DNA of 64,000 bases from Microvirga lenta. Lineage in GTDB: Bacteria; Pseudomonadota; Alphaproteobacteria; Rhizobiales; Beijerinckiaceae. The position numbers and the translations under genes were made by a program. The stretch is taken from the NCBI RefSeq assembly GCF_020532555.1, contig NZ_JAJBBR010000004.1, positions 434,001 to 498,000 of the forward strand, written 5' to 3'. The notes beneath the pieces are model-generated. The model did not search any database. It was not told the DNA's origin and worked only from the letters and a program-made list of their open reading frames with translations. This document shows, in pieces, positions 1 through 64,000 of this stretch (within the stretch, counting starts at the first letter, position 1; every line of letters begins with the position of its first letter).

Positions 1-537
1 TTCCGGCGGAAGATCGAGGCTTTTGGCCTTGCTGGTGTTGAGGCGCACGAAGCGGCCTTCGAGATCCTTGAAGGAGATCTGGTCCCCGGTGCTCTCCATC
101 AGGCCGCGCAGAAGGGCGCGTTCCGTTTCGAGTTCGCGGGCCAGCAGGCGCCGTTCATAGGCCGATGCCACCATGCTGGAGAGGGCCGCGGGATCCCAGG
201 GCTTGGGAACATAGGCCATGATCCGGCCCTTGTTCACGGCGCCGATCACGGCCTTGAGGTCGGCATAGCCGGTCAGGAGGATTGCTTCGGCATCGCTCCG
301 GTGGCGCGCCCGCGCCAGGAATTCGTCGCCCGGCATTTCCGGCATGCGCTGATCGGAGATGATGATCGCGATGTCGGGCTCGTGCTCGATGATGTCGAGC
401 GCCTTCAGGGGCGACGTGGTCGAAAGGACCCGGTAGTCGTTCTCGAAAAGATCCTCGAGCGCGACAAGGATGTCCGGCTCGTCGTCGACGACCAGGATCG
501 TGCCGTTCCTTGTAGGGTTGTCGCTCGACAGCGTCAT
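1..537 (-). CDS. Response regulator with REC-PAS domains, C-terminus cut by window edge
   Basis: The visible 179 N-terminal residues begin with a receiver domain. It has the acidic pair in VVDDEPD, a phosphoacceptor Asp in IISDQRMPEMPG, and the KPWD motif after the conserved Lys that is common in RpfG-like receivers. A short helix leads into the start of a PAS domain (GLMESTGDQISFKDLEGR). The ATG overlaps the stop of the upstream histidine kinase gene as ATGA, so it is the last visible gene of the chemosensory operon and a likely output protein. What follows the PAS (GGDEF, EAL, HD-GYP or kinase) lies outside the window, so its activity cannot be stated. By analogy with Wsp operons a diguanylate cyclase is a natural guess, but this is inference only. 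Confidence 0.85.
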   Translation of the reverse strand, partial: MTLSSDNPTRNGTILVVDDEPDILVALEDLFENDYRVLSTTSPLKALDIIEHEPDIAIIISDQRMPEMPGDEFLARARHRSDAEAILLTGYADLKAVIGAVNKGRIMAYVPKPWDPAALSSMVASAYERRLLARELETERALLRGLMESTGDQISFKDLEGRFVRLNTSKAKSLDLPPE

Positions 538-2258
538 GCGATGCTCTGCCTTGGGATCGTGATGATGAAGCTCGTGCCTCCCGAGGGGCTGGAATCCACG
601 GTGATCGTGCCCTTGTGGGCCTGAACTACGCTATAGGCGATTGCAAGGCCAAGTCCAGTTCCGGCCCCGACAGGCTTCGTCGTGAAGAAGGGCTCGAAGA
701 TGCGCTCGCGCAGCTCCGGCGGTATCCCCGGGCCCGTGTCGCTGATCCTGATGGTATAGCTTGTGTCGTCGCTCGATGTTTCAATATCGATGGCGCCGGT
801 TCCGCTGATCGCGTCCGCGGCATTGCCGATGATGTTCATGACCACCTGGTTCAGGAGGGCGGGCGAGCAGTAGAGGTCCGGCACGGCATTGTAGTGCCGG
901 CGGACGTCGATGCGCGTGCCGAGCTTGTGGCCGAGGAGCGCCACGACGGTTTCGATCGACTCCCGAACATTCACGGTCTGGAAATCGCCCTCGTCGAGCC
1001 GGGAGAAGCGCCGCAGGTTGAGAACCAGCTCCTGGATCCGCCCCAGGCCCAGCTTCATGGCCCCGACCCGTTCGATGCACTTGTTGATGGGCCGCTCCAG
1101 CCCCGCCTCCGGAGGAAGCCGCGTCGCGACGTCGGCGAGCACGCGTTCGACGGTGCCCTGGTGTGCCAGGATGAACGCGAGGGGATTGTTGATCTCATGG
1201 GCGATGCCTGCGACGAGCTCGCCGAGGGAGGCCATCTTGGCGGCCTGGACGAGCTTGGACTGCGTGTCCTTCAGGCGGTGGTTCGCCTCCTCCAGCTCCC
1301 GATTGGCCCTGGCCAGGGCTTCGGCCGAGGCGGCTTCCGCCCTTGCGCGCTCGAAGGCGAGCTCGCGCTCGCGCAGCTCCGCCTCGATGCGCCAGTTCTC
1401 GTCCTGCAGCAGCTTGCGGCGGACCAGGGCACGGATCCGGATCCGCATGACATCGGCATCGGCGCTCGTGGGCACGATGTCGTCGGCACCTGCGGCAAAG
1501 GCCTTGGACAGCATGTCTCCGCCGTCGTCGTTGCCTAGCCCGACGATGGAGAAGCTCGATACCTCCATGCCCGGAAGGGGAGCAAGTCCGCGATAGGCGT
1601 TGAGCTGCCGGCAGAGATCCAATCCGTCGAAGGTCGGGCTGAGGATGTTGACGAGGACGCAATCCCAAGCCGTGCTCGGAGAGCCGATCTGCCGGAGAGC
1701 CTCGGCCGGCTCCCGGGCCAGGGTGACGGCATAGCCCTCGCGGGAGAGAAGGTCCTGCAGGTAGGCCTGTCGGGTGGGGCTGTCGTCGACGATGAGGATG
1801 CAGGCCCTGCGGAACGTGCTGAAGCTCGGCGCCTCGTGCCCTTCCTGGGCCTCCGCGACGGGAACGGAGCGCCGGCGGAGCAGGGCGCGGATCCTCAGGA
1901 TGATGAGTTCTTGCTCGGCGGACTTGGAGATGTAGGCGTCCGCCCCGCTCTCCAGGCCCTGCCGCTCGACGGTGCGCTCCCGCGCTTCCGTGAGCATGAT
2001 GACCGGGATGGCCCGCGTGCGCACGTTCAGGCGCATCTGGCGCGTCAGCTCATCGCCGTTCATGCCCGGCAGGTGATAATCGGCAATGACGAGATCCGGG
2101 AGCTTCTCGTTCAGGCCGTCGAGGGCAGCCTCCGCGGTCGCCTGCCAGCTGACCCTGAAGCCGTTGGTTTCCAGGACGTACCGGAGCTGAAGGGCCTGCG
2201 TCTCGGAATCCTCCACCAGGAGAATGTGGGCTGCCTGCGTCCCAGGTCCCACGCTCAT
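534..2258 (-). CDS. Hybrid sensor histidine kinase with two N-terminal receivers (REC-REC-HisKA-HATPase)
   Basis: This soluble 574-residue kinase has no membrane segment. REC1 (about 10-125) is canonical, with phosphoacceptor Asp60 in IADYHLPG and Lys112. REC2 (about 150-275) is degenerate: the expected Asp is Asn204 (LVNILSP) and the beta5 Lys is missing. A coiled coil (about 280-340) joins it to a DHp helix with the H-box IAHEINNPL. The C-terminal ATPase shows an N box ([10 protein letters not shown]), DTGPGIP and a GTGLGLAI lid. The start is placed at 2258 because the ATG overlaps the cheB stop as ATGA. A longer open frame upstream is only a shadow of cheB. REC1 probably receives phosphate from the CheA-REC upstream and gates kinase output to the REC-PAS protein downstream. 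Confidence 0.88.
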
Positions 2259-3331
2259 TCGCCATCTCCTCGGGTCAGGCGCAGGAGCCTCGGCCCGATC
2301 AGGTCCAGGGGCAGGCTGGCGCTGACGCCGCCCATGCGAACGGCGGCGGCCGGCATTCCGTAGACGACCGCCGTGCTTTCGTCCTCTGCCACCGTGTATC
2401 CTCCCGCTTGGCGCAGTTCGAGGATGCCCTGTGCTCCGTCCTCGCCCATCCCCGTCAGGATGACGCCCAGGCCTCTCGATCCTACCGTCTTGGCCATGGA
2501 TTGGAACAGCAGCGTTGCAGACGGTCTCTGGCTGGCCAGCGCGGGAGAGGCGCTGATCTGCAGGGTTCCTGCCGGAGACAGCAGAAGGTGGCGGTCGCCG
2601 GGCGCGACGTAGACCTTGCCCGGGGCGGGGATTTCCTGGTCGCGCGCCACGCGGACCTCGAGCGGCATGAGCCCGTTGAGCCAGGAGGCGAAGCCCTCCA
2701 TGAAGGGCGCCCCCATGTGCTGGACGAGCAGGATCGGAATGGGAAAATCGGCCGGGAAGGCGCCCAAGACCTTCGCCAGAGCCGGCGGGCCGCCGGTGGA
2801 AGCTGCGATTCCCATGATCGAGGGCCGGAGGGGCGATCTTTCCCAGTCCCGCTTCTGCACCGGCGCGGGTTGAGCGTTCGGACGCCAGGCGAAGGAACGC
2901 TGTCTGACGACCGGAACCTGGCTCATGATGTAGAGCTGGGTGCAGATGGTTTCGGCAATGCCGTCGAAGCCTGCACTGGTCAGGCCGACGGGCTTCTCCA
3001 CGACCGTGAGGGCTCCGGCGCGAAGCGCGTTCATGGAGATCTTGAGCGACTCGTCCTCGACGCTGCCGGCGATCACGACGATCGGGGTCGGGTGGTCCGA
3101 CATGATCCGGCGCGTCGCCTCCAGCCCGTCCATGCCGGGCAGACGGATATCCATGGAGATCACGTCGGGCTGGACGCGGCCGATCTCGCGCAGCGCCTCC
3201 TCCGCGGAGCCGACCGCTGCGGCCACGACCAGGCGCGGATCGCGGGCGATGATGTGGACGAGAAGCTGCCGCACGACGAGGGAATCCTCGACCACCATCA
3301 CGCGGACAGGGACTTGCGACGTACTTCTCAC
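2255..3331 (-). CDS. cheB: CheB-type protein-glutamate methylesterase response regulator (WspF-like)
   Basis: This protein removes methyl groups from receptor glutamates, resetting sensitivity of the chemosensory array. At 358 residues it has the usual CheB layout: a receiver (about 9-125) with phosphoacceptor Asp61 in SMDIRLPG, a linker, and a methylesterase domain (about 170-350). All three catalytic positions are recognisable: Ser in AASTGGPPA, His in VQHMGAPF and Asp in GMGEDGAQG. The GTG start overlaps the cheA stop as GTGA, which indicates translational coupling. In Wsp systems the equivalent WspF is the brake on c-di-GMP output, and its loss gives wrinkly colonies. I expect a similar brake role here by homology of layout. 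Confidence 0.93.
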   Translation of the reverse strand: MRSTSQVPVRVMVVEDSLVVRQLLVHIIARDPRLVVAAAVGSAEEALREIGRVQPDVISMDIRLPGMDGLEATRRIMSDHPTPIVVIAGSVEDESLKISMNALRAGALTVVEKPVGLTSAGFDGIAETICTQLYIMSQVPVVRQRSFAWRPNAQPAPVQKRDWERSPLRPSIMGIAASTGGPPALAKVLGAFPADFPIPILLVQHMGAPFMEGFASWLNGLMPLEVRVARDQEIPAPGKVYVAPGDRHLLLSPAGTLQISASPALASQRPSATLLFQSMAKTVGSRGLGVILTGMGEDGAQGILELRQAGGYTVAEDESTAVVYGMPAAAVRMGGVSASLPLDLIGPRLLRLTRGDGE

Positions 3332-5592
3332 AGCAACTGCCCGATCGTTGCCAGCAGTTCGCGCTGGTCGAACTTCTGTTTGGTGATATAGGCGCTCGCA
3401 CCGAGATCGAGACCCCTGCGCACGTCCTCAGGATCCGCGCGCGACGTCATCAGGATCACGGGTATCGATGAAATGCGCGCATCGGCCTTGATCGCCTGCA
3501 GGAGACCGAAGCCATCCATGCGCGGCATCTCCACGTCGGCGACGACGAGATCCACCATGGTTTCTCCCGAGCGCAGCACGTTCAACGCGTCGATTCCGTC
3601 GACGCTGAGAAGAACCTGATAGCCCTGGGCCTCGAGGATGCTCTTCTCGAGGGTGCGGGTCGTGATCGAATCGTCCACCACGAGGACGGTCGTGGCATGT
3701 CGCTCCTTGTCGGGAGCCCATGCCGAAAGTCCCATTCCTCCGGCAGCGAGGCGACTCTCGTTGCGCACCCAGTGGTCGATCAGGAGTTCGGGATTCAGAA
3801 CGAGCGCCGGCATCTCGTCTTCCATCAGAACGGTGCCCGAAACCATCGCGTCGAGGCCGATGGCCTCGACATCGTTGACGAGCATGGTGCGGACGTCGTG
3901 AAACGCATTGACCGCGAAGGCGCAATGGCGTGCTCCATGTCGGACGAGCACAGCCTTCACGTTTCCGGCCTCGATGGGAATCTGGGCATTCGGAGATCCT
4001 GTCAGTGCCGCCAGGGCGATAACAGGTATGACAACGTCCTGCCCCCTTACCTCGATCCGAATGGTCGGGCGTCCTTCCACACTTTCCAGCGATTCCGCCC
4101 GCAGCCGGAGCAGGCGTTCGACGGCATGGGACGGCACGCCGTACATGCGATCCTCCGCCTCGACCAGGAGGAGAGACTGGCGTGCGGCCGTGAGAGGGAC
4201 ATTCAGCAGAACCTCTGTTCCCCAAGGGAAGCGCGGCCGCATCAGAACCGATCCGTGCAGTTTGCGGGCCGCCTCGGCCACCACGGAGAGTCCCATGCCG
4301 CGGCCTGAGAGGCGGTCGACCTCGCCAGCGGTCGAGAAGCCGGGGGTGAAGACGAGCGAGAGCAGTTGGTCGAGCATGGGCGGCATCGCATCTTCCGCCC
4401 TGGGCGCCAGGAGGCCGCGCTCGATGGCGACCTTTTCGATCCGCTGGAGATCGGGGCCTCGGCCGTCGTCCCGGATGCTGACAGCCAGGCGGCCGCCCCG
4501 GGAAGCGAGCTCGAGAACGATCTCGGCCCTCTCGGGCTTCCCTTTGCCCGCGCGTTCCGGCGCCGGCTCCACGCCGTGGCTCACCGCGTTGCGCAACAGG
4601 TGCATGATCGGATCCTTCAGCGCCTGCAGGACCCGGCGGTCGACCTGAAGGTCGAGGCCGATGGTGCGCACATGCACGTCGCGACCTTCCTCCCGGGCGA
4701 TTCCGCGCACCATATGGCCGAAGCCGCCGAAGACCGTTTCCGCCGCGACCAGCGAAATCCGGTCGATATCGTCCCGGAGCTGGCGTGCGGCCTGATCGAT
4801 GGACCAGGAGGATTGCTTCCGGCTCCGGGCAAGGGCCGAGAGCTTGCGGAACAGAGCTTTCAGATCCTGGTCGAAATCCCGCAGGCGAGGCGTTGCGGCA
4901 CCCGTCGTCCGCCCGGTGCGCTCTGCTGCGGATCCCTTTCCCGCAGGCGCACTTGAGACGAGTTGAGCATGAAGCGCGTCCCAGCCGCGCCGGAGACCGC
5001 GCACCTCGACCTCGATCTGCCGCAGAGTGTCGTCGAACGCCTCGTCGTCCTGCAGCTCCGCCATGAGGGCGTGCATGGAGCTCGACAGCTGCTCCATCTG
5101 TTCGGCGGCAATGCGGAGATAAGTGCCGGCACCCGCATCTGCGGGCGGGGTTGCGTCAGGCTTCGGCGGATGGTCCTTCCGCTCCTCCGCCTTCTGGGGA
5201 GGAGGTGCTGCAGGCCGCTCCCCGGGCGAAGTCGACTTCAGCGCCTGCAAGGCCGCCTCCGCCGACGCGGAACCGGCCGGTCCGGAGGATTCGGCGACGA
5301 GATCCTCGATGGTGTCGAGGCTCAGGCGGACGGCCGCGATCGTAGGCTTGTCCAGCTCCTGCCGGCCCTCCAGGATCCGCGAGAAGAGGGCCTCCAGGTG
5401 ATGGGCCACCTCCTCCACCGCCGGCAGGTCGACGGCGCGGGCCGCCCCCTTGAGGCTGTGGGCGCGGCGGAACACGTCCGCCATGTCGATCGTGCTTCGG
5501 TCCGCGCCGTCGAGGGCCGACCGGATCGCATGAAGATGCTCCCGATGCTCGACCTCGAAGGCTGCCAGCAGCTGTTTGCGGATATCCGTCAC
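3328..5592 (-). CDS. cheA: Hybrid CheA histidine kinase with C-terminal receiver (WspE-like)
   Basis: This central kinase of the array has 754 residues. An Hpt domain (about 1-105) carries the phosphorylated His45 in RAHSLKG. An acidic/proline linker follows, then a dimerisation/ATPase core with the N box LLRNAVSHGVE, DDGRGPD and GRGMGLSVV. A CheW-like regulatory domain spans about 485-620. A complete receiver (about 632-754) has VVADVEMPRMDG and a Lys at SAYITK. There is no separate P2 CheY-docking domain. The CheA-REC fusion is typical of Wsp (WspE) and Frz (FrzE) systems, not of flagellar chemotaxis. It starts at a GTG with GGAG upstream, 27 bases after the MCP stop. Its receiver may act as phosphate sink or relay. 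Confidence 0.93.
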   Translation of the reverse strand: MTDIRKQLLAAFEVEHREHLHAIRSALDGADRSTIDMADVFRRAHSLKGAARAVDLPAVEEVAHHLEALFSRILEGRQELDKPTIAAVRLSLDTIEDLVAESSGPAGSASAEAALQALKSTSPGERPAAPPPQKAEERKDHPPKPDATPPADAGAGTYLRIAAEQMEQLSSSMHALMAELQDDEAFDDTLRQIEVEVRGLRRGWDALHAQLVSSAPAGKGSAAERTGRTTGAATPRLRDFDQDLKALFRKLSALARSRKQSSWSIDQAARQLRDDIDRISLVAAETVFGGFGHMVRGIAREEGRDVHVRTIGLDLQVDRRVLQALKDPIMHLLRNAVSHGVEPAPERAGKGKPERAEIVLELASRGGRLAVSIRDDGRGPDLQRIEKVAIERGLLAPRAEDAMPPMLDQLLSLVFTPGFSTAGEVDRLSGRGMGLSVVAEAARKLHGSVLMRPRFPWGTEVLLNVPLTAARQSLLLVEAEDRMYGVPSHAVERLLRLRAESLESVEGRPTIRIEVRGQDVVIPVIALAALTGSPNAQIPIEAGNVKAVLVRHGARHCAFAVNAFHDVRTMLVNDVEAIGLDAMVSGTVLMEDEMPALVLNPELLIDHWVRNESRLAAGGMGLSAWAPDKERHATTVLVVDDSITTRTLEKSILEAQGYQVLLSVDGIDALNVLRSGETMVDLVVADVEMPRMDGFGLLQAIKADARISSIPVILMTSRADPEDVRRGLDLGASAYITKQKFDQRELLATIGQLL

Positions 5593-5619
5593 GATACGCG
5601 GTTCTCCGGTCCTGCGCGA

Positions 5620-7296
5620 TCACAACCGATAGCGTTCGACGAGCCCGAGCAGCTGCTGCGAAAGATCCGAGAGGTTGGCCGCAGCCATATCGAGCTGGCG
5701 CGTTCCCGCCGCCGTCTGCTGGCTCGCCTGACGGATGTTCTGAAGGGCGCCCATGACCTGCTCGATGCCGAGCTGCTGCTGGTTCGTGGAGGCCACGATC
5801 TGCTGGAAGGTCTGAACGCTCTCCTGAACGCGGGTGGAAATCTCGGTGATCGTCTGCTGCGTCGTGTCCGTACGCTCCTTGCCGGCCGAAACGCGCTTCA
5901 CGGCCTCCTCCGTCAGCATGACGGACGAATTGATGCCGCGCTGGATGTCGCCGAGGATCGACCGCACCTGGGTGGTGGCATCCTTGGCCTGATCCGCGAG
6001 AACCTTCATCTCGGACGCGACGACGGCGAAGCTGCGGCCGTTCTCGCCCGCCGCTGCGGCTTCGATGGCCGCGTTGAGGGCCAGAAGATGGGTGCGTTCG
6101 GAGATGTCGTTGACCGTGGCGATGATCTCGCCGACCGCCTGCGTCTTCTCGCTGAGGGCGACGATGTTCTCCGCGACGGTCTCCGCCTGCTCGCGGATGG
6201 CATCCATCGCGCGCGCCGTCTCGTCGACCGCCTGCAGGCCGGAAAGGCTGGTCTGAGCCGTCGCTTGGGCCGAGGCGATGACCTCCTGCGCCCGCTTGCC
6301 GATCTGGGCGCCCGCATGGGTGATCTCGTCGACGGTGGCGGCCGTCTCCTGGACGGCGGCGAGCTGCTCCTCGACGCTCGCAGCCTGCTCCTGGGTCGAG
6401 GCGCGGATCTCCGCCGCGGCGGCATTGAGGTTTTCCGTGGCCTCGCGGCTCTGGCGCGCCAGCTGGCGCAGGCCCTCGACCATGCTGTTCAGGGTTCCGC
6501 CGAGGCGTCCGATCTCGTCGTTGCCGGTCATGGCGGTCTGACCTGCCAGGTCTCCTCGTCCGACCCGCTCCACGAAAGCCATGAAGGCGTTGAGGGGATT
6601 GGAAATCGAAGAGCGCAGGGCATAGGTGATGAGGACGCTCAGCAGAGCGACGCCTGCAAGGGCGAGCGCAATCGAAAGCCGGCTCTGCTCGTAAACCTCT
6701 CCGACGCGCTGCTGCCCGACCGCGATGGCCTGGTTGACCAGGTCACGTGTTTCCTCGAGAGTCCTGTTCCAGGCGCTGCGGCTGGTGTTCAGGGCGTTCT
6801 GGGTCGCCTGGGCTGCGGCGAAATCGCTGTTCTGGAGCGCCGTAAACTGCTGTTCGGTGGCGGATCGGATCCGGTTCAACTCGCTGTTGGCGGAATTGAG
6901 AAGCTCCGCCGTCCGCCGCCAGGCGTCCGCCCGTTCGTTGGTCACCGAACGAACCGCAAAGCTGTTGGTCGCGGCAATGGCCTGCGCCAGAGCCGCCTCC
7001 GTCGAAGCGGCCAGCCGTCCCCACTCCGCAATCAGTTCCTCGACATTCGCCTGCTGCTGGCCGAGCGCGCGAAGAAGATAGCGCGACAGCACCTCCTCCC
7101 GCACGGCGCGCATTCGGTTCTGCTGCTCGCCGACCATATCGATCTGCCGCATCGTGGAGAGATCGCGCGAGACGATCGTTTCCGTGGTCCGGCGAACATC
7201 CTCGAGCTGGGAAATCGTGTAGAGACCGAGCCCGACCATGAGGGCAACGATGACGGCGAAGCCGAGAAGAATGCGATTCGCGATCGAGACCGTCAC
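5620..7296 (-). CDS. Methyl-accepting chemotaxis protein, membrane-bound (WspA-like)
   Basis: This 558-residue receptor has one transmembrane helix near the N-terminus (about 8-28), a helical periplasmic domain of the four-helix-bundle kind (about 30-185), a second transmembrane helix (about 188-210), HAMP (about 210-265) and a long cytoplasmic signalling coiled coil. The hairpin tip is recognisable (LALNAAIEAAAAGENGRSFA). The C-terminus lacks the NWETF-type CheR-binding pentapeptide. The GTG start at 7296 sits just after the cheW stop and has GGAG upstream. The longer open frame to 7587 would run through cheW and is rejected. The ligand is unknown. In Wsp systems the equivalent receptor responds to surface contact. 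Confidence 0.92.
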   Translation of the reverse strand: MTVSIANRILLGFAVIVALMVGLGLYTISQLEDVRRTTETIVSRDLSTMRQIDMVGEQQNRMRAVREEVLSRYLLRALGQQQANVEELIAEWGRLAASTEAALAQAIAATNSFAVRSVTNERADAWRRTAELLNSANSELNRIRSATEQQFTALQNSDFAAAQATQNALNTSRSAWNRTLEETRDLVNQAIAVGQQRVGEVYEQSRLSIALALAGVALLSVLITYALRSSISNPLNAFMAFVERVGRGDLAGQTAMTGNDEIGRLGGTLNSMVEGLRQLARQSREATENLNAAAAEIRASTQEQAASVEEQLAAVQETAATVDEITHAGAQIGKRAQEVIASAQATAQTSLSGLQAVDETARAMDAIREQAETVAENIVALSEKTQAVGEIIATVNDISERTHLLALNAAIEAAAAGENGRSFAVVASEMKVLADQAKDATTQVRSILGDIQRGINSSVMLTEEAVKRVSAGKERTDTTQQTITEISTRVQESVQTFQQIVASTNQQQLGIEQVMGALQNIRQASQQTAAGTRQLDMAAANLSDLSQQLLGLVERYRL

Positions 7297-7297
7297 A

Positions 7298-7897
7298 TTA
7301 AACTCCAGGGGCAGGGGAAGAGGACAGGAAGGGGTGAAGAAGGCGGTCGACGTCGAGCAGAGATAGGACTCGCTCCTGATCTGCAAAGCCGGATGCCGCC
7401 TTGGCATAGCCCATGACGGCATCCTTCCGGAAATCGCCGGTCGTCTCGGATGCGAGACGGGTGACGTCCGCAACCTCGTGAGCGCGATCGACGCAAAGGG
7501 CGACTCGCGGCTGCTCCCGGCGGAGCAGCACCAGGTGGCGGTTCGCTCCATCCGTGTCCGAGGGGCCCTGTCCGAGGGCGGCGCCAAGGTCGATCACGCT
7601 CACCAGATGACCGCCGCGGCCGAGCACCCCCATGAGGGCCGCAGGGCCGCCCGGGACCGGCATGGGAGGCCGGAAGGGAAGGATTTCGGCGATCCTGTCG
7701 AGCGGAATGCCATAATGTTCGTGTCCGGCGCCGCAGATCAGGACACGGGTCACATCCGCGACAGGCTCCGTGCGGTCGCCGGGTCTGCTGGCGAGGCGTT
7801 CGGTCCTCTCGTCGAGAATGAAGCGTGTCCTCTCTTCGGCGGACAGGAGCCTTGTCCGGTCGAGCTGCCTGAGCTTGCGGCGCAGGGATTTTGCCAT
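7298..7897 (-). CDS. cheW: CheW-like coupling protein (WspD-like)
   Basis: This 199-residue coupling protein bridges receptor and kinase in the array. A charged N-terminal helix (about 1-45) precedes one CheW/SH3-like domain (about 48-190), with typical segments such as YGIPLDRIAEIL and SVIDLGAALG. It is the second of two cheW genes in the operon and the longer one, as WspD is longer than WspB in Pseudomonas. It starts one base after the cheR stop and its own stop abuts the MCP start. The N-terminal extension is rich in Arg and has no recognised domain. Confidence 0.88.
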   Translation of the reverse strand: MAKSLRRKLRQLDRTRLLSAEERTRFILDERTERLASRPGDRTEPVADVTRVLICGAGHEHYGIPLDRIAEILPFRPPMPVPGGPAALMGVLGRGGHLVSVIDLGAALGQGPSDTDGANRHLVLLRREQPRVALCVDRAHEVADVTRLASETTGDFRKDAVMGYAKAASGFADQERVLSLLDVDRLLHPFLSSSPAPGV

Positions 7898-7898
7898 G

Positions 7899-9353
7899 TC
7901 AGCTCCTCCGCTCGGCCAGTGTGACCGCCTGGAGATGGACCCGGATGAGGTTGCGCAGGTCCTTGGCCGTCAAGCCGTCCCCTTCGGTGATGGCATGGTC
8001 GTCGGGCAGGGTGCCCGCAATGAGGGCCGCGTTCGCCATGGCACGCCGTCCGGGTCCGGAGCGCCCGTCCGCCAGGAGCAAGAGTCCGAGGTGGTAATGA
8101 GCCATGGCAAAGCTCTTATCCAGATAGATGCAGCGACGGAAGGCCTTCTCGGCCTCGGCCGGGCGTTTCATGGCCTGAGAAATCAATCCTTGGTAAAAGT
8201 GGAGGGCGACGCTCAGGGGCTCGTCGACCAGGGCCTTCCGGGCCAGGGCATCGGCCGCCGCAAGCTCTCCGGCATTGGCCTTGGCCCTGACCGCGGCCAG
8301 GATGTCCCCCGCGGGCTGAGCCGGGCGGGCCGGAGCCTTGGCCCCTACGGCTTTGGTGGGGGAGGGGCCGGAACTCCTGGTTCCCCGGTCCGGCGGACGG
8401 GGTGGGGAGGACGGCGGCGGCAGCTTCGGAAGCCAGACGGACGGCTCCTGCGTCGGCGCCTCCGGCGGTGCGTCGGGGGCCTGGTATTCCCCGGAGCGGC
8501 GGCGGTAGGCCACCGTTCCCGGCAGGCTCACGGCCTGCATCATCGCCGAAAATGACGGATTGGGCTCCGCGTGCCCCACGAGCATCCAGCCGTCGTCCAG
8601 AAGGCAGTTGCGCAGGGCGCCAACGACCTGGTTCACGGTCTCGGGGTGAAAGTAGATGAGGACGTTGCGGCACAGAATCAGGTCGAATTCGGTGAATTGG
8701 AGGGGGGATGTGCCGTCCAGAAGGCTGAGCAGGTTGTGCTTTTCGAAGCGCACGAGGGACCGGAATTCCGGCTTGAGCTGCCACTGCTCGCGTTCCATGG
8801 GCAGGAAATACTCGGCTCGTTCCTCCGGCGGGATCGAGCGGAGGGCCCATTTGCCGAACCTCGCCTGCCGGGCGGTCGCGAGAAAGTTCTCGTTGATGTC
8901 CGTTCCGACGATGCCGATGCGCCAGTTTTCCAGCTCACCGCCCAGAAGCTGCCTGACGAGGATCGCGAGCGAATAGGGCTCCGCGCCGGTTGCGCAGCCG
9001 GCGCTCCAGATGCGCAGGCGCCGCTCGGGGCGCTTTCGCTCAACGATCTCGGGCAGAATCGTCCTGCGCAGGGCCGCGAACTGCTCCGCGTAGCGGAAGA
9101 AGAACGTCTCGCCGATGGTGATCTCGGTCTCCAGGCGCGCCCATTCCACCGGTCCGGACGCCGGATTGCGGAGCAGGTCCAGGTATTGCGAGCAATCGCG
9201 CAGGCCGGTCGCCTGAAGGCGGCGGCGCACCCTCTCCCAGAGGAGGTCGTCCTTGTCCTGGTAGTAGAAATGGCCCGTGCGCTCGATGACGAGGCTTTTC
9301 AGCCTGGGGAAGCTTGCATCGAGGGGAAGGCCGGGGGCCGGTCGCGCGGCCAT
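7899..9353 (-). CDS. cheR: CheR-type receptor methyltransferase with C-terminal TPR (WspC-like)
   Basis: This enzyme adds methyl groups from S-adenosylmethionine to receptor glutamates. The 484-residue product has a CheR N-terminal helical domain (about 15-70) and a SAM-dependent methyltransferase domain (about 75-270) with IWSAGCATGAEPYSL, GTDINENFL and LILCRNVLIYF. A proline-rich linker (about 280-345) leads to TPR-like helices (about 350-440). The CheR-linker-TPR layout is that of WspC and FrzF. The ATG at 9353 overlaps the preceding cheW stop as TGATG and is preferred. A GTG at 9371 would add six residues. With no pentapeptide on the MCP, the TPR probably supplies protein targeting. Confidence 0.9.
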   Translation of the reverse strand: MAARPAPGLPLDASFPRLKSLVIERTGHFYYQDKDDLLWERVRRRLQATGLRDCSQYLDLLRNPASGPVEWARLETEITIGETFFFRYAEQFAALRRTILPEIVERKRPERRLRIWSAGCATGAEPYSLAILVRQLLGGELENWRIGIVGTDINENFLATARQARFGKWALRSIPPEERAEYFLPMEREQWQLKPEFRSLVRFEKHNLLSLLDGTSPLQFTEFDLILCRNVLIYFHPETVNQVVGALRNCLLDDGWMLVGHAEPNPSFSAMMQAVSLPGTVAYRRRSGEYQAPDAPPEAPTQEPSVWLPKLPPPSSPPRPPDRGTRSSGPSPTKAVGAKAPARPAQPAGDILAAVRAKANAGELAAADALARKALVDEPLSVALHFYQGLISQAMKRPAEAEKAFRRCIYLDKSFAMAHYHLGLLLLADGRSGPGRRAMANAALIAGTLPDDHAITEGDGLTAKDLRNLIRVHLQAVTLAERRS

Positions 9354-9859
9354 CAGGCCGGAACCGTCCACTCGTTCAACCGGGATTGCGCATTCCGGCC
9401 CAGTTCGTCCAGAACCTGCTTCTCCTCGGCGAAGAGGACGCGCTCCAGCGACAGAAGGTGGACCAGGCGGCCGTTCCGGTCGATCTCGGCCTCGACGCAG
9501 CCATTCAGGCTGTTCTCCGGCCTGACGGGGGAGAGCTGAGCTTCGCCGACATCGGTGACGTCGAGGACCCGATCGACGAGAAACGCCGCGGGGCCCGAAT
9601 CAGTCACCTTGTCGATCAGGATGAGGTGACGATAGAGATCCGCCTCGGTGGCTCCCTCGCGCCTCTGAAGACCGAAGAGAACGTCCAGCCGGACGACCGG
9701 AACCGCCGCGCCGCTCAGGTTGAAGAAGCCGGCCACGGGCCGGGGCAGGCCAGGCGGATGCCAGAGGCGCGGCAGCGGCAGAAGTTCCTTGACGGAATGC
9801 CTGCGCAGGGCGCAGGCGATGCCGCTCACATCGAAGAGTATGACCTGCAGGCTCGCCAT
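9353..9859 (-). CDS. cheW: CheW-like coupling protein (WspB-like), first gene of the chemosensory operon
   Basis: This 168-residue single-domain CheW starts directly in the SH3-like fold (LQVILFDVSGIACALR) and shows the typical AGFFNLSGAAVPVVRLD segment. It is the promoter-proximal gene of the operon cheW-cheR-cheW-mcp-cheA-cheB-kinase-REC/PAS. The 112-base gap to the cellulose TPR gene upstream (9860-9971) is large enough for a promoter, but readthrough from the bcs genes on the same strand is equally possible. Pairing of a short and a long CheW around cheR matches the Wsp gene set. Confidence 0.88.
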   Translation of the reverse strand: MASLQVILFDVSGIACALRRHSVKELLPLPRLWHPPGLPRPVAGFFNLSGAAVPVVRLDVLFGLQRREGATEADLYRHLILIDKVTDSGPAAFLVDRVLDVTDVGEAQLSPVRPENSLNGCVEAEIDRNGRLVHLLSLERVLFAEEKQVLDELGRNAQSRLNEWTVPA

Positions 9860-9971
9860 TGCTCACGTTCTGATCGGTTCGGCGGGGGGAGGGCTTGCGC
9901 CTCGTGCGGCGATATATTGGGCGCCGACGCGCGGCCTGCAATGTCCGGCAAGGCGGATCCCGGCCGTCGGG

Positions 9972-12098
9972 TCAGCGAGGGGGGCGCAGAGCGTCCTGGA
10001 CGGCGTTGAGCCCGACATTCGCCTCCTCGGAGAAGCCGGTACGCTGGACCGCGCGAAAGATCTGCTCGGCGTCCCGATAACGGCCAAGCTTGAGATAGGA
10101 CCACCCCTTGATCAGCATCAGGTCGTTCTGCTCGGCAACGATCCGCCCCCGCTCGTCGAGGGACAGGATGGCCTCCACGTAGCGTCCGTCCCGGTAGGCG
10201 GCGACGGCCCGTTGAGCCAGGATCGTCGCTTGGAGCTCAACCCGCCGCTCCGTCGTCTGCGGGGCGGCGGCTGCCGCGATGGCGGCGTGGGAGGTCAGGT
10301 CCTTGCGCAGATAGGCGAGGGTCTTGCCATAAGCCGCCTCTTCCCGGGTGCGGGCGCCGCCGTTCCGAAGGGCCTGATCGAAGGCGGCAACCGCTTCGAG
10401 GGGGCGGTTGATCTCCATGAGGCACCAGCCGAGGCTCAGCGCGGCATCGGCGGACAGGTTGCCGGGGCTGCGCGTGACGGCGCAGTTGCGCCTCGCGCCG
10501 GTCCTGACCTGAACGGGGGCGCTTGGTCGCGATACCGTCTCGTAAACGACGGCGGGTGCCGCCCGGCTTACGACGGGAGCTGCGCGTGATGCCCCTACGG
10601 ACACCTGCTCCACGGACCGAACCACGGCCTCCGGCGCCGTCTCGGGCGGGGGCGGAACGATGGGCTGCGGGACCGCCGCCGCCCGTCCCGGGTTCCGGCC
10701 TGCGGCAAGATCGGCGATGCGTTGGGAGCGGCCGCGCCACCGGGAAACGATGGCATTGAAGCCTGCACGGTCCCTCAGCCGCTGAGTGGCGAGAGCCAGG
10801 CCATAGGCCGAGGCCTCGTCATCGGCGTTCCAGCCCAGGGCGGTCCTGAACCATTGCCGGGCCGTCGGGATCTGTCCGGTATTGTACGAGTACCAGCCCA
10901 GGGCCTGAGCCCCGTCGGCATGGCGCTGCTGGGTGACCACGGGCACGATTCGCGTGACGACGGGAGGATCGAGACGCGGCGGAGGATCCTGGCTCAAAAG
11001 CGCCGTCGCGATATTGAGATAGGCCTTCATGGTGTCGGCGGACTTGTCCCGCCACTCATAGGCGAAGGCCTCGGCCTCCGTGAGCCGGTTGAGGGCGCGG
11101 AGGGACATGGCATAGCCCTCCGCCGCCTTGGGGCCGCCATTGCGGTCGAGGGCGGTCTTGAACCAGTCGAGGGCCTTCGCGGGATTGTCGTGGTGATAGT
11201 TGTACCACCCGAGCAGAAGCGCATTTCCCGCCCCGCTCTCATTCTCGGCGAGCCGCGCAACGACCGCGAGGTCCTCCGCGGTGGCAGTCTGTTTGCTGTC
11301 GGCCGAGGCGCGCTCGACCCGGCGGCGGGCGAGCTCGTCGCGAACGGCGCCGAAATCGTCCGTGCCCGCCCGCTCGAACCGCAGAAGATCCGTCACCTGC
11401 TCCTCGGGGAGGAGTTCCAGGGCCTTCTGGAGCGTGCCGAGGCGCTCGGCAGGATCGGTGCAGTTGGTGAGCAGGTAGGTGTAGACGTCCTTCGTCCGGC
11501 CCGGCTGGTCGGTCTTGGCGAAGGCCTCGGCGACACGCCAGAGGATATCGACATTGGCGCAGGTCAGCAGGCTCGGGGCATCGGTCGCGACGCTCAGGAC
11601 GGTCCGCCACTGCTCGCTGTCGGACGCATTGATCAGGCGTCGGCGCGATTCCGCGGTTTCGAGGGCCGTCAGCAAGTCCTGCGGCGGCTTCCATTGCGGA
11701 TCCGAGCCCTGGCGCTCGGCAATGGCGGCCCGCATCTCGGCAAGGCGGCCCTCCGTATAGAGGTTCCACAGCTGATCCAGCAGGGGATCCTTGGGAACGA
11801 CAGGTCCTGCGGAAAGCTGCGAGAGATCGCCGGGGGGCGTCCAATTGGGGTAGAGCGCGCGGAGACGGGCGATCTCCGCATCGACCCGGCGCGTATCGCC
11901 CTGCGATGCGAAATAGCGGAGCGCGGATTCATCGACCTGCGGCGTGGAACCTGCAGGAGGAGAACCTGGAGAGCTGCTTGCCGGGGCAGGTGCTGCCGGA
12001 TTGGGCGCCTGAGCATTGCCGTCGCCGAACTGCTGAGCGAAGGCCGCGAAGCCGAGGCCGACGACCGCAATCGCTATGGCACCACGAGCTAAAGGCAT
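9972..12098 (-). CDS. Periplasmic TPR protein of the cellulose operon (BcsK-like, no outer-membrane barrel)
   Basis: The 708-residue product begins with a signal peptide (about 1-21, ending AAFAQQ) and a Pro/Ala/Ser-rich segment. Repeated helical pairs follow through most of its length, including the Sel1/TPR-like LGWYSYNTGQ and SLGWCLMEINRP units. It replaces the usual BcsC at the end of the bcs operon, but the C-terminal beta-barrel domain of BcsC is absent: the protein ends in another TPR unit. Rhizobial type III cellulose operons carry a comparable TPR gene called bcsK, which I recall rather than verified. The ATG lies 10 bases inside the end of bcsZ. It probably interacts with the glucan or peptidoglycan in the periplasm. 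Confidence 0.75.
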   Translation of the reverse strand: MPLARGAIAIAVVGLGFAAFAQQFGDGNAQAPNPAAPAPASSSPGSPPAGSTPQVDESALRYFASQGDTRRVDAEIARLRALYPNWTPPGDLSQLSAGPVVPKDPLLDQLWNLYTEGRLAEMRAAIAERQGSDPQWKPPQDLLTALETAESRRRLINASDSEQWRTVLSVATDAPSLLTCANVDILWRVAEAFAKTDQPGRTKDVYTYLLTNCTDPAERLGTLQKALELLPEEQVTDLLRFERAGTDDFGAVRDELARRRVERASADSKQTATAEDLAVVARLAENESGAGNALLLGWYNYHHDNPAKALDWFKTALDRNGGPKAAEGYAMSLRALNRLTEAEAFAYEWRDKSADTMKAYLNIATALLSQDPPPRLDPPVVTRIVPVVTQQRHADGAQALGWYSYNTGQIPTARQWFRTALGWNADDEASAYGLALATQRLRDRAGFNAIVSRWRGRSQRIADLAAGRNPGRAAAVPQPIVPPPPETAPEAVVRSVEQVSVGASRAAPVVSRAAPAVVYETVSRPSAPVQVRTGARRNCAVTRSPGNLSADAALSLGWCLMEINRPLEAVAAFDQALRNGGARTREEAAYGKTLAYLRKDLTSHAAIAAAAAPQTTERRVELQATILAQRAVAAYRDGRYVEAILSLDERGRIVAEQNDLMLIKGWSYLKLGRYRDAEQIFRAVQRTGFSEEANVGLNAVQDALRPPR

Positions 12099-13183
12099 TG
12101 CGGATACTTTTCACCAATCAGCGACATCGACAACAGGTACAGGGTCGACGGGTAGTAGAGCTGTGGTTTGAACTCCTTGAGCGCTTGCGGAACGGGCGTT
12201 CCGTCGAGCGCACAGGACAGGACCGCGGACAGGGCGACATAGCCTTGGTCCGTCAATCTTTCCCTGACGGCACCCGTCAGGACATTGACGACGGCCACAC
12301 CTTCATTGTTCGCCGACCAGCGCTGATTGAGAGTTCTGAGCCACTCCACATTCGTCATTCCCGCCCTCAACAGGTAAAGCGGTATCCTTAACGAGTTGTA
12401 ACCAAACTCCGGCGGAAAGCCCTCTGCGGGCTGGGTTTGCAGCCTGTTGCGCACCGAAATCCAGTCGGCCGGGAGATTCGTCCTGCCGGACGTCGCCTGA
12501 CGGAGCAGCGAAAGGCCGCTTCGGGCAACGCCGGCCCAGTCGTATTCCGGCGCGAGAGCGGCCAGGGTCGGAAAGGCTTCGAAGATCCAGTAGGACAGGT
12601 TGATCACAGGTCCGTCGGTCCTGTCATCCTCGCCGAAGCCGCTGGACGCCGGGAGGAGAAGGGTCGATCCGCCGGTGCGAAGGAAGGCGTTCTTCCCGAT
12701 GGCCTTGGCGAGCTTCTGCGCGGCTGCCGTGTAGCGCGGCTCGTTCCAAAGCACCCCCGCCTTGGCAAGAGCGTAGGCGATCAGAATATCGCCGTCCGTG
12801 GCATTGTTCGGGTCCGACACCCGGGGCCGTGCCGAAGGATCCCATTTCCAGACGGAGAGGCCGTCGTCACGGATCAGGAACTCGGTCAGGGTGAAGGTCC
12901 AGATCTTCTCGAACGTTCGCCTGTCCCCGGCGGCGTAGGCGAGGAGCAGGCCGTAGCCCTGTCCCTCGCTGTGACTGATGTTGCCGTTCGCGTTGTCGAC
13001 GACGCGTCCGTTGTCCTCGACGAAACGGGAGCGATAAGCCTCCCAGTCGGAGGAGGAGACCGTTCCCGTCATCCTCAACTGCTCGATGGTTGCACCGTGC
13101 AGCGGCTGCATGGCCGCGGCCAGAACGAGAAACGCGGAGGCGAACCGAAGACGGCGAAACGAAGCATGAAGGAGACTCATCAT
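12089..13183 (-). CDS. bcsZ: Endo-beta-1,4-glucanase BcsZ, glycoside hydrolase family 8
   Basis: This periplasmic cellulase of the synthase operon trims or releases glucan chains and is needed for normal cellulose output in many bacteria. The 364-residue product has an N-terminal signal peptide (about 1-31) and a GH8 (alpha/alpha)6-barrel. The catalytic acid is most likely Glu73 in SHSEGQGYG. The conserved NNATDGDILIAYAL segment carries the sugar-binding Asp residues. The ATG at 13183 overlaps the bcsB stop as ATGA, which fixes the start; a longer upstream frame is a bcsB shadow. Length and motifs match the family. Confidence 0.93.
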   Translation of the reverse strand: MMSLLHASFRRLRFASAFLVLAAAMQPLHGATIEQLRMTGTVSSSDWEAYRSRFVEDNGRVVDNANGNISHSEGQGYGLLLAYAAGDRRTFEKIWTFTLTEFLIRDDGLSVWKWDPSARPRVSDPNNATDGDILIAYALAKAGVLWNEPRYTAAAQKLAKAIGKNAFLRTGGSTLLLPASSGFGEDDRTDGPVINLSYWIFEAFPTLAALAPEYDWAGVARSGLSLLRQATSGRTNLPADWISVRNRLQTQPAEGFPPEFGYNSLRIPLYLLRAGMTNVEWLRTLNQRWSANNEGVAVVNVLTGAVRERLTDQGYVALSAVLSCALDGTPVPQALKEFKPQLYYPSTLYLLSMSLIGEKYPQCL

Positions 13184-15813
13184 GAGCGGCGTCCGAGCCG
13201 GCTCAGGAGCACATAGGTCGCCGCTCCCAGGAGGGTGCAGCATGCCACCATGAGAAGAGCGTATTGAAGGATGTTGATGGACATCCAGTTCGCCGCGACG
13301 AGCCTCAGGTTCCAGAACGAGAGAGGCAGCGTCTGAACGAAGATGAAATCGTCGATCGGCTGGACCGCGAGCTTCTCCTCGCTCGGCTCGAGGGCCGCGG
13401 CGCGGCCAGCCACCTGGGACCAGAGCATCGGAGCCGCGAGCCGCGCCGTTTCCTGCGCGAGGGATTCCTCCGTTCGAGCCGTCACCAGGGTCCAGGTGCC
13501 TGCTCCCTCCGTCCGGTTCTGCGCCAGCAGCAGGGTGGAGCGCTGAGGCGGCTCGTAGGCGAGGCTGCCCTTGTCTTCCAGGCTCAGCGAGGCGAGGGAC
13601 AGGTTGAAGGTCCGCTCCATCCAGTCTTTGAACGAGGCGATGGTCTGCTGAATGATGCCGCGCCGCTGGATGCTTTCCGACCAACGCCTGCGGACTTCGT
13701 CCGTGGAGTTCATGTCGGACTGATCGAGCACCATCCGGCTCATGGTGGGGTCATATTGGGTGCTTGCAACCTGCAGACCCTGGCTCTCGCTGCGGCCCTC
13801 CGCGGCGCCGGACGGCGCCAGCCGACCCGGCGAGGGAGTCGACTGCCAGATCATCCTCAGATTTTCCGACACGTTGACCCGGTCGAGAAGGCCCGCGGGA
13901 AGCTGATCGATGGCGCCGACGAAGACCACGGACCGGTCGCTGAGCGACGCGGCATTGGCGAACTGCGCACGTACGGGAGCGCCCGAATCCCGCGCCATGC
14001 GGGCGAGGAGCGTGCCCGAGGCCGAATAGGTGAGGGGATCGGGACGCGCCAGCACGAAGGTGGCCGGGAAATCCCCATAGGGAAAACCGCCGGAGCTGAG
14101 CGCTGCGAGATCGGGCTCGCGTCCGATCCTGCCGAAATTGGGGATGTTGAGCGACGTGCTGTCGAAGAGAACGAACCGGTTCATCTCCGACAGGGTTTCG
14201 CCGGGAGCGCAGCGCTCATCCGCATCCGTCAGGAGCACGGCTTCCAGCGAGAGGTGGTTGATGCCCGCCTCGAAATTCCGCATCGGGACCCTGATCTCCT
14301 GCCGCCGGAAGACGCTTCCGCGCGAGGTGATCGTCATGGTCGAGGCGATCTTGCCGTTCACGTAGATGTCGAAGTGACTGCCGGGCTTGACCATCGATGT
14401 ATGGGCGGCATCGAGGGACAGGGTGGCTTCCCCGTAATCCGTCGCGTAGAAGTCCGACGGGAGATTGATCGCGAAGCGCGCCCGGAACCGCCGCCCCGAA
14501 AACTCCTGGGTGGGGATGCCCATATCCGCGAAGCGGATGGAGCGCCGGCCCAACGTGGTCGGCACCTCCGGCCAGTGCCAGCTCGCGGTATCGATCGTGG
14601 TGCGGTCCAGGACGCGTCCGTTGAAGGCCGCTCCTCCGACGATGTTGATCGCGGTGTCGAGGTCGTTCCAGGTCGGGCCCGTGACGACGAGGGACGGCAT
14701 GGAGGATGTGCCGTCCTGCATCATGATCGCGAGGGGCTGCACTGCCGCTGCTTCCGGCAGCGCGGCAACGAGGCTCCGCAGCTCGCCCGCCGTTCCCATG
14801 ACGACCTTGATCGTTCCGACAGGGGATGGGCCCGGATCGGCTTCGAATACCTGGATGACCGGATGGGCGTAGCGCCCGCGCAGGGCGACCATCTGAACCA
14901 GGCGAAGGAGCCGGTCGCGGATCTCGGGCCGGTAGATCTTGGGGGCGACCACACGGATCGTCGTCACGCCCTTCTGGTCGATTCCGACCGCAGGCAGATC
15001 TTCCAGGCTGCGGAGCGTCTTGGACGAACCTTCGAAGATGAGCTTGGTGGCTTCGGCGCTGATGTCGGTCCAGAGCTCGTAGGTGGCCCGGACGGTGCAG
15101 TCCGTCCGATGACGCTGGAGCGCTTCCAGCCGAATGATATTCTGGCCGCCGCGAAGGAGACCGGGGCGGATGGGCAGAACGATCTGCTGGAATCCCTGCG
15201 AGGAGGAGATCGGAACGTTGACGACCGCTTCCCCATTGATGATCGCCCTGAGGCGCGAGGCCTCGGGCATCACCACGACGGCATTCTGATAGGCGATGGC
15301 GATGCTCGCGCGGCTCGCGGCCTCATCCGGCGTGAGATGAAAGGCCCAGCTCCTGCTGTCGTTCTCCCCGTCGAGACGGATCATCTCGAAAGGCAGGAGG
15401 GGGCGCTCGAGGCGGGCCGTGTTGCGCGGAGCGGATGCCTGCGTGGTTGCCGGCGCCGTCTGGACTGCTCCCTGAGGACGGACGGCCGGCGGCGCCGGTC
15501 TCCCGGCCTGGGGCGGAGGAGATTGGCGCGTATCCTGAGGCGCGATGTCGAACGGAGCCGCGGGCGCGCTCGGAGCCGGCGCAGCCGGTCGCGGAACGGG
15601 CGGACGGGCCGGCGCGACGCCCCCCGGCTGCATGCTGAACGGCGCTGCGGCGGGGACTTCCTCCCGTGGCGGCGTGGCCGGTGCGGCGGGAGACGACACG
15701 GGCGGTGCCCCCGGCCGGGTGGGCGACATCGTGAAGGGGGCTGCCTGTGCGAAGGCCGGTCCGGCTCCCAAGAGGCCGAACATCGCCAGGAGGGGGATGA
15801 GGTGCGCACGCAT
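13180..15813 (-). CDS. bcsB: Cellulose synthase regulatory/periplasmic subunit BcsB
   Basis: BcsB is the periplasmic partner of BcsA that guides the nascent glucan and is anchored by one C-terminal helix. The 877-residue protein has a signal peptide (about 1-24) and a Pro/Ala-rich low-complexity stretch (about 25-125) with recurring PFxMxP-like units. Alternating carbohydrate-binding and flavodoxin-like segments follow, then a terminal transmembrane helix (about 845-868) followed by Arg residues. The ATG at 15813 is eight bases after the bcsA stop. The long Pro-rich N-terminal segment is larger than in enterobacterial BcsB and may be a spacer near the peptidoglycan. Confidence 0.92.
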   Translation of the reverse strand: MRAHLIPLLAMFGLLGAGPAFAQAAPFTMSPTRPGAPPVSSPAAPATPPREEVPAAAPFSMQPGGVAPARPPVPRPAAPAPSAPAAPFDIAPQDTRQSPPPQAGRPAPPAVRPQGAVQTAPATTQASAPRNTARLERPLLPFEMIRLDGENDSRSWAFHLTPDEAASRASIAIAYQNAVVVMPEASRLRAIINGEAVVNVPISSSQGFQQIVLPIRPGLLRGGQNIIRLEALQRHRTDCTVRATYELWTDISAEATKLIFEGSSKTLRSLEDLPAVGIDQKGVTTIRVVAPKIYRPEIRDRLLRLVQMVALRGRYAHPVIQVFEADPGPSPVGTIKVVMGTAGELRSLVAALPEAAAVQPLAIMMQDGTSSMPSLVVTGPTWNDLDTAINIVGGAAFNGRVLDRTTIDTASWHWPEVPTTLGRRSIRFADMGIPTQEFSGRRFRARFAINLPSDFYATDYGEATLSLDAAHTSMVKPGSHFDIYVNGKIASTMTITSRGSVFRRQEIRVPMRNFEAGINHLSLEAVLLTDADERCAPGETLSEMNRFVLFDSTSLNIPNFGRIGREPDLAALSSGGFPYGDFPATFVLARPDPLTYSASGTLLARMARDSGAPVRAQFANAASLSDRSVVFVGAIDQLPAGLLDRVNVSENLRMIWQSTPSPGRLAPSGAAEGRSESQGLQVASTQYDPTMSRMVLDQSDMNSTDEVRRRWSESIQRRGIIQQTIASFKDWMERTFNLSLASLSLEDKGSLAYEPPQRSTLLLAQNRTEGAGTWTLVTARTEESLAQETARLAAPMLWSQVAGRAAALEPSEEKLAVQPIDDFIFVQTLPLSFWNLRLVAANWMSINILQYALLMVACCTLLGAATYVLLSRLGRRS

Positions 15814-15821
15814 GGCGGAGC

Positions 15822-18005
15822 CTACTTGACCGCCGGAACGGGCGGGATCGAAGCGCCGAAGCGCTGCAACCCGGAGAGATAGGCGAGCCCTCTGCCGGTC
15901 TGATAGATCGACACCGTGAGGAACCAGAGCGTACCGCGGAGGATGCCGATATCCTGATGCCGGCGCTTCTGGAAATGGCTCCACTGATCCGCATTGGCGA
16001 AGGCCAGGTCCGCGATGAGCCGGTGATGCTCCGGCGTTTCGGTGAGGAAACGGCAGCCGATGAGAATTCCCTTCTCGTCGATGGTCATCTTGCGGACTTC
16101 CATCGGAAGCTGGTTGATCGGCAGGTCGGAGAGCGGCGTGAATTCAAGCGTGCCGAAGGCGCCGCGCTTGAGGCCCGGAAGGGCGGATTGCGAGAGGCGC
16201 AGGCTCGCTCCTCCGACCGACACGTCCCTGACGATGCCCTCGACGATCTTGTCGCCCATCACGAACTGGCAGGGGCGATCGACGACGACGCGGTGGCTCT
16301 GGCGCCGGGTGGCGCGTTCCGACACGACCCCGAGGGCGCAGCCGGCGATGATCAGATTCAGGAAGTTCCAGGCTCCGGTCACGAGCGTGACATCAGCCTT
16401 GTAGGGCTCGGCCCAGATCCGCACGACGGTCGCGACCACGCCGAGCAGCAGGATTCCGAAGACGATGAAGTAGGGCGCCCCCAGTTCGGACACGCGGTTC
16501 TGGTTCATGACCTCCGTCTTCGCCGTCACCTTGAAGGTGGGCTTGCGGGGATTGGCGATCACGGACAGGAGGGCCGGCAGCAGGTAGAAGGTCTGGATGT
16601 ACTCGTACAGATCTGAAATCCATGGCCAGCGGTAGCGGCCATAGAGATAGTTCTGCATCATGAAGTTCACCATCATGTAGGTGGACGTGTAGGCCAGGAA
16701 CTCGCCCCCCGAGGCCATGAAGATCTCGAGCGAAAAGAACAGGTAGCAGAGGGGAGAGACCAGGAAGCAGAACCGGGTGAAGGGAAAGAGCCAGAAGAAC
16801 GAGCTCGACATGTAGCAGAGGCGCTGCGAGATCCTCAGGCCGCGCTTCAGGGGCGGGAACCGGTAGCGCAGGATCTGCACCATCCCCTGGGCCCATCGGG
16901 ACCGCTGGCCGATGAAGCTCGCGAAGCTCTCCGGCTGCAGGCCGGCGATCAGCGGCTTGTCCACATAGATGCTTCGCCAGCCCCGCGAATGGAGTTCGAG
17001 CGCGGTTTCGCAGTCCTCCGTGATGCTGAGGCCGCTGAAGCCGTCGGTCTCCTGCAGGGCTTCACGCTTGAGAATGGCGGCGGATCCGCAGAAGAAGGAG
17101 GCGTTCCACTTGTCCAGGCCCCGTTGGATCACGCCGTAGAACATCTCGTTCTCGGACGGCATCGTCTGAAAGGTGCCCAGATTCCGCTCGAGAGGGTCAG
17201 GATTGATGAAGAAGTGGGGGGTCTGGACCAGAAAGAGGTCCTTCTCGGTGCTGAAATACCCGACCGTCTCCTCTAGGAAGCTTCGGGCGGGAGCATGGTC
17301 GGCATCGAAGACGGCGACCAGGTCGCCGGTGGAATTCTCGAGCCCGTTATTGAGGTTGCCTGCCTTCGCATGCTCGTTTCTGGCACGGGTGAGATAATTG
17401 ACCCCCAGCGACGCGCAGAGGGCCTGGAGCTCGGCGCGCCTCTCCCGTGCCTCCCTGGCAAGGGCCGGATTCGGCGATTCGCATTTCTCGTCGGTGCCGC
17501 CATCGTCCAGGAGCCACACGGTCAGCTTGTCCGGGGGATAGGCCATGCCCTTCGCGGCCGACAGGGTCGTGGCCAGGAGATGGGCGCTCTCGTTGTAGCT
17601 CGGAACGAAGACGTCGACGGTCGGCAGGTTGTCCCGGTCGAGAGGCGGTGCCGTCCGTGAGCCCAGGGGGCTGGAGACCACGAACAGGCTGAGGAACAGC
17701 ATCATCACGCTGTACATTTCGGCCATGTAGAGCAGGAAGGCCGGAATGTAGTTCGTGAACTCGGTGATCGGCGGCAGGGTGCTGGTGGTGCGCCAGAAGA
17801 CATAGCGCAGGACGATCGCCGTACCGAGGGCCAGCGCGATGAGGCGCCAGACGCCCTGAGCCCGGAAGAACTTCAACACGATCATGCTGGCAACGACCAC
17901 GAGGCCGGCAATGAGATGTGTCTGGAGGCTGATGGGAAGGGCGACGAGCAAGAAAATAAGCGCGGCCGCCACGGCCCAAAAGGCCAAGATAAGACCCTTT
18001 TGCAT
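15822..18005 (-). CDS. bcsA: Cellulose synthase catalytic subunit BcsA with PilZ domain (UDP-forming)
   Basis: This inner-membrane GT2 enzyme polymerises UDP-glucose into beta-1,4-glucan and threads it through its own channel. The 727-residue protein has N-terminal helices and a GT domain with the D,D,D,QxxRW signature (DADHAPA, the SITEDCE acid, QRSRWAQG). Several more membrane helices follow, then a PilZ domain (about 560-680). The PilZ carries both c-di-GMP motifs: RQSHR (RxxxR) and DVSVGG (D/NxSxxG). Activation by c-di-GMP is therefore expected. This matters because a Wsp-like array lies directly downstream and no cyclase gene is visible inside the bcs operon itself. Confidence 0.96.
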   Translation of the reverse strand: MQKGLILAFWAVAAALIFLLVALPISLQTHLIAGLVVVASMIVLKFFRAQGVWRLIALALGTAIVLRYVFWRTTSTLPPITEFTNYIPAFLLYMAEMYSVMMLFLSLFVVSSPLGSRTAPPLDRDNLPTVDVFVPSYNESAHLLATTLSAAKGMAYPPDKLTVWLLDDGGTDEKCESPNPALAREARERRAELQALCASLGVNYLTRARNEHAKAGNLNNGLENSTGDLVAVFDADHAPARSFLEETVGYFSTEKDLFLVQTPHFFINPDPLERNLGTFQTMPSENEMFYGVIQRGLDKWNASFFCGSAAILKREALQETDGFSGLSITEDCETALELHSRGWRSIYVDKPLIAGLQPESFASFIGQRSRWAQGMVQILRYRFPPLKRGLRISQRLCYMSSSFFWLFPFTRFCFLVSPLCYLFFSLEIFMASGGEFLAYTSTYMMVNFMMQNYLYGRYRWPWISDLYEYIQTFYLLPALLSVIANPRKPTFKVTAKTEVMNQNRVSELGAPYFIVFGILLLGVVATVVRIWAEPYKADVTLVTGAWNFLNLIIAGCALGVVSERATRRQSHRVVVDRPCQFVMGDKIVEGIVRDVSVGGASLRLSQSALPGLKRGAFGTLEFTPLSDLPINQLPMEVRKMTIDEKGILIGCRFLTETPEHHRLIADLAFANADQWSHFQKRRHQDIGILRGTLWFLTVSIYQTGRGLAYLSGLQRFGASIPPVPAVK

Positions 18006-18176
18006 CAGTCCAGGTTCTCGGTTGATGTTTCTCTAAGGCATGCGGTAGGCATAGAGCAGGACATAATGAGGATCTATTACTATCTCCTCGACTGTTCTGC
18101 TTCCAATTTACGCAGCTATAGTGAACGAAGTCTGCCTGGATGTGATACGTAATAAAATTGTGGACGATTTGGGGCG

Positions 18177-19151
18177 CTACTGCGCCGGCGGCGGCGGGGG
18201 CACCACAGGATAGCCGGAGAGAGGGGCCGAGGGCACGTCCGGTTGGGCGGGCTCCGGCAGCACCGTATCCTTGTCGACGATGGCGCGTGCCGGCTCCACG
18301 CTCTCCTGGACAATGACGCGGCGTGCAGGGGCGAGGCTGCGGGGACGAGATCCCAGGAGACCTTCGGTTGCGCCTATGGCGAGCGGGTTGATGGGAGCAT
18401 TCATCTGCCCGAGATAGGCCGGCGGCGGAGGCGGGGCGCCGTAGGGGTTCCAGGCGCTCGACATGAAATAGGCCGGGATGGTGAAGGCGTACATGGTCCG
18501 CAGGAGCTGGGCCTCCGTCGCGTCTGCGTCGCAGAGGCGCAGGCGAAGCGAGATCGCCCCGTGCGTCATGAAAATGGCCGGCTCGCTCGGCTCGATCTGC
18601 TGCCAAGCATAGAGGCACAGGTCCCCCGTCGCCGAGCGTCCCGTGGCGAAGCCGAAGGGCCCGTACTTGTTCTGCGCGTAGAGAAGCGACGTCCGCATGT
18701 CGATTCCCGGAAAGCGCTCCTCCATCTCGGCCTGGATGATTTCCGGCGTCAGGGGGCGGATCCTGAGGGTGTCGTCGATCTCGGACAGCGTCTCGGGATC
18801 GTTGACCATGCTCACGTAAAAGGCATTCTGCCCCAGTGTCATGGAGGCGGTCGAAAGGGCGATCTCCTGCGAAACGCCGTTCTGGTATCTGCGCTGCAGA
18901 ACCGCGACGACCGCGGGGCCGCCTGGAGGCGGAACGATGATGGCCTGGGTAGCCGGCACCTCGCTCATCAGAGTCATGAAGCCGAGATCGGACCGTGTCG
19001 AACACCCGGCCGCTGCCAGAGCGAAGACAGTGAGAAAGGCTTTCGAGACCCTGCCGAGCCACGCCTTCGCCGCCGCACGGGAACGACCGGCACCTGCGAC
19101 GTCGCGGCGGGCGCCGAAGCCTTTCCGATCCTGGGGCAGTGACTGGGGCAT
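18177..19151 (-). CDS. bcsN: Cellulose biosynthesis lipoprotein BcsN
   Basis: First gene of the cellulose operon. The 324-residue product has a lipoprotein signal with lipobox AAAGC, then a conserved region beginning PATQAIIVPPPGG and RRYQNGVSQEIAL, matching my memory of the rhizobial BcsN family. The C-terminal 60 residues are Pro/Ala-rich. BcsN is found in alphaproteobacterial bcs operons and its mechanism is unknown. The start is uncertain: ATG at 19151 gives a long n-region before the lipobox, and a GTG at 19223 would add 24 residues. Neither has a strong ribosome binding site. A 171-base gap separates it from bcsA. Confidence 0.75.
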   Translation of the reverse strand: MPQSLPQDRKGFGARRDVAGAGRSRAAAKAWLGRVSKAFLTVFALAAAGCSTRSDLGFMTLMSEVPATQAIIVPPPGGPAVVAVLQRRYQNGVSQEIALSTASMTLGQNAFYVSMVNDPETLSEIDDTLRIRPLTPEIIQAEMEERFPGIDMRTSLLYAQNKYGPFGFATGRSATGDLCLYAWQQIEPSEPAIFMTHGAISLRLRLCDADATEAQLLRTMYAFTIPAYFMSSAWNPYGAPPPPPAYLGQMNAPINPLAIGATEGLLGSRPRSLAPARRVIVQESVEPARAIVDKDTVLPEPAQPDVPSAPLSGYPVVPPPPPAQ

Positions 19152-19379
19152 GAAAGCAACTGATCTGGCAGCCAAGGGAGCAGCCTGCGACGGCGTCGCG
19201 GGAGGGAGAGGCTCCTTCCGCACGGGCCAGCGCGGGGCTGTATGCTTAACCAGAGATGGCCAAACATAGTTAATGAAGCGTAACGATCGCCGACCTTGCC
19301 GGATTATTGTCCCGCAGGCGATCCGGCCATCCCTCGAGAAGCGTGCTTGACGGTGCTGTCAGGCCCTTGCAACGTAAGG

Positions 19380-20132
19380 CTATTTCATCGTGGCGACGAT
19401 CTCCGTCAGGGCGTCGACGACGATTCGGGTGATGGCGCGGCCTTTCTCGGCGGAGGCAAGGCTTGGGTCGCCGACGACGCCGCTGCCGCCGGAAATCTCG
19501 GCCATGGTCCGGAACAGGGAGCCCCTGCCGCTGCGCAGAAGGTCGTTGTTGGCCCAGCCATGGGTCATGACGTGGCTGGGGCCGGGAATGAGCTCTCTCC
19601 TGACGCTGCCCTCGTCGATGTGCAGCATCAGGGACGTCTCGAACTCGCAGGCATGGCCGACGCTGCCGAAGCCGCCCCCCTGCACCTCGGCAAGAGCCTC
19701 GGCGGCGATCCGCCACCAGGTCAGGAGGCCGATGCGGCAGTCCCGGTGGCGGGAGCCGAAGGATTCCACCACGACCTGGCCGATGGCCTGGTTGCCGCCA
19801 TGACTGTTGAACAGCAGAATGTTGCGAAAGCCGTGGGCCGCGACCGAGTTGAGGATGTCGGTCACATAGGCGAGCAGGGTCGCGTGCCGGACCGTGAGGG
19901 TGCCCGGAAAGTCCATGTGGTGCTCGGAGGCGCAGACCACGACCGGTGGAAGGATGAGCGCCCGATCAGGATCCCGGGCGTCGAACTCGCCGAGGAAATG
20001 AGCGCCGATGCGGGCATCCGTGTCGAGAGGCAGATGCGGGCCGTGCTGCTCGATGGCCGCGATGTTGAGGATGACGGGGATCGAACGGTCGAGGGCGCCG
20101 ATTTCGCGGCTCGTAAGCTTTTCCCATCTCAT
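19380..20132 (-). CDS. Creatininase-family amidohydrolase
   Basis: The 250-residue product has the creatininase fold signature with all expected metal ligands: Glu and His in IEQHGPHLP, Asp in LDTDARIG, His in FNSHGGN and Glu in ACEFETSL. The family includes creatininases, lactam hydrolases and F420/PQQ-related amidohydrolases, so the substrate cannot be named. The ATG at 20132 lies four bases after the stop of the NTF2-like gene, so the two are co-transcribed. A longer upstream frame is rejected as a shadow of that gene. A divergent SDR may act on the same pathway. Confidence 0.85.
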   Translation of the reverse strand: MRWEKLTSREIGALDRSIPVILNIAAIEQHGPHLPLDTDARIGAHFLGEFDARDPDRALILPPVVVCASEHHMDFPGTLTVRHATLLAYVTDILNSVAAHGFRNILLFNSHGGNQAIGQVVVESFGSRHRDCRIGLLTWWRIAAEALAEVQGGGFGSVGHACEFETSLMLHIDEGSVRRELIPGPSHVMTHGWANNDLLRSGRGSLFRTMAEISGGSGVVGDPSLASAEKGRAITRIVVDALTEIVATMK

Positions 20133-20136
20133 GGCT

Positions 20137-20643
20137 TCACCGCTCCGGCGTGGAGGGGGCAGGGCTGCCCATGGGGTTGGGCAGGTATCCGAGAAAGCCT
20201 GCGATGCGCCAGCGCCCGTCGATCCGGCGGCAGAAATACTGCGTCTGCCAACGCAGAGTGACGGTGTCGCCGTCATCGAGGCGGATCGTGCCGTCGAACT
20301 TCTTTCGTGCGAGGGCGAAGTCGCCCATGATCTCGATGTCGCGCAATGTGGTGAGGGCAAAGATGGATCGGCGCAGCTCGGCGTCCGCGATCCGTCCCTT
20401 CAGCTCCTGCGCTCCGGAAAGCCACGCCTCGCGATAGCGGGCGATATCCGCGTAGGTGACGCGCCAGCTGTCCGGATTGTCGGAGAAGCGCGCATCGATG
20501 CCGAAGAAGATGTCCGGCGCGAAATCCTTGAAGTGAGCGTCCCAGTCGCCTGCCACGTAGGCGTCGATGTCCCGGTGGACCAGCATCTCCCAGATGGCGT
20601 GGCGCGCCTCATCGGCCGGCGGAAACGGATTGGTATCTGGCAT
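20137..20643 (-). CDS. NTF2-like (SnoaL-type) small protein
   Basis: This 168-residue protein looks like the cone-shaped NTF2/SnoaL fold: an N-terminal helix (WEMLVHRDIDAYVAGDWDAH), a central strand set, and a C-terminal pair (TVTLRWQTQYFCRRIDGRWR) ending in a conserved aromatic/Gly turn. Such proteins are often hydratases, isomerases or binding partners in catabolic clusters. The ATG at 20643 is chosen because AGGA precedes it by a suitable distance. An earlier ATG at 20694 is possible. It is co-transcribed with the creatininase-family gene. No specific function is assigned. Confidence 0.7.
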   Translation of the reverse strand: MPDTNPFPPADEARHAIWEMLVHRDIDAYVAGDWDAHFKDFAPDIFFGIDARFSDNPDSWRVTYADIARYREAWLSGAQELKGRIADAELRRSIFALTTLRDIEIMGDFALARKKFDGTIRLDDGDTVTLRWQTQYFCRRIDGRWRIAGFLGYLPNPMGSPAPSTPER

Positions 20644-20794
20644 GGGGACGTCCTGGCTGGGTGGTTTGCTCACGTCACGAGACCGTATGGGCAAAAACGT
20701 CGCTTAACAACGCGCAGCCTGCCGGAGTACAGGTTCCATCCGGCGGGAATTCACATCGGGCTGCATTCAGCCGACACTTCCAAAAAAGAGAGGG

Positions 20795-21574
20795 ATGATG
20801 AGCCGAACGATCGTCGTCACGGGTGGAGCCGGAGATATCGGGCAGGCGCTTTGCCGACGGTTCCTGGCCGACGGAAACCGGGTCGCGATGCTGGACCGGG
20901 ACGAGGCCGCTCTCGACAAGGCCGTTGCGGCTCTCGGGTCGCCCGAGGCGCTGCTCGGCGTCAGGGCGGACGTGACCGATCTGGAATCGGTGCGGCAGGC
21001 GATGGCAGAGGTGGAGGCCCGTCACGGGGCGGTCGATGTGCTCGTCAACAATGCGGGCGGAGTCGTGAGCCCGACGCTCCGCACGACGGAAGAAGCCGAT
21101 TGGTTGGCCGATATCGAGCTCAATCTCAACGGAGCCTGGCGCTGCGTCCGAGCCGTGCAGGACAGCATGGTCGAACGCCGCAGCGGCGCTATCCTCAACA
21201 TCTCCTCCGTCAATGGCGCGGGGATCTACGGCTACCCGGCCTACAGTTCGGCCAAGGCCGGCCTGATGCAGCTCACGCGGTTTCTCGCCGTCGAGCTCGG
21301 GCCCTACGGGATACGGGCGAACGCCATCGCGCCCGGCAGCGTCAAGACTCAGGCCTGGAAGGAGCGGGTCGAGAAGAACCCGGAGATCTTCGAGCGCCTG
21401 AAACGATGGTATCCCTTGGGCGATATCTGCGTTCCCGAAGACGTCGCGGGCGTCGCGGCTTTCCTGATCGGACCCGATGCGCGGATGATCACAGGCGCGA
21501 TCCTGCCGGTCGACGGAGGCCTGTCGGTCGGCTCCACCACCATGGCGCGGGAGTTCTGCGGGGCCGAATTCTAA
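20795..21574 (+). CDS. Short-chain dehydrogenase/reductase (SDR family)
   Basis: The 259-residue classical SDR has the nucleotide-binding TGGAGDIG, the structural NNAGG, catalytic Ser in NISSVNG and the YSSAK catalytic pair (Tyr-x-x-x-Lys). The C-terminal VDGG motif is present. An Asp after beta2 (MLDRDE) suggests preference for NAD(H). The ATG follows GAGAGGGATG. It is divergent from the NTF2/creatininase pair with a 151-base shared upstream region, so co-regulation is plausible. Its stop codon overlaps that of the convergent NUDIX gene in the tetranucleotide CTAA. Substrate unknown. Confidence 0.88.
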   Translation: MMSRTIVVTGGAGDIGQALCRRFLADGNRVAMLDRDEAALDKAVAALGSPEALLGVRADVTDLESVRQAMAEVEARHGAVDVLVNNAGGVVSPTLRTTEEADWLADIELNLNGAWRCVRAVQDSMVERRSGAILNISSVNGAGIYGYPAYSSAKAGLMQLTRFLAVELGPYGIRANAIAPGSVKTQAWKERVEKNPEIFERLKRWYPLGDICVPEDVAGVAAFLIGPDARMITGAILPVDGGLSVGSTTMAREFCGAEF

Positions 21575-22077
21575 GGGACGGGCGGCACCCAGGTTGCCGG
21601 CGCGAAACAGGGTTCGCCGCGCCTCTCGAAGGCATGGCGGACCAGCTCCTCTGTCCAGACCGCCATGGGTAGCGTCCCGGCCTCGGATTGCGTCACGAAC
21701 CGAAGGGCGACGGCCTCTTCGCCATCCGCCTTCGCTCTGCCTCCGGTCACACGGGCCTCGAAGACGATCGTCGTGTAGGAGACGACATCCCCGTTGTCGT
21801 AGGTGATGCGATATTTCGGGCCGCCGAAAACACCCGCAAGACGCACCGGCTCGATGTGAAGGCCGGTCTCCTCCCAGCATTCCCGGACGGCGGCATCCGC
21901 CGGCGATTCGTCGGGATCGATCGCGCCGCCGATGGTCATCCAAAGGCCCGTGCCGCGCTCCTGAGCGAGGAGCAGGCGACCCTCATCGTCGAAGACGAGA
22001 ACCGTGACGGCGGGCATCATCACGAGATCGGTTCCGATCCTTTCCCTCAAAGACCGAATGTAGTCGGAGATGGGCAT
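21571..22077 (-). CDS. NUDIX hydrolase
   Basis: The 168-residue enzyme has a complete Nudix box running GGAIDPDESPADAAVRECWEET (key positions G, E, RE, EE), which binds Mg and hydrolyses a nucleoside diphosphate linked to another group. The flanking fold (VTVLVFDDEGRLLLAQE) is typical. It is the last gene of a minus-strand run: binding protein, PP2C-like phosphatase, RpiR regulator, NUDIX, with gaps of about 22-26 bases. Its place next to a phosphatase and a phosphosugar-type regulator suggests work on a phosphorylated or nucleotide-linked compound (inference). Confidence 0.88.
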   Translation of the reverse strand: MPISDYIRSLRERIGTDLVMMPAVTVLVFDDEGRLLLAQERGTGLWMTIGGAIDPDESPADAAVRECWEETGLHIEPVRLAGVFGGPKYRITYDNGDVVSYTTIVFEARVTGGRAKADGEEAVALRFVTQSEAGTLPMAVWTEELVRHAFERRGEPCFAPATWVPPVP

Positions 22078-22099
22078 AGGTCCTCGGTGTTCCGCGGTT

Positions 22100-22984
22100 T
22101 CAGTCCCCGATGGGCTGCGCTTCGGTATGGCCGTGCAGGGAGAGCAGCGTCGTTCTGATCCGATGCAGCTTCCGGGCGGAGACCGGCTGCTTCAATGCGC
22201 CCACGAGGGCCGACAGGCAGTCGATGATGAGAAGCTGGCCGTAGCGGGTCCGGTTCGGAAAGTTGAAGTGAACCTCGTCGCCGGGGATCTCCAGCGGCAG
22301 CAGGATGCCCGCCCTGATGGCGAGGGGGCTGTGCGGCACGGTGACGGCGATCACCACGGCTCCGCGGCCGGATGCGATTTCGGCCGCATCGACCAGCGAA
22401 TGCGGCTTGCCCGTGACCGAGAAGAGCAGAAACACGTCGCCCTTGTCGGCGATGGCGGCGAGCATGGTCTGCTTGTAGGCATCGGCCGAGGCGGTGACCG
22501 ACAGCCCGAACCGGAACAGGCGGTTTTCCATTTCCTGGGCCATGAGGGCGGAACTGCCGCCGACCCCGAGACAGACAACCTTTCCGGCCCGCGCGATGGC
22601 GGATGCGGCGGCGGCCAGCGCCTCGTCGTCGAGACCCGCGAAAGCGGTCGCGAGCGCGTCGACGCCGGACTGGTAGACGCGCTGCGCCGTGGTTTCCACG
22701 TCGCCTGACTGCGCTTTCCGCTCCGCCTCGATATACATGCGCCCAACGGCGAAGTCCTGGGCGAGACGGAGCTTGAAGTCGCTGAAGCCGCCGCATCCCA
22801 CGCGCCGTGCGAAGCGCATGACGGTCGGTTCGCTGACCTGGGCCTGGGCAGCGAAGGCCTTGATGCTGATCCGGGTCGTGGCCTCGATGTCCTGAAGAAC
22901 GAGATCCGCCACCCGACGCTCCGCCTTCCTGAGGTTGGGGACGATCTGCTCGATGCTCTCGATGAGATTGGCGGGACGGTTCAT
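22100..22984 (-). CDS. MurR/RpiR-family transcriptional regulator (HTH + SIS)
   Basis: The 294-residue protein has the N-terminal HTH_6 domain (about 1-78; FAAQAQVSEPTVMRFARRVG is the recognition region) and a SIS domain (about 120-260; LGVGGSSALMAQEMENRLFR, FSVTGKPHSL). SIS domains of this family sense phosphosugars. The ATG at 22984 follows a good AAGGAGGT ribosome site. It sits third in the operon of the AfuA-type binding protein, so it is a likely local regulator. The perfect palindrome at 25070-25083 is the best candidate operator. Confidence 0.9.
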   Translation of the reverse strand: MNRPANLIESIEQIVPNLRKAERRVADLVLQDIEATTRISIKAFAAQAQVSEPTVMRFARRVGCGGFSDFKLRLAQDFAVGRMYIEAERKAQSGDVETTAQRVYQSGVDALATAFAGLDDEALAAAASAIARAGKVVCLGVGGSSALMAQEMENRLFRFGLSVTASADAYKQTMLAAIADKGDVFLLFSVTGKPHSLVDAAEIASGRGAVVIAVTVPHSPLAIRAGILLPLEIPGDEVHFNFPNRTRYGQLLIIDCLSALVGALKQPVSARKLHRIRTTLLSLHGHTEAQPIGD

Positions 22985-23010
22985 TCCGACCTCCTTGCCA
23001 TGCGGTGGCG

Positions 23011-24003
23011 CTAGAAGCGGACCCCGATGTAGGTTCTGTCGTCGGCCCATGTGGACCCTATCGATCCCTTGGGCGAGGCATACAACACGACCTTCGCGGG
23101 GTCCTCCCGCTCGGCCTCTGCGAAAGCCCTCTCCCAGGCTGCGACGCCGAACCCGTCCCCGGGCTTGAAATAGCCGTCCGAGAAGATCTCGATCGTCTCG
23201 ACCTCCGCGCGGGGCAGGCTTTCGATTTGGATCATGGGCTCGGGGACCATGAAGCCGTCGAGGCAGGGATAGCCCAGCAGCATGGAGGCATTGTTCTGAT
23301 ACCCGCCCTGGGCGTTGACGATGCCGCCCTGGACCAGGTTCTCGATGTCGGGCCGAGGGACGTGGGGCAGCGCCTTCACATTGGCCTCGATGGCGCGCCG
23401 TTCGATGAGCGCCATGTCTCCGGCGTTCAATGTGTCCGCCACCGCATCGAGGGGTTGACGGGTGCCGTGCCATGTCACCCTGCGGGACATCTGCTCGCGC
23501 TTTTCCGGATCGGACGTCCTCTCGCCGATCACCGGCCATGCCTGCTGGCGCAGGATGGAGGTGATCAGGTCGAGATCCTTCTCCATGCGAAAGGTGTGCA
23601 CGCCGTTGATGCGCACGCCGCTGTCCCCGACCAGGACGACCTCCAGTGTCTCGTCCTGAACGAGAACCAGGGCAAGGGCTGCCGAGATGCGCACGTTCCA
23701 GTCGGACTGCGCCTTCTCCAGGATGTTGTGGGCCTTGTATGCGCTCTCGATCCGGGCCGTGAGCGCCCGGACGATCTCATGCCCGTTCTTCGGGCCGGCG
23801 GGCGCGCTCAGCATGTGCTCGAGCGCGCCCTTCACGACCACCGCCGCATATTGGCCGGCGAGCATTCCATCGTAGCGGGTTCCCAGCCGGTCCGTGACGC
23901 CGTCGATGACGGCATAGGCGCGGCCCGGCAGGATCACGAGGCGGTCCTCGTTCATGTGAGGCGCGGACGGATCCTTCGCCTCGGAGAATGCCTCGATCAG
24001 CAT
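23011..24003 (-). CDS. PP2C-like protein phosphatase domain protein
   Basis: The 330-residue protein has the motif order of a PP2C/SpoIIE-type metal phosphatase: an early Asp in PHMNEDRLV, the metal Asp in YAVIDGVTD, VGDSGVRI, FSDGYF and a late DDRTYIG. All are spaced as in that fold, but the sequence is divergent and there is no membrane, FHA or kinase-linked domain. The gene lies 25 bases after the binding-protein stop and before the RpiR gene. A phosphatase inside an ABC-uptake operon is unusual. It may dephosphorylate the imported compound or a regulatory protein. The family call rests on motifs by eye. Confidence 0.7.
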   Translation of the reverse strand: MLIEAFSEAKDPSAPHMNEDRLVILPGRAYAVIDGVTDRLGTRYDGMLAGQYAAVVVKGALEHMLSAPAGPKNGHEIVRALTARIESAYKAHNILEKAQSDWNVRISAALALVLVQDETLEVVLVGDSGVRINGVHTFRMEKDLDLITSILRQQAWPVIGERTSDPEKREQMSRRVTWHGTRQPLDAVADTLNAGDMALIERRAIEANVKALPHVPRPDIENLVQGGIVNAQGGYQNNASMLLGYPCLDGFMVPEPMIQIESLPRAEVETIEIFSDGYFKPGDGFGVAAWERAFAEAEREDPAKVVLYASPKGSIGSTWADDRTYIGVRF

Positions 24004-24028
24004 GATGGCTTCGTTTCCGGCAGTCGGA

Positions 24029-25000
24029 TCAGCGGTTCTGGAGGGCAGCCTTCCACTTGGCGATCCACTCGTCCCGCTTCTGAGCCACTTCCTTGATGTC
24101 GTAGTCGACGAGCTTGACCTCGCTGATCGGCTTCAGGCCCGATCCGGTGACGTCCTTGCGGACGGAGCGGCGGCCGATTTCGTTGACGAGCTGCTCCTGG
24201 ACGGGCTTGGACAGCAGCCAATCGATGAAGACCTTGCCGTTCTCGGCATGGGGCGCACCCTTCACGAGCGCGACGCCGTCCGCCACCGTGGAGGACCCGT
24301 CCTCCGGATAGACGATGTCGATATTGCCGCCGCCCTTCACGTAGTCGAGGGCATTGTCCTCGAGCGTCAGGCCCACGAGCGCCTCACCGTCGTTGACGTA
24401 GCGCGGAACCGCACCCGACGAGTCGGAGAGGGTCATGTTGCCGAGGATCTTGTTGTAGACGTCCCAGCCCTTTTCGCCGTGACCGATGAGAACCGTGGCG
24501 AGCTGCTGGAAGGACGAGCCCGAGCTGTCGGCGCGGGCCGAGGAGATCTTGCCCTTCCACTTGGGGTCGCCCAGCTCCGCCCAAGTCTTGGGATACTCGG
24601 ATGGCTTCAGCTCCTTGTTGTTGACCGCCATCACCAGAAGAATGCCGGTATAGGGGATCCATTCCGGGCTGACCTTGTAGTTCGGCAGCAGCGCGGCATC
24701 GTCCTTCGGCTTGTAGGTCGCCAGAAGGTCCTTGTTGTCCTCGAGCTGTTCGCCGCCGATGCTCCAGATCACGTCGGCCTTGGGCGAGGAAGACTCCGCC
24801 TTCACCCGCTTGATGATGTCGCCGGAACCGGCCTTCACCACATCGACCTTGATGCCGGTTTCCTTCTCGAACTTCGGAACCAGCGCATCGACGATCGACG
24901 CCTTGTGGGCCGTGTAGACGACGACCGACTTGTCCTGCGCCATTGCGGCGACGCTCAACGACGCGAGCAGCACGCCCGCGGTCAAACCGACTTTCAACAT
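24029..25000 (-). CDS. ABC transporter substrate-binding protein, iron/phosphonate/sugar-phosphate type (AfuA/FbpA-like)
   Basis: The 323-residue protein has a Sec signal peptide (about 1-21, AMAQ) and the family 1 binding fold, starting VVVYTAHKASIVDALVPKFE and continuing ETGIKVDVVKAGSGD. This subgroup is usually labelled Fe(III) or 2-aminoethylphosphonate binding. The relative AfuA binds hexose phosphates. The Tyr pair used for iron in FbpA is not evident to me. The ATG has GGAGGA upstream. It is transcribed divergently from its ATPase and permease genes, sharing an 88-109 base control region. The RpiR, phosphatase and NUDIX neighbours favour a phosphorylated ligand over iron. Confidence 0.85.
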   Translation of the reverse strand: MLKVGLTAGVLLASLSVAAMAQDKSVVVYTAHKASIVDALVPKFEKETGIKVDVVKAGSGDIIKRVKAESSSPKADVIWSIGGEQLEDNKDLLATYKPKDDAALLPNYKVSPEWIPYTGILLVMAVNNKELKPSEYPKTWAELGDPKWKGKISSARADSSGSSFQQLATVLIGHGEKGWDVYNKILGNMTLSDSSGAVPRYVNDGEALVGLTLEDNALDYVKGGGNIDIVYPEDGSSTVADGVALVKGAPHAENGKVFIDWLLSKPVQEQLVNEIGRRSVRKDVTGSGLKPISEVKLVDYDIKEVAQKRDEWIAKWKAALQNR

Positions 25001-25069
25001 TCCATCCTCCCCGGATTAGGTAGCAAAGCTACGGCATGTTGATGAACCCTATAGGTTTTGTAAAGTCGG

Positions 25070-25083
25070 CGCCTTATAAGGCG
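25070..25083. promoter_or_regulatory. Perfect 14-bp palindrome, candidate operator between binding-protein and ATPase genes
   Basis: The sequence CGCCTTATAAGGCG is its own reverse complement. It lies in the divergent control region, 26 bases before the likely GTG start of the ATPase gene and about 70 before the binding-protein ATG. It is a good candidate site for the locally encoded RpiR regulator, though binding is inferred. Confidence 0.5.
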
Positions 25084-25109
25084 TAGTTATGCGACAAAAG
25101 GAGTGGGGC

Positions 25110-26186
25110 GTGGCGGGTTTGAAGATCCAGGGGCTGGCGAAGAGCTACAGGGAGGTGCGGGTCCTCGAGAATATCAACCTCGATATCGCATCGGGAGAGT
25201 TCTTCACGCTTCTCGGTCCCAGCGGTTGCGGAAAGACCACCCTGCTTCGGACGATCGCCGGCTTCCAGAGCCAGGACCGGGGCGAGATCATCGTCAACGG
25301 CGAGCGCATCGACCACAAGCCGGCCCACAAGCGGGACATCGGCATGGTGTTTCAGGACTACGCGATCTTTCCCCACCTCACCGTCGCCGAAAACGTCGCC
25401 TTCGGCCTGAAAGCCCGCTCGCTGCCGAAATCCGAGATCAGGACCCGCGTCGACGAGAGCCTCGCCATGGTGCGGCTCGAAGGCTATCAGAACCGCCTGC
25501 CGGCCGAGATGTCCGGCGGTCAGCAGCAGCGCATCGGCCTGGCCCGCGCCATGGCCATCCGCCCGACCCTCCTTCTCATGGACGAGCCGCTCTCCAACCT
25601 GGACGCGAAGCTGCGCATCGAGCTGCGCGAGGACATCCGCGACATTCAAAGGCGGCTCGGCATCACCACGATCTACGTCACGCACGATCAGGAGGAGGCG
25701 CTTGCCGTGTCCGACCGGATCTGCGTGATGAACAAGGGGAATGTGGAGCAGATCGGCACCCCGTTCGAAATCTATCGCAAGCCCTTGCGCCGTTTCGCGG
25801 CGGCCTTCGTGGGCACCATGAACTTCGTGCCGGGACGGATCGAGGGAGGGCGGCTGAGCATCGGCAGCCAGTCCATCCCGTCCCCTGCCGGAGGAATCGA
25901 CGGTCCCATCGAGGTCGCCATTCGGCCGGAGAACGTCCTGCTTGCGGGAGATCCTCACCGGGGCGAGGCGATCACCCTCAAGGGCGAGGTGCGCAAGGTG
26001 ACCTTTCTGGGGCGCGAGGCCCACTACACCCTCAGCACCGAAGCCGGGGAGATCGTCGCGCAGGTCGCGGATCCCGAGCGCGACTTCATCGAGATGGAAG
26101 GCCGGCCCATCGAGGTGAAGCTGCCCCTCGGCAGGGTTGCCCTCTTCAAGTCCAACGGGGACGTGGTCGAGGCGGGGCAGGGATGA
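25110..26186 (+). CDS. ABC transporter ATP-binding protein (PotA/FbpC/AfuC type)
   Basis: This 358-residue ATPase powers the importer. Walker A is GPSGCGKTT, the signature is MSGGQQQRIGLARA, Walker B is LLLMDEPLSNLD, and the H-loop follows in YVTHDQEEAL. A C-terminal TOBE-like domain (about 245-350) is present. The GTG at 25110 is preferred because AAGGAG lies six bases upstream. An ATG at 25089 would add seven residues but overlaps the region just after the palindrome and has no ribosome site. The stop overlaps the permease start as ATGATGA. Confidence 0.93.
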   Translation: MAGLKIQGLAKSYREVRVLENINLDIASGEFFTLLGPSGCGKTTLLRTIAGFQSQDRGEIIVNGERIDHKPAHKRDIGMVFQDYAIFPHLTVAENVAFGLKARSLPKSEIRTRVDESLAMVRLEGYQNRLPAEMSGGQQQRIGLARAMAIRPTLLLMDEPLSNLDAKLRIELREDIRDIQRRLGITTIYVTHDQEEALAVSDRICVMNKGNVEQIGTPFEIYRKPLRRFAAAFVGTMNFVPGRIEGGRLSIGSQSIPSPAGGIDGPIEVAIRPENVLLAGDPHRGEAITLKGEVRKVTFLGREAHYTLSTEAGEIVAQVADPERDFIEMEGRPIEVKLPLGRVALFKSNGDVVEAGQG

Positions 26187-27838
26187 TGAGCAGGCGGTTC
26201 CGGTTCGATATCTGGACCTTCGTGCTCATCGGCGCGTGGGCCATTCTTCTCATCCTGCTGATCTGGCCGCTCTCGTCCATCCTGAGAGCTAGCCTTATCG
26301 ACAACGAGACGGGGACCCTTTCCCTCGTCCACTACGTCGAAATCTTCACCACGAGGGTCTATCAGCGCGCCATCGGCAACACCATGATCGCCGGCTTCGG
26401 CGGCATGACGGGCGCGCTCATCCTCGGCGTGACGCTCGCCTTCGTCACGACGCGGTTCCACATCTATGGCCGCGCCGTCATCCAGACGCTCGCGGTCATC
26501 GCGCTCGTTTCGCCCCCCTTCATCGGCGCCTATGCCTGGATCGTCCTGTTCGGTGCCAGCGGCGTCGTGCGCAAGGTGCTGGCCGCCATCGGCATTTCCA
26601 TTCCACCGCTCTATGGCGTCGCCGGCGTCATCATGGTGTTCAGCTTCAAGTTCTTCCCGCACGTGTTCCTGATTACCTCGGGAGCCCTGGCCGCCATCAA
26701 CCGCTCGGTCGAGGAGGCTGCGGAGAGCCTGGGCGTCTCGCCCATGAAGCGCCTGTTCACCATCACCTTCCCTCTCATCCTGCCGGCCATCTCGGCGAGT
26801 GCGCTCCTGACCTTCGTCCTGTCCATTGCCGATTTCGGCACGCCCCGCATCATCGGACGCGACTTCAACGTCCTGGCGACGGAAGCCTTCAACCTCTACG
26901 GCGGCGAGGTCGGCGAAAATCCCGGAATGGCTTCGGCGCTGAGCATCGTGCTGATCGCCTTGTCGATGATCATCGTGTTCGGACAGCGCTGGGTGCTGCG
27001 CAAGAACGTCTATTACAGCAACATGATCAAGAAACCGGAGCGGCAGCAGGTCTCAGGGCTCAAGTCCTTGGGGCTGCACGTTCTGGCCTACGGGATCGTC
27101 CTCTTCGGCGCATTGCCCGCGATCATCGTCGTGCTGTTCTCGTTCCGGCGCACGAGCGGACCGGTGTTCCAGCCGGGACTGAGCCTGCAGAGCTATGAAA
27201 AGGTCATCTCGACGGTGTCGGAACCGATCTGGAACACCCTGATCTTCTCGTCGATCGCAGTCGTCGCCATCGTCATCACGGGAACCCTCATCGGCTACCT
27301 GATCTCCCGGCGGCCGAGCTTTGCGACGGGCAGTCTTGATGCCATTCTCATGGTTCCCTACGTGGTGCCGGGCATCGTGATGGGCATCGCCTTCATCACC
27401 CGGTTCAACGACCCGCCCATTGCGCTGACCGGCACCGGGCTCATCATCATCCTGGCCATCTATATCCGCCGTCTGCCCTATTCGGCCCGCTCCGTCTCGG
27501 CGGCCCTGAAGCAGGTCGGGCCGAACCTGGAGGACGCCGCCGTGAGCCTGGGCTATTCTCCGGGCAAGGCTTTCATGAAGGTGACCGTGCCGCTGATCGT
27601 GCCCGGCATCCTGGCGGGGGCTCTCATGAGCTTCGTGACGGCCATGAACGAACTCTCCTCCTCGTTGGTGCTCTATGTGGGGAGCACGATCACGATGCCG
27701 GTCCGCATCTATCTCTCCGTCATGGACGGGGAATACGGCACGGCCTCCGCACTCTCCACCATCCTCTTGGTCATGACGGTAGCCGCAGTCTATGCCGCCT
27801 TCCATCTCTCGGGGCGCAAGGAGAGCGCCCTGCTGTAA
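26183..27838 (+). CDS. ABC transporter permease, double-length fused (FbpB/AfuB type)
   Basis: The 551-residue membrane protein contains two homologous halves of about six helices each. Each half carries the EAA coupling loop (EEAAESLGVSPMKRLF near 180; EDAAVSLGYSPGKAF near 455). Fused two-domain permeases are characteristic of the ferric/hexose-phosphate class of importers. The start is the ATGATG at 26183-26188 overlapping the ATPase stop; the second ATG is equally possible. A strong intrinsic terminator follows at 27863-27897. Confidence 0.92.
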   Translation: MMSRRFRFDIWTFVLIGAWAILLILLIWPLSSILRASLIDNETGTLSLVHYVEIFTTRVYQRAIGNTMIAGFGGMTGALILGVTLAFVTTRFHIYGRAVIQTLAVIALVSPPFIGAYAWIVLFGASGVVRKVLAAIGISIPPLYGVAGVIMVFSFKFFPHVFLITSGALAAINRSVEEAAESLGVSPMKRLFTITFPLILPAISASALLTFVLSIADFGTPRIIGRDFNVLATEAFNLYGGEVGENPGMASALSIVLIALSMIIVFGQRWVLRKNVYYSNMIKKPERQQVSGLKSLGLHVLAYGIVLFGALPAIIVVLFSFRRTSGPVFQPGLSLQSYEKVISTVSEPIWNTLIFSSIAVVAIVITGTLIGYLISRRPSFATGSLDAILMVPYVVPGIVMGIAFITRFNDPPIALTGTGLIIILAIYIRRLPYSARSVSAALKQVGPNLEDAAVSLGYSPGKAFMKVTVPLIVPGILAGALMSFVTAMNELSSSLVLYVGSTITMPVRIYLSVMDGEYGTASALSTILLVMTVAAVYAAFHLSGRKESALL

Positions 27839-27862
27839 CGGCAGGTTGGTATCCTGGACCGG

Positions 27863-27897
27863 AAGGCGCGCGACGGGCACCCGCTGCGCGCCTTTTT
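27863..27897 (+). terminator. Intrinsic terminator after the permease gene
   Basis: A nine-base perfect stem, AAGGCGCGC (27863-27871) pairing with GCGCGCCTT (27886-27894), with a 14-base loop is followed by T residues to 27897. It lies 25 bases after the permease stop. Confidence 0.85.
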
Positions 27898-28075
27898 CCA
27901 TTCTTGTCTTGACCTCGGCCCCGTGCGGCATAAAAGCATGGTCTGCAACTTCCTTTCAGTTGCAGACGCCCGTTTCGGCGCCCCATTTCCCGCGTATCCG
28001 CGTTTCTGTGCTCCCTTCGAGCGCAGGATCTTTCTCAATCCCGGCCTCCCGCCGGGGCCACGGAAGTCTCTTTCC

Positions 28076-29263
28076 ATGAAGTCGGTTTTCCTGCGCAACG
28101 CGCTTGTCCTGGGCATGCTCTCGGCCATCGGGCCGTTCGCCATCGACATGTATCTGCCTGCCTTTCCGGCCATCGCACGCGAGCTGCAGGTCGATGTGAG
28201 CGCGGTCCAGATGAGCCTGATGAGCTTTTTCGTGGCCGTGGCCCTGTGCCAGGTCGTCTATGGGCCGATTTCCGACAGGGTCGGCCGCAAGCCGCCGCTC
28301 TTCTTCGGCCTCGGCCTGTTCATCCTCGGCGCCATCGGATGCACTTTCGCCCAGAGCGCCGAGGCGCTCATCGCGTTCAGGTTCCTGCAGGGCGTCGGGG
28401 CCTGCGCCAGCATGGTCATGCCCCGGGCCATCATTCGCGACCTGCATACCGGAGCCGAGGCTGCCCGTCTGATGGCCACGACCATGCTCGTGTTCAGCGT
28501 CTCGCCGATCCTGGCTCCCCTGGCGGGGAGCGCCCTGTCGGAGTTCTTCAACTGGCGGATCATCTTCTGGGCCATCGCGGCCATCGGCCTGGGAGGTCTT
28601 CTCGTCGTGGCCTTCCTGCTGCCGGAGACCCACACGTCCGATCCGGGCAAGCGCGGCCTCGGTCATGTCTTCGGCACCTATAAGAGCCTCCTGAAGGACC
28701 GCCACTTCCTCGGGCTTGCCTTCATCGGCGGCCTGAGCCAGGCCAGCTTCTTCTCCTATCTGGCCGGCTCCTCCGTCATCTTCATCGAGCATTTCGGCCT
28801 GACCCCGTCCGGCTACAGCCTGGTCTTCGCCTCCAATGCGATCGCCTTCATCGGCAGCGCGCAGTTCAACAGCTTCTTCATGCGCCGTTTCGGGGCCGAG
28901 CGCGTCGTGCGCATTGCCATCACGGGCTTCGCCTGTCTGACCCTCATCCTGTTCCTGCTCACCGTCGGGGGCGTGGACAATGCGTTCGTCCTCTGGGGGC
29001 TTCTCTTCGTGTCCTTCGGCTGCCTCGGCTTCGTGATCCCGTCGACGGCGGTTCTGGCGCTGGAAAATCACGGTCCTATCGCCGGCACGGCCTCCGCCCT
29101 CATGGGGACGCTGCAGCTCAGCACCGGTGCGGTGATGATCGTGCTGGTGAGCGCCTTCTACGACGGCACCAGCCTGTCCATGGTCGGCGCCATCGCGGCC
29201 TGCGGCCTCATGGCCTTCGCCTTGAGCCGCAGAACCCTGAAGCCGGCTCAGGTCTTTCCTTAA
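28076..29263 (+). CDS. Bcr/CflA-family multidrug efflux MFS transporter
   Basis: The 395-residue protein has 12 predicted helices and starts like other Bcr/CflA pumps (MLSAIGPFAIDMYLPAFP). Motif A is present as SDRVGRKPP between helices 2 and 3, and FRFLQGVGACAS matches helix 4. The family exports bicyclomycin, chloramphenicol or sulfonamides, or dipeptides such as Cys-Gly; the substrate is not predictable here. The ATG at 28076 fits the family N-terminus, so the longer frame from 27923 is not used. The stop shares the tetranucleotide TTAA with the convergent LysR gene. Confidence 0.92.
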   Translation: MKSVFLRNALVLGMLSAIGPFAIDMYLPAFPAIARELQVDVSAVQMSLMSFFVAVALCQVVYGPISDRVGRKPPLFFGLGLFILGAIGCTFAQSAEALIAFRFLQGVGACASMVMPRAIIRDLHTGAEAARLMATTMLVFSVSPILAPLAGSALSEFFNWRIIFWAIAAIGLGGLLVVAFLLPETHTSDPGKRGLGHVFGTYKSLLKDRHFLGLAFIGGLSQASFFSYLAGSSVIFIEHFGLTPSGYSLVFASNAIAFIGSAQFNSFFMRRFGAERVVRIAITGFACLTLILFLLTVGGVDNAFVLWGLLFVSFGCLGFVIPSTAVLALENHGPIAGTASALMGTLQLSTGAVMIVLVSAFYDGTSLSMVGAIAACGLMAFALSRRTLKPAQVFP

Positions 29264-30150
29264 GCGGTCCTGCTCATGATCCAGTCGCGAAAGGAGCGCA
29301 CGAGCGCCGCTTCTGCCTTGGGCTCCGGGTAGACCAGATAATAGGCCCCGCTGCTCAGCAGGCGCTGGGGAAACAGGATTTCCAGGCGGCCGGTCGCAAG
29401 CTCGTCGGCGATGAGGAAATGCGGGATCAGGGCAGCTCCGAGCCCCGCCGCAGCCGCCTGAGCCACCATGGCGAATTGTTCGAAGCGTGGCCCGCGCAAC
29501 GGATTGCCGACCTCGACCTCGACGCTGGCGAACCACTCGGCCCAGGCGGTCGGACGGGTGCGCTGCTGGAGCAGCGTGACGCGGGTCAGATCCCGAGGCG
29601 AGCGGATGCCCTCCCGCTCGCGGTAAGACGGGCTGCAGACGGGGACCGCTTCCTCGTTCATGAGATGCTCGCAGACCGCGCCCGGCCAGTGCGGCTGACC
29701 GAAGTGAATGGCCGCATCGAAAGGCTCGGCTGCGAAGTCGAACGGCACGAGCCGCACGCCGAAATTCACCGTCACGTCCGGGTGCTGGGCGAAGAATTCC
29801 GGCATGCGCGGGATGAGCCACCGCGTTCCGAAGGTCGGCAGAACGGCCAGGTTGAGCACGCCGCGCGTGCCTGAGAGAGCGATGGCCTGATGGGTGGCGT
29901 TCGACAGCTCCGCCAGCATGCCCCGCACATTGGCGGCATACATGCGGCCCACATCGGTCAGAACAACCCGCTGCCGGGAGCGCCGGAACAGGGAGACGCC
30001 GAGAGATTCCTCCAAATGTTGGATCTGGCGCGAGACGGCGCTTTGCGTCAGATTCAGCTCTTCGGCGGCTCTGGACACGCTGCCATGGCGGGCGGTCGCT
30101 TCGAAGGCGAGGAGGTTGCCCATATTGGGAAGGAAGCCGCGTCGAAGCAC
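29260..30150 (-). CDS. LysR-family transcriptional regulator, GcvA/GcdR-like
   Basis: The 296-residue LysR protein has an N-terminal winged helix ([19 protein letters not shown], then [15 protein letters not shown]) and a substrate-binding domain (about 95-290). The GTG at 30150 gives the usual LysR length. A frame opening at 30294 would add 48 residues without family character. It is divergent from gcdH with 142 bases between them, the classical arrangement for a regulator of glutaryl-CoA dehydrogenase. Control of the gcdH/CoA-transferase pair by glutarate or glutaryl-CoA is an inference from that arrangement. Confidence 0.9.
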
Positions 30151-30292
30151 CAGTTCATTCCATTCGAGAATAACCTGCTTCGAAGATGTCGCTTTACATA
30201 CCGGCTGTCCAGCGCGATTTTGCCGCCCAAATTCAACAGGTTCGACCGGCGCGGCCGGCGACCGGAAGCGACGCACGAGAAGGATACTCATC

Positions 30293-31489
30293 ATGGCTGG
30301 CGCTCAAGACCTGGCAAAACTCCAGTGGGACGATCCGCTTCTCCTCGACGATCTCCTGACCGATGACGAGCGCATGATCCGGGACACTGCCCGGGCCTAT
30401 GCTCAGGACAAGCTCCTGCCGCGGGTGATCGAGGCGTATCGCGAGGAGCGCACGGACCGCGAGATCTTCAACGAAATGGGCGAGCTCGGCCTTCTCGGCG
30501 TCACCCTGCCGGAGGATTACGGCTGCGCCGGCGCCTCCTACGTGGCTTATGGCCTCGTCGCGCGTGAGGTCGAGCGGGTCGATTCCGGCTACCGCTCCAT
30601 GATGAGCGTGCAATCCTCGCTGGTGATGTACCCGATCTATGCCTACGGCTCCGAGGAGCAGCGCCGGAAGTATCTGCCCAAGCTCGCCTCGGGCGAGTTC
30701 GTGGGCTGCTTCGGCCTGACCGAGCCGGATGCGGGCTCCGATCCGGGCGGCATGAAGACCCGCGCGGAGAAGATCGACGGCGGCTACCGGCTGACCGGCA
30801 CCAAGATGTGGATCTCGAATTCGCCGATCGCGGACGTGTTCGTGGTCTGGGCCAAGTCGGCGGCCCATGACAACCAGATCCGGGGCTTCGTGCTCGATAA
30901 GGGCATGAAGGGCCTTTCCGCCCCCAAGATCGGCGGCAAGCTCTCGCTCCGCGCCTCGATCACCGGCGAGATCGTCATGGACGGCGTCGAGGTGGGCGAG
31001 GATGCGCTTCTGCCGAACGTGTCCGGCCTGCGGGGGCCGTTCGGCTGCCTCAACCGGGCGCGCTACGGCATTTCCTGGGGCGCTATGGGCGCGGCGGAGG
31101 ATTGCTGGCACCGGGCCCGGCAATACACCCTCGATCGGAAGCAGTTCAACAGGCCGCTGGCGGCCACCCAGCTGGTTCAGAAGAAGCTGGCCGACATGAT
31201 GACCGAGATCACGCTGGGTCTCCATGCGTCCCTGCGCGTCGGCCGCCTCTTCGACGAGGGGCGCCTGGCGCCGGAGATGATTTCCCTCGTGAAGCGCAAC
31301 AATTGCGGCAAGGCCCTGGAGATCGCCCGCGTTGCCCGCGACATGCATGGCGGCAACGGCATCCAGGAGGAGTATCACGTGATGCGCCATGCGCAGAACC
31401 TGGAGACGGTCAACACCTACGAGGGGACGCATGACGTGCACGCCCTCATCCTGGGCCGCGCCCAGACGGGTCTGCAGGCGTTCTTTTAA
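30293..31489 (+). CDS. gcdH: Glutaryl-CoA dehydrogenase
   Basis: This FAD enzyme oxidises and decarboxylates glutaryl-CoA to crotonyl-CoA in lysine, tryptophan and glutarate breakdown. The 398-residue product has the acyl-CoA dehydrogenase fold with [16 protein letters not shown] and [16 protein letters not shown]. Its C-terminal [16 protein letters not shown] carries the catalytic Glu, and the TYEGTHDVH form is typical of the glutaryl-CoA branch. The ATG at 30293 is chosen by family length. An open frame from 29894 overlaps the LysR gene and is not real. The gene is followed 18 bases later by a CoA-transferase. Confidence 0.93.
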
Positions 31490-31507
31490 GCAGGGCGGGC
31501 CGATCGC

Positions 31508-32683
31508 ATGACGAAGCCGCTGGAAGGGCTCAAAGTCCTGGAACTCGCCCGGATCCTGGCCGGCCCTTGGGTCGGCCAGCTCCTGGCCGATCTCGGCGCC
31601 GACGTGGTGAAGGTGGAGCGGCCTGGCGCGGGAGATGATACCCGCGGCTGGGGTCCGCCCTTCATCGAAGGCGCCGACGGGGACGACCTTTCCGCGGCCT
31701 ATTTTCACTCCTGCAACCGGGGCAAGCGCTCCATCGCGGTCGATTTCGAGACCTCCGAGGGGCAGGACCTCGTTCGCAGGCTTGCGGCCCATGCGGACGT
31801 GGTCATCGAGAACTTCAAGGTCGGGGGCTTGAAGAAGTACGGCCTCGACTACGAGAGCCTCAAGGCCGTGAACCCGCGCCTGGTCTACTGCTCCATCACG
31901 GGCTTCGGCCAGAACGGCCCCTATGCGGCGCGGGCCGGCTACGACTTCATGATCCAGGGTATGGGCGGGATCATGGATCTGACCGGCGATCCGGACGGGG
32001 AACCGCAGAAGATCGGTGTGGCCTTCGCCGACATCTTTACCGGGGTCTATTCCGTGGTCGGAGTCCTGGCGGCCCTTCGCCGCCGCGACCAGACCGGGGA
32101 GGGCGCTCATCTCGACATGGCGCTGCTCGACGTCCAGACGAGCGTCCTGGCGAATCAGGCCATGAACTATCTCGCTTCGGGCAAATCGCCCCGGCGCATG
32201 GGCAATGCCCACCCCAACATCGTGCCTTATCAGGTCTTTCCGGTCGCCGACGGGCATGTGATCGTCGCCGTGGGCAATGACGGGCAGTTCGCCCGTTTCG
32301 TCTCCGTGCTCGGACGGCCGGATCTGGCGCAGGACGAGCGCTTCAGGACCAATGCGGGGCGGGTGCACCATCGCCCCGAACTGGTTCCCGTTCTGACCGA
32401 GCTGACGCTCAAGATGACCCGGGACGCCCTGCTGGCCGCTCTCGAGGGTCAAGGCGTTCCGGCCGGGCCCATCAACACGGTGGCCGATGTCTTCGACGAT
32501 CCGCAGGTGGTCGCCCGCGGCATGCGGATCGATCTGCCCGCGCCGGCGGCGAAGGCCGGATCGATCCCGTCCGTACGGTCCCCGATCGTGCTCGATGGCC
32601 AGCCTATGGCTGCAAGCCGTCCCTCGCCCCGCCTGGGAGAGCACACGGACGAGGTCCTGAGCGATCCCTCCTGGGTCGCCTGA
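31508..32683 (+). CDS. CaiB/BaiF class III CoA-transferase (likely glutarate CoA-transferase)
   Basis: The 391-residue protein has the class III signature: LELARILAGPW, ADVVKVERP and the catalytic Asp in RAGYDFMIQGMGG. HLDMALLD and GNDGQFARF follow. Such enzymes move CoA from succinyl-CoA to a dicarboxylate. Paired with gcdH in one operon, the most likely acceptor is glutarate, as for the mammalian SUGCT enzyme. Together the two genes would bring free glutarate to crotonyl-CoA. The substrate is inferred from context. Confidence 0.88.
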   Translation: MTKPLEGLKVLELARILAGPWVGQLLADLGADVVKVERPGAGDDTRGWGPPFIEGADGDDLSAAYFHSCNRGKRSIAVDFETSEGQDLVRRLAAHADVVIENFKVGGLKKYGLDYESLKAVNPRLVYCSITGFGQNGPYAARAGYDFMIQGMGGIMDLTGDPDGEPQKIGVAFADIFTGVYSVVGVLAALRRRDQTGEGAHLDMALLDVQTSVLANQAMNYLASGKSPRRMGNAHPNIVPYQVFPVADGHVIVAVGNDGQFARFVSVLGRPDLAQDERFRTNAGRVHHRPELVPVLTELTLKMTRDALLAALEGQGVPAGPINTVADVFDDPQVVARGMRIDLPAPAAKAGSIPSVRSPIVLDGQPMAASRPSPRLGEHTDEVLSDPSWVA

Positions 32684-32696
32684 AAACCCGCAGGTC

Positions 32697-33263
32697 CTAC
32701 TCGGCTATGCCCTTGCTCAGGAGGCGTTCGAGCGCCTGCACGACCCGCTCGCGGTCGGCCTCCGAGAGTGGGCTGAGATCGTGCATCTCCAAACTGTTCA
32801 GACCTTCGACGGCAAGCCAGCCCAGCAGGGCGGCATCCAGGTCGTCCGAGGTCGATTTCAGATTGTCGAGCGTTTCCCTGATCACCTGACGGACGGGTTC
32901 GAGCAGGCGTGGGTTCTCGGCCGAGGCGGCGAGCATGCCGTTCGCCACGTCCTTCATGGTGCCGCAGCGCATTTTCAGCATGGCTGCCGTGCAGAGTCTC
33001 GCTTCCAGGTTGCGGCCGGGCTCGGCTTGCCTTCGAAGTGCCTCCTTCTCCGCGGAGACTTCGTCGATCATCCGCTGGATCATGCCCTGGAGAAGGGCTT
33101 CCTTGTTAGGAAAATTGTAGAGAAGTCCGCCTTTACTGAGGCCGGCCCGTTCGGCCACGGCATCGAGCGTCAGGCGCCCTGAGCCGATTTCCGTGACGAG
33201 CTCGGCAGCTGCGTCGAGAATTTTTTCTCTTGAACTCTTGCGTCCTCGAGCGCAAACGAACAT
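32697..33263 (-). CDS. TetR-family transcriptional repressor of the adjacent RND pump
   Basis: The 188-residue protein has an N-terminal TetR helix-turn-helix (EKILDAAAELV, then LTLDAVAERAGLSKGGLLYN) and a ligand domain of low conservation. The ATG at 33263 is consistent with TetR length. A much longer frame to 34220 runs antisense through the pump gene and is rejected. It is divergent from the membrane fusion protein gene, and the perfect palindrome at 33282-33295 is 19 bases upstream of its start, so autorepression together with pump repression is likely. Confidence 0.9.
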   Translation of the reverse strand: MFVCARGRKSSREKILDAAAELVTEIGSGRLTLDAVAERAGLSKGGLLYNFPNKEALLQGMIQRMIDEVSAEKEALRRQAEPGRNLEARLCTAAMLKMRCGTMKDVANGMLAASAENPRLLEPVRQVIRETLDNLKSTSDDLDAALLGWLAVEGLNSLEMHDLSPLSEADRERVVQALERLLSKGIAE

Positions 33264-33281
33264 TCTCACCTCTTGTACTGA

Positions 33282-33295
33282 ACCGTCTAGACGGT
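33282..33295. promoter_or_regulatory. Perfect TetR-type palindromic operator with overlapping promoter
   Basis: ACCGTCTAGACGGT is a perfect 14-bp palindrome in the TetR/RND intergenic region. It resembles operators of TetR repressors that guard RND pumps. A TATATAAA run begins just after it at 33295 and could be part of a -10 element, so bound repressor would block transcription. Confidence 0.75.
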
Positions 33296-33404
33296 ATATA
33301 AAAGGTTCCGCGGCCTTGGCGTCAAGGGCAAGTTGAGCTAAGGGCCTGCCTCCATGAACATATAGGTCCGGTCGGCCCGGACTTCGGAATATCGGAAAAG
33401 TCCC

Positions 33405-34538
33405 ATGAAACGGCGCATCGTAGTCTCCCTCGTCTTCATCCTCGCGATTGGACTCTGCGCCGGCTTGATCTGGTTCAACTTCTTCCGTGACAAGATGATC
33501 CAGAACTTCTTCGCCAACATGCAGCAGCCCGCGCAGGTTGTGTCGGCGGCCAAGGTCGAGGCGAAGACATGGACGCCGGGCATCAACGCCATCGGTACGG
33601 CCAAGGCCGCGAACGGCGTCGAACTCGCCGTCCAGGCAGGCGGCCTCGTCAAGGAGATCAACTTCAAGCCGAACCAGCGGGTGAAGCAGGGCGAGGTTCT
33701 GGTCCAGATCGACGATGCGGTGGACCGCGCCGATCTCGCGAATGCGCAGGCGACGGTCAGGCTGAGCGAAGCCAATTTCGAGCGTTCCAAGACCTTGGCC
33801 TCCCGCGGCTATGCGGCAGAGGCGACCTTCGATCAGACCCAGGCCCAGCTCGCGACCGCTCGTGCGCAGGAGGCGCGCGCCAAGGCGATCATCGAGCAGA
33901 AGGCTCTCAAGGCGCCGTTTTCCGGCGTGATCGGCATTCCCCGCATCGATGTCGGGCAGTACGTGCAGCCCGGCACGACGGTTGCCAGCTTCCAGGACCT
34001 TCAGTCCATGAAGGTCGACTTCACCGTTCCGGAACAGCTCGCGAGCAGCATCCAGCTTGGCCAGGAAGTTCGACTGGGCATGACCGAGGGCGACCTTCCC
34101 TTCGTGGGCAAGGTCGTCGGCAAGGACCCGCGCGTCGATCCCAAGACGCGGCTCGTCGCCGTTCAGGCCCTCGTCGAGGAGAACAAGGACGGCGCGATCC
34201 TGCCGGGCCAGTTCCTGCACGTGGAAGCGGTCCTGCCGCCGGAGCCGGATGTCATCACCGTGCCACAGACGGCTGTCATCACGAGCCTGTACGGGGACTA
34301 CGTCTATACGATCGAGCAGGAAGAGAAGGCGGGTCAGCCGGTCCAGGTGGTCAAGCAGGTCTTCGTGAAGACCGGCCGCCGCCGTGGAGGCTCTCTCGAG
34401 ATCCTGTCAGGGATCGCGCCCGGTCAACAGGTCGTCGCCTCGGGGCAGAACAAGCTTCAGGCGGGAGCGACCGTCAAGATCGACAACTCCATCGATGTGA
34501 CCAAGTTCGACGCGACCAAGCTCGCGAACGGACAATAG
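33405..34538 (+). CDS. RND efflux pump membrane fusion protein
   Basis: This 377-residue periplasmic adaptor has an N-terminal membrane anchor (about 5-27), a barrel-sandwich/lipoyl half (VKQGEVLVQIDD), a short alpha-helical hairpin (about 115-160), the second lipoyl half (KAPFSGVIGIPRIDVGQYV) and beta-barrel/proximal domains. The short hairpin is like that of the MexH/MdtA-type adaptors. It is followed 10 bases later by the RND transporter. No outer-membrane factor gene is in the operon, so a TolC-like protein from elsewhere must complete the pump. Confidence 0.94.
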   Translation: MKRRIVVSLVFILAIGLCAGLIWFNFFRDKMIQNFFANMQQPAQVVSAAKVEAKTWTPGINAIGTAKAANGVELAVQAGGLVKEINFKPNQRVKQGEVLVQIDDAVDRADLANAQATVRLSEANFERSKTLASRGYAAEATFDQTQAQLATARAQEARAKAIIEQKALKAPFSGVIGIPRIDVGQYVQPGTTVASFQDLQSMKVDFTVPEQLASSIQLGQEVRLGMTEGDLPFVGKVVGKDPRVDPKTRLVAVQALVEENKDGAILPGQFLHVEAVLPPEPDVITVPQTAVITSLYGDYVYTIEQEEKAGQPVQVVKQVFVKTGRRRGGSLEILSGIAPGQQVVASGQNKLQAGATVKIDNSIDVTKFDATKLANGQ

Positions 34539-34548
34539 GCATAAAGCC

Positions 34549-37500
34549 ATGAGCTTCACAGAACTGTTCATCCGCCGCCCCGTCCTTTCGATGGTGGTGA
34601 GCCTCCTGATCCTGTTGCTCGGTGCGCAGGGCCTGATGAACCTGCAGGTGCGCCAGTACCCGGAGGTCGAGGAAACCACGATCACGATCACGACCACCTA
34701 CACGGGTGCGAGCGCCGATCTGATGCAGGGCTTCATCAGCACGCCCATCGCGAAGTCGGTCTCGAGCGCCGAGGGCGTGGACTACGTCACGTCGCAGAGC
34801 CGCCTCGGCCTGAGCACCGTATCCGTGCGCATGCGCCTCAATACGGATCCGAACGCGGCGCTGACCGAGGTGACCTCCAAGGTGCAGCAGGTGCGCGCTC
34901 AGCTGCCGGCCGACGCCGAGGATCCGGTCATCGTGAAGGGCACCGGTCAGACCTTCGCCCTGATGTACATCACCTTCGCCAGTTCGGAGATGAATCCCGA
35001 GCAGGTCTCGGAGTTCCTGACGCGCGTCGTGCAGCCCCGCTTCGCGACCCTGGAAGGCGTCGGCTCCGCCGACATTCTCGGCGGCCGCGACTTCTCCATG
35101 CGGGTGTGGATTGACCCGGTCCGCCTTGCCGCCCGCGGGGTGACGGCCGGCGACGTGGTGGCCGCAATCCGCGCCAGCAACTTCCTGGCTGCGCCCGGAA
35201 AGACCAAGAACGAATACGTCGCCTATGCGCTCGAAATGCAGACGACGTTCCAGACGCCCGAGTCGTTCGCCACGCTCCCGATCCGCTCCAACGGCGACCA
35301 GGTCGTGCGTTTGAGCGACGTCGCCGACGTCGAGCTCGGGCCCAAGAGCACGGACACCAAGGTCAGCTTCAACGGCAAGGAAGGCACCTTCATCGGCATC
35401 ACGCCGACGCCGGCCGCCAACCCGCTGACCGTGGCCGAAGAGGTGACGAAGGCCATCGACACGATCCGCCCGACCCTGCCGAAAGGCATGACGGTTCAGA
35501 TCGTCTACGATGCGTCGAACTTCATCTCGGCCTCGATCGAGGAGGTGTTCAAGACCATCGGCGAGGCGGCGCTCATCGTTATCGTCGTCATCCTGCTCTT
35601 CCTCGGGTCCTTCCGCTCGGTGCTCATCCCGATCGTGACGATCCCGCTGTCGCTGGTCGGCGTCTGTTTCGTCCTTTACGCACTGGGCTACTCGATCAAC
35701 CTGCTCACCCTGCTCGCCATGGTGCTGGCCATCGGCCTCGTCGTCGACGACGCCATTGTGGTGCTGGAGAACATCCACCGCCATATCGAGGAGGGATTGA
35801 AGCCCATCGATGCGGCCATTGTCGGCATGAAGGAGATCTTCCTTCCGATCGTGTCGATGACGATCACGCTCGCGGCGGTCTATGCCCCGATCGGCTTCAC
35901 CGAAGGCCTCACCGGCACCTTGTTCCGGGAATTCGCCTTCACCCTAGCGGGGTCGGTGATCATTTCGGGCATCATCGCCGTGACGCTGTCGCCCATGATG
36001 TCCTCGAAGCTCCTGAAGCCTCACGGCCATGGCGGACAGCGCGGCTTCGCCGGTTTCGTGGATCGGACCTTCACGAAGGTGGAGAACTGGTATGCACGGC
36101 GCCTGAAGGGGTCGCTCGATTACCGGCCCGTGACGCTGCTCATCGTGGCGGCGCTCCTCGGGACCACGGCCTTCATGTTCGTCAAGACCCCCTTCGAACT
36201 CGCTCCGGAGGAGGACCAGGGTGCCTATCTGGGCATCGTCAACGTGCCGCAATACGCCACGCCGGAATACACCCAGGCCTTTGCGGCGCAGTTCACGAAC
36301 GCGGCCGAGAAGATTCCGGAGATCGACGACAATTTCCTCATCATCGGCATCGACGGTGGCGGCGGCGGCTTCGTGGGCTTCAAGCTCAAGGAGTGGAGCG
36401 AGCGCACGAAGAAGGGTGCCGAGACCAAGCAGGAGATTCAGAACCTCCTGAACGAGAACGCAGGTGTTCAGGCCTTCGTCTTCGCGCCACCGTCCCTGCC
36501 CGGCGCGGGCGGCGGCCTCCCAATCCAGTATGTCCTACGGACGATCGGCGATCCGTCCCAGGCCTACGAGGTCGCGGAGCAGGTGAAGCAGCGGGCGATG
36601 CAGTCCGGAAAGTTCATCGTGGTCCAGAACTCGGTGACCTATCAGACGCCCCGCGCGCGGATCATCATCGACCGCGACCGGGCGGCGGCACTCGGCGTGC
36701 CGGTCAGCGAGATCGGCAATACCCTCGGGGCCCTCGTCGGCGGTGCGCCGATCTCGAAGTTCGACCGGGACAACAGGAGCTACGACGTCATCAGCCAGGT
36801 GCGTCAGATCGATCGCCTGAATCCGGAGCGCCTGGGAGAGTACTATGTGCGCGCGGCCGACGGCTCCATGGTGCCGATCTCGGCTCTGGTGCGGATCGAG
36901 ACCGATGCGGCGCCTGCGGCCATCGAGCAGTTCAACCAGCTGAACGCGGCCACGCTCTCGGCGCTTCCTCTGCCGGGCGTGACGACGTCGGAGGGGCTTC
37001 AGGTTCTGCGTTCGATTGCCCAGGAGGTGATGCCGCAGGGCTTCTATGAGGATTATGCCGGTCAGTCCCGCCTCGAAGTCCAGGAGGGAAGCTCGATCCT
37101 GCTGGCGTTCGGGTTGGCCATCATCGTGATCTATCTCGTGCTCGCGGCGCAGTTCGAGAGCTTCCGGGATCCCTTCATCATCATGATGTCGGTGCCGCTC
37201 TCGATGTTCGGCGCGATGATCTTCCTCAATCTCGGCCTGGCGACCCTGAACATCTACACGGAAGTCGGCCTGATCACCCTGGTGGGGCTGATCACCAAGC
37301 ACGGCATCCTGATGGTCGAGTTCGCCAACGACTTGAAGGAGAAGCACGGTGTCAGCAGGCGCGAGGCGATCGAGGAGGCGGCACGCGTCCGTCTGCGCCC
37401 GATCCTCATGACCACCGCGGCCATGGTGCTCGGCGTGGCTCCGCTCCTTTATGCCAGCGGCGCGGGTGCGGCGGCCCGGTTCTCCATGGGCCTGGTGATC

Positions 37501-37638
37501 GCGTCGGGCATGTCAATCGGAACGATCTTCACCCTCTTCGTGGTGCCGATGTTCTACACCTTCATCTCGCGGGAGACGAAGAGGGTCGAGCATGCGGGCG
37601 AGCCGCAGGTCCGACACCCTGCTCTCGCAGCCGAATAA
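34549..37638 (+). CDS. RND multidrug efflux transporter (HAE1/AcrB-like)
   Basis: This 1029-residue proton-driven inner-membrane transporter has twelve helices and two large periplasmic loops (about 35-330 and 560-860). The proton-relay helix 4 is intact, with the Asp pair in IGLVVDDAIVVLENI. Helix 10 Lys lies in GLITKHGILMVEFAN. The N-terminus MSFTELFIRRPVLS is typical. Substrates cannot be predicted. A bidirectional terminator lies four bases after the stop. Confidence 0.95.
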   Translation: MSFTELFIRRPVLSMVVSLLILLLGAQGLMNLQVRQYPEVEETTITITTTYTGASADLMQGFISTPIAKSVSSAEGVDYVTSQSRLGLSTVSVRMRLNTDPNAALTEVTSKVQQVRAQLPADAEDPVIVKGTGQTFALMYITFASSEMNPEQVSEFLTRVVQPRFATLEGVGSADILGGRDFSMRVWIDPVRLAARGVTAGDVVAAIRASNFLAAPGKTKNEYVAYALEMQTTFQTPESFATLPIRSNGDQVVRLSDVADVELGPKSTDTKVSFNGKEGTFIGITPTPAANPLTVAEEVTKAIDTIRPTLPKGMTVQIVYDASNFISASIEEVFKTIGEAALIVIVVILLFLGSFRSVLIPIVTIPLSLVGVCFVLYALGYSINLLTLLAMVLAIGLVVDDAIVVLENIHRHIEEGLKPIDAAIVGMKEIFLPIVSMTITLAAVYAPIGFTEGLTGTLFREFAFTLAGSVIISGIIAVTLSPMMSSKLLKPHGHGGQRGFAGFVDRTFTKVENWYARRLKGSLDYRPVTLLIVAALLGTTAFMFVKTPFELAPEEDQGAYLGIVNVPQYATPEYTQAFAAQFTNAAEKIPEIDDNFLIIGIDGGGGGFVGFKLKEWSERTKKGAETKQEIQNLLNENAGVQAFVFAPPSLPGAGGGLPIQYVLRTIGDPSQAYEVAEQVKQRAMQSGKFIVVQNSVTYQTPRARIIIDRDRAAALGVPVSEIGNTLGALVGGAPISKFDRDNRSYDVISQVRQIDRLNPERLGEYYVRAADGSMVPISALVRIETDAAPAAIEQFNQLNAATLSALPLPGVTTSEGLQVLRSIAQEVMPQGFYEDYAGQSRLEVQEGSSILLAFGLAIIVIYLVLAAQFESFRDPFIIMMSVPLSMFGAMIFLNLGLATLNIYTEVGLITLVGLITKHGILMVEFANDLKEKHGVSRREAIEEAARVRLRPILMTTAAMVLGVAPLLYASGAGAAARFSMGLVIASGMSIGTIFTLFVVPMFYTFISRETKRVEHAGEPQVRHPALAAE

Positions 37639-37641
37639 GAA

Positions 37642-37667
37642 AAAGGCCGGGCAATGCCCGGCCTTTC
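37642..37667. terminator. Intrinsic terminator between the RND gene and the convergent Fur-like gene
   Basis: An 11-base perfect stem (AAAGGCCGGGC, 37642-37652, with GCCCGGCCTTT, 37656-37666) closes a three-base loop. Flanking A and T runs let it act in both directions. Confidence 0.85.
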
Positions 37668-37717
37668 GATTCTGGTATTTAAAAGGGCAGGGCCTTGCCG
37701 GCACCTGCCCTGATCTT

Positions 37718-38170
37718 TTAGCGGGAAATCTCGCCCTCGACTTCGATGAAGGGCGACAGATTCTTGAAGCCTGCCTGCTCCGCAGCCTTTCGGACCGCTT
37801 CGGCGACTTCGGTCGAGTGGACCTCGACCGTCTCCCCGGTCTTCGTGCAGACGAACATGACCTTCATCGCATTCACTTCCGGCTGACCGTGCGAGACGAT
37901 GTAGGAGTTCTGCGTCGCAAGCCGATGCACGAGGCCGGCGTCGCGCAGGAAATCCAGGGCCCGGTAGATCGTCACCGGCGCAAGGCGCTTCTTGTCGCTG
38001 CTCAGGCGGTCGACGAGGTCATAGGCCCCGACCGGTCCCCCGCTCTGGACGAGTTCGCGATAAACGCGCTCACGGATGGGCGTCAGCCGCAGATTGTTCT
38101 CGCGGCACAAATCGTCGGCGCGGCGGAGGAGATTTTCCTCTTCCTCTTTCTTGAGGGCTCGGGCACTCAT
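37718..38170 (-). CDS. Degenerate Fur-family regulator lacking metal-site residues
   Basis: The 150-residue protein keeps the Fur DNA-binding half (LTPIRERVYRELV; APVTIYRALDFLRDAGLVHRL), but the metal-binding half is altered. The His-rich segment following the wing reads HGQPEVNAM where the neighbouring Zur has HPHHHDM. The CxxC pair is reduced to CTKTG, and the C-terminal CxxC is absent. The ATG at 38170 has AGGAG upstream. It may bind DNA without metal or respond to another ligand, such as haem as in Irr-like proteins, though no haem motif is seen. It lies downstream of zur on the same strand, but 200 bases separate them and an inverted repeat marks its own promoter region. Confidence 0.82.
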   Translation of the reverse strand: MSARALKKEEEENLLRRADDLCRENNLRLTPIRERVYRELVQSGGPVGAYDLVDRLSSDKKRLAPVTIYRALDFLRDAGLVHRLATQNSYIVSHGQPEVNAMKVMFVCTKTGETVEVHSTEVAEAVRKAAEQAGFKNLSPFIEVEGEISR

Positions 38171-38195
38171 GAACCTGGCTCCTGTTACTACGAAT

Positions 38196-38213
38196 CCTAT
38201 ATGTTCATATAGG
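38196..38213. promoter_or_regulatory. Inverted repeat upstream of the Fur-like gene
   Basis: CCTATATG and CATATAGG form a perfect 8-base inverted repeat with a TT centre, 26 bases upstream of the Fur-like ATG. It could be an autoregulatory site or an AT-rich promoter element. The half CATATAGG recurs upstream of zur (38803-38810) and of the membrane fusion protein gene (near 33358-33365). Confidence 0.45.
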
Positions 38214-38371
38214 TAAAGCCTGGCTTGCACAATGTGGTATCGTTGCAATTTCTACTTGCAATTATGCAGATGAATGCAGCCACGCGTGCTTGTCGGAAAG
38301 CGCGCCCGGATCGCCGGAATCGGCACTAACATCCGGTGCCGGAAAGAAGTTTCGGGAAAAGTGCCGCTATT

Positions 38372-38779
38372 CTACTTTGCGCAGGTTTCGCAAAGTCCCC
38401 TGACCTCAACGGTGACTTTCTTTGGGGAAAACGCGTGGGCGTCACTCCAGTGAGACAGGCGCTCGCTGATCTGCGAGTCGGTGAATTCCTTCACCGATCC
38501 GCATTCCTCGCAGATGGCAAAGGCTGCCATGTCGTGATGGTGAGGATGGCTGCAGGTGACATAGGCGTTGAGGCTCTCGAGTCGGTGCGCCAGTCCCTTC
38601 TCGATGAGCTTGTCGAGGGAACGGTAGACCGTCGGCGGCGTAACGGCGCCCTTCGACCGCATCCGATCCAGAACCTCGTAGGCCGAGAGCGGATTCTGAG
38701 CGGCGACCAGGATCCGATAGACGCGCTTCTGCGTCTCGTTCAACTCGTCTACGGCATGGTTGTGATGTGTCGGCGCCAT
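38372..38779 (-). CDS. zur: Fur-family zinc uptake regulator Zur
   Basis: The 135-residue repressor has the winged helix (PPTVYRSLDKLIEKGLAHRL) and intact metal sites: CSHPHHHDM, the CEECG pair and a C-terminal CETC pair for the structural zinc. The His cluster and the two CxxC motifs fit Zur better than Fur. The N-terminal APTHHNHAVDEL is also His-rich. The ATG at 38779 has AGGTGG at proper spacing. It would repress zinc uptake genes when zinc is plentiful. No znuABC genes are adjacent, so its targets lie elsewhere. Confidence 0.85.
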   Translation of the reverse strand: MAPTHHNHAVDELNETQKRVYRILVAAQNPLSAYEVLDRMRSKGAVTPPTVYRSLDKLIEKGLAHRLESLNAYVTCSHPHHHDMAAFAICEECGSVKEFTDSQISERLSHWSDAHAFSPKKVTVEVRGLCETCAK

Positions 38780-38908
38780 CGATTTCCACCTGCGATGCTC
38801 ATCATATAGGCTCCAACCGGCCATTTTTGAATGAGCATCCTCAGGTCTTCCTGACGGAGACCCGCCACCGTGGCAAGAGCGATTGCGGGACTCGTCCGGA
38901 ACGGTCGA

Positions 38909-40084
38909 TCAGAGGTCGACCCAGGCCGCCTTCCTCTGAGAGGAGCGGACGGCGGCATCGATGAAGCGGACGCCCCTGACCCCGTGCTCGACCGTGGGGG
39001 CCTGGAGCGAGAGCGGATCGGGATCCCGTCCCTCGAGACGCGCCGCGATCTGCTCGGCCACATCGGTGTAGATCTGCGCGAAGCCCTCGAGATACCCTTC
39101 GGGATGCCCTCCCGGGATGCGGGAGGCCGCGCGCGATATGTCGTTCGCCCCGGCACCGTTGCGGCGGATGAGCCGTGGTGGCTCTCCGAGAGGCGAAAAC
39201 ACCAGCAGGTTGGGATTCTCCTGGTGCCATTCGAGACCCGCCTTCTCTCCATAGATCCGGATGCGCAGACCGTTCTCCTGACCCGACGCAACCTGGCTGC
39301 ACCAGAGCATGCCCCGGGCGCCGGAGGCGAAGCGCAGCATCATGTGCGCATTGTCGTCGAGCCTGCGGCCTTCCACGAAGGTGTGCAACTCGGCAGAAAG
39401 AGACGTCACCTCGTCGCCGGTCATGAACTCGACCAGGTTGAACGCGTGGGTGCCGATATCGCCGACCGCCCCGGCAGGGCCGGACCGGGCCGGATCCGTC
39501 CGCCACTCCGCCTGCTTGTTGCCCGTCTCTTCCGTGCGGGTGGCAAGCCAGTCCTGGGCATATTCCACCTGCACGACCCGGATCTTGCCGAGTTGGCCTT
39601 CCTTCGCAATGGACCGGGCCTGACGCACCAGCGGGTATCCTGTGTAGTTATGGGTCACCGCGAAGATCAGACCGGATTCCTGGGCGAGCTTCGCGAGCTG
39701 ATCGGCCTCCCGCCTCGTGGTCGTGAGGGGCTTGTCGCAGATCACATGAATGCCGGCCTTGAGAAAGGCACGGGCGGCAGCGGCGTGGGCATGGTTCGGC
39801 GTCACGATGGCGACAGCATCAATCCCGTCCTTCAGACGCCGTTCCCGGCGCGCCATCTCGTTGAAGTCGCCATAGACGCGATCCGGTTTCAGAAGGAGGT
39901 CCTCTCCCGACACACGGGCGCGCTCCGGGTCCGAGGAAAGGGCGCCCGCGACGAGCTCCCATCTATCATCCAGCCGGGCCGCGATCCGGTGCACCGCACC
40001 GATGAAAGCCCCGCGCCCGCCGCCGACCATGCCGAGACGGAGGCGGCGGCTCAGCTTTTGATCCTGAGATGCGGTAATCGTCAT
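38909..40084 (-). CDS. Gfo/Idh/MocA-family oxidoreductase
   Basis: The 391-residue NAD(P)-dependent sugar or polyol dehydrogenase has a Rossmann start (LRLGMVGGGRGAFIGAVHR), the family EKP-like motif as CDKPLTTT, and a conserved His region (GDIGTHAFNLVEFMTG). It is the last gene of a minus-strand operon with an ABC sugar importer and a TIM-barrel isomerase. The start four bases after the isomerase stop implies tight coupling. Oxidation of an imported sugar or cyclitol is likely, but the substrate is not evident. Confidence 0.9.
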   Translation of the reverse strand: MTITASQDQKLSRRLRLGMVGGGRGAFIGAVHRIAARLDDRWELVAGALSSDPERARVSGEDLLLKPDRVYGDFNEMARRERRLKDGIDAVAIVTPNHAHAAAARAFLKAGIHVICDKPLTTTRREADQLAKLAQESGLIFAVTHNYTGYPLVRQARSIAKEGQLGKIRVVQVEYAQDWLATRTEETGNKQAEWRTDPARSGPAGAVGDIGTHAFNLVEFMTGDEVTSLSAELHTFVEGRRLDDNAHMMLRFASGARGMLWCSQVASGQENGLRIRIYGEKAGLEWHQENPNLLVFSPLGEPPRLIRRNGAGANDISRAASRIPGGHPEGYLEGFAQIYTDVAEQIAARLEGRDPDPLSLQAPTVEHGVRGVRFIDAAVRSSQRKAAWVDL

Positions 40085-40088
40085 CGTC

Positions 40089-41165
40089 TCACTCCGCGGC
40101 CGCACGCATTGTTTCGATGCCGAGCATCCGCCGGTTGGCGGCCTCGTCCGTTCCGCCGGCGGCGAAGTCGTCGAACGCCTTCTCCGTCACGCGGATGATG
40201 TGATTCCTGATGAACTCGGCGCCCTCGCGCGCGCCGTCCTCCGGATGCTTCAAGGCGCATTCCCACTCGAGAACGGCCCAGGAATCGTAATCGTATTGGG
40301 CCAGCTTGGAGAAGATGGCATTGAAATCCACCTGTCCGTCTCCCAGGGACCGGAACCGTCCGGCTCGATTGATCCAGCTCTCGTACCCGCCATAGACGCC
40401 GACACGGCCCGTGGGGTTGAACTCCGCGTCCTTGGCATGGAAGGCCTTGATGCGGTCGTGGTAGAGATCGATGAAGGCGACGTAGTCGAGCTGCTGCAGC
40501 AGAAAGTGGCTGGGATCGTAGTTGATGCAGGCGCGGGCATGGCCGCCAACCGCGTCGACGAAGCGCTCGAAGGTCGCGCCGTCGTGGATGTCTTCCCCAG
40601 GATGAATCTCGTAGGCGACGTCGCAGCCTGCATCCTCATAGGCATCGAGGATGGGGCGCCAGCGCCGTCCCAGCTCTTCGAAGGCGGTCTCGATGAGACC
40701 CGTCGGCCGCTGCGGCCAGGGATAGACGAAGGGCCAGGCGAGGGCGCCCGAGAAGGACACGCTGACGGTGAGGCCAAGACGCCTGGAGGCCTGCGCCGCC
40801 ATGAGCATCTGTTCGACGGCCCAGGCCTGCCGTGCCTTCGGATTGCCTCTCACCTCGGGAGCCGCAAACCCATCGAATGCCTCGTCGAATGCAGGGTGAA
40901 CCGCAACGAGCTGGCCCTGCAGATGGGTCGACAGCTCGGTTATGTCGAGGCCATGACTCTGGACGATGCCCTGGATCTCGTCGCAATAGGTGTCGGACTC
41001 GGCCGCCTTTTTCAGGTCGAAGAGGCGAGCGTCCCATGTGGGAATCTGCACCCCTTTGTAGCCGAGTGCCGCCGCCCAGCGACAGATCGAGTCCAGCGAG
41101 TTGAACGGAGCCTCGTCGCCTGCGAACTGGGCAAGGAAAAGGCCTGGACCCTTCATGGTTTTCAT
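40089..41165 (-). CDS. Sugar phosphate isomerase/epimerase (xylose isomerase-like TIM barrel)
   Basis: The 358-residue AP-endonuclease-2-type TIM barrel shows metal-site segments such as VAYEIHPGEDIHDG, CINYDPSHF, KAFHAKDAEF and VLEWECAL, with Glu, His and Asp ligands present. Such enzymes isomerise or epimerise sugars, inosose or 3-keto sugars. It lies between the importer and the Gfo/Idh dehydrogenase and probably acts with the latter. The ATG at 41165 has AGGGAG upstream. A second ATG at 41156 is possible. Confidence 0.88.
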   Translation of the reverse strand: MKTMKGPGLFLAQFAGDEAPFNSLDSICRWAAALGYKGVQIPTWDARLFDLKKAAESDTYCDEIQGIVQSHGLDITELSTHLQGQLVAVHPAFDEAFDGFAAPEVRGNPKARQAWAVEQMLMAAQASRRLGLTVSVSFSGALAWPFVYPWPQRPTGLIETAFEELGRRWRPILDAYEDAGCDVAYEIHPGEDIHDGATFERFVDAVGGHARACINYDPSHFLLQQLDYVAFIDLYHDRIKAFHAKDAEFNPTGRVGVYGGYESWINRAGRFRSLGDGQVDFNAIFSKLAQYDYDSWAVLEWECALKHPEDGAREGAEFIRNHIIRVTEKAFDDFAAGGTDEAANRRMLGIETMRAAAE

Positions 41166-41242
41166 GGGCTAACTCCCTGGGGCTTTGATATTGAAGGACA
41201 AGGGAAAGTCGCCACTGCGGTCATCGGCGCCTTACCGTTGTC

Positions 41243-41270
41243 CTCGCCCCTTCCCGTGGGAAAGGGCGAG
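41243..41270. terminator. Stem-loop between binding-protein and isomerase genes
   Basis: A 13-base stem with one mismatch (41243-41255 against 41258-41270) closes a two-base turn. It lies just after the sugar-binding protein gene. With no T run it is more likely an mRNA-stabilising or attenuating hairpin than a full terminator. A dispersed repeat palindrome is another possibility. Confidence 0.55.
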
Positions 41271-41281
41271 AGACGAGCCGG

Positions 41282-42232
41282 TTAGAACGGTGAATCGGGG
41301 AAGTAGAAGTTCTTCGCGTTGTCCTTCGTGATCAGCTCGGCATTGATCACATAGGTGCCGCGCATCGGAGCATTGGCGAAGAACTGTCCCGCGGTCACGT
41401 ACATCGCGGTCGCGATCATTCCCGGAGGATAGGACACGTTGGCCGGCACCATCTTGTCCCCGTCCATGACACGCTTGACCATGTCCTTCATGCCGGCGCC
41501 GCCGAGGACGAACTTGACGTCGTCCCGCTTCGCCTGCCGAATGGCTTCCAGAACGCCCAGCGCCATGTCGTCGTCCGATGCCCAGACGGCATCGATCTTC
41601 GGATGCTTGGCGAGGTAGTCCTGCATCACCCGGAAGGCGTCGTCCCGGTTCCAGTTCGCGTATTGCTTGTCGATGACCTTCACGCCGGAGCCCTGGACGG
41701 CTTTCTCGAAATTGGTGACGCGCTCTTCGTCGATCACGGTCGGGATGCCGCGGAGGACCACGACGTTGCCTTCCTTCAGGTTGTCGACGAAGTACTTGCC
41801 GGCGACACGGCCGAATTCCGGGTTGTTGCCCGCCACGTAGATGTCCTGGATCGAGGCATCCTTGAGGCCGCGGTCCACGACGGTGATGAAGGTGCCGCGC
41901 TTCTTGACCTCGCCGACCGGGTTCGTGAGCTCGTCCGAGTTGAAGGGCAGGACGACGAGCGCATCGATATTCTGCGCCGACAGGTCGTCGAGCGCATTGG
42001 CCTGGGACGCGCCGTCGGGCGAGGTCTTCACCACGACTTTCAGGCCCGGATAGGTTTTCTCCAGTTGCTTGGCGGTTTCCTGCGCGTGATAGACGACACC
42101 GCCGGTCCAGCCATGAGTCGCGGCCGGAATGGAGACGCCGATGGTCACGTTCTTCTGCTGAGCGAAGGCGCCCGTCGCAAACCCGGCGAAGAGGCCTGCT
42201 GCAGCTGCCAGTTTCAGTGCCTTTCCTCTCAT
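41282..42232 (-). CDS. Sugar ABC transporter substrate-binding protein (RbsB-like)
   Basis: The 316-residue protein has a Sec signal peptide (about 1-24, GAFAQ) and a periplasmic-binding type I fold of the ribose/galactose family: IGVSIPAATHGWTGGV, SAQNIDALVVLPFNS and AVWASDDDMALGVLEA. The ATG has GGGAGGA upstream. It follows the ATPase and permease genes and precedes a stem-loop. Family members bind pentoses, hexoses, polyols or autoinducer-2. The exact ligand is unknown. Confidence 0.92.
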   Translation of the reverse strand: MRGKALKLAAAAGLFAGFATGAFAQQKNVTIGVSIPAATHGWTGGVVYHAQETAKQLEKTYPGLKVVVKTSPDGASQANALDDLSAQNIDALVVLPFNSDELTNPVGEVKKRGTFITVVDRGLKDASIQDIYVAGNNPEFGRVAGKYFVDNLKEGNVVVLRGIPTVIDEERVTNFEKAVQGSGVKVIDKQYANWNRDDAFRVMQDYLAKHPKIDAVWASDDDMALGVLEAIRQAKRDDVKFVLGGAGMKDMVKRVMDGDKMVPANVSYPPGMIATAMYVTAGQFFANAPMRGTYVINAELITKDNAKNFYFPDSPF

Positions 42233-42290
42233 GTTTTCCTCCCTGAGGGTTGGCTGAGTCCTTCTTGCTTCCGGTGGACCCCGACCGGCT

Positions 42291-43289
42291 TCATCGCCCG
42301 CGCTGAAGAGAGCGCTGCACGAGCATGGCGATAATGATGATGGCACCCTGGACCGCGCCCACGAGAAACTCGGAGACGAAGTTCGACAGGACCATGATGT
42401 TGGCGACGAGCTCCAGGATGATGGCGCCGACGACGGTGCCCCAGACACGCCCTATGCCGCCGCGCAGCGCCGTGCCGCCGATGACGACCGCCGTAATGGC
42501 CTGGAGCTCCCAGAGCAGCCCTGTGGTGGGGGTGGCCGATCCCAGGCGCGGCACGTAGACCAGGATCGCGATGCCGACGCAGATGCCCTGAATGACATAG
42601 GTTAGCGTGCGGACCCGCCAGATCGGAACGCCCGAGTAGCGTGCCACGTCCTCGTTCGAGCCGAGGGCGATCACGTGGCGTCCGAAGGACGTCTTGTAGA
42701 GGATCAAGGCACCGATCGCAGCGACCACGAGAAAGGCGATGATCGGCACGGGAATGCCGGCGATGTCGCCGAAGTAGACGGGGCGATAGAGCTCGCGCAA
42801 CTCCGAACTGCGCATGGTGATGGTGCCGCCGGCCGCGAGCCAGATGACCAGCGAGCGGAAAATGCCCATGGTGCCAAGCGTCACGATGAAGGGCTCGATC
42901 CGGCCGAATGTGACGATGAGGCCGTTCGCGAGGCCGCAGGCGGCGCCCAGGGCAATGGCAGCGGCCATGCCGATCGCCAGCGTTCCCATATCGCCGCCGC
43001 CGAGATTGTTCAGGGTCAGGATCATGACGCCGGCAACGAGCGCCGCCATGGAGCCGACGGAAAGGTCGAGGCCGCCCCCGGCGATCACGAAGGTCGCGCC
43101 GACGGCGATGATGGCGATGAATGCCGAGCGCGTCACCACGTTCAGGATGTTCGACGCGGTCAGGAAATCCGGATTGATCAGTGCGCCCGCGATCACGAGG
43201 ACGATCAGCGCAATGAATGGCGAGAGCGCCCGCATGTCGACAGTGAATCTGCGCTTTTCAGGGGTGGTGCGAAGCACGGTTTCGGTCAT
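42291..43289 (-). CDS. Sugar ABC transporter permease (RbsC-like)
   Basis: The 332-residue membrane protein has about eight to ten helices and the RbsC-type signature (GGGLDLSVGSMAAL; VIGGTALRGGIGRVWGT). Its ATG overlaps the ATPase stop as ATGA. It forms the homodimeric channel of the importer encoded by 41282-44806. Confidence 0.93.
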   Translation of the reverse strand: MTETVLRTTPEKRRFTVDMRALSPFIALIVLVIAGALINPDFLTASNILNVVTRSAFIAIIAVGATFVIAGGGLDLSVGSMAALVAGVMILTLNNLGGGDMGTLAIGMAAAIALGAACGLANGLIVTFGRIEPFIVTLGTMGIFRSLVIWLAAGGTITMRSSELRELYRPVYFGDIAGIPVPIIAFLVVAAIGALILYKTSFGRHVIALGSNEDVARYSGVPIWRVRTLTYVIQGICVGIAILVYVPRLGSATPTTGLLWELQAITAVVIGGTALRGGIGRVWGTVVGAIILELVANIMVLSNFVSEFLVGAVQGAIIIIAMLVQRSLQRGR

Positions 43290-44806
43290 GCATGGCCTGC
43301 GGCGATATCCGCCGCCCTTTCCTCGTGGACGCCTGTTGCGAGATAGACGATTGCATCTTCCGAGAGCTCGGCCTGAGCCACCTCACCCGCGATCCGCCCG
43401 TTGCGCATGACGAGAACGCGATGGCACAGGCCGATCAGCTCCTGCATCTCCGAGGAGATGACGATGACGGATCGACCCTGTTCGGCCAGGGATGCGATGA
43501 AGCGATAGATCTGCTCCTTCGTCCCGATATCGACCCCTCGGGTCGGCTCATCGATGATGACGATGCGGGGCTCCACCAGCATCATCTTCGCAAGAAGAAG
43601 CTTTTGCTGGTTCCCGCCGGAGAGCTGCCCGGCCAGCAGGTCCCGCCGTCGGGCGCGGATGTCGAAATCCCTCACGGCCGCATCCAGCGCTCTTTCCTCG
43701 GCGGGCACGTCGATGAACGAGCCACGCCCGAACTTGTCCAACGCAGCCAGGGTCAGGTTGACCCGCAGGTCCTGCTGAAGGAGGAGGCCTTTGCCTTTCC
43801 GGTCCTCCGACAGGTAGACGACACCGGCGGCCATGGCTTCGCGCGCATCGCGGAAATGAACGTTGCGGCCATCGATGGCGATCGAGCCATGGCTGGGACG
43901 AAGGCCGACGAGGCCCTCGAACAATTCGGTGCGCCCGGCGCCGATGAGGCCGCCAAATCCGAGGATTTCGCCACGGCGGAGCGTGAACGAGGCGTCCTCC
44001 ACATAGCCCGGCACGACCAAGTTCCGCACGGAGAGAATGTCCTGGTCGGAAGCGGTCAAGGGCTTGTCGGGATAGAGTTTGGACATGTCCCGCCCCACCA
44101 TGAGGCGCGCCATTTCCAGCGGCTCGAGCCCCTCGATGTCCCGGACGGTGACGAGGCGGCCGTCGCGGAGCACGGTCACTCGATCCGCAACCGCCTTCAC
44201 CTCGTTGAGACGATGAGAAATGTAGAGGATCGCCACGCCCTGGGCTCGCAGCCGGCGGATGATCTGAAAGAGGCTCTCGGCCTCGATCGGGGTGAGGACG
44301 GCAGTCGGCTCGTCAAACGCGACCACCTTGTGCGGCACGAGAAGGGCACGGGCGATCTGGACAAGCTGCCGGTCGGCGATGGAGAGGCGGCGCACCTCCC
44401 GGTCGGGGTCGATGGAGGAGCCGAGCTCCGCCAGAGCCGCGCGGGTTTGCTCCCGCATCGCCCTGTCGTCCACGAAACCGAAGCGCCGCAGCTCGCGTCC
44501 GAGGAAGAGGTTCTGTGCGACTGTCAGATCCTCCGCGAGCAGAATTTCCTGGTGGACGAGCACGATCCCTCGGTTCTCGGCGTCGACGGGCCCCGAGAAG
44601 GTGGTCGGCTGATCGTTCAGGAAGAGGCTGCCCTTCGTTGGCGGGAGGTGCCCCGAAAGGATGCGCATCAGGGTCGACTTGCCCGCACCGTTCTCGCCGA
44701 TGACCGCATGGACTTCGCCCGGCCTCAGGTCGAGCGAAATGCCGCTCAGAACCTCGATGGGACCAAAGGATTTCGAAATGTTGTCTGCGCGAAGAACAGA
44801 GGCCAT
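43286..44806 (-). CDS. Sugar ABC transporter ATP-binding protein (RbsA-like, two ATPase domains)
   Basis: The 506-residue protein has two ATPase modules. The first has Walker A GENGAGKST, signature LSIADRQLVQIARAL and Walker B VVAFDEPTAVL. The second has the usual weak Walker A (GLIGAGRTEL), LSGGNQQKLLLAKMM and IIDEPTRGVDIG. It is the first gene of the sugar operon and is divergent from the LacI regulator, with more than 200 bases between them. The 5' region carries a small inverted repeat (44842-44856), which may be a second operator. Confidence 0.94.
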   Translation of the reverse strand: MASVLRADNISKSFGPIEVLSGISLDLRPGEVHAVIGENGAGKSTLMRILSGHLPPTKGSLFLNDQPTTFSGPVDAENRGIVLVHQEILLAEDLTVAQNLFLGRELRRFGFVDDRAMREQTRAALAELGSSIDPDREVRRLSIADRQLVQIARALLVPHKVVAFDEPTAVLTPIEAESLFQIIRRLRAQGVAILYISHRLNEVKAVADRVTVLRDGRLVTVRDIEGLEPLEMARLMVGRDMSKLYPDKPLTASDQDILSVRNLVVPGYVEDASFTLRRGEILGFGGLIGAGRTELFEGLVGLRPSHGSIAIDGRNVHFRDAREAMAAGVVYLSEDRKGKGLLLQQDLRVNLTLAALDKFGRGSFIDVPAEERALDAAVRDFDIRARRRDLLAGQLSGGNQQKLLLAKMMLVEPRIVIIDEPTRGVDIGTKEQIYRFIASLAEQGRSVIVISSEMQELIGLCHRVLVMRNGRIAGEVAQAELSEDAIVYLATGVHEERAADIAAGHA

Positions 44807-44983
44807 GGACTGCTCCGGACCGTTTCGAACGGATGGGCCGCTTTCGGTTTCCGAAAACGCTCAATCGGGCGCGAATGCGCCGCTACGGATCAGCCTGAAG
44901 ACGCAAGAGCCGGCATTCGTTTCCTCCAGATGTGTCTGCGTCCTCTTGCGGGACGCTTCGATGGCTTGAGAGCGGTGCAGGGT

Positions 44984-45012
44984 TTGACAACGCTCCCATG
45001 TAAACGATTACA
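44984..45012 (+). promoter_or_regulatory. LacI-type operator overlapping a TTGACA promoter
   Basis: TGTAAACGATTACA (44999-45012) matches the LacI/GalR consensus TGTAAnCGnTTACA with a CG centre. A perfect -35 hexamer TTGACA lies at 44984-44989, and the right half of the operator falls where the -10 would be at 17-base spacing. A bound repressor would therefore block this promoter, giving autoregulation of the lacI-type gene and possibly control of the divergent operon. Confidence 0.75.
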
Positions 45013-45068
45013 TTCACTTTACCGCAATGGTTGCCTCTGTCAAACAGGAGCGCCTGTGGGAAAGGGCG

Positions 45069-46130
45069 ATGGACGAAATCGGACAAAAACGCAGGCTTAG
45101 GCCCGGCGACGGCCAAGCGCGCGCTGCGCGGATCCAGGACGTCGCGCGGCTGGCCGACGTCTCGACGGCGACCGTGAGCCGAGCCTTGGCGACTCCGGAT
45201 CGGGTCTCTCCCGAGGCGCGCGCGCGCGTGTTCGATGCCATCGCGAAGACCGGCTACGTGCCCAATCCCGCCGCGCGTTCACTGCGCTCGCAGAAGACCT
45301 ACATGGTGCTCGTGGTTCTGCCCGACCTGGCGAACACGTTCTTCTCCAGGATCCTGCGCGGCATCGAGGAGACGCTTTTCGATGCCGGCTACGGCATGAT
45401 CATCAGCGATCTCGACGGCTCCCCCGAAAAGGAGGCGCATTTCGCGGCTTTCACGGCGGCGGGGCGGGTCGATGGCGCCATTCTCCTCAATGGGCACCTC
45501 TTCGGGCAGAGCAGAGACGGGAAGGGGACGCCTGCCAACCTCAACATCCCTCTGGTCGCGCTCTGCGAGGCCATTCCAGGCGCGGACATTCCTCAGATCG
45601 AGATCGACAACCGGGCCGCGGCCCGTCGGATGACGCAGCACCTCGCCTCGCTCGGACACCGGCGCATCGCCTATGTCAGCGGCCCGCCCGAGAACGTGCT
45701 GGAGCACGAGCGCTTCAAAGGCTACCGCGAAGGCTTGCGGGCCTGGGATCTCCCGTTCGATCCTGCCCTCGTCCTTCCGGGGGATTACACCCTTGATTCG
45801 GGAGCGCAGGCCGGTCAGTTCCTGCTCGCCAAGCCCGAGCGGCCGACGGCCGTATTCTGCACCAGCGACGAAATGGCGATCGGGCTCGTGCGGACCCTGC
45901 GTTCCGCAGGTCTGCGTGTGCCTGACGACATATCCGTGGCCGGCTTCGACGACATAGAGTTCGCGGCCGCAGCCCAACCGGCCCTGACGACGGTCCACCA
46001 GCCCCGGCGGGAATTGGGGCAGGCTGCAGCCAGTACGTTGATCGACCTCCTGCAGGGGCGCATGGCGCCCAAGCGCATCCGCCTCAAGACCGACCTGATC
46101 ATTCGCGACAGCGTCGCTGCCCTTCGCTGA
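45069..46130 (+). CDS. LacI-family transcriptional regulator of the sugar operon
   Basis: The 353-residue regulator has an N-terminal LacI HTH (ARIQDVARLADVSTATVSRA) with hinge helix (NPAARSLRSQ) and a type I binding fold (about 80-350), with the usual ITD-like end VAGFDDIEFA. The start at 45069 is preferred; an ATG at 45027 would add 14 residues and lacks a ribosome site. It faces away from the RbsABC-like operon and a LacI-type operator lies just upstream. The inducer is probably the imported sugar or its oxidised product. Confidence 0.9.
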   Translation: MDEIGQKRRLRPGDGQARAARIQDVARLADVSTATVSRALATPDRVSPEARARVFDAIAKTGYVPNPAARSLRSQKTYMVLVVLPDLANTFFSRILRGIEETLFDAGYGMIISDLDGSPEKEAHFAAFTAAGRVDGAILLNGHLFGQSRDGKGTPANLNIPLVALCEAIPGADIPQIEIDNRAAARRMTQHLASLGHRRIAYVSGPPENVLEHERFKGYREGLRAWDLPFDPALVLPGDYTLDSGAQAGQFLLAKPERPTAVFCTSDEMAIGLVRTLRSAGLRVPDDISVAGFDDIEFAAAAQPALTTVHQPRRELGQAAASTLIDLLQGRMAPKRIRLKTDLIIRDSVAALR

Positions 46131-46172
46131 TCTGAAACTGTCCCCGCCCACTCACCGGCGAGGGCCGAGGCA

Positions 46173-48794
46173 TCAGGTGGTGTGTCTGACCGCAAGTTCC
46201 GGGGCAGCGGCGGCATCATGAGCGGTTCTCGCCCGCCGCCTCTGGAGCCACCAGATCAGCCCCACCACCGCAAAGGCCGGAACATAGACCCAGACGGTGG
46301 AGGGGCGTCCGGGAGCCGGCTGGATGACGGCCACGACCTGATAGCCGGGCTCCAGCCCGACGCGCTTGGCGTAGGATCCGAAGGCGACGTTGCTGATCGT
46401 GAGCTGTCCGCCAAGACCGACAACGGTCAGGCCAGCGGCCCGTAGACGCTCCTGCGGCGTCGGCTTCTGCTCGCCGAGGTTCAGGCTGACGGTCTTGCGC
46501 ACATCGTCGCCCTCGATGGTCATTCCCTCGACCACGAAGGCGAGGCGGTGATTGGCGGGCGCCTGCGCCACTTCCGTCATCAGCTCGCTCGCAGGCGCCT
46601 CCACCGTCGCCGGATGAACCTGGTTGAGCCACCAGTCCGGGCGGAACAGGGCAAAGCACACGATGAGGAGAACGGCGCTTTCCCACAGCCGGCTGCGGGT
46701 CACGAAGTAGTTCATGGTGGCGGCCGAAAAGATGAGGATCGCCGCGATATTCACCCCGATGATGAGGGCGGCATCGGCCCAGTTCTGCACCCCGATGAGC
46801 AGCATGGCGGGGTTGAAGATGAAGATGAACGGCAGGAGAGCCGTCCGCAGTGCATAGAACGCCCCCTGGAACCCGGTTGCGATCGGATCCTCGCGCGAAA
46901 TCGCCGCCGCCGCGAAGGAGGCCAGGCCAACGGGTGGGGTGATGTCGGCCATGATGCCGAAGTAGAAGACGAAGAGGTGGACCGCGATCAATGGAATCGC
47001 CAGTCCTGCCTGGGCACCGAGCTCCACGACCACCGGAGCCATGAGAGTGGCGACCAGGATGTAGTTGGCCGTCGTCGGAATGCCCATGCCGAGGATGAGG
47101 CTGATGACGGCGATCAGGATGAGCATGATGATGACGTTGCCGCCGGAGATGAACTCGACGACCTCGGTCATCATGAGGCCGAGGCCGGTCAAGGTCACGG
47201 TTCCGACGATGATGCCGGCCGTCGCCGTGGCGATGGCGATGCCGATCATGTTGCGGGCGCCGACCGCGAAGCCCTCCATCAGATCGGCCAAGGCCGCTTT
47301 CATCGCGACGCCGACGGATTGGCGCCGGAACAGGGCGAGCAGCGGGCGCCGGGTGGCGACGATGCCGATGATCGTCAGCGTCGCCCAGAAGGCGGACAGC
47401 CCGGGGGACATCTCCTCGACCATCAGACACCACAGCAGGACGACCAGCGGGATCAGGAAATCCAGACCCGTCCGGGTCACCTCCCAGGCGCGAGGAAGCG
47501 TAATGATCGGCGTGTTCGGATCGTCGAGCTCGAGATCGGGAAAGCGTGCCGCATAGGCGACCGTTCCAATGTAAACCAGGAGTGCTGCAGCGCCGAGAAT
47601 CCACGGAGAGCCGTCTCCGAAGGCCGCCTGGACGCCGATGACGCCGTAATAGAGCAGGCAGAGCACCACTACCGAGCCGCTGAGTCCGAGGCCGGTGCGC
47701 AGCAGTCTCATCTTCGCCGGCATGGGCTCGCGCGGGATCGGCTTTGCTCCGATCTTCAGCGCCTCGAGATGCACGATGTAGAGAAGTGCGATGTAGGATG
47801 CGATGGCCGGCAGGAGGGCGTGCGTCACGATCTGCGCATAGGGAATGCCGACATATTCCACCATGAGGAATGCGGCGGCACCCATCACGGGCGGCATGAT
47901 CTGTCCGTTGATGGACGACGCCGCCTCGATGGCGCCTGCCTTGACGCCGGAAAGGCCGGTCCGCTTCATGAGCGGGATCGTGAAGATGCCGCCCGAAACG
48001 ACGTTGGAAACGGAGGAGCCCGACACGACCCCGTTGAGCGCCGAGGAAACGACGGCGACCTTGGCCGGTCCGCCCCGAAGATGGCCGAGAAGGGCAATGG
48101 AGATCTGCATCATCCAGTTGCCGGCCCCCGCCTTGTCGAGCAGCGTGCCGAACAGCACGAAGAGGAAGACGAAGCTCGTGGAAACGCCCAGAGCGATACC
48201 GAACACGCCTTCGGTCGTCAGCCACTGATGCTGAAGGAACTTCGAGATCGAAGAACCCTTGTGCAGCAACACATCCGGCATGTAGGGGCCGGCGAAAGTG
48301 AAAAGAATGAAGACCGAGGCGACGATCACCATCGGCATGCCGAGAGCCCGGCGTGTCGCCTCCAGAAGAAGGAGGATGCCCGCTCCCGCCGTCACGAGGT
48401 CGATCAGGATCGGCTGACCGGGGCGGGTTGCGAGATCACGGTAGAACAGGAAGAGATAGGCCCCGGCGAAGGCACCCGCGACGGCGAGCACCCAATCGAA
48501 TGCGGGGACGTAGGAGCGGGGGGACGAGCGAAAGGCCGGATAGGCCGTGAAGGCCAGAAAGAGCGCAAGCCCGAGATGGATGGATCTCGCTTCCGTGTCG
48601 TTCAAGATGCCGAAGCCGAGCACGAAGGGCAGCGGCGAGGCGTACCAGATCTGGAAGAGGGACCACGCGATGGCGACACCCGTGATGAGGGCGGCGGCGT
48701 AACCTGTCGGCTTGCGCCCTCCCGTGTCGGCCTCGGCGACGAGCTGTTCCAGCTCCGCGGAAGGGGCGATCGCGGTTTTCTCGGTTGTCGACAT
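46173..48794 (-). CDS. TRAP transporter fused 4TM-12TM permease (TAXI type)
   Basis: The 873-residue membrane protein joins the small and large TRAP subunits. The DctM-like core shows NGVVSGSSVSNVVSGG, SINGQIMPPVMGAAAF, GMGIPTTANYILV and ADITPPVGLASFAAA. After the last core helix a C-terminal soluble segment (about 690-840) followed by one helix matches the extension often called DUF3394. The ATG at 48794 follows AAGGATAGAGATC. It is the last gene of the operon with the TAXI binding protein and uses an ion gradient for uptake. Confidence 0.94.
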   Translation of the reverse strand: MSTTEKTAIAPSAELEQLVAEADTGGRKPTGYAAALITGVAIAWSLFQIWYASPLPFVLGFGILNDTEARSIHLGLALFLAFTAYPAFRSSPRSYVPAFDWVLAVAGAFAGAYLFLFYRDLATRPGQPILIDLVTAGAGILLLLEATRRALGMPMVIVASVFILFTFAGPYMPDVLLHKGSSISKFLQHQWLTTEGVFGIALGVSTSFVFLFVLFGTLLDKAGAGNWMMQISIALLGHLRGGPAKVAVVSSALNGVVSGSSVSNVVSGGIFTIPLMKRTGLSGVKAGAIEAASSINGQIMPPVMGAAAFLMVEYVGIPYAQIVTHALLPAIASYIALLYIVHLEALKIGAKPIPREPMPAKMRLLRTGLGLSGSVVVLCLLYYGVIGVQAAFGDGSPWILGAAALLVYIGTVAYAARFPDLELDDPNTPIITLPRAWEVTRTGLDFLIPLVVLLWCLMVEEMSPGLSAFWATLTIIGIVATRRPLLALFRRQSVGVAMKAALADLMEGFAVGARNMIGIAIATATAGIIVGTVTLTGLGLMMTEVVEFISGGNVIIMLILIAVISLILGMGIPTTANYILVATLMAPVVVELGAQAGLAIPLIAVHLFVFYFGIMADITPPVGLASFAAAAISREDPIATGFQGAFYALRTALLPFIFIFNPAMLLIGVQNWADAALIIGVNIAAILIFSAATMNYFVTRSRLWESAVLLIVCFALFRPDWWLNQVHPATVEAPASELMTEVAQAPANHRLAFVVEGMTIEGDDVRKTVSLNLGEQKPTPQERLRAAGLTVVGLGGQLTISNVAFGSYAKRVGLEPGYQVVAVIQPAPGRPSTVWVYVPAFAVVGLIWWLQRRRARTAHDAAAAPELAVRHTT

Positions 48795-48824
48795 GATCTC
48801 TATCCTTGGTCCGGACAAGGTAAA

Positions 48825-48845
48825 GGGGCGGCCCTGAGCCGCCCC
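48825..48845 (-). terminator. Intercistronic hairpin between TAXI binding-protein and TRAP permease genes
   Basis: Eight-base perfect arms (48825-48832 and 48838-48845) close a five-base loop, in the 82-base gap between the two genes on the transcribed strand. The position suggests partial attenuation or 3' end protection, so that binding protein is made in excess of permease. Confidence 0.6.
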
Positions 48846-48876
48846 CATTTTAGTAGGCTTCCAGCTTATGACCAGC

Positions 48877-49851
48877 TTACTTCAGCCAGCCCTTTTCCTT
48901 GTAGTACTTGGCCGCGCCGGGGTGGAGCGGAGCGGAAAGGCCGTCCTTGATCATCTTCTCGGGCTCGAGATTGGCGAAGGCCGGGTGGAGCGACTTGAAC
49001 TCGTTGAAGTTCTCGAACACCGCCTTCGTGATCTGATAGACGGTCTCTTCCGGAACCTTGGCCGAGGTCACGACCGTCGCAAGCACGCCGTAGGTGTTCG
49101 TGTCCTGCGGGTTGTTGTTGTAGAGGCCGCCCTTGATCGTCGCCTTGGCGTAGTAGGGATTCTCGGCCACGAGCTTGTCGACGGCAGGTCCCGTGATCGA
49201 GACGAGCTTGGCGCCGCAGGTCGTGGTCGGGTCCTGGATGTTCGCCGAAGGATGGCCGACGCCGTAGAAGAAGGCGTCAATCTTGTTGTCGCAAAGGGCG
49301 GGGCCGTGCTCGTCGGCCTTCAGCTCGGAGGCGAGCGAGAAGTCCGACAGCTTCCAGCCGAGCGCGCCGAGCAGCTGCTCCATGGAAGCGCGGGTGCCGG
49401 AGCCGGGATTGCCGACGTTCACGCGCTTGCCCTTGAGATCCTGGAAGTCGGAAACGTTGGCTTCCTTGCGGGCCAGAACCGTGAAGGGCTCCGGGTGGAC
49501 CGAGAAGACCGCGCGCAGATCGCCGAAGGCACCGCTGTCCTTGAAGGCGCCCTCACCCTTGAGGGAGTTGTACTGCACGTCCGACTGGGCAAGGCCGAGG
49601 TCGAGCTCACCGGCCTTGATGGTGTTGACGTTGTAGGCGGAGCCGCCGGTCGATTCGACCGAGCAGCGCAGGCCATGGTCCTTGCGGTCCTTGTTGACCA
49701 AACGGCAGATGGCGCCGCCGACCGCGTAGTACACTCCGGTCACGCCGCCGGTGCCGATGGTCACGAACTTCTGCTGGGCCTGAGCCGGAATGGCCGTGAA
49801 AGTCAGGGCGGCGGTCGCGACGCCGACCAGCGATTTCGTCAAAACGTTCAT
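48877..49851 (-). CDS. TAXI-family TRAP transporter solute-binding protein
   Basis: The 324-residue periplasmic protein has a signal peptide (about 1-25, AQAQQ) and the TAXI family start [20 protein letters not shown]. Later motifs include [20 protein letters not shown] and [19 protein letters not shown] proteins bind small carboxylates such as glutamate or alpha-ketoglutarate. With an aminotransferase upstream and a BKACE divergent, an amino- or keto-acid ligand is a reasonable guess (inference). Confidence 0.94.
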
Positions 49852-49899
49852 TTCGTTTCCCTCTTGCGAGGCCTCCTGAGGACCGGTCAGCGCCGGCCT

Positions 49900-51243
49900 T
49901 CAAGCGGCCTTCAGTTTGACGCCTGCGAGAGCCGCGTCCACGGCATCTCCCAAGCGCTCCACGATTGCGTCGACGATCTGTTCATCGACAATGAAAGGCG
50001 GGGCCAGCAGCACATGGTCGCCTCGGGCTCCGTCGATCGTTCCGCCCATGGGATAGACCATGAGACCCCGCGCCATCGCTTCACGCTTGATGCGCGCGTG
50101 AAGCTTCTCTTTAGGGTCAAAGGGCGCTTTGGTCGAGCGGTCCTCCACCAATTCGACCGCCATGAAGAGGCCGCGGCCGCGAATATCCCCAACATGGGGG
50201 TGGTTGCCGAACCGCTCCCCGAGGCGGCGGGTCATCCGGGCGCCCATTTCCCTTACGTTGCCGAGGAGACCGTCGCGGCGAATAACTTCCTGTACGGCAA
50301 GGGCGGCGGCACACGCCATGGGATGGCCGAGATAGGTGTGGCCATGCTGGAAGAAGCCGGAGCCGTTCGCGAACGAATCGAAGATATGCCGCCCGAGCAG
50401 CACCGCCCCGATGGGCTGGTAGCCGCCTCCGAGCCCTTTCGCGATGGTCATGAGGTCCGGCACGACCCCATCCTGCTCGCAGGCATGGAGAGTGCCGGTC
50501 CGGCCCATGCCGCACATGACCTCGTCCAGGATGAGGAGAACGCCGTAGCGGTCGCAGATGGCGCGGATGCGCCTGAGATAATCGGCAACAGGCGGCACGG
50601 CCCCCGCCGTGGCGCCGACGACGGTTTCCGCAACGAAAGCCATGACCGTCTCTGGGCCGAGTTCGAGGATCCTGTCTTCGAGCGCCTGCGCGGCGCGAGC
50701 CGCATAGTCCTGATCGCTCTCGTTCGGCTGCTGAAACCGGTAGGCGAAGCACGGGTCGATATGGTGGGTTTCGACGAGCAGGGGGCGGAACTGGGTTCGG
50801 CGCCATTCATTGCCGCCGGTGGCGAGGGCGCCAAGAGTGTTGCCGTGATAGCTCTGGCGCCGGGCGATGACGTTCCGCCGCTCCGGCTGGCCGAGCTCGA
50901 CGAAGTACTGCCGTGCCATCTTGAGCGCGGCTTCCACGGCCTCCGAGCCGCCGGAGACGAAGTAGACGTGGGACATTCCCTTGGGAGCGTCCTCGATCAG
51001 ACGGTCTGCGAGGGCCTCTGCCGGTTCCGTGGTGAAGAAGCTGGTATGGGCATAAGCCAGCTTGTCGGCCTGGGCGTGAAGAGCAGCCGTCACATCGGGA
51101 TGTCCGTGCCCGAGGCAGGAAACGGCCGCCCCGCCCGAAGCGTCGATGTAGGAGCGCCCCTCGGCGTCGAACAGCTCGACCCCTTTGCCCCCGACGGCTA
51201 TCGGCAGGGGCGTGTGAATTTGGCGGTGAAGGATGCGGCTCAT
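49900..51243 (-). CDS. Class III (omega-amino acid) aminotransferase, PLP-dependent
   Basis: The 447-residue fold-type I aminotransferase has DASGGAAVSCLGHGHP near the start, SGGSEAVEAALKMARQ for phosphate binding and LILDEVMCGMGRTG. The PLP lysine lies in MTIAKGLGGGYQP. Class III enzymes transfer omega or beta amino groups. The ATG overlaps the stop of the RpiR gene as TGATG, and the TAXI binding protein follows after 48 bases. It probably converts an imported amino acid into the keto acid handled by the divergent BKACE. Confidence 0.92.
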   Translation of the reverse strand: MSRILHRQIHTPLPIAVGGKGVELFDAEGRSYIDASGGAAVSCLGHGHPDVTAALHAQADKLAYAHTSFFTTEPAEALADRLIEDAPKGMSHVYFVSGGSEAVEAALKMARQYFVELGQPERRNVIARRQSYHGNTLGALATGGNEWRRTQFRPLLVETHHIDPCFAYRFQQPNESDQDYAARAAQALEDRILELGPETVMAFVAETVVGATAGAVPPVADYLRRIRAICDRYGVLLILDEVMCGMGRTGTLHACEQDGVVPDLMTIAKGLGGGYQPIGAVLLGRHIFDSFANGSGFFQHGHTYLGHPMACAAALAVQEVIRRDGLLGNVREMGARMTRRLGERFGNHPHVGDIRGRGLFMAVELVEDRSTKAPFDPKEKLHARIKREAMARGLMVYPMGGTIDGARGDHVLLAPPFIVDEQIVDAIVERLGDAVDAALAGVKLKAA

Positions 51244-52130
51244 CAGGTTCTCCTGTCGTCCTGCGGCGACCAGTGGATGTTGAAGGCGGTCAGTTGGTCT
51301 TCCGTTCGCCTGAGCGCCTGGAGCGATGCCTCCCCTCCTTGTCCGGCGACGAGAGCCGCCAGGATCTCGCCCACGACGAAGGCCGGCGTGATGGCATGGA
51401 AGAAGGAAGGTCCCTCCGTGGAGACCAGAACGGCGATCCGGGCGACCTGCGCCAGCGGCGACACGGCACTGTCGGTGATCGCCACGATGGGAATGCCTTG
51501 CGTCCGGGCGTAGCGGGCCATGTCGATCGTGGCGCGGGTATAGGGGGCGACGCTGACGGCGAAGAGCGCGTCCTTGTCCGTCGCCATCCGGATGGGGTCC
51601 GCGCCCACTCCGGCCACGGCGTCCAAAAGAACCGCCTTCTCGCCCAGCAGCGAGAGCACGTAGGTCATGTGCCAAGCCACGGGATGGGACGAACGCAACC
51701 CGAGACAATAGATCCGGTGAGCGGATGCAAGGAGCGTCGCCGCCCGGGACAGCCTTTCCAGCGCCTCCGGCTCTCCGAGCCTCGAAATCTGGGCTGTCAG
51801 GGACGCTACCATCTCGGCCGCGAGCGCCTGCTCGCCCTTGGCCTTCTGGCTGGCGACCTGAGCTCCTGCCTTTCCGGCGAAGCTCAAGCCTCCCTCGCGG
51901 ATGGCCTGCGCATAGAGATCCCGGATGTCGTCGTACCCGGCGAGCCCGAGCCGCTTGGCCAGACGCGTCATGGTGGCAGGCTGCACGCCCGCTCGTCTGG
52001 CCTGCTCACGCATGGACAGGAGGGCCACGTCATCCGGACTTTCTAGAACATACCTCGCGGCGGTCTGAAGCTGCGCCGGCATATCGGGAAAGGCGGCGAT
52101 GATCTTGGCTGTCAGGGGAGCAGGGTCCAT
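51243..52130 (-). CDS. MurR/RpiR-family transcriptional regulator (HTH + SIS)
   Basis: The 295-residue regulator has an HTH_6 domain (about 1-80; REQARRAGVQPATMTRLAKR) and a SIS domain (about 125-260; IYCLGLRSSHPVAWHMTYVL, VSVAPYTRATIDMARYA). The ATG at 52130 is used because the frame extending to 52454 runs antisense through the BKACE gene. It is the first gene of the aminotransferase/TAXI-TRAP operon and is divergent from the BKACE gene. Paired 30-bp-spaced repeats in the shared region are candidate binding sites. Confidence 0.9.
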   Translation of the reverse strand: MDPAPLTAKIIAAFPDMPAQLQTAARYVLESPDDVALLSMREQARRAGVQPATMTRLAKRLGLAGYDDIRDLYAQAIREGGLSFAGKAGAQVASQKAKGEQALAAEMVASLTAQISRLGEPEALERLSRAATLLASAHRIYCLGLRSSHPVAWHMTYVLSLLGEKAVLLDAVAGVGADPIRMATDKDALFAVSVAPYTRATIDMARYARTQGIPIVAITDSAVSPLAQVARIAVLVSTEGPSFFHAITPAFVVGEILAALVAGQGGEASLQALRRTEDQLTAFNIHWSPQDDRRT

Positions 52131-52162
52131 GGGGCGGAGATTAGATTCGGCTTGCGGACTGC

Positions 52163-52210
52163 GCAACATTTGTTTTGATATGCCCAGACAAGGAAACATT
52201 TGGATTGGAG
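52163..52210. promoter_or_regulatory. Direct repeats in the RpiR/BKACE divergent control region
   Basis: AACATTTG occurs at 52165-52172 and again at 52195-52202, exactly 30 bases apart (about three DNA turns). A TTG matches a few bases after each copy. This is a candidate cooperative operator for the adjacent RpiR regulator, controlling both directions. Confidence 0.45.
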
Positions 52211-52219
52211 GAGCCCTCG

Positions 52220-53071
52220 ATGCAGGCAGAAGCGACCGAAGCGGAGCCGACACCGGTGAGCATTGCCGTTGCGCCGAATGGCGGGCGGCGGACGAAAGCG
52301 GACCATCCGGCCCTCCCGATGACGCCGGACGAGCTGGCTCGAACCGCCTCGGAATGCCTCGCGGCAGGCGCCTGCATGATCCACATCCACGTGCGCAACG
52401 ACGAGGGGCGCCATCTTCTCGATGCGGACGCCTATAGGCAGGCCTCTGCAGCAATCCGCCAAGCGGTCGGAGAGCGTCTGGTCGTTCAGATCACCAGCGA
52501 GACAATGGGCTTCTATCGCCCCGAGGAGCAGATGGCCGTCGTGCGGGAAACCAACCCGGAGGCGGTCTCGCTGGCCCTGAGAGAGCTCGTTCCCGATGAA
52601 GCCTCGGAGCCCGCTTTCGCAGAGTTCATGCGATGGATCCAGCGGGAGCGGATTGCCCCCCAGTTCATCCTATATGCGCCCGAGGAGGCAATCAGGCTGG
52701 CCGCCTTGCTGAAGCGGGGCGTTGTGCCGTTCGACTCCGTCCCGGTTCTTTATGCCCTGGGCCGTTACACAGTGGCGCAGACATCGAGCCCGAGCGATCT
52801 GCTCCCCTATATCGGGCCGGGAATGCCTGCTTTCCCGCACTGGATGGTGTGCGCATTCGGTCGTCGCGAGGCCGCCTGCGTGACTGCGGCGGGGCTCCTG
52901 GGCGGGCATGTGCGCGTCGGTTTCGAGAACAATCTCGACCTTCCGGATGGCGCGAGAGCCGAAACGAATGCCGATCTCGTCGACCGGGCGGCGCAGGCGC
53001 TTAGGACCTGCGGCATGAGGCTCGCAGATGCCGACATGCTGCGCCAAGCCTGGAAATCCTGCCTCAGCTGA
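52220..53071 (+). CDS. Beta-keto acid cleavage enzyme (BKACE, DUF849 family)
   Basis: The 283-residue TIM barrel belongs to the family of 3-keto-5-aminohexanoate cleavage enzyme. These condense a beta-keto acid with acetyl-CoA and release acetoacetate plus a new acyl-CoA. Seen here: IAVAPNGGRRTKADHPALP, the zinc His pair in MIHIHVRN, VSLALREL, and HVRVGFENNLDLPDG, which carries the third metal ligand Glu. The ATG at 52220 has GGAGGAG upstream. BKACE substrates vary widely and the pocket was not modelled. The divergent aminotransferase suggests the keto acid arises by transamination. Confidence 0.9.
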   Translation: MQAEATEAEPTPVSIAVAPNGGRRTKADHPALPMTPDELARTASECLAAGACMIHIHVRNDEGRHLLDADAYRQASAAIRQAVGERLVVQITSETMGFYRPEEQMAVVRETNPEAVSLALRELVPDEASEPAFAEFMRWIQRERIAPQFILYAPEEAIRLAALLKRGVVPFDSVPVLYALGRYTVAQTSSPSDLLPYIGPGMPAFPHWMVCAFGRREAACVTAAGLLGGHVRVGFENNLDLPDGARAETNADLVDRAAQALRTCGMRLADADMLRQAWKSCLS

Positions 53072-53094
53072 TAATCCGGTCCGCCAATCCCGAT

Positions 53095-53122
53095 TGCCGG
53101 AGAAATGTCACGCTCTCCGGCA
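53095..53122 (+). terminator. Stem-loop after the BKACE gene
   Basis: Nine-base perfect arms TGCCGGAGA (53095-53103) and TCTCCGGCA (53114-53122) close a ten-base loop, 24 bases after the BKACE stop. There is no T run, so termination efficiency is uncertain. Confidence 0.55.
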
Positions 53123-53236
53123 TCCGGCCGGCCTGAAGGGCATTAGCCCATGGTAGCGGTCGCGGATCGGACGTTGGCCCTTGTCGATCCCTATCCGCCG
53201 ATACAGAATGCGTTCAACGAAGCTCAAGAATGAGCC

Positions 53237-53325
53237 CTGCCGGCCCTTGGCCGGCAGATTGCGTAGATCAACTACGCGCCAGAGGAAACGTAGCCGCATC
53301 GCGCGCGCACGGGGCGCGCGGGCCC
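53237..53325 (+). other. Structured 5' leader of the ligase-liv operon
   Basis: Between BKACE and the ligase there are about 270 bases without a gene. Its right half folds readily. CTGCCGGCC/GGCCGGCAG (53237-53257) has nine-base arms and a three-base loop; GCGTAG/CTACGC (53261-53277) has six-base arms. A CG-rich run follows at about 53308-53325, immediately before the AGGAGG ribosome site at 53327-53332. No known riboswitch class was recognised. A short upstream ORF in this leader was not supported. Confidence 0.45.
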
Positions 53326-53340
53326 CAGGAGGTGACGTCG

Positions 53341-55323
53341 GTGACGACGGCAGCAAGCTTGCGCGACGATACATTCCCAAAGCTGCTCGCGCGCAATGCG
53401 CGCGTACGCCCGGACAGAACGGCGTTCCGTCATAAGGATCTCGGAATTTGGCAGTCCTGGACCTGGGCCGAGGTGCACGAAGCCGTTCGAGCTTACGCGT
53501 CGGGGCTTGAGGCTCTGGGGCTCAAGCGTGGCAGCAAGATCGCCATCATCGGCTATAACCGCCCCTATCTCTACTGGACGATGATCGCCGCACAGTGGAT
53601 CGGAGCGGTCCCGATTCCTGTCTACGCCGATTCCGTGGCGGAGGAGATGGCTTATGTGCTTGCCCATGCCGAGGTGAGCCACGCGGCGGTGCAGGACCAG
53701 GAGCAGGTCGACAAGCTCCTCTCGGTTTCCGAACAGATGCCGCAGCTCGACCGGATTCTCTATGACGAGGATCGCGGCCTGAGGGATTACGACCACAGCC
53801 GGCTGCACGCGATCGCTTCGGTCATCGAGGAAGGTCGCGCCCGGCTCGGCGACGCGTCTGAGAGAGACAGGCTGGAGCAGGAACTGGCAAGGGGGAAGGG
53901 CTCCGACCTCGCAATCATTCTTTATACGTCCGGAACGACAGGGCGGCCCAAGGGCGTCATGCTGACCTTCGAAAGCGTGATTGCAGCCGCCGAAATCGGC
54001 TGCGATTTCGACAAGCTGGACGAAACCGACGAGATCATCGCCTATCTCCCCATTGCGTGGGTCGGCGACCACATCTTTTCCTATGCGCAGGCGATCCTGT
54101 CAGGGCTTTGCGTCAATTGTCCCGAAAGCCCCGAAACTATTGCGGAGGACCGGCGGGAGATCGGCGCGACATATGTCTTCGCGCCGCCGCGGGTCTTCGA
54201 GAGCATGTTGACCTTGACCATGGTCCGCATGGAGGACGCAGGAGCGCTGAAGCGGCGCATGTTCAGGTTCTTCATCGACCATGCGGGCAAGGTCGGCGAG
54301 AGGATCCTGAACCGCCAGTCGGGTGTCGGCGCATGGGATCGGTTGCTCTGGCACGTGGGCAACGCTCTCGTCTATGCCCCGCTGCGCAACCGCTTCGGCA
54401 TGACCCGCGTCAAGGTGGGCTACACGGCCGGCGAGGCGATCGGACCGGAGATCTTCAAATTCTATCGGTCGATCGGCGTGAACCTGAAGCAGCTTTACGG
54501 CCAGACCGAAGCCTCCGTTTACATCACCATGCAGCCCAACGGCGAAATACGGGCCGACACGGTGGGGAGGCCCGCACCGCGGGTCGAGATCCGCATCGAT
54601 GAAAACGGCGAGGTTCTCTATCGCTCGCCCGGGGTGTTTACCGGGTACTACAAGGACGACGGAAAGACGGCCGAAACCAAGACGCCTGACGGATTCGTCC
54701 GGTCGGGTGATGCCGGTTTCTTCGACGAGACCGGACATCTCAAGATCATCGACCGGGCGAAGGATGTGGGCAAGATGCGCGACGGCTCGCTCTTTCCTCC
54801 GAAATACGTCGAGAACAAGCTCAAGTTCTATCCGAACATCAAGGAGGCGGTCTGCTTCGGCGACGGGCGCGATTTCGTCGGCTGCTTCATCAATATCGAT
54901 CTGGTGGCGGTCAGCAATTGGGCCGAGCGCAACGGCGTGACCTATGCGTCCTACCAGGAATTGGCCGGCCACCCGCTGGTCTACGACATGATCGAGAAGC
55001 ATGTCGACGAGGTCAACCGCTCGCTCGCCTCCGAACCTCGCATGGGAGGCGCCCAGATCAAGCGCTTCCTGATCCTGCACAAGGAACTCGACGCGGACGA
55101 CGGTGAACTGACACGTACGCAGAAGGTGAGGCGCAGCTTCATTGCCGAGCGTTACGATCCGCTGATCCAGGCGCTCTACAACGGTTCGACCGAGGCGGAC
55201 ATCTCCACGGAGGTCACGTTCGAGGATGGCCGCAAGGGCGTCATCGCGGCGCGCGTCAAGGTGAAAGACATGAAGCTCTATCCGATCGAGCACGCAGCGC
55301 CCCTGCCGGAGGCCGCGGAATGA
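53341..55323 (+). CDS. AMP-dependent acyl-CoA synthetase/ligase (long-chain type)
   Basis: The 660-residue adenylate-forming enzyme activates a carboxylic acid to its CoA ester. It has the P-loop YTSGTTGRPKG, the substrate loop YGQTEAS, GYYKDDGKTAET, the SGDAGFFDETG hinge region and a C-terminal domain of the FadD15/long-chain type with an insert (about 490-600). The GTG at 53341 is chosen because AGGAGG precedes it by eight bases. A frame from 53230 lacks family character at its N-terminus. It heads the operon with a complete branched-chain-type importer, so its substrate is likely the imported acid. Confidence 0.9.
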   Translation: MTTAASLRDDTFPKLLARNARVRPDRTAFRHKDLGIWQSWTWAEVHEAVRAYASGLEALGLKRGSKIAIIGYNRPYLYWTMIAAQWIGAVPIPVYADSVAEEMAYVLAHAEVSHAAVQDQEQVDKLLSVSEQMPQLDRILYDEDRGLRDYDHSRLHAIASVIEEGRARLGDASERDRLEQELARGKGSDLAIILYTSGTTGRPKGVMLTFESVIAAAEIGCDFDKLDETDEIIAYLPIAWVGDHIFSYAQAILSGLCVNCPESPETIAEDRREIGATYVFAPPRVFESMLTLTMVRMEDAGALKRRMFRFFIDHAGKVGERILNRQSGVGAWDRLLWHVGNALVYAPLRNRFGMTRVKVGYTAGEAIGPEIFKFYRSIGVNLKQLYGQTEASVYITMQPNGEIRADTVGRPAPRVEIRIDENGEVLYRSPGVFTGYYKDDGKTAETKTPDGFVRSGDAGFFDETGHLKIIDRAKDVGKMRDGSLFPPKYVENKLKFYPNIKEAVCFGDGRDFVGCFINIDLVAVSNWAERNGVTYASYQELAGHPLVYDMIEKHVDEVNRSLASEPRMGGAQIKRFLILHKELDADDGELTRTQKVRRSFIAERYDPLIQALYNGSTEADISTEVTFEDGRKGVIAARVKVKDMKLYPIEHAAPLPEAAE

Positions 55324-56120
55324 GGGCTCCCGACAATCCCGTCGCCGTCAAGGACGGTGTCCTCCTCGCTGTCGAGAACGTTTCTCTCGGGTTCGGTGGA
55401 GTGAAGGCTCTGACGGACGTGTCCTTCGACATCCGGAAGGGGGAGATCCGCGCCATCATCGGGCCGAACGGCGCCGGTAAGACGTCGATGCTCAACTGCA
55501 TCAACGGCTTCTACTATCCGACCGAGGGCAGCATTACCTTCAAGGGACTCAAGAGGCCGAAGATGCGGCCTTATGAGGCGGCGCGGGGCGGCATCGCGCG
55601 GACCTTCCAGAACGTGGCTCTCTTCAAGAGCATGTCGACCCTAGACAACATCATGGCCGGACGTTCGCTCAAGATGAGGTCGAGTTTCTTCTGGCAGCTC
55701 TTTCGCCATGGCCCGGCCATGACGGAGGAGGTTGCACACCGGCGCGTGGTGGAGGAGATCATCGATTTCCTCGAAATCCAGCATATCCGAAAAACTCCCG
55801 TAGGACGTCTTCCCTATGGCCTCCAGAAGCGGGTCGAGCTCGGGAGGGCTCTCGCCATGGAGCCCGACCTTCTCCTGCTGGACGAGCCAATGGCGGGCAT
55901 GAACCTGGAAGAGAAGGAGGATATGTCCCGCTTCATCTTCGAGGTGAACCAGCAGTTCGGCACGACCATCGCCTTGATCGAGCATGACATGGGAGTCGTG
56001 ATGGACCTGTCAGACCGTGTCGTGGTGCTGGAATACGGTCAAAAGATCGCGGACGGCACTCCGGACGAGGTGAAGAGCAATCAGCGCGTGATCGATGCCT
56101 ATCTCGGCGTCGCGCACTGA
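55320..56120 (+). CDS. livG: Branched-chain-type ABC transporter ATP-binding protein (LivG-like)
   Basis: The 266-residue ATPase has Walker A GPNGAGKTS, a LivG-type signature reading LPYGLQKRVELGRAL, and Walker B LLLLDEPMAGMN. The ATG overlaps the ligase stop as ATGA. Its length and the Gly-Ala-Gly Walker A loop fit LivG. Linkage to acyl-CoA ligases suggests transport of an aromatic or fatty acid rather than leucine. Confidence 0.93.
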   Translation: MRAPDNPVAVKDGVLLAVENVSLGFGGVKALTDVSFDIRKGEIRAIIGPNGAGKTSMLNCINGFYYPTEGSITFKGLKRPKMRPYEAARGGIARTFQNVALFKSMSTLDNIMAGRSLKMRSSFFWQLFRHGPAMTEEVAHRRVVEEIIDFLEIQHIRKTPVGRLPYGLQKRVELGRALAMEPDLLLLDEPMAGMNLEEKEDMSRFIFEVNQQFGTTIALIEHDMGVVMDLSDRVVVLEYGQKIADGTPDEVKSNQRVIDAYLGVAH

Positions 56121-56129
56121 GAGGTAACG

Positions 56130-57086
56130 ATGGACATTCTCTACAAGATTTTCATCGAGCCTTTCGTCTTCATGGGGGAGGCGCCGGATCTTCTTCTGCA
56201 GACTCTTTGGGAGGGGCTGGTTTCGGGCGTCCTCTACGCTCTGATCGCTTTGGGCTTCGTCCTCATCTTCAAGGCATCCGGCGTCTTCAACTTCGCGCAA
56301 GGCATCATGGTCGTGTTCTCGGCCTTGATCCTCGTGGGACTTTACGAGAAAGGGGTGCCGGCCTTTCTGGCGCTGCTCCTTGCCGTCGGGGCGATGCTGC
56401 TCCTCGCCATGGCCGTCGAGCGGGTGGTGTTGAGGCCTCTGGTCAACCAGCCCGATATCATCCTCTTCATGGCCACCTTCGGTCTGACCTATTTCCTGAT
56501 CGGCTTCGGCGAGCTGATTTTCGGCGGAAGCCCGAAGGAGATGATCACCGACGCTCTCTATCTGCCGCAGGGAACGACTGAGGTGGATCTTCTCGGCGGA
56601 ATGGTCCGTTTCCAGCACCTCGACATCGCCGCGGCAGTCATCGCATCCATCATGATCGGCGTGCTGGCCGTCTTCTTCTCGAAGACCCGCATCGGGCGCG
56701 CCCTCCGTGCCGTGGCCGACAGTCACAAGGCGGCGCTCTCGGTCGGCATCTCGCTCAACCAGATCTGGGTCATCGTGTGGTTCGCCGCCGGCATCGTCGC
56801 ACTGGTCGCCGGAATCATGTGGGGCGCCCGTTCAGGCGTTTCCTTCGCGCTGCAGATCATCGCCCTGAAGGCGCTGCCGGTTCTTATCCTCGGCGGCTTC
56901 ACGTCCATTCCGGGCGCCATCATCGGCGGGCTCATCATCGGTGTCGGCGAGAAGCTCGGCGAGTTCTACTGGGGGCCGCTCGTCGGCGGCGGTATCGAGA
57001 CTTGGCTGGCCTACGTCATTGCGCTTCTTTTCCTGCTGTACCGGCCGCAGGGCCTGTTCGGCGAAAAGATCATCGAGCGAATTTAA
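56130..57086 (+). CDS. livH: Branched-chain-type ABC transporter permease (LivH-like)
   Basis: The 318-residue membrane protein has about eight helices and the LivH signatures GLVSGVLYALIALGFVLIFK, ASGVFNFAQG and ILGGFTSIPGAIIGGLIIG. It starts nine bases after livG with AGAGGTAACG upstream. Insertions near residues 135-160 are somewhat longer than in E. coli LivH, as in other carboxylate-type members. Confidence 0.93.
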   Translation: MDILYKIFIEPFVFMGEAPDLLLQTLWEGLVSGVLYALIALGFVLIFKASGVFNFAQGIMVVFSALILVGLYEKGVPAFLALLLAVGAMLLLAMAVERVVLRPLVNQPDIILFMATFGLTYFLIGFGELIFGGSPKEMITDALYLPQGTTEVDLLGGMVRFQHLDIAAAVIASIMIGVLAVFFSKTRIGRALRAVADSHKAALSVGISLNQIWVIVWFAAGIVALVAGIMWGARSGVSFALQIIALKALPVLILGGFTSIPGAIIGGLIIGVGEKLGEFYWGPLVGGGIETWLAYVIALLFLLYRPQGLFGEKIIERI

Positions 57087-57098
57087 GGGAGATTCCGG

Positions 57099-58184
57099 TT
57101 GTTCTATCGCGAAGCCGGCCAGTACAAGTCGAACTATAAAGCCGATATGGCGATCTTCCCCCTGCGGGAGGACAAGATCGGGATCGGCGTCATCATTCTG
57201 GCCGCCTATTCCCTGGCTTTTCTCGGCGACAGCTTCCTGCTGCAGGCGGTGATGATCCCGTTCCTGGTGTTCTCGCTGGCGGCGATCGGGCTCAACATCC
57301 TCACGGGATATGCGGGCCTGCTGTCTCTCGGCACGGGCGCCTTCATGGGCGTCGGGGCCTACGCCTGCTACAAACTGATGACGGCCTTTCCGGATGTGAA
57401 CGTCATCGTCTGGATCTTCGTGTCCGGCTTCTTCTCCGCAGCCATCGGGGCGCTCTTCGGCCTGCCATCGCTGCGCATCAAGGGGTTCTATCTGGCCGTG
57501 GCGACCCTGGCGGCTCAGTTCTTCCTTCAGTGGTGCTTCATCCGCATCCCGTGGCTGGTGAACTACAATGTCTCGGGTGCTCTCGATGCTCCGCTACGCA
57601 CGCTTTTCGGGGTTCCGATCATCGGCGCCACGGCGACGCCGCAGACGCGCTACCTCGTCGTCCTCACCATCGTTGTCGTGTTGACCTGGCTGGCGTCGAA
57701 CCTCGTCCATGGCCGCATCGGTCGCGCCTGGATCGCTATTCGCGACATGGACCTCGCCGCGGAGCTGATGGGCATCCGACCTCTGCAGACGAAGCTCCTG
57801 GCCTTCGCGGTTTCCTCCTACTATTGCGGTGTGGCCGGGGCTCTTCTGGTCTTCCTGTGGTATGGCGGCGCGGAATACGACGTCTTCAACATCAATCAGT
57901 CCTTCTTCATCCTCTTCATGGTGATCATCGGCGGTCTCGGGAGCCTGATCGGCTCGTTCTTCGGCGCAGCGCTGATCTTCATCATGCCGATCGTCCTCGG
58001 CATCGTATTGCCGGCGATGTTCTCCCCCTTCGGCATTTCGGTGGGGTCCGACACCATCGAGCACCTGCGCTTCATGATCGTGGGCGCGCTCATCATCTTC
58101 TTCCTGATCGTCGAACCGCACGGACTCGCGCGGCTTTGGCAGATCGGCAAACAGAAGCTCCTGGTCTGGCCGTTCCCTTATTGA
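57099..58184 (+). CDS. livM: Branched-chain-type ABC transporter permease (LivM-like)
   Basis: The 361-residue membrane protein has the LivM motifs AIGLNILTGYAGLLSLGTGA, GLPSLRIKGFYLAVATLA and IIGGLGSLIGSFFGA. The start is a TTG at 57099, with GGGAG upstream and 12 bases after livH. No better ATG is nearby. A short Arg/Tyr-rich N-terminal segment precedes the first helix. Confidence 0.92.
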   Translation: MFYREAGQYKSNYKADMAIFPLREDKIGIGVIILAAYSLAFLGDSFLLQAVMIPFLVFSLAAIGLNILTGYAGLLSLGTGAFMGVGAYACYKLMTAFPDVNVIVWIFVSGFFSAAIGALFGLPSLRIKGFYLAVATLAAQFFLQWCFIRIPWLVNYNVSGALDAPLRTLFGVPIIGATATPQTRYLVVLTIVVVLTWLASNLVHGRIGRAWIAIRDMDLAAELMGIRPLQTKLLAFAVSSYYCGVAGALLVFLWYGGAEYDVFNINQSFFILFMVIIGGLGSLIGSFFGAALIFIMPIVLGIVLPAMFSPFGISVGSDTIEHLRFMIVGALIIFFLIVEPHGLARLWQIGKQKLLVWPFPY

Positions 58185-58219
58185 CGGCAGATCCTTGCAA
58201 GGAGACGGGAACTCGAAAA

Positions 58220-58234
58220 TCCGGCTCAGCCGGA
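58220..58234 (+). other. Small hairpin just upstream of the binding-protein ribosome site
   Basis: TCCGGC (58220-58225) and GCCGGA (58229-58234) form a six-base stem with a three-base loop, directly before GGGAGG and the ATG at 58257. Together with stems after the gene it may protect the binding-protein segment of the mRNA. Confidence 0.5.
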
Positions 58235-58256
58235 CAACAACGGGAGGAAACGAGAA

Positions 58257-59579
58257 ATGTCGTTTCGTAAATTGAGCCTAGGATTAGCCGTTGCGACCTT
58301 GGTCGGCGGCGCCGCCCTGCCTGCTTTCGCGCAGGATTCCGTCTATGTCCCCCTCTTCACCTACCGCACCGGACCCTTTGCGGGCTCCGGCATCTACATC
58401 GCCGACGGCATGCATGATTACCTCCAGATGCTCAACGAGCGCGACGGAGGCATCGGCGGCGTGAAGCTCGCCCTCGAAGAGTGCGAGACCGGCTACGACA
58501 CCAAGAAGGGCGTCGAATGCTACGAGTCGGTGAAGGGCAAGAACCCGGTCGTCGTGAATCCGTGGTCGACGGGCATCACCCTTCCCCTCATTCCACGAGC
58601 CTCGGTGGACAAGATCCCGATCCTGTCCATGGCCTACGGCCTCTCGGCCTCCGCCCGCGGCGACATCTTCCCGTGGATCTTCAATCCGCCGGCCACCTAC
58701 TGGGACGGCATGTCGATGATCGTCAAATACATCGGCGAGAAGGAAGGGGGCCTCGAGAAACTGAAAGGCAAGACGATCGGATTCCTGCATCTCGATGCCG
58801 CCTTCGGCAAAGAGCCGATTCCGCTTCTCAACGAGCTTGCAAAGACGTACGGCTTCGAGGTGAAGCTATATCCGGTCGCCGCCCAGGACATGCAGAACCA
58901 GTCGTCGCAGTGGCTGAGCGTGCGTCGCGATCGCCCCGACTACATGATCATGTGGGGATGGGGCTCCATGAACGGCGCCGCGGTCAAGGAAGCGGTCCGT
59001 TCGGGCTATCCCATGGACAAATTCTATTCCGTGTGGTGGCCGAGTGAGGACGATGCCCGTGCCGGCGGCGCAGGCGCCAAGGGCTTCAAGATGCTCAACT
59101 GGCATTCGGTCGGAGCCGACTTGCCGGCCCTGAAGGACATCCAGAAGCACGTGGTCGATAAGGGGCTTTCCAAAGCACCGAAGGACAGTGTGGGCACGCT
59201 TCTCTACAACCGCGGCGTCTACAACTCGCTTCTGATCGCGGAGGCCATCGCCACTGCGCAGAAGCTCACGGGCAAGAAGGTCGTGACCGGCGAGGATGTG
59301 CGCCGCGGAATGGAAAACATCAAGCTCGACCCGGCCCGCCTGAAGGAACTGGGGCTCGAAGGCTTCACCGGCGGGATGGAGCTGACATGCTCTGATCACA
59401 ACAGTCACAGCCCCGCTTTCATGCAGGAGTGGGACGGCACCAAATGGGTGAAGATCTCCGAGCCCATCCAGCCCATGACCGAGCAGGTTCGCGCCCAGCT
59501 CGACGCGGCGGCGAAGGACTATGCCGAGAAGAACCCCGGCTGGCCCAAGCGCACCGAGGCCTGCGACAAGGCGAGCTGA
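58257..59579 (+). CDS. Branched-chain-type ABC transporter substrate-binding protein (LivK-like)
   Basis: The 440-residue periplasmic protein has a signal peptide (about 1-25, PAFAQD) and the type I fold: TYRTGPFAGSGIYIADGMHD, GKTIGFLHLDAAFGKEP and DYMIMWGWGSMNG. It is longer than amino-acid LivK (about 370) and resembles binding proteins linked to acyl-CoA ligase operons. Hairpins flank the gene on both sides. The ligand is unknown, likely an aromatic or aliphatic carboxylate (inference). Confidence 0.9.
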   Translation: MSFRKLSLGLAVATLVGGAALPAFAQDSVYVPLFTYRTGPFAGSGIYIADGMHDYLQMLNERDGGIGGVKLALEECETGYDTKKGVECYESVKGKNPVVVNPWSTGITLPLIPRASVDKIPILSMAYGLSASARGDIFPWIFNPPATYWDGMSMIVKYIGEKEGGLEKLKGKTIGFLHLDAAFGKEPIPLLNELAKTYGFEVKLYPVAAQDMQNQSSQWLSVRRDRPDYMIMWGWGSMNGAAVKEAVRSGYPMDKFYSVWWPSEDDARAGGAGAKGFKMLNWHSVGADLPALKDIQKHVVDKGLSKAPKDSVGTLLYNRGVYNSLLIAEAIATAQKLTGKKVVTGEDVRRGMENIKLDPARLKELGLEGFTGGMELTCSDHNSHSPAFMQEWDGTKWVKISEPIQPMTEQVRAQLDAAAKDYAEKNPGWPKRTEACDKAS

Positions 59580-59590
59580 GCCTTCGTGAC

Positions 59591-59613
59591 CGAGGCGCCC
59601 GAACAACGCCTCG
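59591..59613 (+). terminator. First intercistronic hairpin after the binding-protein gene
   Basis: CGAGGCG (59591-59597) pairs with CGCCTCG (59607-59613) around a nine-base loop, 12 bases after the stop codon. Confidence 0.6.
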
Positions 59614-59622
59614 CTTGAACAG

Positions 59623-59652
59623 CATGTGGGCGGAAGGCTTTCCGCCCACATG
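59623..59652 (+). terminator. Second, very strong intercistronic hairpin before livF
   Basis: Perfect 13-base arms (59623-59635 and 59640-59652) close the four-base loop GGCT. It lies 25 bases before the livF start and has no T run, so it fits attenuation or 3' protection of the binding-protein mRNA better than full termination. Confidence 0.75.
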
Positions 59653-59676
59653 ACCCGAAACCAAGAGGATGCGCCG

Positions 59677-60525
59677 ATGAGCACCGCTGCCCAGATGCCC
59701 GTGTCGGATCAGCCGGAATCGGCGGAAACCGTTCTGTCGGTCAACAATATCGAGGTTATCTACGATCACGTGATCCTGGTCCTCAAGGGCGTCTCGCTCA
59801 CCGTTCCCAAAGGCGGCATCGTCGCATTGCTCGGGGCCAACGGAGCCGGAAAGACGACGACCCTGAAGGCGATTTCGAATCTGCTCCGCGCCGAACGCGG
59901 GGAGGTCACCAAGGGAACCATCGAATTCAAGGGCGAGCGCGTCGACCGCCTCTCCCCCAACGAACTGGTGCGTCGCGGCTGCATTCAGGTGCTTGAGGGG
60001 CGCCATTGCTTCGGACACCTGACAATCGAAGAAAACCTTCTTACCGGGGCCTTCACGCGGCGCGACGGAAATGCCGCCATCAGACGGGATCTCGAGGCCA
60101 TCTACGAGTATTTTCCCCGCCTCAAGCAGCGGCGGGGTTCCATGGCCGGATATACATCCGGCGGCGAACAGCAGATGTGCGCCATCGGCAGGGCCATGAT
60201 GTCCCGGCCGAGCATGATCCTGCTGGACGAGCCGTCCATGGGGCTTGCCCCTCAGATCGTCGAGGAAATCTTCGAAATCGTTCACAAGCTGAACGGGTCA
60301 GAAGGCGTATCCTTCCTTCTTGCCGAGCAGAACACGAACATGGCGCTCAAGTACGCCACCTATGGCTATATCCTGGAAACCGGGCGCGTGGTCATGGACG
60401 GTCCTGCGAAGATGCTGCGTGAAAACGAGGATGTGAAGGAATTCTATCTCGGCGTCTCCGAGGGAGACCGGAAGTCGTTCCGCAACGTGAAGAGCTATAA
60501 GCGTCGCAAGCGCTGGCTGGCTTGA
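59677..60525 (+). CDS. livF: Branched-chain-type ABC transporter ATP-binding protein (LivF-like)
   Basis: The 282-residue ATPase has Walker A GANGAGKTT, signature TSGGEQQMCAIGRAMM and Walker B MILLDEPSMGLAP, which is typical of LivF. The ATG at 59677 has AAGAGG upstream. A frame from 59626 would include the strong hairpin and is not used. The C-terminus is extended by a basic tail (SYKRRKRW). Confidence 0.92.
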   Translation: MSTAAQMPVSDQPESAETVLSVNNIEVIYDHVILVLKGVSLTVPKGGIVALLGANGAGKTTTLKAISNLLRAERGEVTKGTIEFKGERVDRLSPNELVRRGCIQVLEGRHCFGHLTIEENLLTGAFTRRDGNAAIRRDLEAIYEYFPRLKQRRGSMAGYTSGGEQQMCAIGRAMMSRPSMILLDEPSMGLAPQIVEEIFEIVHKLNGSEGVSFLLAEQNTNMALKYATYGYILETGRVVMDGPAKMLRENEDVKEFYLGVSEGDRKSFRNVKSYKRRKRWLA

Positions 60526-60562
60526 TCGCACATCGTATTCTGGCTGACGGGGGACAGCGGCT

Positions 60563-61795
60563 TTGAACGAAGTTTATGACGCGCTCGAGGTTCGCGAGCC
60601 GGCCGAGCGAGAAGCGGATCTTTTCGCCAAGCTGACGGAAGTCCTGAGCCGTGCCGTAGCGGCACCGGCCTATGCTGAGCGACTGCGAGGGCATGATCTA
60701 GCGGCTGTCACGAGTCGTGACGCGCTTGCAACCTTGCCGGTGCTGCGCAAGTCGGAGCTCCCGGCCCTGCAAAGAGCCCAGTTGCCGTTTGGCGGCCTTG
60801 TCCCGGATGGAGCGGGCTCCTTCGGGCGCCTGTTCACGTCCCCTGGACCGATCTTCGAGCCGGAAACGGCGCAACCCGACCCATGGCGGGCCGCGCGCGG
60901 GCTTTATGCGGCGGGATTCCGCAAGGGAGACATCGTTCTCAACACGTTCAGCTATCACCTGACGCCGGGCGGCTTCATCATGGATTCCGGCGCGCGTGCC
61001 CTTGGCTGCGCCGTGATACCGGCCGGTCCGGGAAACACGGAGCAGCAACTCGAGCTTATCGAAGCCTACCGCCCCGCCGCCTATTGCGGCACGCCGGACT
61101 TTCTCAAGATCCTTCTCGACGGAGCCTCCGCTGCCGGAAGGGATATATCCTGCATCAAGCGTGCGCTCGTTTCCGGTGCCGCCTTCCCCAGGTCGTTGCA
61201 GGATGAATTCACCAGCCGGGGCATCGAAGCCTATCAGGCCTATGCCACGGCGGATCTCGGCTTTATCGCCTACGAGACCTCCGCGCGCGACGGTCTCGTC
61301 GTCAATGAGGACCTTATCGTCGAAATCGTGCGCCCCGGCACCGGCGATCCCGTTCCACCGGGCGAGGTCGGAGAAATCGTCGTCACCAGCCTCGATCCCA
61401 ACCATCCGTGGATCCGGTTGGCGCTCGGCGATATGACGGCCGCCATGACAGGGCCTAGCCCGTGCGGTCGCACCAACATGCGGATCAAGGGGTGGATGGG
61501 ACGAGCCGACCAGGCGACCAAGGTGAAGGGCATGTTCGTGCGCCCCGAGCAGGTCGCGGAGATCGGAAGACGGCACCCTGAATTGCGGCGCCTGCGCCTC
61601 GTCGTCAGCCGCGAGGGTGAAACGGACGTCATGACGCTATCGGCGGAGACGGATGCGGCAAGCGAGGATCTGGCCCAAGGCATAGCCGCCTCCGTTCATT
61701 CCATCATGAAGCTGAAAGGGCAGGTCTCCCTCGTTGCCCCCGGCTCTCTGCCGAACGATGGCAAGGTCATCGCCGACGAGCGGCGATACGACTGA
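60563..61795 (+). CDS. PaaK-like AMP-binding protein lacking the ATP-binding loop
   Basis: The 410-residue protein aligns with phenylacetate-CoA ligase-type enzymes (FRKGDIVLNTFSYHLTPGG, GCAVIPAGPGNTEQQLEL, YCGTPDFLKIL, GYIAYE-like LGFIAYETSA, and a C-terminal RADQATKVKGMF hinge). However, the usual phosphate loop SSGTTGKPT is replaced by FTSPGPIFEPE. The protein is also shorter than PaaK (about 430-440). It may bind an acyl group without adenylating it, or use a different loop. It starts at TTG 60563 with GGGGA upstream. It ends the transporter operon. Confidence 0.8.
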   Translation: MNEVYDALEVREPAEREADLFAKLTEVLSRAVAAPAYAERLRGHDLAAVTSRDALATLPVLRKSELPALQRAQLPFGGLVPDGAGSFGRLFTSPGPIFEPETAQPDPWRAARGLYAAGFRKGDIVLNTFSYHLTPGGFIMDSGARALGCAVIPAGPGNTEQQLELIEAYRPAAYCGTPDFLKILLDGASAAGRDISCIKRALVSGAAFPRSLQDEFTSRGIEAYQAYATADLGFIAYETSARDGLVVNEDLIVEIVRPGTGDPVPPGEVGEIVVTSLDPNHPWIRLALGDMTAAMTGPSPCGRTNMRIKGWMGRADQATKVKGMFVRPEQVAEIGRRHPELRRLRLVVSREGETDVMTLSAETDAASEDLAQGIAASVHSIMKLKGQVSLVAPGSLPNDGKVIADERRYD

Positions 61796-61805
61796 CCCGC
61801 GAGCC

Positions 61806-62435
61806 CTAGTACCGTTCGCCCGTCAGGCGGGACAGCGTTCTCGGGCTCGGCTCGACGAGCACATCCACCCGGCGGCCATCTGGAAGCTCGATGGTGCGGA
61901 GGCTCATCACCTCGAGCCCTGAATCGATGGCATCCCGAATTCTTGCGGATCGGATGCTGTCTCGGCTGGGACGGGTTGCCGATTGCACGCGCGATTTGGC
62001 ACTGGCGCGGCTGGCCGTAGTGGCCTTGCTGCGCTTGGCGGCCAGCGCCTTTGACTTGGACGAGGACCGCTTGCGAGATGCGGTTGCAGCCTTGCGCCGC
62101 GGCTCCGCTTGCGCCGCAGCCGTTTCCTCGGCCTTGCGGGAGGGCTGACGTACCTTCGCACTCTCCTTGGGTGCCTCCGGAAGCGCTTCGGGCGCTGCTT
62201 CCTTCGGCTCGGATGCTACGCTCGTCGGCGGAGCCGGAGGACTGGCCGCTTGTGGACGCTTGGGAACAGGATCTGGGTTGGGCATTGCCGGTGAGGCCGG
62301 AGCTAGAGGGGCGGGCCCGGTATCCGACGGAGGATCGACCCAGCGGCGTTCCTCCTGCGAAAGGGCTGCCGGTGAGCCTGTCACCAGAGCCAGGAATGGA
62401 ATGCTCCCCAGAATATGTTTCCAAGTGCCTCTCAT
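61806..62435 (-). CDS. Hypothetical secreted Pro/Ala/Lys-rich protein
   Basis: The 209-residue product has a signal peptide (about 1-26, PAALSQ), a Pro/Ala-rich stretch (about 35-75) and a strongly basic Lys/Arg/Ser/Ala-rich stretch (about 90-155). A short ordered C-terminus (about 160-209) includes MSLRTIELPDGRRVDVLVEP. No family was recognised. The basic middle resembles histone-like tails and could bind peptidoglycan, polysaccharide or nucleic acid. Coding is supported by the good signal peptide and a structured C-terminal segment, but is not certain. Confidence 0.6.
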   Translation of the reverse strand: MRGTWKHILGSIPFLALVTGSPAALSQEERRWVDPPSDTGPAPLAPASPAMPNPDPVPKRPQAASPPAPPTSVASEPKEAAPEALPEAPKESAKVRQPSRKAEETAAAQAEPRRKAATASRKRSSSKSKALAAKRSKATTASRASAKSRVQSATRPSRDSIRSARIRDAIDSGLEVMSLRTIELPDGRRVDVLVEPSPRTLSRLTGERY

Positions 62436-62776
62436 GACGCTCTCCCCTCGCTAGGACCTTGGAAAGGAACGCTTGTGCAGTCCTTCCTGGTTCCAAGCCT
62501 CCGTTGCCGCACGGCTTGGCTCCAAAGCCGAGGCCTGGAGAAAGAGGAGGTGCGCAGGCGCTGCGGAACAGCTCTCGCGCACAGCGGTTCTTAAGGAAGG
62601 AATCGGCGAAATCTCAGTCACTTATGCGCGGAGGCCTGCAAGGAGCATCGTCGCACCCGTTCAGCGGTATGGCTTCTCCAGGGAGCTTCATGTGCACCGG
62701 AGCGTTAGTTGCCTGAGACCAGAAATGCCAATGTTCGCGGGCCTCTTGGCCCGACAATCGCTTACACAATGTTGTG
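62436..62776. other. Non-coding stretch without recognised features
   Basis: This 340-base stretch between the secreted protein and the small membrane protein shows no convincing gene. Open frames here have no family character. A six-base hairpin CGGGCC/GGCCCG at 62738-62753 is the only clear structure. It must contain the promoters of both divergent genes. Confidence 0.5.
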
Positions 62777-63160
62777 ATGGAGAGTCACTTGGCCAATCAC
62801 TCGGATCTTCCTCCAACCCATACCATCAAACCTATGGAGCCGCCGCCTGCTTCGGAGCGACCCACCTCTGCCATGCTCAAGGGAGACATCGACAGCGGCC
62901 GAACCGGCGACAAGAATCCCGTCTTCGATCCAGGTCTGTCACCGCTCGGCACGGATGACGAAGCCGCCGGCACACCCCCTAGCGCGCGCCGTATTGCCAT
63001 AGCGCGGCACTATGAGAATCTCGAGCGCTGGATGAGAGGGGGCTGGAAGGCCGGAGCGACTCACAACAAGCACGATGGCTTTCCGGTCGTTTTCGTCAGT
63101 TTCATCGGTGTCGTCGGCTTGATCCTGATGTTCGGAATCTGGGCTGCCAGAGTCGGCTGA
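62777..63160 (+). CDS. Small hypothetical membrane protein with one C-terminal helix
   Basis: The 127-residue product has a hydrophilic N-terminal part with a conserved-looking GRTGDKNPVFDPGLSPLGTDDE, and one transmembrane helix near the C-terminus (about 103-124, VVFVSFIGVVGLILMFGIWA). I recall similar proteins in Methylobacteriaceae, but not with certainty. The start is unclear: the ATG at 62777 lacks a ribosome site, and an ATG at 62834 would give a 108-residue form. No function assigned. Confidence 0.6.
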   Translation: MESHLANHSDLPPTHTIKPMEPPPASERPTSAMLKGDIDSGRTGDKNPVFDPGLSPLGTDDEAAGTPPSARRIAIARHYENLERWMRGGWKAGATHNKHDGFPVVFVSFIGVVGLILMFGIWAARVG

Positions 63161-63363
63161 TGGCTCAACAGGTCCTGGCGCAACGGCAAGAGGAGTAGCT
63201 CTGGCCAAGAAAGCAAGGACTCGGACGCGGTAATCCGTCATGCAGGCCGACGGGCCCGTGACCGGACCGAACTTGGACGGATAGAAAGCGTTGACTTCTA
63301 ACGCACTAGAGAAGGCTTCACGCGGACCATTGCGTAAGCCGGGCTCTCGGTCTGGCCGCTCCT

Positions 63364-64000
63364 ATGAGACTAGAAATGGAGTCCGAAACCGCAGGACGTG
63401 TAAACTGGCCTTACGGCAACAGCCAAACAGCCGCGCTGATCCGTGACTTCGATTGGTCGCGGACCTCCCTGGGGAATATCGAGACTTGGTCTCAGGCCTT
63501 GAAGACCGTCGTCGATCTCATCCTTGTCTCCTGCTTTCCGATGGTGGTGCTCTGGGGCAGGGATCTGATCCAGATCTACAACGACGGCTATATCGGAATC
63601 GCAGGAGATCGGCACCCGGAGGCCATGGGACAGGCCGCACGCAGCTATTGGCCTGACACGTGGCACATCAATGCATCCATCTGCGACCGCGTTCTCCAAG
63701 GCGAGACGATCTCGCTTGCAGGGCAGTCGATTCTCGAGGCCCATGACAGGTCTCGGGCAGAGAATTCCTTCACCCTTTGCTACAATCCGCTTAGAGGTGT
63801 GGCGGGCGGTATTGAAGGGCTGCTCCTCACGGTCATAGGAACTCCTTCGGATTATGTGGTGGAGAGCGGCCTGTGGGAGGGGGAGGGGCGCTATCGCCAG
63901 ATCTCCGAAGCGTTGCCTCAGATCGTCTGGTCGAGCGACGCCAGCGGCAATGTCGATTTCTTCAACTCGCGCTGGTTCGCTTATACGGGCTTGCGAGGAG
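63364..64000 (+). CDS. PAS-containing sensor protein, C-terminus cut by window edge (probable histidine kinase)
   Basis: The visible 212 residues open with the N-terminal region common to alphaproteobacterial PAS kinases: IRDFDWSRTSLGNIETWSQ, FPMVVLWGRDLIQIYNDGYI and RHPEAMGQAARSYWPD. A second PAS domain starts near residue 178 (YRQISEALPQIVWSSDASG, then VDFFNSRWFAYTG). No membrane helix is seen, so it is likely cytosolic. The kinase domain (HisKA or HWE type) lies beyond the window. The ATG at 63364 is used; an in-frame ATG at 63376 is possible. The 203 bases before it show no gene. Confidence 0.8.
   Translation, partial: MRLEMESETAGRVNWPYGNSQTAALIRDFDWSRTSLGNIETWSQALKTVVDLILVSCFPMVVLWGRDLIQIYNDGYIGIAGDRHPEAMGQAARSYWPDTWHINASICDRVLQGETISLAGQSILEAHDRSRAENSFTLCYNPLRGVAGGIEGLLLTVIGTPSDYVVESGLWEGEGRYRQISEALPQIVWSSDASGNVDFFNSRWFAYTGLRG

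Follow-up and report, generated by a model that had tools for sequence, protein, structure and literature searches.

A Che3-type chemosensory gene block next to a type III cellulose operon in Microvirga

In Microvirga lenta, a type III cellulose synthesis (bcs) operon is followed on the same strand by a block of che genes which, judged from its sequence, is a self-contained chemosensory module of eight genes, of the Rhodospirillum centenum Che3 type, with two hybrid kinases, CheS and HHK2, as outputs. This arrangement recurs across Microvirga and is thus beyond chance. The best explanation, which we favour by a little over even chances, is a Che3-type module whose CheS and HHK2 outputs probably act on cellulose among other things.

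Gene organization
The window, that is, the whole stretch of 64,000 nucleotides that was analysed, holds the following features, with start codons picked by the analyst.

1..537, minus strand: start of the HHK2 gene, a REC-PAS-HisKA-HATPase-REC hybrid kinase with a CckA-like kinase part; the gene runs on to the left, past the window, as far as G000:C14:432624 (L015:10624-12537)
534..2258, minus strand: cheS, REC-REC-HisKA-HATPase kinase; REC1 intact, Asn at the phospho-Asp position of REC2
2255..3331, minus strand: cheB, REC and methylesterase
3328..5592, minus strand: cheA with C-terminal receiver, Che3 clade
5620..7296, minus strand: mcp chemoreceptor, periplasmic four-helix bundle, HAMP and signalling domain
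7298..7897, minus strand: second cheW
7899..9371, minus strand: cheR with TPR (TPR match under the Pfam cut-off)
9353..9859, minus strand: first cheW
9911..9942, minus strand: promoter-like element before cheW, GTTGC or TTGCA, then CCYATNTAAtg
9972..12098, minus strand: bcsK, TPR protein of type III bcs operons (naming as in parts of PMC6559018 and PMC9012009)
12089..13183, minus strand: bcsZ, GH8 endoglucanase
13180..15813, minus strand: bcsB
15822..18005, minus strand: bcsA, cellulose synthase, GT2 and PilZ (TIGR03030, 910 bits, over cut-off)
18177..19151, minus strand: bcsN (PF17038)
19245..19275, minus strand: conserved element before bcsN, holding TTAACTAT at 19266-19273

Open reading frames and Pfam matches confirm the order given in a preliminary description of this DNA, bcsN-A-B-Z-K, then 112 bp, then cheW-cheR(TPR)-cheW-mcp-cheA(REC)-cheB-cheS-HHK2. 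Neighbouring che genes either share 4-19 bases or lie at most 27 bases apart. The type III gene set (bcsN, bcsA, bcsB, bcsZ and bcsK) is complete, bcsK being assigned from its position and TPR repeats, with no bcsK model among the profile matches. The gene content is that described for the type III operon of Starkeya N1B; in that account bcsN is divergent, whereas in Microvirga it is co-directional, and, unlike the operon described there, that of Microvirga has the che block behind it (PMC6559018). The PilZ domain of BcsA is intact, as had been claimed, with RQSHR and DVSVGG readable in the sequence.

Relationship to Wsp systems
The block had been described as Wsp-like, and the components named in support, two CheWs, a CheR with TPR, a CheA with receiver and no CheY, are indeed present; together with CheB they recall the component list of Pseudomonas WspABCDEFR (PMC8919034). 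Phylogeny, gene order and outputs nevertheless place it with R. centenum Che3. The window CheA and CheA3 of R. centenum form one clade (support 100/100), a clade of the window type with Wsp was rejected in an AU test (p-AU 4.3e-5), and one genome (G229) has one CheA of each clade. In the same tree neither E. coli CheA nor the other two CheAs encoded by the genome group with the window CheA, and to that extent the preliminary description stands. In 8 reference Wsp loci with REC-GGDEF, whose CheW genes were not all resolved in the comparison, MCP precedes CheR, whereas in the window it lies after CheR and directly before CheA. The cluster has no REC-GGDEF output of the WspR kind. Membership of the Wsp family is rejected; that the block is a Wsp-family member minus WspR, as its component set and its four-helix-bundle receptor might suggest, is already contradicted and extremely improbable. 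The WspA receptor likewise has a four-helix bundle.

A different proposition is that the module is a functional equivalent of Wsp, raising c-di-GMP via an unlinked diguanylate cyclase and so activating BcsA through PilZ. The intact PilZ domain would permit this, the genome encodes 14 GGDEF proteins, and for Hmr, a putative Hpt phosphorelay of Caulobacter, the part of the source concerned suggests an effect on c-di-GMP via DgcB (PMC11481889). However, the cluster itself lacks GGDEF, and a search of the 14 GGDEF proteins, 3 of which entered it lacking the first 44-87 residues, turned up no receiver; we consider this route unlikely. The alternative-cellular-function (ACF) class is described, in the section of the source that defines it, as having multidomain response regulators and a CheA outside the flagellar classes (PMC3447774). 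Compared with the wording of that description, the receiver-kinase outputs of the block fit, and its CheA is distinct from that of E. coli and from two others in the genome.

Likeness to the Che3 system
The che3 locus of R. centenum, confirmed via residues H49, D663, D54, A191 and H453, encodes the CheA3-CheS3-CheY3 system described in connection with cyst development (PMC3868531). It shares with the window block the order CheW-CheR-CheW-MCP-CheA-CheB-CheS, the CheA-REC clade and a CheS with intact REC1 and degenerate REC2. CheS3 is described as having two N-terminal receivers of which only the first can be phosphorylated (PMC3868531), and the window CheS has the same feature; the two proteins are 37% identical over 340 aa of the REC-REC-linker region, covering both receivers. 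The preliminary designation of CheS as a hybrid kinase is corrected to REC-REC-HisKA-HATPase, with PAS not detected. Since CheS lacks a detectable PAS and has HisKA-HATPase where R. centenum has PAS-HWE, the system is a variant of the Che3 type. The eighth gene differs too, being the CckA-like HHK2 in Microvirga and CheY3 in the R. centenum locus as described (PMC3868531); the window cluster contains no CheY3, cheS being followed by HHK2 and then by ABC transporter genes. Also unlike R. centenum Che3, the Microvirga block adjoins a cellulose operon. A CheS relative in Azospirillaceae has a fused Hpt domain.

The leftmost gene had been read as a REC-PAS protein that might carry GGDEF beyond the window edge. 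That possibility is rejected: in full, HHK2 is a hybrid kinase of 637 aa, REC-PAS-HisKA-HATPase-REC, with no GGDEF, and its REC1 Asp and HisKA His are kept in 32 of 32 aligned rows. Two CckA models match its kinase-REC part with 373 and 321 bits, exceeded only by the PRK13557 kinase model, and all of these scores are under cut-off (1000 bits for the CckA NCBIfam equivalog); HHK2 further differs from CckA by its N-terminal receiver.

The sensor domain of the receptor is predicted as four helices (structure model, pLDDT 85.5). Among block-type loci outside the genus it is only 28-45% identical, against 79-92% for the signalling domain (row L077, in the wrong frame, omitted; 4 of 5 Azospirillaceae rows align poorly or hardly in the sensor domain), and a ligand shared across the family is therefore unsupported.

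Linkage within the genus
Of the 31 determinable Microvirga genomes that have both modules, 30 have che next to bcs. Coordinates place them on one contig, 12.3-13.3 kb apart, in 27 of 32 genomes, and in 3 further genomes the linkage follows from the TPR gene beside CheW at contig ends; in genome G182 the two are on separate contigs. Each module also occurs alone: of 48 genomes, 10 have bcs but no che, and 3 have che but lack a bcs orthologue. Of the 'dedicated switch' proposed earlier, the conserved tie to cellulose genes remains, while the word 'dedicated' is weakened because either module occurs without the other.

An explanation by neighbourhood without function would be that the che block and bcs do no more than occupy one well-conserved chromosomal site and are co-inherited, the block controlling, for example, resting-state or envelope traits. 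The separate occurrence of both modules agrees with it, as does the genus-wide synteny of the peptide ABC genes that follow the block. The histories of bcs and che are, however, far closer to each other than to those of the ABC neighbours: the che-bcs distance correlation is 0.98 (20 genomes), whereas three transporter genes nearby give 0.48, 0.53 and 0.09. The bcs tree requires 3 che changes, and the ABC-transporter tree, whose ABC1 part looks mosaic, 5 che and 3 bcs changes.

The promoter-like element before cheW is kept in most of 26 Microvirga loci, even in those without bcs, and is weaker in L060, L068 and L143; a sigma-70 scan found 0 promoters, with 1.6 expected. One common promoter for bcs and che is unlikely, each having its own conserved promoter-like element. 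Given these separate elements, and the bcs-only and che-only genomes, a single obligate bcs-che operon is unlikely.

Linkage beyond the genus
In three Caulobacter-type genomes the same che block lies ahead of a complete cellulose operon of another kind, bcsAB-C-D-GH8. On sequence comparison this operon is non-orthologous to that of Microvirga and the joining is independent, which adds a second case to the association with cellulose genes. A rough uniform-insertion estimate, with the discovery case left out, puts the chance of such a second joining at about 0.01-0.02, and this speaks against neighbourhood without function. On the other side, of the roughly 22 genomic contexts of the block, just 2 adjoin bcs and most place it beside unrelated genes; in Pseudoroseomonas cervicalis it is on a plasmid. 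Co-inheritance without function is, all considered, a possible but doubtful account. The bcs-che pairing is probably functional, because in some Caulobacter a related sensor set adjoins another cellulose operon.

No partner gene besides bcs was found to recur beside the block across genera. The only cluster beside it that spans many genera (18 loci) was an AcrB-type transporter in the example tested. A BcsA match at 1e-40 is absent in 9 of 39 other block-bearing genomes, some of them MAGs. Candidate bcs linkages in three Roseomonas-type genomes fell on checking, as the contigs differed in length.

Proposed function
Under the favoured Che3-type reading, CheA would be controlled by the receptor and, by analogy with CheA3 and CheS3, would phosphorylate REC1 of CheS and thereby gate it; CheA3 is described as phosphorylating REC1 of CheS3 when the CheA3 REC Asp is mutated (PMC3868531). 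CheS and HHK2 would then set how phosphate reaches response regulators by way of an unlinked Hpt protein, and these regulators may alter how cellulose synthesis is expressed or activated; c-di-GMP, acting on the PilZ domain of BcsA, is presumably a separate input. The module probably has cellulose as an important output, though not as its sole one.

For the R. centenum Che3 cascade, the part of the source that discusses outputs and downstream components describes both as still elusive (PMC3868531). Two independent joinings of Che3-type modules with cellulose genes offer a concrete candidate output for the class and two genetic systems for testing it. A chemosensory gene set that is Wsp-like on paper need not act through a receiver-GGDEF cyclase.

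More speculatively, and with a low probability, the chemoreceptor array might feed a relay of the CckA-ChpT-CtrA type, from CheA to CheS and HHK2 and on to CtrA at putative half-sites before bcsN. Chemotaxis-like input would then time cellulose production with development, with the cassette acting as a portable sensor, taken up by cellulose operons at least twice. The CtrA half-site is given as TTAACCAT in the relevant part of PMC3692519. In the C. segnis group, bcsAB has no CtrA-like motif ahead of it. In the window, TTAACTAT before bcsN is one base off the half-site, and this motif also occurs in genomes without che.

Gene organization

The cellulose (bcs) and chemosensory (che) genes of the window are arranged as follows:

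within 1-19151, minus strand: bcsN-A-B-Z-K, then the che block, with a gap of 112 bp between bcsK and the first cheW
1-19151, minus strand: che part in the order cheW, cheR-TPR, cheW, mcp, cheA-REC, cheB, cheS and, cut by the window edge, the first part of another hybrid kinase (HHK2)

Read beyond the window edge, HHK2 is a protein of 637 aa with the architecture REC-PAS-HisKA-HATPase-REC, followed by peptide ABC transporter genes; the leftmost REC-PAS protein, for which the preliminary description had considered a GGDEF domain, thus has none. Its kinase part and C-terminal receiver scored highest with the PRK13557 model and next with two CckA models, all under the cut-off, and its best PDB match was 5idj, labelled just 'Histidine kinase', the third being 5idm, a CckA chain. 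The nearest named relative among the matches listed is Microvirga subterranea, with a CheA identity of 78%. The same genome carries two further CheA clusters, one on contig C15 and the other on C32; the former, a 3.8-kb contig, encodes a CheA-like protein of 935 aa in which two stretches resemble CheW and one a receiver (L049, G000:C15:1-3842).

Relationship to Wsp and Che3 systems

The block had initially been called Wsp-like, and membership of Wsp is rejected on both gene order and CheA phylogeny. The Wsp reference set comprised eight loci with a REC-GGDEF output (L152, L156-L161 and L165; six drawn from 21 matching genomes), all eight of which have the order MCP, CheR, CheA, CheB, WspR, whereas the window type places the MCP downstream of the CheW-CheR-CheW genes. 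A tree was built from 45 hand-chosen CheAs, including a few partial ones. It groups all 20 window-type rows in a single clade (support 100/99), which joins seven Azospirillaceae rows, including CheA3 of Rhodospirillum centenum (100/100; six of the seven were taken from 61 matching genomes). The eight Wsp rows fall in a separate clade (100/100) with three loci not labelled Wsp (L048, L166 and L167), and a tree constrained to unite the window-type and Wsp CheAs is worse by 533 log units (p-AU 4.3e-5). Wsp-like systems occur in the window's family too, since one of its genomes has a Wsp-clade CheA with a WspR-like receiver starting at the contig end (L048, G038:C138). Genome G229 harbours both a window-type block and a Wsp-clade CheA cluster (L167, L168); the latter has a receiver at the output position, where no GGDEF was found.

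The R. centenum Che3 locus was recognized by residues named in the available text of PMC3868531, CheA3 H49 and D663 and CheS3 D54, A191 and H453, all of which fit exactly. The window's CheS is 37% identical to CheS3 over 340 aa, spanning both receivers and the linker. The REC1 Asp is kept in 32/32 rows; at the phospho-Asp position of REC2 the window has Asn, where CheS3 has Ala, and Asn, Gly, Ala or Asp occur among the 12 commonest forms. The systems differ in the kinase part, HisKA-HATPase in the window's CheS and PAS-HWE in CheS3, and in the gene after cheS, HHK2 here and CheY3 as listed for R. centenum in the same text. That text also describes phosphorylation of CheS3 REC1 by CheA3, which switches CheS3 off; the window's CheA may likewise phosphorylate REC1 of its CheS. 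An Azospirillaceae block (L171, 12600-15563) encodes a CheS-like protein with three receivers, HisKA-HATPase and a fused Hpt, possibly relay partners combined in a single protein.

Distribution and receptor

CheA matches at E 1e-60 were found in 14 of 149 genomes of the window's family, its own counted; they include a fragment (G102) and, in G038, a CheA of the Wsp clade. Across the class, window-type CheA is rare: matches at 1e-90 occurred in 8 of 289 genomes. Judged by score or locus, this type is limited to the window's own genome, G008 and a single locus of G229. Named hosts among the best 80 of 501 relatives include Methylobacterium, Roseomonas, Caulobacter, Phenylobacterium and Chthonobacter. 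The block is an autonomous module. Plasmid pL11-C of Pseudoroseomonas cervicalis carries all eight genes between unrelated ones (L155, 4832-18928); a single gene separates them from an annotated sigma factor of the rpoD type, and cheB sits in a gap without a listed CDS.

The receptor is predicted to have a four-helix-bundle sensor: Pfam 4HB was matched in 16/16 members (E up to 1, best 3.6e-8; 0.0014 for the window's own, under the cut-off), and the model has four long helices. The sensor sequence diverges quickly and so gives no pointer to a common signal.

Linkage to cellulose genes

Among titles and abstract openings of the matches listed in open-access literature, no description of this che-bcs joining was found. 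Cellulose control by chemosensory genes as such is already known: the available text of PMC8919034 ties wspF-like and cheR mutations to it in Pseudoalteromonas and cites such control for P. fluorescens wspF.

Conservation of the linkage in related genomes, which the preliminary description had left to be checked, is borne out in Microvirga. The CheA is present in 35 of 48 genomes, an orthologous BcsA in 42 and both in 32; 27 of the 32 are linked by coordinates (12.3-13.3 kb) and three by bcsK adjoining cheW at contig ends (G150, G179, G188), while G152 lies at a contig end and G182 is unlinked, with che and bcs on different contigs. Ten genomes have bcs without che, three che without orthologous bcs and three neither; in the nine of these ten bcs-only genomes that have a downstream flank, the ABC genes come after bcsK. 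Modules are thus sometimes absent at a shared position, giving the layout creatininase - (bcs) - (che) - (ABC). A promoter-like element upstream of cheW is kept in most of 26 loci, including loci without bcs, and bcsN has a separate conserved upstream element, which, with the occasional absence of either module, speaks against a single obligate bcs-che operon. In the unlinked case (L143, G182:C1:1451001-1470500), the che genes are closest to M. subterranea and the ABC genes to M. arsenatis, hinting at transfer.

A second joining was found in C. segnis strain FS and two relatives, about 220-250 bp downstream of the block on the same strand:

L185 3424-15311 (also L212, L213), directly after the block: complete bcsAB-bcsC-bcsD-GH8 operon, with conserved sequence upstream of bcsAB

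The bcsAB is fused and includes PilZ. This joining differs from that of Microvirga in operon type and in side, and is therefore independent. It occurs in three of 23 block-bearing genomes (downstream flank long enough to judge in 21) out of 348 searched in that family. Grouping the loci by shared flanking genes, a rough procedure in which Roseomonas-type and Phenylobacterium loci fell into one group, gave 22 contexts with enough flank, of which two adjoin bcs. The chance of at least one bcs neighbour, the discovery case excluded, is about 0.009-0.017 if insertion is taken as uniform and each genome as having one bcs operon, which is suggestive but not strong support for function. The correlation between che and bcs distances is 0.98 in 20 Microvirga genomes with linked modules, against 0.48 for the transporter's solute-binding protein, 0.53 for its permease and 0.09 for one ATPase. 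Both the C. segnis joining and this correlation count for a meaningful neighbourhood, although the latter may reflect plain vertical inheritance next to a mosaic transporter. Against a functional neighbourhood stand the separate gains or losses of bcs and che in Microvirga, the 20 other contexts without bcs, and the 9/39 non-Microvirga block genomes, some of them MAGs, without a BcsA match at 1e-40.

Possible output route

No receiver was found on the genome's 14 GGDEF proteins, three of them read without their first 44-87 residues, which makes c-di-GMP from a receiver-linked cyclase an unlikely output. A more likely route is relay via an unlinked Hpt; one Azospirillaceae CheS relative has receivers, kinase and Hpt within a single polypeptide. 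CtrA is one candidate end point, judged from motifs. Its half-site is TTAACCAT in the available text of PMC3692519, and the window's bcsN upstream region has TTAACTAT, one base different. The motif before bcsN is present also in che-less genomes and is therefore no evidence for a che link as such; no CtrA-like site was found in the C. segnis spacers between block and bcsAB. Either form occurs in 28/28 full-length bcsN upstream regions (30/32 overall), which, the genomes being related, are not independent cases, and exact TTAACCAT in 22 of the 28; the expectation per region, derived from 1.45 million strand-bases of Microvirga DNA, is 0.0014 for either form.
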